Made by a program: the position numbers and the translations under genes. A stretch of DNA of 22,925 bases. Source: a virus. Positions 1 through 22,925 of the stretch are shown piece after piece (the stretch's first letter is position 1; each line of letters starts with the position of its first letter). The stretch spans positions 1 to 22,925 of IMG/VR virus record IMGVR_UViG_3300025894_000069; one strand, 5' to 3'. Under the pieces are notes generated by a model. That model did not search any database. It worked only from the letters and a program-made list of their open reading frames with translations, and was not told the DNA's origin.

Positions 1-3000
1 GTCGCCGGGGGAGAAGGATCCGGTACACACTCTTGATAAACTCTGTATCTGTTGACATCTGAACCAATCACGGAGGTTAGATCTACTGGTTGATCCTTGG
101 ACCATGTGTAGTTGCGAGGTGAAGTGTTGATCGGTATCATGGACCGGATGCTTTTGTCCACCAATGTTGTTATGTCCTTGATCATATTCACGTTGGATAC
201 AGATAACGTGTAGAAATTGACATCAAACTGTTCACTTTTTCTACCAGGCATACGGTGCTTGAACATCATCTCAACACCATCTATATAATTTCTATAACCA
301 GTCGGTAGTTCCATTATGAGTGGTTGTATCTCTTGTGTTGATTTGTATGCAGCTCGAGTTTGGTAGTAATTAAGATTAGTATTGAAGTAAGCTACATTGG
401 ATATTGTACAATCGCGGAGGTTCATATCATAATGACCTTCATCTTGTGTGAACTCTAGTAAAGATGTGTTGCTCACATATGGAGCTGTTCCAACTGTTAG
501 TGTGGATTTGTCTCGAGTACCAGATCTATACATATTAGGTATCAATCTATTTTGAGCTACAATCTCCCCATCGATATACAATGTGTTGGCACCGTTTATA
601 GTGTCGCATGTGTATGTGACGTGCTTCTCTTCAGAGCCAAAACTGCTCACATCTAGATGCATTATGTCTGTTTTTACGTTGTTGATATTTTTAGAGTTTA
701 TCAATCGTATCTTGAAGTACAACCTGGCAGAATCCAGCATGTGTCGATGTGAGTTGTTCAGTCTAGACGATCTGTGAGGAAATGAATAATTATCTAGAGG
801 GTTGTTAGAGCTGAGGTTGTATGATTCGATTTCATTGAAAGATGTGTCATACATCTTGTTGGTGGAGTGATGTGATATCAGCAAGTGAACCTCACCGGTG
901 GGAAGCTTCATGGTTTCTAACGTAGGTGGTCTGGATGTTGAGTGAGGTAGTCTGAGAGTATTGTCACTCTTGATGAGATATACAGCACCTCCAGATATAA
1001 CTAGCAATATATCCTCGTCATAAACACGTGTGTAACCTATGATTGCATTGAGACTTGCTGATTGAACTGGCAGTCTGTATCTCTGAGTAGGTACATAGTT
1101 CTTATAAATTCTTATGTAGTTGGAATCAACTCGAGCCAGATACATATCATCCAGAGAATTTACAAAATGTATCATGTTGTAGCTGTTAGAATCATTCCTA
1201 GATTTTCCAGTTCTGATTAGTTTTGGCCCGGAAGATGTGTTAATTAACGTATCTGGCTTGTCATCATCGTGTCCGTTCACACTGAATCTGAATGCCGAGT
1301 GACCAGAGTGTATGTTAACATGCTCTAACGTACCAGTCATATCAACTGTAGACAACCGAAGCGCGATTTGATCATCTATATTGTAGTTTACCATCATATC
1401 AGTACCATCAATGATATAATTATTTGTGATCCACGTCCGAGTGTGTCTGTCATGTATGTTGATACCTTCACTCTTTCTACGATTTTCTTGTATCTTGATG
1501 TGAGGTTGTGTAGATAGGTCCAACACACTGCTTCTCTTCAAAGAACCATTGAAATCATATTCCCGGAACTCATACAACTCGACACTGGCAAAACCTTTGT
1601 ACATGTTTGTGTGATTTGAGATCAACAACACGTACACATTATCGAAGCTACTCTCATTGAACACCCATACTATGTCTGATGAATTATACTTGTCGACTGA
1701 GATGGTAGTGATTGTATCAAAACGAGAGTTCAATATTTCAACATGGTCTGTATTGCTTCCGGATCGGTGAATATGGTTTATGTTTATTAAAGATGTATCA
1801 TACCCGGTGAAAACACCAAAACCAGATCCAGCATAGTCGCCTATGATCTGCGAACCAGTAGGTCTAGACCAATCTTCGCATTGCATGCTGAACGATAATG
1901 TGAACAGCTTATCTTTTATGTAATTGTTTTGATGTTGAATTTCACCTCTTTGGTCTCCAGTGAAGGTGTATTCCTCAGATTGAGTTGATATAGAATCTCC
2001 GGATGTAATTGTCTTAAATTTCGTGATCCCGATGTTCTCAACATCCGGTATGGTGTTGATTATGTTGTTAAAATCATCAACACCTAGCTTGTAATATGCA
2101 TACCAGGAACCTTCTTGTAATCTAAGATCACTTATCTTGTCGAACAACCCAGTGGTTGGGTTGATATGTCTTAATATCGAGCTGAAATGCTCATTATACA
2201 CAACAGATGAATCCAGCACCGCGCGGAGTGCTGTGTAATGAGTGTGATCATCAGGTTTGTAGTATCTATCCAACCATACGCTTCTTCCATCACGTGGATC
2301 AGTATACAACCATGTACACAACCATGTGAATGATTGCTCATCTGTAGAGTCACCGTGATTAGTTGTTCCTGGATAACCGGCTTTCTTTTTAAACATCTTG
2401 TCGGATGTTAATGGAGAATCTCCACCGGTTGCACCTTTCTTGTGCAGATCAAGATCGTTTATGTTTATGTACTTATATGGGTACATGTTTTGAGGTGTGT
2501 GGAAATATGTAAGTCTACCAGGTAGTAGTTTTATAGTGTCTATGTTTGTGTCATAGCTTAAGTATAACTTATCTGTACCATGCTGCTGATTGGTACCTGA
2601 ATGTATTCGAGAGTATCTGCGAATATTAACCGGTTGCTTGGAATCAATCACTGTGGCTCTTGTCTGCTCACCAGAGGGAGTAAGTTGATTCTTCAATGTT
2701 GTTATGTTTAGTGGTAATACAACATCATCACCTGAGATATATGAATTGTAATATTCGCTGTTTAATAGATAATTATTTCTCAGTTCAGTGAAGCAGTTAC
2801 ATGCTTCAACATCCAGATGCTCCTTGTTCATTGTTGTTTCATAAGAATACCAATCTGTGGACATACCATCAATCAATGGAGAACCGAGCTGAGTGGTCTG
2901 TTTGTTCACTTTCACCATGTTGTCATATTTCAACTTGAGCACATTAGTAGGTCCTATGGCTCTCATGCTGGTGAAATTCTCAGCAATGATCTTGCGGTTG

Positions 3001-3821
3001 GTTGCAGAGTACTTGAGCATGTAATTCACTCCAGACTGCTGAATCATGAGTAATAGTGATTGTGAATTGTCATCGATGACATACTCAAATTGAGACACTA
3101 TCACTATGTTAGAGCCATACAGGTTGTTGAAGTGCTTCTTGTATGATTGTGATGGTGCGAACTCTAAACCTAGCGGCTGACCATCTGGCGCAGTGTTGGT
3201 GTCTGATATAGATTTATCAAAATCACTAGAACGATTGTAAACAAAAAATAGCTGAAAATTATCAACTCCATCATCATGATGTAATTCCAATGTGTTTGCA
3301 TCTATTATCTTGAAGTTAAAGAAGTAATCTTTAGTAGCGTATCGATATAGCGGCAGATTCCACAATTCACCGGTGTATTTTCTATCACTCTTGTCTGGAT
3401 GACCAATAGTGACAGTATGTAACCGGTATTTTTCTGACTTTAGATATGATGAACTCTCGTTTCTCTGAGAAGGGTAGAATGAAAATTTCCACAACAGACT
3501 ACCTACTCGAGGATCTTCATCAACATAATGATTACCAGCAACATATGATACAAAGTTTTTGTTAACGACACCACTTGGAGTCTTATATATGAAATTATCC
3601 TGTGAGTTAATTCTGTCAGTCAACATGAGGAAGGAATAGTTGTTTATCTTGACATCTTCAGAACCAATCAATGGTTCATATATCCTAAATGATAAACCTT
3701 CACTACCTCTATATGTATACGAGTTCATCTGCATGCTGCCATCCGGAGACTCGAACTTCACCGGGTACCAGTTACCAGTATCTGGATCGTTGCTTAGATT
3801 TGTAACAGGAATTGTGTTCAT
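1..3821 (-). CDS. Giant tail/baseplate adhesin with ConA/LamG-like lectin domains (partial, C-terminus beyond the window)
   Basis: I followed the frame codon by codon from the ATG at 3821 to the left edge and found no stop, giving 1273 residues with the C-terminus missing. Two segments look like concanavalin/LamG-type beta-sandwiches. One is at about residues 635-690 (FTLSF, then QIIGDY and GFGVF). The clearer one, at about 1030-1155, has KHVTYTCD, NTLYIDGEIVA (Asp at about 1084), STLTVGTAPY and a closing SNVAYFN. Between them (about 880-1000) lie short hydrophobic strands such as DILLVISGGAVYLIK that could be propeller blades. There is no signal peptide or membrane segment. It starts 6 bases after the short fibre-like gene, so the two are probably co-transcribed. 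Position downstream of the wedge genes and the lectin fold suggest a role in the outer baseplate or in binding the host surface. The role is inferred; the fold is read from sequence pattern only. Confidence 0.75.
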   Translation of the reverse strand, partial: MNTIPVTNLSNDPDTGNWYPVKFESPDGSMQMNSYTYRGSEGLSFRIYEPLIGSEDVKINNYSFLMLTDRINSQDNFIYKTPSGVVNKNFVSYVAGNHYVDEDPRVGSLLWKFSFYPSQRNESSSYLKSEKYRLHTVTIGHPDKSDRKYTGELWNLPLYRYATKDYFFNFKIIDANTLELHHDDGVDNFQLFFVYNRSSDFDKSISDTNTAPDGQPLGLEFAPSQSYKKHFNNLYGSNIVIVSQFEYVIDDNSQSLLLMIQQSGVNYMLKYSATNRKIIAENFTSMRAIGPTNVLKLKYDNMVKVNKQTTQLGSPLIDGMSTDWYSYETTMNKEHLDVEACNCFTELRNNYLLNSEYYNSYISGDDVVLPLNITTLKNQLTPSGEQTRATVIDSKQPVNIRRYSRIHSGTNQQHGTDKLYLSYDTNIDTIKLLPGRLTYFHTPQNMYPYKYININDLDLHKKGATGGDSPLTSDKMFKKKAGYPGTTNHGDSTDEQSFTWLCTWLYTDPRDGRSVWLDRYYKPDDHTHYTALRAVLDSSVVYNEHFSSILRHINPTTGLFDKISDLRLQEGSWYAYYKLGVDDFNNIINTIPDVENIGITKFKTITSGDSISTQSEEYTFTGDQRGEIQHQNNYIKDKLFTLSFSMQCEDWSRPTGSQIIGDYAGSGFGVFTGYDTSLININHIHRSGSNTDHVEILNSRFDTITTISVDKYNSSDIVWVFNESSFDNVYVLLISNHTNMYKGFASVELYEFREYDFNGSLKRSSVLDLSTQPHIKIQENRRKSEGINIHDRHTRTWITNNYIIDGTDMMVNYNIDDQIALRLSTVDMTGTLEHVNIHSGHSAFRFSVNGHDDDKPDTLINTSSGPKLIRTGKSRNDSNSYNMIHFVNSLDDMYLARVDSNYIRIYKNYVPTQRYRLPVQSASLNAIIGYTRVYDEDILLVISGGAVYLIKSDNTLRLPHSTSRPPTLETMKLPTGEVHLLISHHSTNKMYDTSFNEIESYNLSSNNPLDNYSFPHRSSRLNNSHRHMLDSARLYFKIRLINSKNINNVKTDIMHLDVSSFGSEEKHVTYTCDTINGANTLYIDGEIVAQNRLIPNMYRSGTRDKSTLTVGTAPYVSNTSLLEFTQDEGHYDMNLRDCTISNVAYFNTNLNYYQTRAAYKSTQEIQPLIMELPTGYRNYIDGVEMMFKHRMPGRKSEQFDVNFYTLSVSNVNMIKDITTLVDKSIRSMIPINTSPRNYTWSKDQPVDLTSVIGSDVNRYRVYQECVPDPSPPA

Positions 3822-3827
3822 TTGTTA

Positions 3828-4331
3828 TCAACCAGGATCATGGATTTTCTCTAGTCTTTCTATTCGTGTGTATACTTGGTCTAATAGTCCAGATAATCTA
3901 TTGATCTCTGAATGTGCACTGCTAATTAATGAATCAACTTCTGATTTTATATATACATCTATCTTACCGGCGCGGGAATTCAATTTTGCATCTACAATAC
4001 TCCTGGTGTAATACCTATTGTCAATTTCTGCTGAAGTCATGGAAGATCCTGTGTTAATCTTACTCGCTAGTTTATTATCCATCTCTGTCTTGCTATATGT
4101 GTCGTTAGAAATCGCAACAGAATCCAGAGAACCGGAGAGTGCTTCTATCTTTTCATATAGATCGTTTATCTCCTGACCAAATGTGGTATTCTCTTTAGTT
4201 ATATATAAATCTTTGAACTTCACTCGAGTTGTCAGTTCATCATTATGTATAATGAGATAATCATCCGCATGAATGTCTCCACTCTCTGGTAGATCACCGA
4301 TGTTTGTGTTCTTTAGTACTTGAGCGCTCAT
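3828..4331 (-). CDS. Short coiled-coil fibre-like protein with YxK-E-D repeats
   Basis: This 167-residue protein opens with a segment typical of phage fibre and baseplate-attachment proteins: IGDLPESG, then DDYLIIHNDELTTRVKFKDL (residues 11-42). A coiled coil follows, then three imperfect repeats of the kind found in tail fibres: YSKTEMDNKL (79-88), YTRSIVDAKL (108-117) and YIKSEVDSLI (127-136). The C-terminal 130-163 again shows heptad spacing of Leu and Ile. Such proteins are usually trimeric fibres or collars. It begins a transcription unit: a TATAAGTA element lies 5 bases before its ATG. It ends 6 bases before the giant lectin-domain gene, so it may serve as that protein's attachment or trimerisation partner. 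No exact T4 counterpart (gp9, gp10, gp11 or gp12) can be assigned. Confidence 0.75.
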   Translation of the reverse strand: MSAQVLKNTNIGDLPESGDIHADDYLIIHNDELTTRVKFKDLYITKENTTFGQEINDLYEKIEALSGSLDSVAISNDTYSKTEMDNKLASKINTGSSMTSAEIDNRYYTRSIVDAKLNSRAGKIDVYIKSEVDSLISSAHSEINRLSGLLDQVYTRIERLEKIHDPG

Positions 4332-4336
4332 TAAAA

Positions 4337-4344
4337 TACTTATA
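4337..4344 (-). promoter_or_regulatory. Late-promoter-like octamer TATAAGTA before the fibre-like gene
   Basis: On the minus strand TATAAGTA differs by one base from the T4 late promoter TATAAATA. It lies 5 bases before the ATG at 4331, in the 49-base gap after the 1295-residue gene. The same spacing recurs at other unit starts in the window. A transcript begun at the usual distance would start at or near the ATG. Confidence 0.5.
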
Positions 4345-4380
4345 CAAAAACCTTAAAGTCTCAATCGTATGTACATTTAA

Positions 4381-7300
4381 TTATGTCTGTGTGTTATATG
4401 CCGGTTGATTCATTGAATTCAATGATTCTGGTACCACAATGTTTTCGAAGGTGAGTAATTCGTCTTGATTGTATCTCTCTTTGACCAATGATCTGGTTCT
4501 CAACACCACAGGAGCAACCATCTTAGGTCGACCAGAACCCAACACCAACATTGTGCATTCATTGTAGTCATTATCAACATATGAAGATGCAGTTATTAAT
4601 GACACATCAGACAATGAGGTTCCGGCGTCGTATGGTCTTAGCAAGAACTTATATGGGTATACATGTTTAACTCCATCTGATGTATGTGCTATAATCACGA
4701 ATTTATACATGATACCAGCATATCTCTCTCCGAAATCCCAATCTATCATACAAGATGATTGATTGTTGATACACTTATCTGGAGAAAAGAGAAAATTGAA
4801 TTCATATTCTAATGTATCTTGACGAGGATCTGCTAGATCATTTCCGTTTGGAATTCTAGATATATCAATTTCAGCGAAATCTGGCAGAGGTTTTCGATCC
4901 ACATGAATAATATCAATATGATCTGAGCTTATATCCGGACGGTGAAATCTAGCTTCAATACGATATACAGGTGATGTGGAATCTGGTATGATATTATTTG
5001 GATCGATTGTCAGCTTGTAGTAAAAGGTAGCGATTGCTTCTGGTACAAATAGTGAGTTAAAATCTCCATGGCGGTCAACATCACTGCTTATACCGGTGGA
5101 TAAATCTAATGGATTAGTCTCTATCAACCGAGAGTTTATATCATTGTAGCTTATCTCACTAGTGAGGTAACTATCATTTAGATATTCATTCAAATTGTAG
5201 TAACTAAATCCACGATCGTCTTGTGACAGTGTCTCTACACCATATATATCTCTCAACGTCTCCGTTTGATCTAAATCTAGTGCATGAGTGTAGTATAGAT
5301 TGTGAGCAAAATTAGTTATATCAGATGAATTAGGCGCCGCGGTGGAGAATCTAGATTGATACACAAACACCCGATCACCATATACATTGTCAAACAATCT
5401 ACCTATGGATGTGATGTAGTATAACTTGAGTTGTTCGTTGTATGAAATTAACCCTTCAGTTGGTGTGAATTTTGAGACATCAACTGGTAGCACATAACCA
5501 GTTGTAGGTAACTTGAGTTTTGAGAATACAAGATCACTCTGGTTGACAGGAATTGTGTAAATATATTTAGGACTGAATATAGGAAGAGGATTGATACTAG
5601 TTACGATAGGAGGAGCATCATATACACCGAGCATTAAAGTGTTCTCCTTCTCACTATAGAAGTGTCGTATATAGACAGACTTGTAGTCTAGTCCTATCAG
5701 TAATGTACGTGTGTTGTCTACAGACACCTTACCAGTTTCATATGAGTACCTAATCTTGACAACATACACAAATTTCGTAGACTTAAGTATCATAATATCG
5801 TTGATAATATCAAAGTCAATTAAGTCATTGAGCATGTCATGTCTTGGATTATACGTCTTGTTATATTCAGTAAATCCTCTGTCATCACTATCAACCATCA
5901 TGTATTCTTCTGGTAGAGAAGATATAACCTCTCCCATGAAGTTTTCATGCGAACCTATATACTCGCTGTTGTTGTTTCTGATGACCAACCTACCAGGGGT
6001 ACTAGATCTAGATTCTTCTCCAGACACAGTTGATGCTGAGTGTGTCTCTTGTGTTGCAGTCGGTACTGTATCGTACAACTCACTATCGAACCGAGCTGTC
6101 TCAACCATATCATAAAAAACACCAAGAGGTACATCGTCACATGTATCTTGAAAATCGCCACAGTCCCACATGTCATCATAAGGTGGATTAAACATAGTAC
6201 CAGATTGTGCAGAAAATGTTGGTGATTCATTAACACCATAATGTGATGCTGTTAGCTCATATATATCAGACTCAACATAGCCAGTAGGTATCTTGATAGT
6301 ATAACCGTCTCGAATATTGCAGTTGTGAATCTTGAGAGATTCTTCTTCATCTTCATCCAGACACGAAGTAGATAGAAAGTAACCACAATTAGTTAGATCT
6401 GTATAATCTGGCGGAGAACTGAATCCATTTATATCTGCATGATTTAATATGTCACCGTCTGCAGATACTTCATCCCATCTGGAACCTAACGGACACACTC
6501 CACCATTACATGTCATTGAAGTCTGTTGAAGTAACTGGAGGTTGTCAGATATATCATCTAATGATATGTTAGAGCCACCATCCACACACTCATCATATAT
6601 GGATATACCCTTGAGTATATCACTGAAGGTGAATCCATCAAACACACGGCATGTCAAGCTATCTTGATACTTGTCTTTATCACACTCTAATATATCAAAA
6701 CCAGATTCATCATATGATATCATGTTCTTGAGCAACGCGTACTCATTTCCATATATATCCACTCGCCATTTATAAACTTGACCAGAATTAGTCAGCTGAC
6801 TTTGTTGTCTGGATTCAATCGGTAGTTCAAGTGTATCTGAAGTCTCAAACACATCGTCATTTGACCATATATCACTCAAGTCTCCCTGCCAAAAGTCGAA
6901 CTTATCATCCTTACGACTCACACCTTGAGTGGAGAATTTATTATACTCATCTGAAGATATATAATTGTAGAACTTCTGATAGTTTGTTTGATCGTTCACA
7001 TCAGATAGAAGACCATCACTTGATAATCTCTTCTGCCAGCTCACAGTCTCATCATAGACTAGAGGAGTGGTTGAGTCTCGTAGAGTATCACCAATAACAG
7101 ATGCATCAGGGTATGTGTATATTGTGTTTGATTCTAGTCTAGTCTTGTCCACTGTGATAGTTGGCGTGAAACTAGTATATGACAACACACCCAATCTTTC
7201 TGGAGTGAAAAATCCTCCCAACTCATGAATAGTTTTAGTATTGGTGTCGTCGTTTGAAACGTAATTCACATGTGGTTTCTGCTTGTTGTATATATTGCTA

Positions 7301-8268
7301 GTCTTGTCATCACTGTTGAACAGCAATCCAGCACTCTCTACAGTAGCATCCTCTCCAGTCTTGATGTAATATGTGTCTGCTCCAGTGGATCTTCGGATCA
7401 AGTTTCTCATTGAGTCTAACTTTAACTCTAGGCTGGTTACATCGTTATTATAGTCAATGAATTCATGAGGTGGTAATAACTCTACTAGTGATGTTTGTTG
7501 AGAGTCAAAATTTATAGAGATATTCGTATTGTTGACTTGAATATTAGATGTTATGTCATATTGACTGACTATGTTTGATATAGCAGATGATGTGTCTATA
7601 AATATATGAGGATCATAGTCGATGGTGTTATATGTTTCAGATCTCTTATAGTTCACAGATTCTGGGTCAATACCACTAGTACCTGTATAACCATCCTCAA
7701 CATCATACAATTCCACCAATTCCACTCGCAGCTCTCTATACATCCTGTCAAAGTCATCAAGTACGTCTTTATACTCTGTTTGAAAGTCTAAATCATCCAG
7801 TAATCGAAGAATGTCATTGTATATGACCTTTGCTACACCTGCAATTGTTGAGTGATGTTGCATCTTGGTGGGTTGATTCTTAGATTCATGACGCTGACCT
7901 CTGATGTAACCTAATATTTCCTTCAATCTTTTGGAGTATAGATTAGCAGCTACATCAGCTTCATGTTTGTTTGTTAGATCTACTGTGTTTAGAAATCTCA
8001 GCTCTTCATCAGTGAATGTATGCTTGAACGTCAGCTGTTTTAAATATGATATGTAACTCTCAGTTGTTGTCGGTGTAGATGCATGTACAGACTTGTTAAC
8101 AGTCCATTCAGACAAGTACTTCATGTACTCTTGATATGTTAAACTTAATGTGGTTGAGTTCTTCATCCAATCGCCAAAGGAATATGGCTTCTCAACATCT
8201 TTCGACATGGAGTTAGATGATGTTGATTGAGGTGATAGTGTAGACTCTGTGTATTTTATATTATTCAT
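4381..8268 (-). CDS. Giant baseplate-associated structural protein with a Cys-rich middle and a PKD-like domain
   Basis: The protein has 1295 residues. The N-terminal about 160 residues are helical: GDWMKNS (32-38), YQEYMKYLSEW (45-55), LRFLNTVDL (90-98), YSKRLKEILGYIRGQRHESK (111-130) and STIAGVAKVIYNDILRLL (140-157). From memory, a similar module opens other long virion proteins of T4-like marine phages. Residues 529-710 hold about ten cysteines, including MTCNGGVCPLG (Cys587) and WDCGDFQDTC. A region of short beta strands follows, then a PKD-like stretch around 1140-1210 with MIDWDFGERY (Trp1177). Its start overlaps the end of the 1287-residue gene by 8 bases, and no Shine-Dalgarno is visible, so coupling is likely. 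It sits where T4 carries gp7/gp8, so a wedge or outer-baseplate role is plausible, but I see no direct similarity to gp7 or gp8. Confidence 0.7.
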   Translation of the reverse strand: MNNIKYTESTLSPQSTSSNSMSKDVEKPYSFGDWMKNSTTLSLTYQEYMKYLSEWTVNKSVHASTPTTTESYISYLKQLTFKHTFTDEELRFLNTVDLTNKHEADVAANLYSKRLKEILGYIRGQRHESKNQPTKMQHHSTIAGVAKVIYNDILRLLDDLDFQTEYKDVLDDFDRMYRELRVELVELYDVEDGYTGTSGIDPESVNYKRSETYNTIDYDPHIFIDTSSAISNIVSQYDITSNIQVNNTNISINFDSQQTSLVELLPPHEFIDYNNDVTSLELKLDSMRNLIRRSTGADTYYIKTGEDATVESAGLLFNSDDKTSNIYNKQKPHVNYVSNDDTNTKTIHELGGFFTPERLGVLSYTSFTPTITVDKTRLESNTIYTYPDASVIGDTLRDSTTPLVYDETVSWQKRLSSDGLLSDVNDQTNYQKFYNYISSDEYNKFSTQGVSRKDDKFDFWQGDLSDIWSNDDVFETSDTLELPIESRQQSQLTNSGQVYKWRVDIYGNEYALLKNMISYDESGFDILECDKDKYQDSLTCRVFDGFTFSDILKGISIYDECVDGGSNISLDDISDNLQLLQQTSMTCNGGVCPLGSRWDEVSADGDILNHADINGFSSPPDYTDLTNCGYFLSTSCLDEDEEESLKIHNCNIRDGYTIKIPTGYVESDIYELTASHYGVNESPTFSAQSGTMFNPPYDDMWDCGDFQDTCDDVPLGVFYDMVETARFDSELYDTVPTATQETHSASTVSGEESRSSTPGRLVIRNNNSEYIGSHENFMGEVISSLPEEYMMVDSDDRGFTEYNKTYNPRHDMLNDLIDFDIINDIMILKSTKFVYVVKIRYSYETGKVSVDNTRTLLIGLDYKSVYIRHFYSEKENTLMLGVYDAPPIVTSINPLPIFSPKYIYTIPVNQSDLVFSKLKLPTTGYVLPVDVSKFTPTEGLISYNEQLKLYYITSIGRLFDNVYGDRVFVYQSRFSTAAPNSSDITNFAHNLYYTHALDLDQTETLRDIYGVETLSQDDRGFSYYNLNEYLNDSYLTSEISYNDINSRLIETNPLDLSTGISSDVDRHGDFNSLFVPEAIATFYYKLTIDPNNIIPDSTSPVYRIEARFHRPDISSDHIDIIHVDRKPLPDFAEIDISRIPNGNDLADPRQDTLEYEFNFLFSPDKCINNQSSCMIDWDFGERYAGIMYKFVIIAHTSDGVKHVYPYKFLLRPYDAGTSLSDVSLITASSYVDNDYNECTMLVLGSGRPKMVAPVVLRTRSLVKERYNQDELLTFENIVVPESLNSMNQPAYNTQT

Positions 8269-11200
8269 CTATGTTTAGTCCGTCTCTTATGGTTCTCTCG
8301 ATAGTCAGGTTAATGGATGATGAAGGTGAGGTTTGCCAGTCTGAAAATGATATGTCTTCTGATACGGTGGTCATGTTGTTGTCCCAATCAATCATACCCT
8401 CTAGTTGATCATACATAGATTCATCATAATCACTTTGAACTTTGATGAATTCACTGTCGGTAGATTGATAATCTCGAGTGAAGTTGGGTTTGAACTCATA
8501 AAAATCATAATACTTTGTGAATAACTCTCCAGTGGGAAATGATAACGACCATGCCCAATCAGCATGATATGATAGCAATGGATATTCTGATATAGCAGCA
8601 TCCATGTTGGACTTGTCATTAGGATCTGGTATTGTCATAGGCACAACAACTCTATATGTGTCGTTGAATAGCTCTTTAGTTACTATAGGTACACCAGCTC
8701 GCACTACATATTCAGCTGGATCAATTAACGCGCCTAGATTTCGACCTATATTGAATGTGCTAGTGTATCCTATGTTGTTGAGTGACTCTTCAGTGTTGTC
8801 CCTGGAACCTCTAAGCTTTGCGTGTGACATAGATAGTAGATCTAATTTTCTGCGCAATGTGGGAGGTGGTTCTTCTTTGAATGATTTCATGCTGGCATTA
8901 GTTGTAGATGTTAGGCTATATATAGGTGATATGTTACACGTGTCTATATCGATATTGTTTGGTGAGAAGTTAGCTATCTTCTCATAGAATGTCTTGCCCA
9001 TTTCTGTAGGATCACCATCAACATCGCCAAGAATAGGTGACATCACTTTGGATTGAAATGATGAAGCTTCGCTCAATACTGATTGATATGACATCGACTC
9101 AATTACTGAAGACATGTCTATATTTTCGTTTATTTTTTGAATTTCTTCTGAAGATTGAATGCTGAATATATTTGAAGCACCAGAAATTCGTCGAATCGTG
9201 TTGCTGAACTTAAAGTACTTCTGAATCCATCTTACACCAGTCCAGTCTCCAAATGCTTGCACTACTTCATATGAATCTGGTTCATACCTATCACTACCAC
9301 TGGGTGTCTGAATTGGCAACTCACTATAGCCACCTGGATATATGTTCAGACTAGTATCATTTGATGTTGATATGTACAGCTTCTTATCTACATTATTTAT
9401 AACCACTAACCTATCATCAGTATCACACGACAATCCCTCAATTGCATGACGACGACCTTGTCGGTTAATGATGTCTATAGGGTCATCCCAAGCAGGACCT
9501 ATGGTTCTAGAGTGTATTGGTGTGTATATGGGTATGTCATCAAGTGTACCGGTTTTGAACTGTACCAACGTGTTTCCAGAGTGTACAACCCACAGATGAT
9601 CGTACATATCTAAACACAATTGTGATGGCTTGTCAAATACTACAGTTTCATTAGTCAATGGATCAACATACTCAAATATTTGATTCAAGATTTCTCCAGA
9701 TTCACTCACGTGTATTAAGCTACCCTTGTTGTCGAACGTTGAAGCCTTGCTGTTGGTGATCCATGCATCATTATGACCATCTACTATGATGTCATGAATG
9801 TGAACTGGGTAATTGAATGTTATCGGATCTATGATACGAGTACCATCCTTATCATACTTCACAATTATGAATGTATCTGGTTCATAATTGTTTGCAATAT
9901 GAGACCCAGCGTACATTAATGACAACCATACATTATCAAGTCTGTCAGTTTCGATCTTGGATGGATATAATCTAGAGGGGTCGAATCCGTCTAGAGTGAT
10001 CGGTATTACCGCTTGCGGTTTCGAGTGCAGACCATTTTCTGTTATTTTAACAATCCTAGGTGTGGTTGAATCGGCAAGAGCCACCCAAATGTTGTTCTGA
10101 CTATCAATTGATATACTAGCGATACCAGACGATTTGTCACTCTCCGGTAAAAGTACAAACCCGTAAGGTGACATAGGGTCCTTGGGAGATATTACAGTTG
10201 TAATCTCATCGTTGTCTAGATTGTGACCTTGAACTAGGATGGTGTCTATATGATTACCGAATCTATCAAGTTTTATCAATAGATCACGGTCAGTATCAGC
10301 AATCCACGCAGCAGAGTCACTATCAACACCCACGCAGAAGTAATGACTCACAGGATCATCTAAGTCGTTCTCAGAGTACATCACTAAAACTGGCTGCTCT
10401 AATGTGGTTAATCTTGTGTCAAAATCATTATGTGTTATGGTGTGATCTACATTGAATGTATACTCATGATCCATATAACCGGGACGGAAGAGATAAATGT
10501 TATCGGTGTGCATGTTAGCCACATAATAACTCTCCACCTGTTTGTTCATGTATATCTTATCTTTGATCAAACATGTACCACTCAATTGATAAGAACCAGT
10601 CTCCGATATACCAGGTATTGTCATACTACAACTACCAGGTGTGTCTAGTGGTAGTTCGATCTTGTCGAATGTGGTTGGATATATTACAGATTCATTGGAA
10701 TTATGCTTGATTAGCTTTAAATCTACGCTGTATAGTTGATCACCTCCAGGACATATTGGTTCATTTGGATCAGATTTGAGTATACTCAATCCTGTGTCAT
10801 CTATCAACGACATGTTGAATGAAATTAATGAGTCTTTTAGTTTAACATCATTGATATTCATCGATTGAATCCCGGTGCTTGTAAATGAAATTTGTTGAGG
10901 TGGATTGTATACAATACCCACCGGAAGTACATCGATTGATTTTTGTTCTACATTTGGTTCTACATCCTTGATTAATACTGATTGATCATAAAACGTATCT
11001 GATTGATCATTGTTGATGTTTAGAGATGCAAATAGAAACACCGGGGATGTATCTCCACGATCGCCTGCTTGTTGTGATAAATACATAGTAGCAGTGTCAT
11101 CCATGTAACATACTCTAGATATAGATTCATTTCCTATAAAGTACCAATCACTTGAACTCAGCGCTGGAAATTCATACCCCACTACATCTGGCGAATTAGG

Positions 11201-12124
11201 TAAATAAGCGGCTCGTATTTGAGTGTTATATGTGTTGAAGAATTGAGAGGCTTGGGTAGTGTGCAGTACGTTAAATTTGTCGGATGATGATGATAGGTTA
11301 CCGTCTCTCATGTCCATTTGAAACATCGATGTGTATATGTATACAATATCAAATCGACCAGTTGGTACTCCAGACTCAATCACCTCTATAAATGTATGTG
11401 TCAACATTATTTGGTTACCTGGTGTGTGAATCTTGTTTATTGGTGTGATACTGTCCGGTGCAGCTGTAAACCTCCATGTCTGTTCCAGATGAGCGTACTT
11501 GTTGTTCATGTACTCATCTGGTTCGATGTAATCTGATGAAGATCCAGAGGCATATACTGAAAGAGTGTGATTATTTGTATCGTTACTCAATCTCCATGGT
11601 GTTGTTGAGTATATGGTATAGTAATCACTTACTCTACCAGCGGGCAACAAGTCTAAGCGGCGGTTTTGATTTCCAGGAGATATCCATTTTACATCAGTCT
11701 CAACGAAATCAGATACGATTATCTTCTGAAAGTATTTACTAGGTCGAGGTCTACCATCATAATCACGAGCAGTTGCACTAACTACAAATTCACCAGGCTT
11801 GTTGAATGTATGATGAACTATCAATCCATTGTCAGACGAACCATCCCCAAAATCCCACCGGACACTCTCGTTGGTCAGATATATAGATGCAGGTACTGTT
11901 CCATTATCGAATCCAGATTCATCCGGGTGGATCTGATCTGATATATCAAATCTTAATATCGTCTGATCAGATGCATATACGTATATAACACTCTCACCGG
12001 TTTCTGATTCTTTTCTATGAACCGGTTTGTACTGCGATCCTAATAAATTGTTACTATTGTCAACATAATATATATCATACCCTATAAATAGCTCTGTGAA
12101 GCTTTCTGCAAAAGGATTGGCCAT
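8261..12124 (-). CDS. Giant baseplate structural protein with PKD domain and beta-propeller
   Basis: The protein has 1287 residues. A PKD domain lies at about 55-140, marked by VRWDFGDGSSDNG (Trp90) and a later GEFVVSATARDYDG. At about 595-920 is a beta-propeller of the NHL/virginiamycin-B-lyase kind, with blade motifs repeating at regular spacing: AAWIADTDRD, NIWVALAD, NVWLSLMY, DAWITNSK and HLWVVHSG. The C-terminal 120 residues hold a Trp- and Tyr-rich stretch (WAWSLSFP, YYDFYEFKP) after VVRAGVPIVTKELFNDTYR, a pattern I associate with long virion proteins of T4-like marine phages. It follows gp6 after 3 bases, the slot of the gp7 wedge protein in T4 (1032 residues), which suggests a wedge or outer-baseplate role. 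It is most likely structural; the propeller need not be enzymatic. No Shine-Dalgarno is visible at the start. Confidence 0.75.
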   Translation of the reverse strand: MANPFAESFTELFIGYDIYYVDNSNNLLGSQYKPVHRKESETGESVIYVYASDQTILRFDISDQIHPDESGFDNGTVPASIYLTNESVRWDFGDGSSDNGLIVHHTFNKPGEFVVSATARDYDGRPRPSKYFQKIIVSDFVETDVKWISPGNQNRRLDLLPAGRVSDYYTIYSTTPWRLSNDTNNHTLSVYASGSSSDYIEPDEYMNNKYAHLEQTWRFTAAPDSITPINKIHTPGNQIMLTHTFIEVIESGVPTGRFDIVYIYTSMFQMDMRDGNLSSSSDKFNVLHTTQASQFFNTYNTQIRAAYLPNSPDVVGYEFPALSSSDWYFIGNESISRVCYMDDTATMYLSQQAGDRGDTSPVFLFASLNINNDQSDTFYDQSVLIKDVEPNVEQKSIDVLPVGIVYNPPQQISFTSTGIQSMNINDVKLKDSLISFNMSLIDDTGLSILKSDPNEPICPGGDQLYSVDLKLIKHNSNESVIYPTTFDKIELPLDTPGSCSMTIPGISETGSYQLSGTCLIKDKIYMNKQVESYYVANMHTDNIYLFRPGYMDHEYTFNVDHTITHNDFDTRLTTLEQPVLVMYSENDLDDPVSHYFCVGVDSDSAAWIADTDRDLLIKLDRFGNHIDTILVQGHNLDNDEITTVISPKDPMSPYGFVLLPESDKSSGIASISIDSQNNIWVALADSTTPRIVKITENGLHSKPQAVIPITLDGFDPSRLYPSKIETDRLDNVWLSLMYAGSHIANNYEPDTFIIVKYDKDGTRIIDPITFNYPVHIHDIIVDGHNDAWITNSKASTFDNKGSLIHVSESGEILNQIFEYVDPLTNETVVFDKPSQLCLDMYDHLWVVHSGNTLVQFKTGTLDDIPIYTPIHSRTIGPAWDDPIDIINRQGRRHAIEGLSCDTDDRLVVINNVDKKLYISTSNDTSLNIYPGGYSELPIQTPSGSDRYEPDSYEVVQAFGDWTGVRWIQKYFKFSNTIRRISGASNIFSIQSSEEIQKINENIDMSSVIESMSYQSVLSEASSFQSKVMSPILGDVDGDPTEMGKTFYEKIANFSPNNIDIDTCNISPIYSLTSTTNASMKSFKEEPPPTLRRKLDLLSMSHAKLRGSRDNTEESLNNIGYTSTFNIGRNLGALIDPAEYVVRAGVPIVTKELFNDTYRVVVPMTIPDPNDKSNMDAAISEYPLLSYHADWAWSLSFPTGELFTKYYDFYEFKPNFTRDYQSTDSEFIKVQSDYDESMYDQLEGMIDWDNNMTTVSEDISFSDWQTSPSSSINLTIERTIRDGLNIDE

Positions 12125-12127
12125 GTG

Positions 12128-13927
12128 TTATGCGCGTGTCACGCGGATTTTAGACAATATGGTCGTGTCATTGAAGTAGTATGGAAATTTATAGTAAGGT
12201 AGTTGAACGTTTTGATTGTATATGTTTATATCTTGCTCACTATACACTGGATTCCATACCATGAATGACAGCCCGTTGACAGATTCACCGGTGGATGAGT
12301 TAACTGTGCTGATGGATTGAACACCATCAATACTCAGTATGTCTGATTCTATTTGATTTACATCGACTAGTTGACCTAGTGTTGAGTTCTCCAGTCTAAA
12401 GTAATCAGCTATTATGCTGTTAATAGATCTAGATATAAAATCATCTGATGTTGCTGTGCTGGTTGTCTTCAACACGCTAATATAACATTGGTCAGGTACA
12501 TTAACATCCAACACACCACCAGATACCGCCAAATCGAATGCCATGTACACAGGATCTGCAAATGTTACATTTAGTCCTATGGATTTTCTAGGCTCCAAGT
12601 CATTCTTGATTGCTTCTTTCTGTGAGCTAGCGACGAAGTTGTTCTGTATACTCACTGAGGTCTTTGTTGACACTCTAGGGACCACATACAAGTATACATT
12701 ATTAAAATTAGTAGAGTTTGAAAATTTAGATTGATTAAACAGAGTACGAGACTCTAAAGTAGGGTTTGATATTCCGATATCCTCATGAAGATATTTTATA
12801 TGACCGTCAAGATATGACTTGTTGTTGACTGAGATAACATCATTAATAATGTTTCCAAAAAATCGCTTCACATGTGTAGTGAAGTCATTAGAAGTTATCA
12901 ATCTGTCCTGACTCTCAAAGTATATCGGTGCTCGGCGGCGGATTTCCTCAACACTCTCTGGCTGTCTCGGAATTGTAGAACCGGATGTGTTTTGAAATGT
13001 TATATTCTCTATAGTTTGAAAGTTTATTAACTTGTCATCTGACGTGTATATTGAATCCTTGATGATGTTGAACTGCGGAGTTGTGTATAGTGTCAACTTC
13101 TTGTCATTTATAGAGGTTGCTGGTATGATTCCATCGTCACCTGCAGACTTCAAGTAATATATATACACAATATCTCCGGATTCTAAAGATCTACCATTTA
13201 TACCATCACCAAACCGGAGCTCATATCGATAGTTCTCATTCAAACGCTTCTCGTAACTCAAACTACCAGGTGATTCAGTGTACATCGAGTCAACCTCCTT
13301 GTATTCAGATAGGCCTGTTGCTGATTTGACATAAACTCTTACTGAGAAATGATCTACCGAGATTGATTGTGCATCAATAGCCATGACCAACGTCTCAGAG
13401 ACATCACCACTTGCTATATATCTGGGATATTCAACAACCTCTCCTTGATGTAGGTTGAATAAACCCACAGCATCAGTGAGATTCATCTCCGCAGCTGTGG
13501 GTTTGGTGAATGTTATGTCATTGTTGAGTGTGTATGAGAATCCATTTACGTCGACCTTGGTGTATCTTGGTAATGTGTATGTGCCAATTGGCAGGCTAGC
13601 TGTCACATTCATTGCCATGCTCACCACACTGGTTTGATATCCAGTGGGTTTGTAGTTCAATAGCTTGACTATACGATTCATGTTCTCATACAGTTGAGCA
13701 TCTGAAAACATAGTCTCTGATGCAGTTCGATTCAAGTAGAACATCAGTGTGTGATAACTATAAGCTACTACATCTATCAAGGATGATAAGTTACTACCCT
13801 CAAACACCTGGTCGGTGAATATGTCCTGTTTCTTGAGACGTTCGATTATCAAACTCTTCATTGTTGTCGCATCAAATGCGGCATATCCAGAAGGTGGAAT
13901 GGTGAAATCTGAGAATTTACTGGTCAT
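12128..13927 (-). CDS. 6: Baseplate wedge protein gp6 (baseplate J-like)
   Basis: This 599-residue protein matches T4 gp6 (660 residues), the wedge subunit whose dimers form the continuous inner ring that holds the baseplate together and rearranges on tail contraction. Residues 41-96 carry the characteristic block VFEGSNLSSLIDVVAY, FYLNRTASETMFSDAQLYEN and NRIVKLLNYKPTG. Residues 238-262 carry RFGDGINGRSLESGD followed by IVYIYYL, typical of baseplate J-like wedge proteins. The start ATG overlaps the stop of the gp25 gene (ATGA), so the two wedge proteins are probably translated in a coupled way. It ends 3 bases before the PKD/propeller protein. The identification is firm from pattern; the length is within the family range. 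Confidence 0.93.
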   Translation of the reverse strand: MTSKFSDFTIPPSGYAAFDATTMKSLIIERLKKQDIFTDQVFEGSNLSSLIDVVAYSYHTLMFYLNRTASETMFSDAQLYENMNRIVKLLNYKPTGYQTSVVSMAMNVTASLPIGTYTLPRYTKVDVNGFSYTLNNDITFTKPTAAEMNLTDAVGLFNLHQGEVVEYPRYIASGDVSETLVMAIDAQSISVDHFSVRVYVKSATGLSEYKEVDSMYTESPGSLSYEKRLNENYRYELRFGDGINGRSLESGDIVYIYYLKSAGDDGIIPATSINDKKLTLYTTPQFNIIKDSIYTSDDKLINFQTIENITFQNTSGSTIPRQPESVEEIRRRAPIYFESQDRLITSNDFTTHVKRFFGNIINDVISVNNKSYLDGHIKYLHEDIGISNPTLESRTLFNQSKFSNSTNFNNVYLYVVPRVSTKTSVSIQNNFVASSQKEAIKNDLEPRKSIGLNVTFADPVYMAFDLAVSGGVLDVNVPDQCYISVLKTTSTATSDDFISRSINSIIADYFRLENSTLGQLVDVNQIESDILSIDGVQSISTVNSSTGESVNGLSFMVWNPVYSEQDINIYNQNVQLPYYKFPYYFNDTTILSKIRVTRA

Positions 13928-14400
13928 TGAGTTAGTTTGTATCCGTTACTTGTTAATATACCTGTCATCACTGTCTTCTTATTATTTAAGGACGGTATGC
14001 TCAAATTGATAGTAATAATATACTCATGAGCATCTCTATTCATTATCACTTGTATCTTATCTATCGTGACTCTAGTCTCAAATGTCTCAATCGCGAGGCG
14101 AGTAGACTCTCCAATGTTCTCTGCAGTGTCCTTAGTCATTGGATTGAACAGATACCTAGACAAGTCTGCACCAAACTCTGGATTCAGTAGTTTTTCACCA
14201 GGAGATGTGTTGAATATGTTGCTTATCGAGTTTTTGATCGCAGATACGTCTAATGACTCAAGTATATCTACTGGTTGTGACTCTCTGTATAATCCAGAAT
14301 CGGGTATCTTCTCACTAATCTTGATGTCAAGATGAATGTCTTTGTATGTGTGATCTGATACTTGAGTACGTCTTAACGATTGTAAATTAATAGATGACAT
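13924..14400 (-). CDS. 25: Baseplate wedge protein gp25-like
   Basis: This 158-residue protein belongs to the gp25/GpW family (T4 gp25 is 132 residues), the wedge component that starts sheath assembly on the baseplate. The signature is TYKDIHLDIK near the N-terminus, SAIKNSISNIFNTSPGEKLL (53-72), NPEFGADLSRYLFNP (73-87) and a C-terminal strand block EYIITINLSIPSLN (126-139) ending GILTSNGY. The EKLLNPEFG core is the family hallmark. It is the first gene of the gp25-gp6-giant-protein unit and is preceded by CTAAATA, 5 bases before the ATG. Its end overlaps the gp6 start by four bases. It is slightly longer than T4 gp25, mainly at the N-terminus. Confidence 0.93.
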   Translation of the reverse strand: MSSINLQSLRRTQVSDHTYKDIHLDIKISEKIPDSGLYRESQPVDILESLDVSAIKNSISNIFNTSPGEKLLNPEFGADLSRYLFNPMTKDTAENIGESTRLAIETFETRVTIDKIQVIMNRDAHEYIITINLSIPSLNNKKTVMTGILTSNGYKLTQ

Positions 14401-14405
14401 GTAAA

Positions 14406-14412
14406 TATTTAG
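14406..14412 (-). promoter_or_regulatory. Late-promoter-like CTAAATA before gp25
   Basis: On the minus strand the sequence reads CCTAAATATTTAC directly before the gp25 ATG, with 5 bases between CTAAATA and the start. It shares the 55-base divergent gap 14401-14455 with a TATAAATA facing the other way. No Shine-Dalgarno is present. Confidence 0.55.
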
Positions 14413-14438
14413 GTAAACAGTTTATTTCAAGGTAGAAA

Positions 14439-14446
14439 TATAAATA
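14439..14446 (+). promoter_or_regulatory. T4-type late promoter TATAAATA before the 184-residue gene
   Basis: The octamer TATAAATA is an exact match to the T4 late promoter consensus. It lies 9 bases before the ATG at 14456. An AAGG further upstream (14429-14432) is too far to act as a ribosome binding site for this start. Confidence 0.6.
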
Positions 14447-14455
14447 ATATTAATA

Positions 14456-15010
14456 ATGAACAAGTATAATATTCTCATAGAAACAGCTCTCTCTAGATTC
14501 AACACAGGTGGTTTCCTTACAGGAGACGCGGTTCGTGTCAAGAAAGGCGCAGCGAAATCTCAATGGGCCTTAAAACAGCCGGATAATTTAATAGAGAAGC
14601 TCAAAGAGTTTGTAGATACTGATAAGAACATAAGAATCAGTGCAGTCAAAGCATCCAGACCAGCAATGGGAGATGTACAACCATACAGTGCTATAGATGG
14701 CTACTTTTGTGATGTGGTCATTGAGTCTGCACCTGGTTTATATGAAACTTTCATGACCATTCCATCTGATCTACTAGAACATACTGATCAAGATATAAAT
14801 CTTCCGGATATTCCAGATAGCCTTCGAAGAGATGACAAGGTTACTGACAAACCAGAACTATTGAAGAATGAAGACAGAGTTGATGTAAATTCACCAGTGG
14901 TTGGAGAGACTCCTTTGTCAAGCTTACCAGATTCAAACTATGATAAACAGATCAACCCAAACACCAGTGATAACTTCAATACTCAGCAGTATATCACCGG
15001 GATGAAGTGA
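14456..15010 (+). CDS. Conserved hypothetical phage protein, 184 residues
   Basis: No function is recognised. The N-terminal 110 residues look like one compact domain: MNKYNILIETALSRFNTGGF, LTGDAVRVKK (21-30), a helix LIEKLKEFVDT (45-55), strand NIRISAVKASRPAMGDVQ (58-75) and APGLYETFMTIPSDLLE (92-108). From memory this layout (FxxGGFLTGDxV, then IRxSxVK, then PGLYxxxxTxPxxLLE) resembles a family of uncharacterised proteins in marine T4-like phages; that is not checked. The C-terminal about 75 residues are acidic, Asp/Asn/Pro-rich and probably disordered. It is one of only two plus-strand genes in the window. It diverges from gp25 across a gap with late-type motifs on both strands, and its last 17 bases overlap the end of the clamp-loader gene tail to tail. 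The late-type promoter hints at a virion or assembly role. Confidence 0.8.
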   Translation: MNKYNILIETALSRFNTGGFLTGDAVRVKKGAAKSQWALKQPDNLIEKLKEFVDTDKNIRISAVKASRPAMGDVQPYSAIDGYFCDVVIESAPGLYETFMTIPSDLLEHTDQDINLPDIPDSLRRDDKVTDKPELLKNEDRVDVNSPVVGETPLSSLPDSNYDKQINPNTSDNFNTQQYITGMK

Positions 15011-15917
15011 TTGACTTGGAGATTGCTAGCATACAAGTGTAGAAATTGATCTCTTGATCTGCGACAAATGCTGTTCTGTAGATATACTCACCTACAATCA
15101 ACATGCACTCACTTTTACACTGATCGTTTACGATCTGCGTATCAATAGCGTTGAATATTGATCGCAACAACGATATATAATCACCTCCAAACACATGCTC
15201 ACTCTCAATCACGTTTCTTCGAATTTTCATAACCTTGCCTGATATCAACAACTTGAGTATGTTACCAGCATACGTTTCATATGTCTGTTGATCTACTATA
15301 TTCAACACACCACCAGGTGATTGCTTCTGCAACTCATTTGTAGCTTTTCTTAAGTCTGGATAATGAACTCGGATTCGATCTAGATCATCTGATTGGTACT
15401 CAACTCCTTCTTGATCGAGGATATACTTACATCTAGCTAGATAATCTGTTATATTAGGTGTCAAGTCTATACTCTGACAACGGCTCTGCACTGCAGGAAT
15501 GACTCTATGATGAAAATTAGCAGTTAACACAAATCTAACATACTTTGTGTGTTCTTCCATGATGTTCCTCAATGCTCTTTGAGCATCCATCGTCAAACCA
15601 TCAACTTCATCTAGTATTATCACCTTGATGTTACCATCTATACTCTTCGTGACACTGAAGTTAGTTATCTTTGTACGAACTGTGTCTATTCCATTCTCAT
15701 CACTAGCGTTAATGTATATATACTGACACTCCAGTATGTCTTTTACGATTATCTTCGCCAGACTGGTCTTTCCTATACCAGGTTTACCACATAACATCAT
15801 GTTAGGTATGGTGGATGAAGACACACACTCATCCAATAGTGTACGATTAGTGGACGTTAGCACCATTTCACCTAATGTACCAGGTCGGTACTTCTCTACC
15901 CATAAGTTCTCAAACAT
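14994..15917 (-). CDS. 44: Sliding-clamp loader ATPase subunit (T4 gp44 / RFC small subunit type)
   Basis: This 307-residue AAA+ ATPase (T4 gp44 is 319) loads the sliding clamp on DNA for the phage polymerase. In T4 it works with gp62, and the loaded gp45 clamp also activates late transcription. Motifs in order: VEKYRP (7-12), Walker A GKPGIGKTS (44-52), Walker B VIILDEVDGL (99-108), QRALRNIME box (113-121), sensor 1 LTANF (131-135), the SRC arginine-finger motif (145-147) and sensor-2-region YPDLRKATNELQ. All catalytic residues look intact. Its start overlaps the dUTPase stop by one base (TAATG) with GAAGAG just upstream as a modest ribosome binding site, so the two are coupled. No gp62-like gene lies next to it; downstream it meets the plus-strand 184-residue gene in a 17-base tail-to-tail overlap. 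Confidence 0.93.
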   Translation of the reverse strand: MFENLWVEKYRPGTLGEMVLTSTNRTLLDECVSSSTIPNMMLCGKPGIGKTSLAKIIVKDILECQYIYINASDENGIDTVRTKITNFSVTKSIDGNIKVIILDEVDGLTMDAQRALRNIMEEHTKYVRFVLTANFHHRVIPAVQSRCQSIDLTPNITDYLARCKYILDQEGVEYQSDDLDRIRVHYPDLRKATNELQKQSPGGVLNIVDQQTYETYAGNILKLLISGKVMKIRRNVIESEHVFGGDYISLLRSIFNAIDTQIVNDQCKSECMLIVGEYIYRTAFVADQEINFYTCMLAISKSITSSR

Positions 15918-16468
15918 TACTCTTCAAACAGCGTCTCGAAACCCTTGTCTCGAGTTGATGTATATTGTGTCACTGAACCATAACATGAGGATTGAGATGA
16001 TTGCGCTGAATCTGATGAACCAAACCCTTTATCACCGCGAGAAGTGTTAGTTACTTCATTTGATATCGAGAAATCACACTGTATCAATGGATATATAACT
16101 AGTTGAGCGATTTTATCACCTTTCTTGACTTGATAATCCGGATCCGATCGAACATTACTAAAATTATACAGCTTAACAGCTAGATCACCTCTATACCCAT
16201 TGTCTATCACTCCTAGATGTGGTTGGATGTTATGCTTGAAACCTAAACCACTTCTAGGTTCGATTCTTATCCAATAACCAGGTGATATATCAGCTAATGT
16301 CAGACCCACTGACACGATACTACTTGAACCAGCAGGAATTATCACATCATCAACAGCAGTCAGGTCGTATCCAGTGTCTCCGGTGGCTAGTTCAGTGTTA
16401 TTTGCACAAGGTAACACTGCATCTGGGTGAGTTTTCTTGAGTTTTATGTGTACATTCATGTTATTCAT
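15917..16468 (-). CDS. dut: Trimeric dUTPase (deoxyuridine triphosphatase)
   Basis: This 183-residue protein hydrolyses dUTP to dUMP and pyrophosphate, keeping uracil out of phage DNA and feeding thymidylate synthesis. All five motifs of homotrimeric dUTPases are present: I DTGYDLTA (31-38), II PRSGLG (71-76), III GVIDNGYRGD (86-95) with the catalytic Asp at 89, IV GDKIAQLVI (117-125) and V RGDKGFGSSD (144-153). Motif V departs from the usual RGxGGFGSTG: Lys replaces a glycine and Asp the last glycine, but Arg and Phe are kept. A Ser/Gln-rich linker then leads to TSTRDKGFETL (170-180), an echo of motif V. It is the middle gene of a 49-residue ORF-dUTPase-clamp loader operon. The start overlaps the upstream small gene by 8 bases; Met4 is an alternative start. 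It differs in family from T4 gp56. Confidence 0.95.
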   Translation of the reverse strand: MNNMNVHIKLKKTHPDAVLPCANNTELATGDTGYDLTAVDDVIIPAGSSSIVSVGLTLADISPGYWIRIEPRSGLGFKHNIQPHLGVIDNGYRGDLAVKLYNFSNVRSDPDYQVKKGDKIAQLVIYPLIQCDFSISNEVTNTSRGDKGFGSSDSAQSSQSSCYGSVTQYTSTRDKGFETLFEE

Positions 16469-16610
16469 TCAATAATGTTTGATTGTCGTTGAGTGGTCGT
16501 TTGTTCACCTCCAGATTCATCGAATTCTTCTCTAACCATCTAAGAAGTTCACCTAACTTATCGGGATGTACCGTAAATTGCCCATGGCCAAGTATGTTTA
16601 CTATTATCAT
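16461..16610 (-). CDS. Small conserved-looking hypothetical protein, 49 residues
   Basis: The frame runs from ATG at 16610 to TAA at 16461. The product starts MIIVNILGHGQFTVHPDKLG, continues with an amphipathic helix ELLRWLEKNSMNLEV and ends TLLNE. No function is recognised. It fills the otherwise empty space between the dUTPase start and the divergent plus-strand gene, begins exactly downstream of a good sigma-70-like promoter, and its stop overlaps the dUTPase start by 8 bases. All three points argue that it is a real gene, translationally coupled to dUTPase. The strand-helix pattern (short hydrophobic strand, GxGxFxV, then a helix LxxLLxWLxxN) reminds me of tiny proteins in T4-like marine phages, from memory only. 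Alternatively the region is a 5' leader of the dUTPase mRNA. Confidence 0.6.
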   Translation of the reverse strand: MIIVNILGHGQFTVHPDKLGELLRWLEKNSMNLEVNKRPLNDNQTLLNE

Positions 16611-16616
16611 ACCACT

Positions 16617-16644
16617 ATTATAACATATATTATTGTGTTTTCAA
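16617..16644 (-). promoter_or_regulatory. Sigma-70-like promoter of the dUTPase/clamp-loader operon
   Basis: On the minus strand TTGAAA (16639-16644) and TATAAT (16617-16622) are separated by 16 bases, close to the bacterial consensus TTGACA-17-TATAAT. The expected start, about 7 bases after the -10 box, falls at or beside the ATG at 16610, implying a very short or absent leader. Its class differs from the late-type motifs before the structural genes, suggesting early expression by host RNA polymerase. Confidence 0.55.
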
Positions 16645-16653
16645 CTAGAGGTA

Positions 16654-16660
16654 CTAAATA
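16654..16660 (+). promoter_or_regulatory. Late-promoter-like CTAAATA before the small-terminase-like gene
   Basis: The sequence ACTAAATATTGAT directly precedes the ATG at 16666, with 5 bases between CTAAATA and the start. This is the same arrangement as before gp25 and the tail-tube-cap-like gene. An AGAGGT at 16647-16652 lies 13 bases before the ATG, a long spacing for a ribosome binding site, and would lie upstream of the transcript if the motif is a promoter. Confidence 0.5.
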
Positions 16661-16665
16661 TTGAT

Positions 16666-17157
16666 ATGAATGTGGATGATTTGAGTGACAATCTAGAGAA
16701 TGATGTGAAGAGTTTGGTGGATCAATTGAAAGAAGATCAAAAGATTGTTAAAGAGCATGTCAAGAGTGAAGAATTTAAGTTGGATAAGGATAATTTAGAA
16801 GAATTTGTATTGAGTCGTACTGGTATGTTGATCAATTCTAGTATGGAGATGGTGGATACAGTCAAGCAATATGTAGTAGCAGCTCCGAATTCGGAAGAAG
16901 TTGAATCTTTATCGAGTTTGTTGAGAGCCACTACCAGTAGTTTAGACACTTTGAGCAAGATATTGTTACAAAACATGAAGACAGACACGACAGTTCGGGT
17001 GAAAAACATGGATATTGAGTCAAAAAAACAGCTTGTGGATCAAGAACATCACAATAAAGTGTTGTTGTCACGAGAAGATATAATAGACGGATTGATAAAC
17101 AACGCAGAAGTGATTGAAATCAATGACAGTAATACAGTTTATGAGGATAAAGATTGA
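16666..17157 (+). CDS. Probable terminase small subunit (T4 gp16-like helical protein)
   Basis: The product has 163 residues from the ATG at 16666; a TTG at 16633 in the same frame would add 11 residues but lies upstream of the promoter-like motif. It is almost entirely helical. An acidic N-terminal helix (1-40) precedes a helical hairpin: FVLSRTGMLINSSMEMVDTV (47-66), KQYVVAAPNSEEVESLSSLL (67-86) and SSLDTLSKILLQ (91-102). A tail with KNMDIESKKQ (113-122) follows. Length, the central hairpin and the tail agree with the small terminase of T4-like phages (T4 gp16 is 164 residues), which forms rings that regulate the packaging motor. The identification rests on pattern recall. The large subunit is not in the window. 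The gene runs against all its neighbours except the 184-residue gene and overlaps the end of the 391-residue gene by 19 bases, tail to tail. Confidence 0.55.
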   Translation: MNVDDLSDNLENDVKSLVDQLKEDQKIVKEHVKSEEFKLDKDNLEEFVLSRTGMLINSSMEMVDTVKQYVVAAPNSEEVESLSSLLRATTSSLDTLSKILLQNMKTDTTVRVKNMDIESKKQLVDQEHHNKVLLSREDIIDGLINNAEVIEINDSNTVYEDKD

Positions 17158-18314
17158 TTTCCATGCTTGGAAAGAGGTAGACCTGATGTTATCACCTTCA
17201 ATTCATGCTTGAACTGATCAACCTGAAGAAATACACCCTCCACAAAGTACTTCTTGTTCCATTTTCCTAAATGCTCTGTATTATCTCGAGTATTCTTGTC
17301 TAGAAAATCAAAGACACGCTTCATGTCTCCTAATATCTCGCTCATTTTAGCCTGAACTGTCACTACATTGTCTTCAACTCTCACGAGATGTTTACCATCA
17401 GTCACTAAATTGTTACCATGAGCTTCAGATGTATCGTGCAATATATGTACACTCTCTGGATCCATGGATGTTGCCGACTCAGCTCCAGAATTCGTAGTGG
17501 TGTAGTTGACTCTCCACTCTATACTCTTAGAATCTTTTTTGAGATCAATTGATGTGTGTTTCATGTTAGTCTTGAATTTACTAGAGGCTTTTGCAGCTAT
17601 ATCAGTGGCTGTGTCATAAGTGTCTACATCAATGTTGTTCATCAGACATCTGTTGTAAGTGCTAGGTGCTCCATTCTTGACATTATCCTTGTCAAGCATT
17701 AATGAAGTGGATCTATCTTTGATGAATTCAGGATCTCTCAGATGGAACATGCTCTCATTGAAGTTATTGAAGTATACATTGCTGTTGTTGTACATACCAC
17801 CTGGTGTTTCGTTTGGATTTGTAACGTAATACTCATTTTTGACTGATTGATGTATGCATCTGAACTTTTCAACCCAAAAAAGAATGAACTGTACATCTTT
17901 ATCCAACACTTCCTTCAAATTTGCTTCCTCAGATTTCTTATCCTCGGGTAATTGCCATGGGTAGTTGGGTTCGTCTGTGTATTGATCATCAGTTACTTCT
18001 GAGTAGGAGGTGTTTTGCGTCTCCCAGTATTCATCTGTAACTAACTTATCTGCTTCTATATCTGGATTGTCTATATATTCAAGCTTGACTGCTAGTTCGT
18101 CTTGATTGTTGAGGTTTTCATAAAAACTCTTCTCAGCCATCACTGGATCATGCACATGTTTGTTGTATTTATTGGTGTATGATATCAATGTTTCCATGGG
18201 AAACATGTTGAGTATTCTCTGATATGATGTGAATAACGCTGTCAACTTGGGATTGTTGGTGAGACATACATCTACCATCAATGGGTCTATAGATTTTGGT
18301 TTCAACTCACTCAT
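17139..18314 (-). CDS. Unrecognised 391-residue protein of the baseplate cluster
   Basis: No family is recognised. The N-terminal 70 residues look helical (SIDPLMVDVCLTNN, FTSYQRILNMFPMETL). An acidic stretch (about 80-135) leads to YPWQLPEDKK and a helix DVQFILFWVEKFRCIHQSV. The middle is Asn-, Tyr- and Phe-rich (GGMYNNSNVYFNNFNESMF). The last 110 residues include short strands HGNNLVTDGKHLVRVEDNVV, then helix AKMSEILGDMKRVFDFLDKN and strands KKYFVEGVFLQVDQFKHELKV. It starts 3 bases after the hub-like gene, so it should be part of the same unit. In T4 the hub gene's partner is the gp5 spike-lysozyme; no lysozyme motif or long VxGxx beta-helix repeat is visible here. A gp5-like spike cap or another hub component is possible, but this is inference from position. 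Confidence 0.7.
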   Translation of the reverse strand: MSELKPKSIDPLMVDVCLTNNPKLTALFTSYQRILNMFPMETLISYTNKYNKHVHDPVMAEKSFYENLNNQDELAVKLEYIDNPDIEADKLVTDEYWETQNTSYSEVTDDQYTDEPNYPWQLPEDKKSEEANLKEVLDKDVQFILFWVEKFRCIHQSVKNEYYVTNPNETPGGMYNNSNVYFNNFNESMFHLRDPEFIKDRSTSLMLDKDNVKNGAPSTYNRCLMNNIDVDTYDTATDIAAKASSKFKTNMKHTSIDLKKDSKSIEWRVNYTTTNSGAESATSMDPESVHILHDTSEAHGNNLVTDGKHLVRVEDNVVTVQAKMSEILGDMKRVFDFLDKNTRDNTEHLGKWNKKYFVEGVFLQVDQFKHELKVITSGLPLSKHGNQSLSS

Positions 18315-18317
18315 GCT

Positions 18318-19967
18318 CTATGGGTTTGAGAAAAAATCCTCAATAGTACCAGTGGTGTTGAAGTCTCCGGCTGGTATCTCTTGTGGAGGTGGTTGGTTGA
18401 ACATGTTGAAGCCTTCGAAGGATTCAGGCTCATCATCTATTGTATTATGAACTGGTTTGAAATTGTATGGTTTGACTCCAATCAATTGATTTGTGTATGT
18501 GTTGTTGGTGTATCTATGAATTACACTGGTCACCAAGTATTGACCTATAACTTTATCATGATACGGTGAGACTGCGCTGTTTGTGTCTGTGGTTTCTGTT
18601 CCAATTGACACAAACCTTCCAACTCCACGAGATGGATGACCTGGTACGTTGAACTCAACAGCATTACTCAACAACACGCTGTTGTAAACTGCTGAATTGA
18701 TTCCTTTGTTTAGATAACTAGAACCTGATTGACTTGTAGAGAAATGATGGCGTATGTTGGTGTTAAATTTTCTGTTTGTATTGACATCCATGCTGATCGA
18801 AGTTGGTAGCTGATTGTCATGAGGTGTGTTGCCAACCATCGATGTGAGTTCATTGTATATACTGTCTATACTATTCTCTGATTGTTTTATATGAAATGAT
18901 TTGGTACTGCTGTTGTACATATGAACAGGTGAGGTTACTATATTCATCAGGTTATCAGAGCTGTTTATCTCGTGATACTCAATACTGGATATATAGCTCT
19001 TCTCTCCTAGATTATAATTCTGATACACACCATCACCCATCAGTGGAACACGAATTGGTCCGGATTTGGCTAATCCAGGGGGATCTGGATAACTCAACAA
19101 CTTGAAAGCTTCAGTCTGAAGAGAACCAGCCAACCATTTACCAGGAGATTTGTCATCATCAACGGATTCATAATGAGCAGCGTATGCGAACATTAGTGGC
19201 AGTGTTACCAATCTCCATTGATTCACCGGTCTGTCGTAATACAATATCGATTTACCTTTGTTAGTGGATTCAGAACTTACATGTGTGTCTAGTAAGTAGT
19301 TCAAATCATCAATGCAATTGAAGTTTGCTGGAGATGTGTACATCGTTTCTGAATGGCCAATGTCCCATGATTCAGAGAATGGTGTACTGTCACCCAAGCT
19401 CAATCTCATGAGAGATTTTATAGCGTTACCAGTATGAACACGTCTATTTAAATCTGCGCCATGTCTCATCTCCGCATCTGTATAAGTTGTTATCGATGTG
19501 GTGCTCCATGGTATGTTTGTGTGCAACATTCTCTGATATCTCTCGTCTCGTATCATCAATCTCTTGATTTTAGTGTTTTGATGAGCTTCTTGTATATCAT
19601 ATATGTTAAATGTACCATAATATGTATGAAATGAGTCACCTTCTCCAGCTGGTGTTTGTAGTGTTATGTACATTATGTCTGTTCCATCGTTTCTGAACAC
19701 ATAAGATGCGGATGTCTTTCCTTTGGTGAATTCCTTTTCATCCAGATTGAGCAGATCATGCACACGACCGCCAGCTGGTGGAGCTCGTTCGATGAAGTCA
19801 TGCTCGTTCTTTATATCAACATAACCTCTTGACCACCATCTGGTCAAGCACTCCTCAATTTGCATATCATGAACAGCTTCGGTGTTTAGAGTTATATAAT
19901 ATCCATCGGAATTGATCATCACGATAGATATGTCATGCATATCGTTCTCCGGAGATTGATGTCTCAT
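18318..19967 (-). CDS. Probable baseplate hub protein (gp27/gpD-like fold)
   Basis: This 549-residue protein begins with a pattern typical of phage hub proteins: strands ISIVMINSDGYYITL, then DMQIEECLTRWWSRGYVDIK and FHTYYGTFNIYDIQEAHQNT followed by KRLMIRDERYQRML. Near residue 440 comes EFNVPGHPSRGVGRFVSIGT, and at about 485-518 GQYLVTSVIHRYTNNTYTNQ then LIGVKPYNF. This is the VPGxPxRxVG / GxYLVTxVxHxF arrangement of hub proteins related to T4 gp27 and phage P2 gpD, which form the trimeric ring joining the tail tube to the central spike. It is longer than T4 gp27 (391 residues). Its ATG overlaps the gp53 stop (ATGA) and it has the best Shine-Dalgarno in the window, AAAGGA 3 bases before the ATG. 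Fold call is moderate; the exact T4 equivalence is inferred. Confidence 0.65.
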   Translation of the reverse strand: MRHQSPENDMHDISIVMINSDGYYITLNTEAVHDMQIEECLTRWWSRGYVDIKNEHDFIERAPPAGGRVHDLLNLDEKEFTKGKTSASYVFRNDGTDIMYITLQTPAGEGDSFHTYYGTFNIYDIQEAHQNTKIKRLMIRDERYQRMLHTNIPWSTTSITTYTDAEMRHGADLNRRVHTGNAIKSLMRLSLGDSTPFSESWDIGHSETMYTSPANFNCIDDLNYLLDTHVSSESTNKGKSILYYDRPVNQWRLVTLPLMFAYAAHYESVDDDKSPGKWLAGSLQTEAFKLLSYPDPPGLAKSGPIRVPLMGDGVYQNYNLGEKSYISSIEYHEINSSDNLMNIVTSPVHMYNSSTKSFHIKQSENSIDSIYNELTSMVGNTPHDNQLPTSISMDVNTNRKFNTNIRHHFSTSQSGSSYLNKGINSAVYNSVLLSNAVEFNVPGHPSRGVGRFVSIGTETTDTNSAVSPYHDKVIGQYLVTSVIHRYTNNTYTNQLIGVKPYNFKPVHNTIDDEPESFEGFNMFNQPPPQEIPAGDFNTTGTIEDFFSNP

Positions 19968-20314
19968 GAATCCTTTAACATCTTGACGATATCACTGGCT
20001 CTATCTGGCTGGATTATTCTCAACACACGACCAACTTCTAAGGGCTTGACAGTGTCGTTGATATTATTAGCGATACATATCAACCACCACATGTGTATAT
20101 TACCATACACACGGTAGCTTAATGTTGTGAGACTGATGGATCTGTCCAGCTTGAGTAGAAAATATACTGATGGATCTAAATCTTCTGGAATGTTCACAGT
20201 TCTCAGCAAATTGTAGTGATAAACACCATCGTTGTATACATTGAACAGATTCTCTAGCTGGTTCTCTGATATATCGTCTAGTTCAGATATGTTGTTGTGT
20301 TTAGATGGTATCAT
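19964..20314 (-). CDS. 53: Baseplate wedge protein gp53-like (LysM-like)
   Basis: This 116-residue protein matches the gp53 family, a wedge protein that clamps gp6-gp7-gp25 assemblies together in T4. The core is PSVYFLLKLDRSISLTTLSY (48-67), then RVYGNIHMWWLICIANNIND (68-87) and EVGRVLRIIQPDRASDIVKM (93-112). The YG-xxxx-WWLIxxxN block and the following G-x-V-L-x-I are the family signature and resemble a LysM fold. It is shorter than T4 gp53 (196 residues) and corresponds to the core domain. It starts 15 bases after the tail-tube-cap-like gene without a clear Shine-Dalgarno, and its stop overlaps the hub gene start by four bases, so the hub is probably coupled to it. Confidence 0.85.
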   Translation of the reverse strand: MIPSKHNNISELDDISENQLENLFNVYNDGVYHYNLLRTVNIPEDLDPSVYFLLKLDRSISLTTLSYRVYGNIHMWWLICIANNINDTVKPLEVGRVLRIIQPDRASDIVKMLKDS

Positions 20315-20329
20315 TGTCTAATTAGCTTG

Positions 20330-21712
20330 TTATCCTTTAGGCCTTCGCGGACCGATAAATTTCAAATTCTCAACCTCTTGGTCTACTTCTGCGACGATTC
20401 CGCCAGAAACAGCTTGACCAGTTCTGGTGTCTCCATCCGTTGGATCAACAACCTCAATGAGTTCACCCATGCGGAGCATTTCCATCATGTAATTCCTTGA
20501 TTCAGGGATCAATTCACTCATGGTGATGCTGATCTGATATGCATCAGGTACTAGCACTTGTATAGTGTTACGATCTTTCAATCCTCGTTCGTCTAGTTTT
20601 CCTACACTCTCATCAAGAGACAATTCCATTAATCTCCGAGAACCAACCATGGTGATCTCTACTCGAGACATGTAAGCATATCTACTGTACCACACACCTG
20701 GTATGTTGGCTTCATATATATGAGGTGGAGCAATAGCAGTTCTGGTCAATCTGTTTGGAGTGTTTTGATACATCAACATGAACACAAGCTCCCAATTGCG
20801 TTGAGTGTCTTCCATGCTCACGGTATTCAATAATGGGAAACTGAATTCATAACTCTTAGTGTCACTTGGAAAAGCTGGGTATTTTGGATGCTCAACATAT
20901 GTACCACTTGTGCCTGTGTTGAAAGCGCTGACCACACTTGATGCAAATTCGCTTATATTTCCAGCAGACTTCTGAAATGGTAAGTTAGTATGACCAGATG
21001 TATCTGAGAATCCAGGAGCAGCATATTTGTATGTGTCACTGAAATACGGGAATTTATATTTGAAACCCGTGGGAGCGGTGGCATACAATCTATGATATGG
21101 TTTCTGATAAGATGTGGTGTACTTGAGACTCTCATCTGTGTTCTGAGACTTAAGAGTTTTCAGTGCTTTCTTGACTCTTGAACCAACCACATTGCTTATG
21201 GCTTGTGAATACGCACTAACTGTACCCACTGCACCTCCAACGGCTCCTGTAGCCCAATCAACTGCCTTAACGGTAGTGTCAACTCCGTCGTTCACTAACT
21301 CTGGATTCAAGTCAGTCACAGTGGCGATGTTGTACAGTATTGAATTCAACGCGACGTTTTGCAATATAGTGTGTTCCATCAACTTTATCACTGGTATGTC
21401 GTTGTTATCATTGATCATTGCAGTGCGAGGACTATGCGACCATTTGAAATTCTCAATCACGTTGATAGTGCTAAATTGTTTAGGTCCTCTAGAAGCCAAA
21501 GCTTCGGATTCTGAAGAATACGTTCCACCTCCTTGACCAGTCCACATGCTTTCTTTGGGAGAAGTCTGAGATGCAAATGAATCCTCATAGATGTAGGGTA
21601 CGATCTGAGGTGCTGGTCCAGCTCCAGCGGTGGAATCCAGACCCACTGGTTTGACCGATTCAGGAGGCAACCCGGAAATAAATTTAAATAAGTGTTGTTG
21701 CCCAGGTTCCAT
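20330..21712 (-). CDS. Probable baseplate tail-tube cap protein (gp48/gp54-like)
   Basis: This 460-residue protein ends in a pattern I associate with the tube-fold proteins that cap the hub and start tail-tube growth (T4 gp48 and gp54): SFPLLNTVSMEDTQRNWELV, LMYQNTPNRLTRTAIAPPHI, PGVWYSRYAYMSRVEITMVG and finally VLVPDAYQISITMSELIPES before RNYMMEML. The N-terminal 80 residues are Gly/Pro/Ser-rich and probably flexible. Residues 150-180 are Gly/Ala/Val-rich (ATGAVGGAVGTVSAYSQAIS) and flank a Lys-rich helix; they are not a convincing membrane segment. It lies just upstream of gp53 and the hub, as expected for a tube-cap protein. CTAAATA stands 6 bases before its ATG, so it may start a transcription unit. 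The alternative is another tube-fold baseplate protein. Confidence 0.6.
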   Translation of the reverse strand: MEPGQQHLFKFISGLPPESVKPVGLDSTAGAGPAPQIVPYIYEDSFASQTSPKESMWTGQGGGTYSSESEALASRGPKQFSTINVIENFKWSHSPRTAMINDNNDIPVIKLMEHTILQNVALNSILYNIATVTDLNPELVNDGVDTTVKAVDWATGAVGGAVGTVSAYSQAISNVVGSRVKKALKTLKSQNTDESLKYTTSYQKPYHRLYATAPTGFKYKFPYFSDTYKYAAPGFSDTSGHTNLPFQKSAGNISEFASSVVSAFNTGTSGTYVEHPKYPAFPSDTKSYEFSFPLLNTVSMEDTQRNWELVFMLMYQNTPNRLTRTAIAPPHIYEANIPGVWYSRYAYMSRVEITMVGSRRLMELSLDESVGKLDERGLKDRNTIQVLVPDAYQISITMSELIPESRNYMMEMLRMGELIEVVDPTDGDTRTGQAVSGGIVAEVDQEVENLKFIGPRRPKG

Positions 21713-21718
21713 ATATAA

Positions 21719-21725
21719 TATTTAG
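21719..21725 (-). promoter_or_regulatory. Late-promoter-like CTAAATA before the tube-cap-like gene
   Basis: On the minus strand ACACTAAATATTATAT directly precedes the ATG at 21712, with 6 bases between CTAAATA and the start. It fills the 28-base gap after the disordered protein's gene and matches the motif before gp25 and the small-terminase-like gene. No Shine-Dalgarno is present. Confidence 0.55.
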
Positions 21726-21740
21726 TGTGTTGATCAGTTT

Positions 21741-22907
21741 CTAGGAGGAATTAGAAGTTACAGATCGGAGAGAATCGCGATATGTTGTCATGTTTGTGAC
21801 TGGTGGAGGTGCTGTCGATTTGTTTGGAGATTCAGTAATCTGATCAGAAGTTGGTGGAGACAGGTTGTTTATGATGTTGGATATATTTTTCATTTGCTCG
21901 CTGTCCTGTTCATTCAGTTGAGCTATGGATTTTTCTAGATTGTGAATATCAATGACTTGTTTTTTGGATTGTGTGGATGTGTCACTGGATGCTGTGCTCT
22001 CTTTCTTGATAGGTTTAGATGTGATCGGAGATTGCTTCATCATTGGAGTCACCGGTGATTGTTGTGTGGGTTCAGTTGGTGATGTGCTTATGTTCAAGAA
22101 TGATGATTGTTGCTTAGCTAGAGAGGGTATAATACTATTCGAAGATTGTGTTATGTTGGTTGATATTTGATCTGATAAATTGACTGAAACATCTGCTGGT
22201 TTTAGTTGAGATTTCTCAGCATTTTGAGGTGAGTTCTGTATAGATTTTCTAGGAAGCTCATCAACACTGTCAATTGCTGGTGGTCTGAGAGAATATCCAG
22301 CAGGTGGTGGTTCAGAGAATACACTGTCACTTATCGATTGATCCACACCAGGGTCTTGTGTTAGTGTTTCTATTAAGCTCTCTTGTTGAACTGGTGGTTT
22401 TTCTGTATCATTCTCGGAAAATAACTGTGATATATTGGCTGATGGATTTTCTGCGATTTTCACTAGTACATTTTTGTACTCAGATATGGTCATACCATAC
22501 GCTTTAGCTGATTGCTCTATCTTTTCCTGTAAGTCTTTGGTGGGTGATGCAACAGAATCACGCTTGTCGGTGGTTTGTTCAGTTGGTGTGTCTGTTTTCT
22601 TTGTATTGGGAGTTGCTTCATTGGGAGGTTGTTGTTGCTGTGGTGAAGAACCGGGAGAGTCTGAAGTTTCTGGTTTAGACTCAATGGATTTTAATTGTGC
22701 TTGAGGTTCTGAAGGTGTCATCGCAGGAGCTCCATCAGAAGTTGGTTGCTCATCTGAAGGTTCTGCGGATGGATCACTAGCTTTGGTTGGCGTGTCATTC
22801 AACGCCTGGTTTACAGAATCGATAGTGTTAGATTCCGTTGAGGATTGTGGAAACGCTCTTTGTACTTGATCATCTACTGAACTAGCATATGATTCGAGTT
22901 GATTCAT
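21741..22907 (-). CDS. Pro/Ser/Thr/Gln-rich, largely disordered protein (start uncertain, may extend past the right edge)
   Basis: The 388 residues from the ATG at 22907 are dominated by Pro, Ser, Thr, Gln, Asn and Glu with short repeats such as SPTEPTQQSP and PPQQQQP-like runs, so the protein is mostly intrinsically disordered. Two islands look ordered: TKDLQEKIEQSAKAYGMTIS followed by EYKNVLVKIAEN (about 123-154) and a heptad-like helix IDIHNLEKSIAQLNEQDSEQ (about 319-338) reaching 349. The frame stays open upstream of the ATG to the window edge (six more codons), so this may be the C-terminal part of a larger gene. In T4 the tape-measure gene 29 lies just before 48 and 54, so a tape-measure or other tail-assembly role is possible from position only. 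Against extension, another frame has a TGA overlapping this ATG, like other gene junctions here. Confidence 0.65.
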   Translation of the reverse strand: MNQLESYASSVDDQVQRAFPQSSTESNTIDSVNQALNDTPTKASDPSAEPSDEQPTSDGAPAMTPSEPQAQLKSIESKPETSDSPGSSPQQQQPPNEATPNTKKTDTPTEQTTDKRDSVASPTKDLQEKIEQSAKAYGMTISEYKNVLVKIAENPSANISQLFSENDTEKPPVQQESLIETLTQDPGVDQSISDSVFSEPPPAGYSLRPPAIDSVDELPRKSIQNSPQNAEKSQLKPADVSVNLSDQISTNITQSSNSIIPSLAKQQSSFLNISTSPTEPTQQSPVTPMMKQSPITSKPIKKESTASSDTSTQSKKQVIDIHNLEKSIAQLNEQDSEQMKNISNIINNLSPPTSDQITESPNKSTAPPPVTNMTTYRDSLRSVTSNSS

Positions 22908-22925
22908 GCCATCGTAAATTCCTTT

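Follow-up and report, generated by a model that had tools for sequence, protein, structure and literature searches.

In the textbook case of T4 late transcription, the promoter and the ribosome-binding site are distinct elements, and in well-studied bacteria leaderless initiation is usually a side route. The viral DNA analyzed here raises the question of whether the two signals can be fused, with a late promoter placed so close to the start codon that the message would begin at the protein start. The window, which is the whole of the linear IMG/VR record IMGVR_UViG_3300025894_000069 (22,925 bases), is a 22.9-kb piece of an uncultured T4-superfamily phage. It carries a baseplate module of that superfamily (gp25, gp6-like and gp53-like genes and large virion-region proteins), along with genes for a dUTPase and a gp44-type clamp loader. 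Relatives were gathered via a search with the clamp loader (gp44) and then with the terminase of one relative, and their gene starts were called by a simple script. In a gp44 tree, the window and eight related viral contigs form one clade (98/98 support), with S-ShM2, Mosig and T4 outside it. No close cultured relative was found by gp17, gp44, gp55 or nrdA, all matches being below 60% identity.

Across this clade, the sequences hold a conserved motif at a sharply defined distance from start codons, restricted to one class of genes, lacking Shine-Dalgarno (SD) words and accompanied in relatives by gp55; from this promoter geometry we infer leaderlessness. On such sequence evidence, it is very likely that T4-type late promoters are fused to start codons clade-wide, with early sigma70 counterparts, and that leaderless or near-leaderless mRNAs are made in both phases. 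Most messages of the clade should then begin exactly at the protein start, unlike those of T4.

Late boxes and unit heads in the window

The original prediction placed late-promoter-like motifs just before five starts of the window, and all five are present where it put them. TATAAGTA (4337-4344, minus strand) lies 5 nt before the ATG at 4331 of a 167-aa tail-fibre-like gene (3828-4331, minus strand), which matches phrog_5004, of unknown function, at E 9e-8 and has weak tail-fibre matches. CTAAATA (14406-14412, minus strand) lies 5 nt before the ATG at 14400 of the gp25 baseplate wedge gene (13924-14400, minus strand; Pfam PF04965, E 1e-14), and the motif also heads the gp25 orthologues of G002, G004, G008, G009 and G012, at 6-8 nt. 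Divergent from the gp25 promoter, TATAAATA (14439-14446, plus strand) is located 9 nt before the ATG at 14456 of a conserved 184-aa gene of unknown function (14456-15010, plus strand), whose orthologues in G002, G004, G006 and G007 (34-38% identity) have ATAAATA 3-10 nt upstream. A second CTAAATA (16654-16660, plus strand) occurs 5 nt before the ATG at 16666 of a conserved 163-aa gene, also of unknown function (16666-17157, plus strand); among its orthologues in relatives, the box is at 5 nt in G002_005 and at 6 nt in G006_022. The last CTAAATA (21719-21725, minus strand) stands 6 nt before the ATG at 21712 of a conserved 460-aa baseplate-region gene (20330-21712, minus strand), with gp53-like and tail genes after it; no close cultured relative of this protein was found. 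All five genes are unit heads, each behind a non-coding gap of at least 28 nt.

In T4, one helical turn separates the late box from +1 downstream of it, and the first T of the box is at -13 (PMC2988020). The 8-mer thus extends to -6, and with a spacer of 5 nt the +1 position would coincide with the A of the ATG. With the box position taken over from T4 numbering, the predicted +1 of the 4337-4344 box is the A of its ATG, and the predicted leaders at the five boxes are 0, 0 and 0 nt, 1 nt (21719-21725) and ~4 nt (14439-14446). As had been claimed, no SD sequence lies between motif and ATG at any of the five sites. The AGAGGT that precedes the 16654 motif would lie outside the predicted transcript.

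The list of motif-headed starts was correct in all five entries but missed a sixth unit head at the same distance, at 16610 on the minus strand. This head is of sigma70 type, with TATAAT (16617-16622, minus strand) 6 nt before the ATG and, read from the sequence, TTGAAA (16639-16644, minus strand) as the -35 hexamer across a 16-nt spacer, a TTGAAA-16-TATAAT-6-ATG arrangement at leaderless distance. The early-type unit behind it consists of a conserved 49-aa small gene (16461-16610, minus strand; 43-44% identity in G004 and G006), the dUTPase gene (15917-16468, minus strand; PF00692, E 4e-24) and the gp44-like clamp loader gene (14994-15917, minus strand) that was used for clade placement of the window. 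Orthologues of the small gene (G004_040 and G006_021) have TATAAT 6-7 nt upstream.

Three virion-region proteins of ~1,270-1,300 aa are also encoded on the minus strand of the window (3-3821, 4381-8268 and 8261-12124). The first has no Pfam match and the second no PHROG match, and their homologues in relatives mostly show 22-34% identity. An Rfam scan of the window detected no RNA element.

Spacing and identity of the late boxes

Within the window, TAA[AG]TA occurs 5-9 nt upstream of 5 of the 15 starts; dinucleotide shuffles give 0.2 on average, and none of 2000 reaches 5. Of 195 starts in the window and four relatives, 40 have a TAAATA ending 4-8 nt before the ATG, compared with 1.98 +/- 1.22 after shuffling. 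Genome-wide enrichment at 5-6 nt, for which the original prediction proposed a scan, is strong in the relatives: among 586 starts in 37 non-redundant loci, TAAATA is found at 5 nt in 57 cases and at 6 nt in 47, over a background of ~1 per nt. When no gene caller is used and NTAAATA is simply followed by ATG and an ORF of at least 60 aa, the counts are 114 at 5 nt and 87 at 6 nt, with a background of ~5; GTG gives a small peak (11 at 5 nt), and TTG and CTG starts give none. With the same gene caller and code, T4 and S-ShM2 have 0 boxes at 4-8 nt and peaks at ~21-29 nt. A sharp peak at 5-6 nt in relatives that is absent from T4 and S-ShM2 is what a promoter fused to the start codon would produce, and it supports the proposal of such a fusion.

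Two further possibilities were considered and rejected. Gene compaction as the cause of the short distance is ruled out, as the box is at 5-8 nt before 45% of starts behind 40-80-nt gaps versus 1.8% of overlapping starts. RM378, phiM9 and RHph_N34 were candidate sharers of the pattern, which is absent from them.

The identification of the motifs as T4-type late promoters is borne out by their sequence, the AT-rich step after the box, their restriction to virion genes and the presence of gp55 in relatives. In 203 aligned sites, the variable base of the TAA[AG]TA core is A in 86% and G in 14%, the first positions of the 8-mer are relaxed, and the five positions directly after the box are ~82-90% A+T. 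The motif is typical of virion genes and almost never occurs at replication genes: in relatives it precedes some or most copies of gp13, gp15, gp18-21, gp25, gp26-like and phoH, and it is absent from gp41, gp43, gp44, gp46, gp47, gp61, uvsW, uvsX and gp55. Homologues of gp55 are present in seven relatives, G004 and six other large ones (E 2e-35 to 4.7e-25 across the seven; 5.6e-30 in G004), adjoining gp47 and uvsW in most annotated ones; this gene is known from relatives only, and the window fragment does not reach its region. The gp45 sliding clamp is encoded in G004 at 77365-77889 (E 1.7e-10). A search for the co-activator gp33, a small and divergent protein, gave no match in five incomplete contigs, and a hydrophobic-acidic, T4-like clamp-binding tail is not evident, nor clearly conserved, at the gp55 C-termini of five clade members. 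Clamp activation of the boxes is thus only putative. Additionally, -35-like words number 24 at late heads against 8.6 expected, and 47 at early heads against 3.3; given the mild excess at late heads, some late boxes may double as sigma70 -10 elements.

In the mechanism proposed here, a phage gp55 sigma factor with host RNA polymerase would read the late boxes, transcription would start at the A of the start codon or 1-4 nt upstream of it, and ribosomes would engage the 5' AUG without an SD sequence. Early genes would have the same geometry through host-sigma70-type promoters.

Early promoters and leaders

Fusion was originally put forward as a late-gene design; late genes do use it, but early sigma70 promoters appear to be fused to the ATG too. 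Among 326 starts without a late box and with a gap of at least 20 nt, 17 have TATAAT 6 nt before the ATG, a peak over a background of 0.38, and 11, most of them from G013, have TTGAC[AT] 28 nt before it, a second peak over a background of 0.2. These peaks imply a 16-17-nt spacer, i.e. TTGACA-16/17-TATAAT with the ATG at +1. In G013, ~25 related, near-identical cassettes of the form CTTGACA...CAACCC...GCTATATTATCTC-ATG are present (L144-L153), and in one or two other relatives each, TATAAT precedes gp43, gp61, td and gp46 by 6-8 nt. Full sigma70-type promoters at 5-9 nt are found in G004, G008, G009 and G013, with a few in Mosig, and are absent from T4 and S-ShM2. G013 is a 195,888-base relative that carries 29 tRNA genes, most of them in a cluster at 22-30 kb.

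SD words precede 1.1% of late-headed and 0% of early-headed starts, versus ~5% in the control. They are found at 10-14% of overlapping and closely spaced operon-internal starts, and at 54% of starts in T4. The leaderless design predicted for late genes fits most heads, with their boxes at 5-6 nt, but gp23 and some gp18 genes keep leaders. Short A-rich leaders without SD are found at gp23 and, in three relatives, at gp18, and gp32 has an A-rich leader without SD as well; the leaders of gp23 and some gp18 genes are ~14 nt or longer. Leadered non-SD initiation therefore probably also works in these cells. The exception at the gp18 sheath gene is a recurrent one, with a leader of ~11-14 nt; in G008, G009 and G012, and at other loci, TAAATAATTAAAGAAAGTTATAACT-ATG forms place the box 16-19 nt before the ATG.

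It may be that the whole lytic programme, early by host sigma70 and late by gp55, runs on leaderless mRNAs, although we hold this wider claim only tentatively and lean slightly against it. If it were so, either host ribosomes would favour leaderless messages or the phage would adapt ribosomes to them.

Alternative readings, comparable systems and hosts

A different balance between transcripts is imaginable, albeit unlikely: leaderless transcripts would exist, most protein would come from longer read-through mRNAs, and leaderless initiation would be minor. Tight gene packing makes read-through likely, and gp23, gp18 and gp32, which are probably highly expressed, keep leaders. However, the loss of SD words from promoter-headed genes means that read-through mRNAs would also be without a normal ribosome-binding site, and two gaps of the window are divergent, so that genes headed there have no co-directional gene just upstream.

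It is improbable that the AT-rich motif is no promoter and acts instead in translation initiation, replacing the SD sequence inside a longer leader. The genome-wide lack of SD would suit such an element, and a ribosome-contact motif would also show a fixed spacing of 5-6 nt to the ATG. Yet the word is the T4 late-promoter consensus, which in T4 and cyanophage stands 13-29 nt before starts; it is missing from overlapping and replication genes, which need translation too; it shifts to 16-19 nt at gp18; and early genes have a different word in the corresponding position, a sigma70 -10 element correctly spaced from a -35. We find it a little more improbable again that the motifs are promoters whose genes truly start at a downstream in-frame ATG, and hence have a leader. 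The start calls are computational, but several orthologous proteins, e.g. gp25, align within the first few residues of these ATGs, and the peak is seen with ATG, weakly with GTG and with neither TTG nor CTG. Chance in an AT-rich genome is virtually out of the question, for although motif counts alone are near expectation in the window (58 TATAAATA-like matches with at most one mismatch versus 44; 4 CTAAATA versus 3.7), it is refuted by the shuffle tests (window; 195 starts) and the 37-locus distance peak, the positional enrichment being ~20-fold over shuffles and repeated in independent relatives.

Promoters fused to start codons, as proposed for this clade, can be set beside several known systems. 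The gp55-dependent late promoters of T4 (TATAAATA; PMC2988020) have the box, the AT-rich step, the virion genes and a gp55 homologue (in relatives) in common with it. In T4, however, the box is mostly 13-28 nt before the ATG with SD leaders, whereas in the clade it is at 5-6 nt without SD, gp33 was not found, the gp55 clamp-binding tail is not evident and the first box position is relaxed. The T4-like cyanophage S-ShM2 shares the NATAAATA box and gp55 with the clade, but its box peaks at 22-29 nt. In the SAR11 (Pelagibacter) phage Mosig, ATAAATA precedes the ATG of six genes by exactly 5 nt, as in the clade (MT647606; 24964, 60328, 60990, 92996, 94129 and 106670), but the majority of its late boxes lie at greater distances upstream and an SD word is present at 44% of its starts; Mosig is a possible intermediate state.

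Bacterial TA-led leaderless genes, a host sigma70 habit commonest in Actinobacteria and Deinococcus-Thermus, have a -10 element ~10-12 bp before the start codon and no SD (Zheng 2011, PMC3160421). Late and early heads of the clade similarly have a promoter element ~10-12 bp before the start codon and lack SD, and the clade adds a phage late sigma. Leaderless phage mRNAs are known from lambda and predicted for Cluster O mycobacteriophages (PMC4351075), but these are isolated leaderless promoters, whereas in the clade the arrangement is the rule for most promoter-headed genes, early and late. A search of open-access papers, with incomplete coverage, found no description of promoter-start fusion in T4-like phages.

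Searching 84,980 species genomes with gp17 for a host returned no relative. TAnnTTTG boxes, which would be expected with a Bacteroidota host, occur only 9 times in the 326 early-type upstream regions and show no peak, and such a host was rejected. If the proposed fusion is real, promoter and start signal would have collapsed into one short unit across a widespread uncultured T4-like clade, and a large lytic phage would rely chiefly on leaderless initiation, which would point to hosts with unusual initiation. As a practical use, the motif could help to locate start codons and late genes where viral contigs of the clade lack annotation.

Some other features of the relatives were observed. G004 encodes a phage tmRNA (L020:5-397, minus strand; Rfam RF00023, 145.6 bits) whose tag, GKNKVSELFAKVADMFQATPKQELALA, is unusual and 27 residues long. 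It also has genes for a QueC-like protein (L024:7748-8458, minus strand), a GTP cyclohydrolase (L025:3135-3776, minus strand) and QueD-like and QueE-like proteins (L025:4498-4941 and L025:4910-5722), together a 7-deazaguanine pathway that perhaps serves DNA modification. A trypsin-like protease of G004 (L020:1022-1960, minus strand) is 81% identical to its G006 homologue, while most other shared genes are at ~28-70%, which suggests recent transfer or strong constraint.
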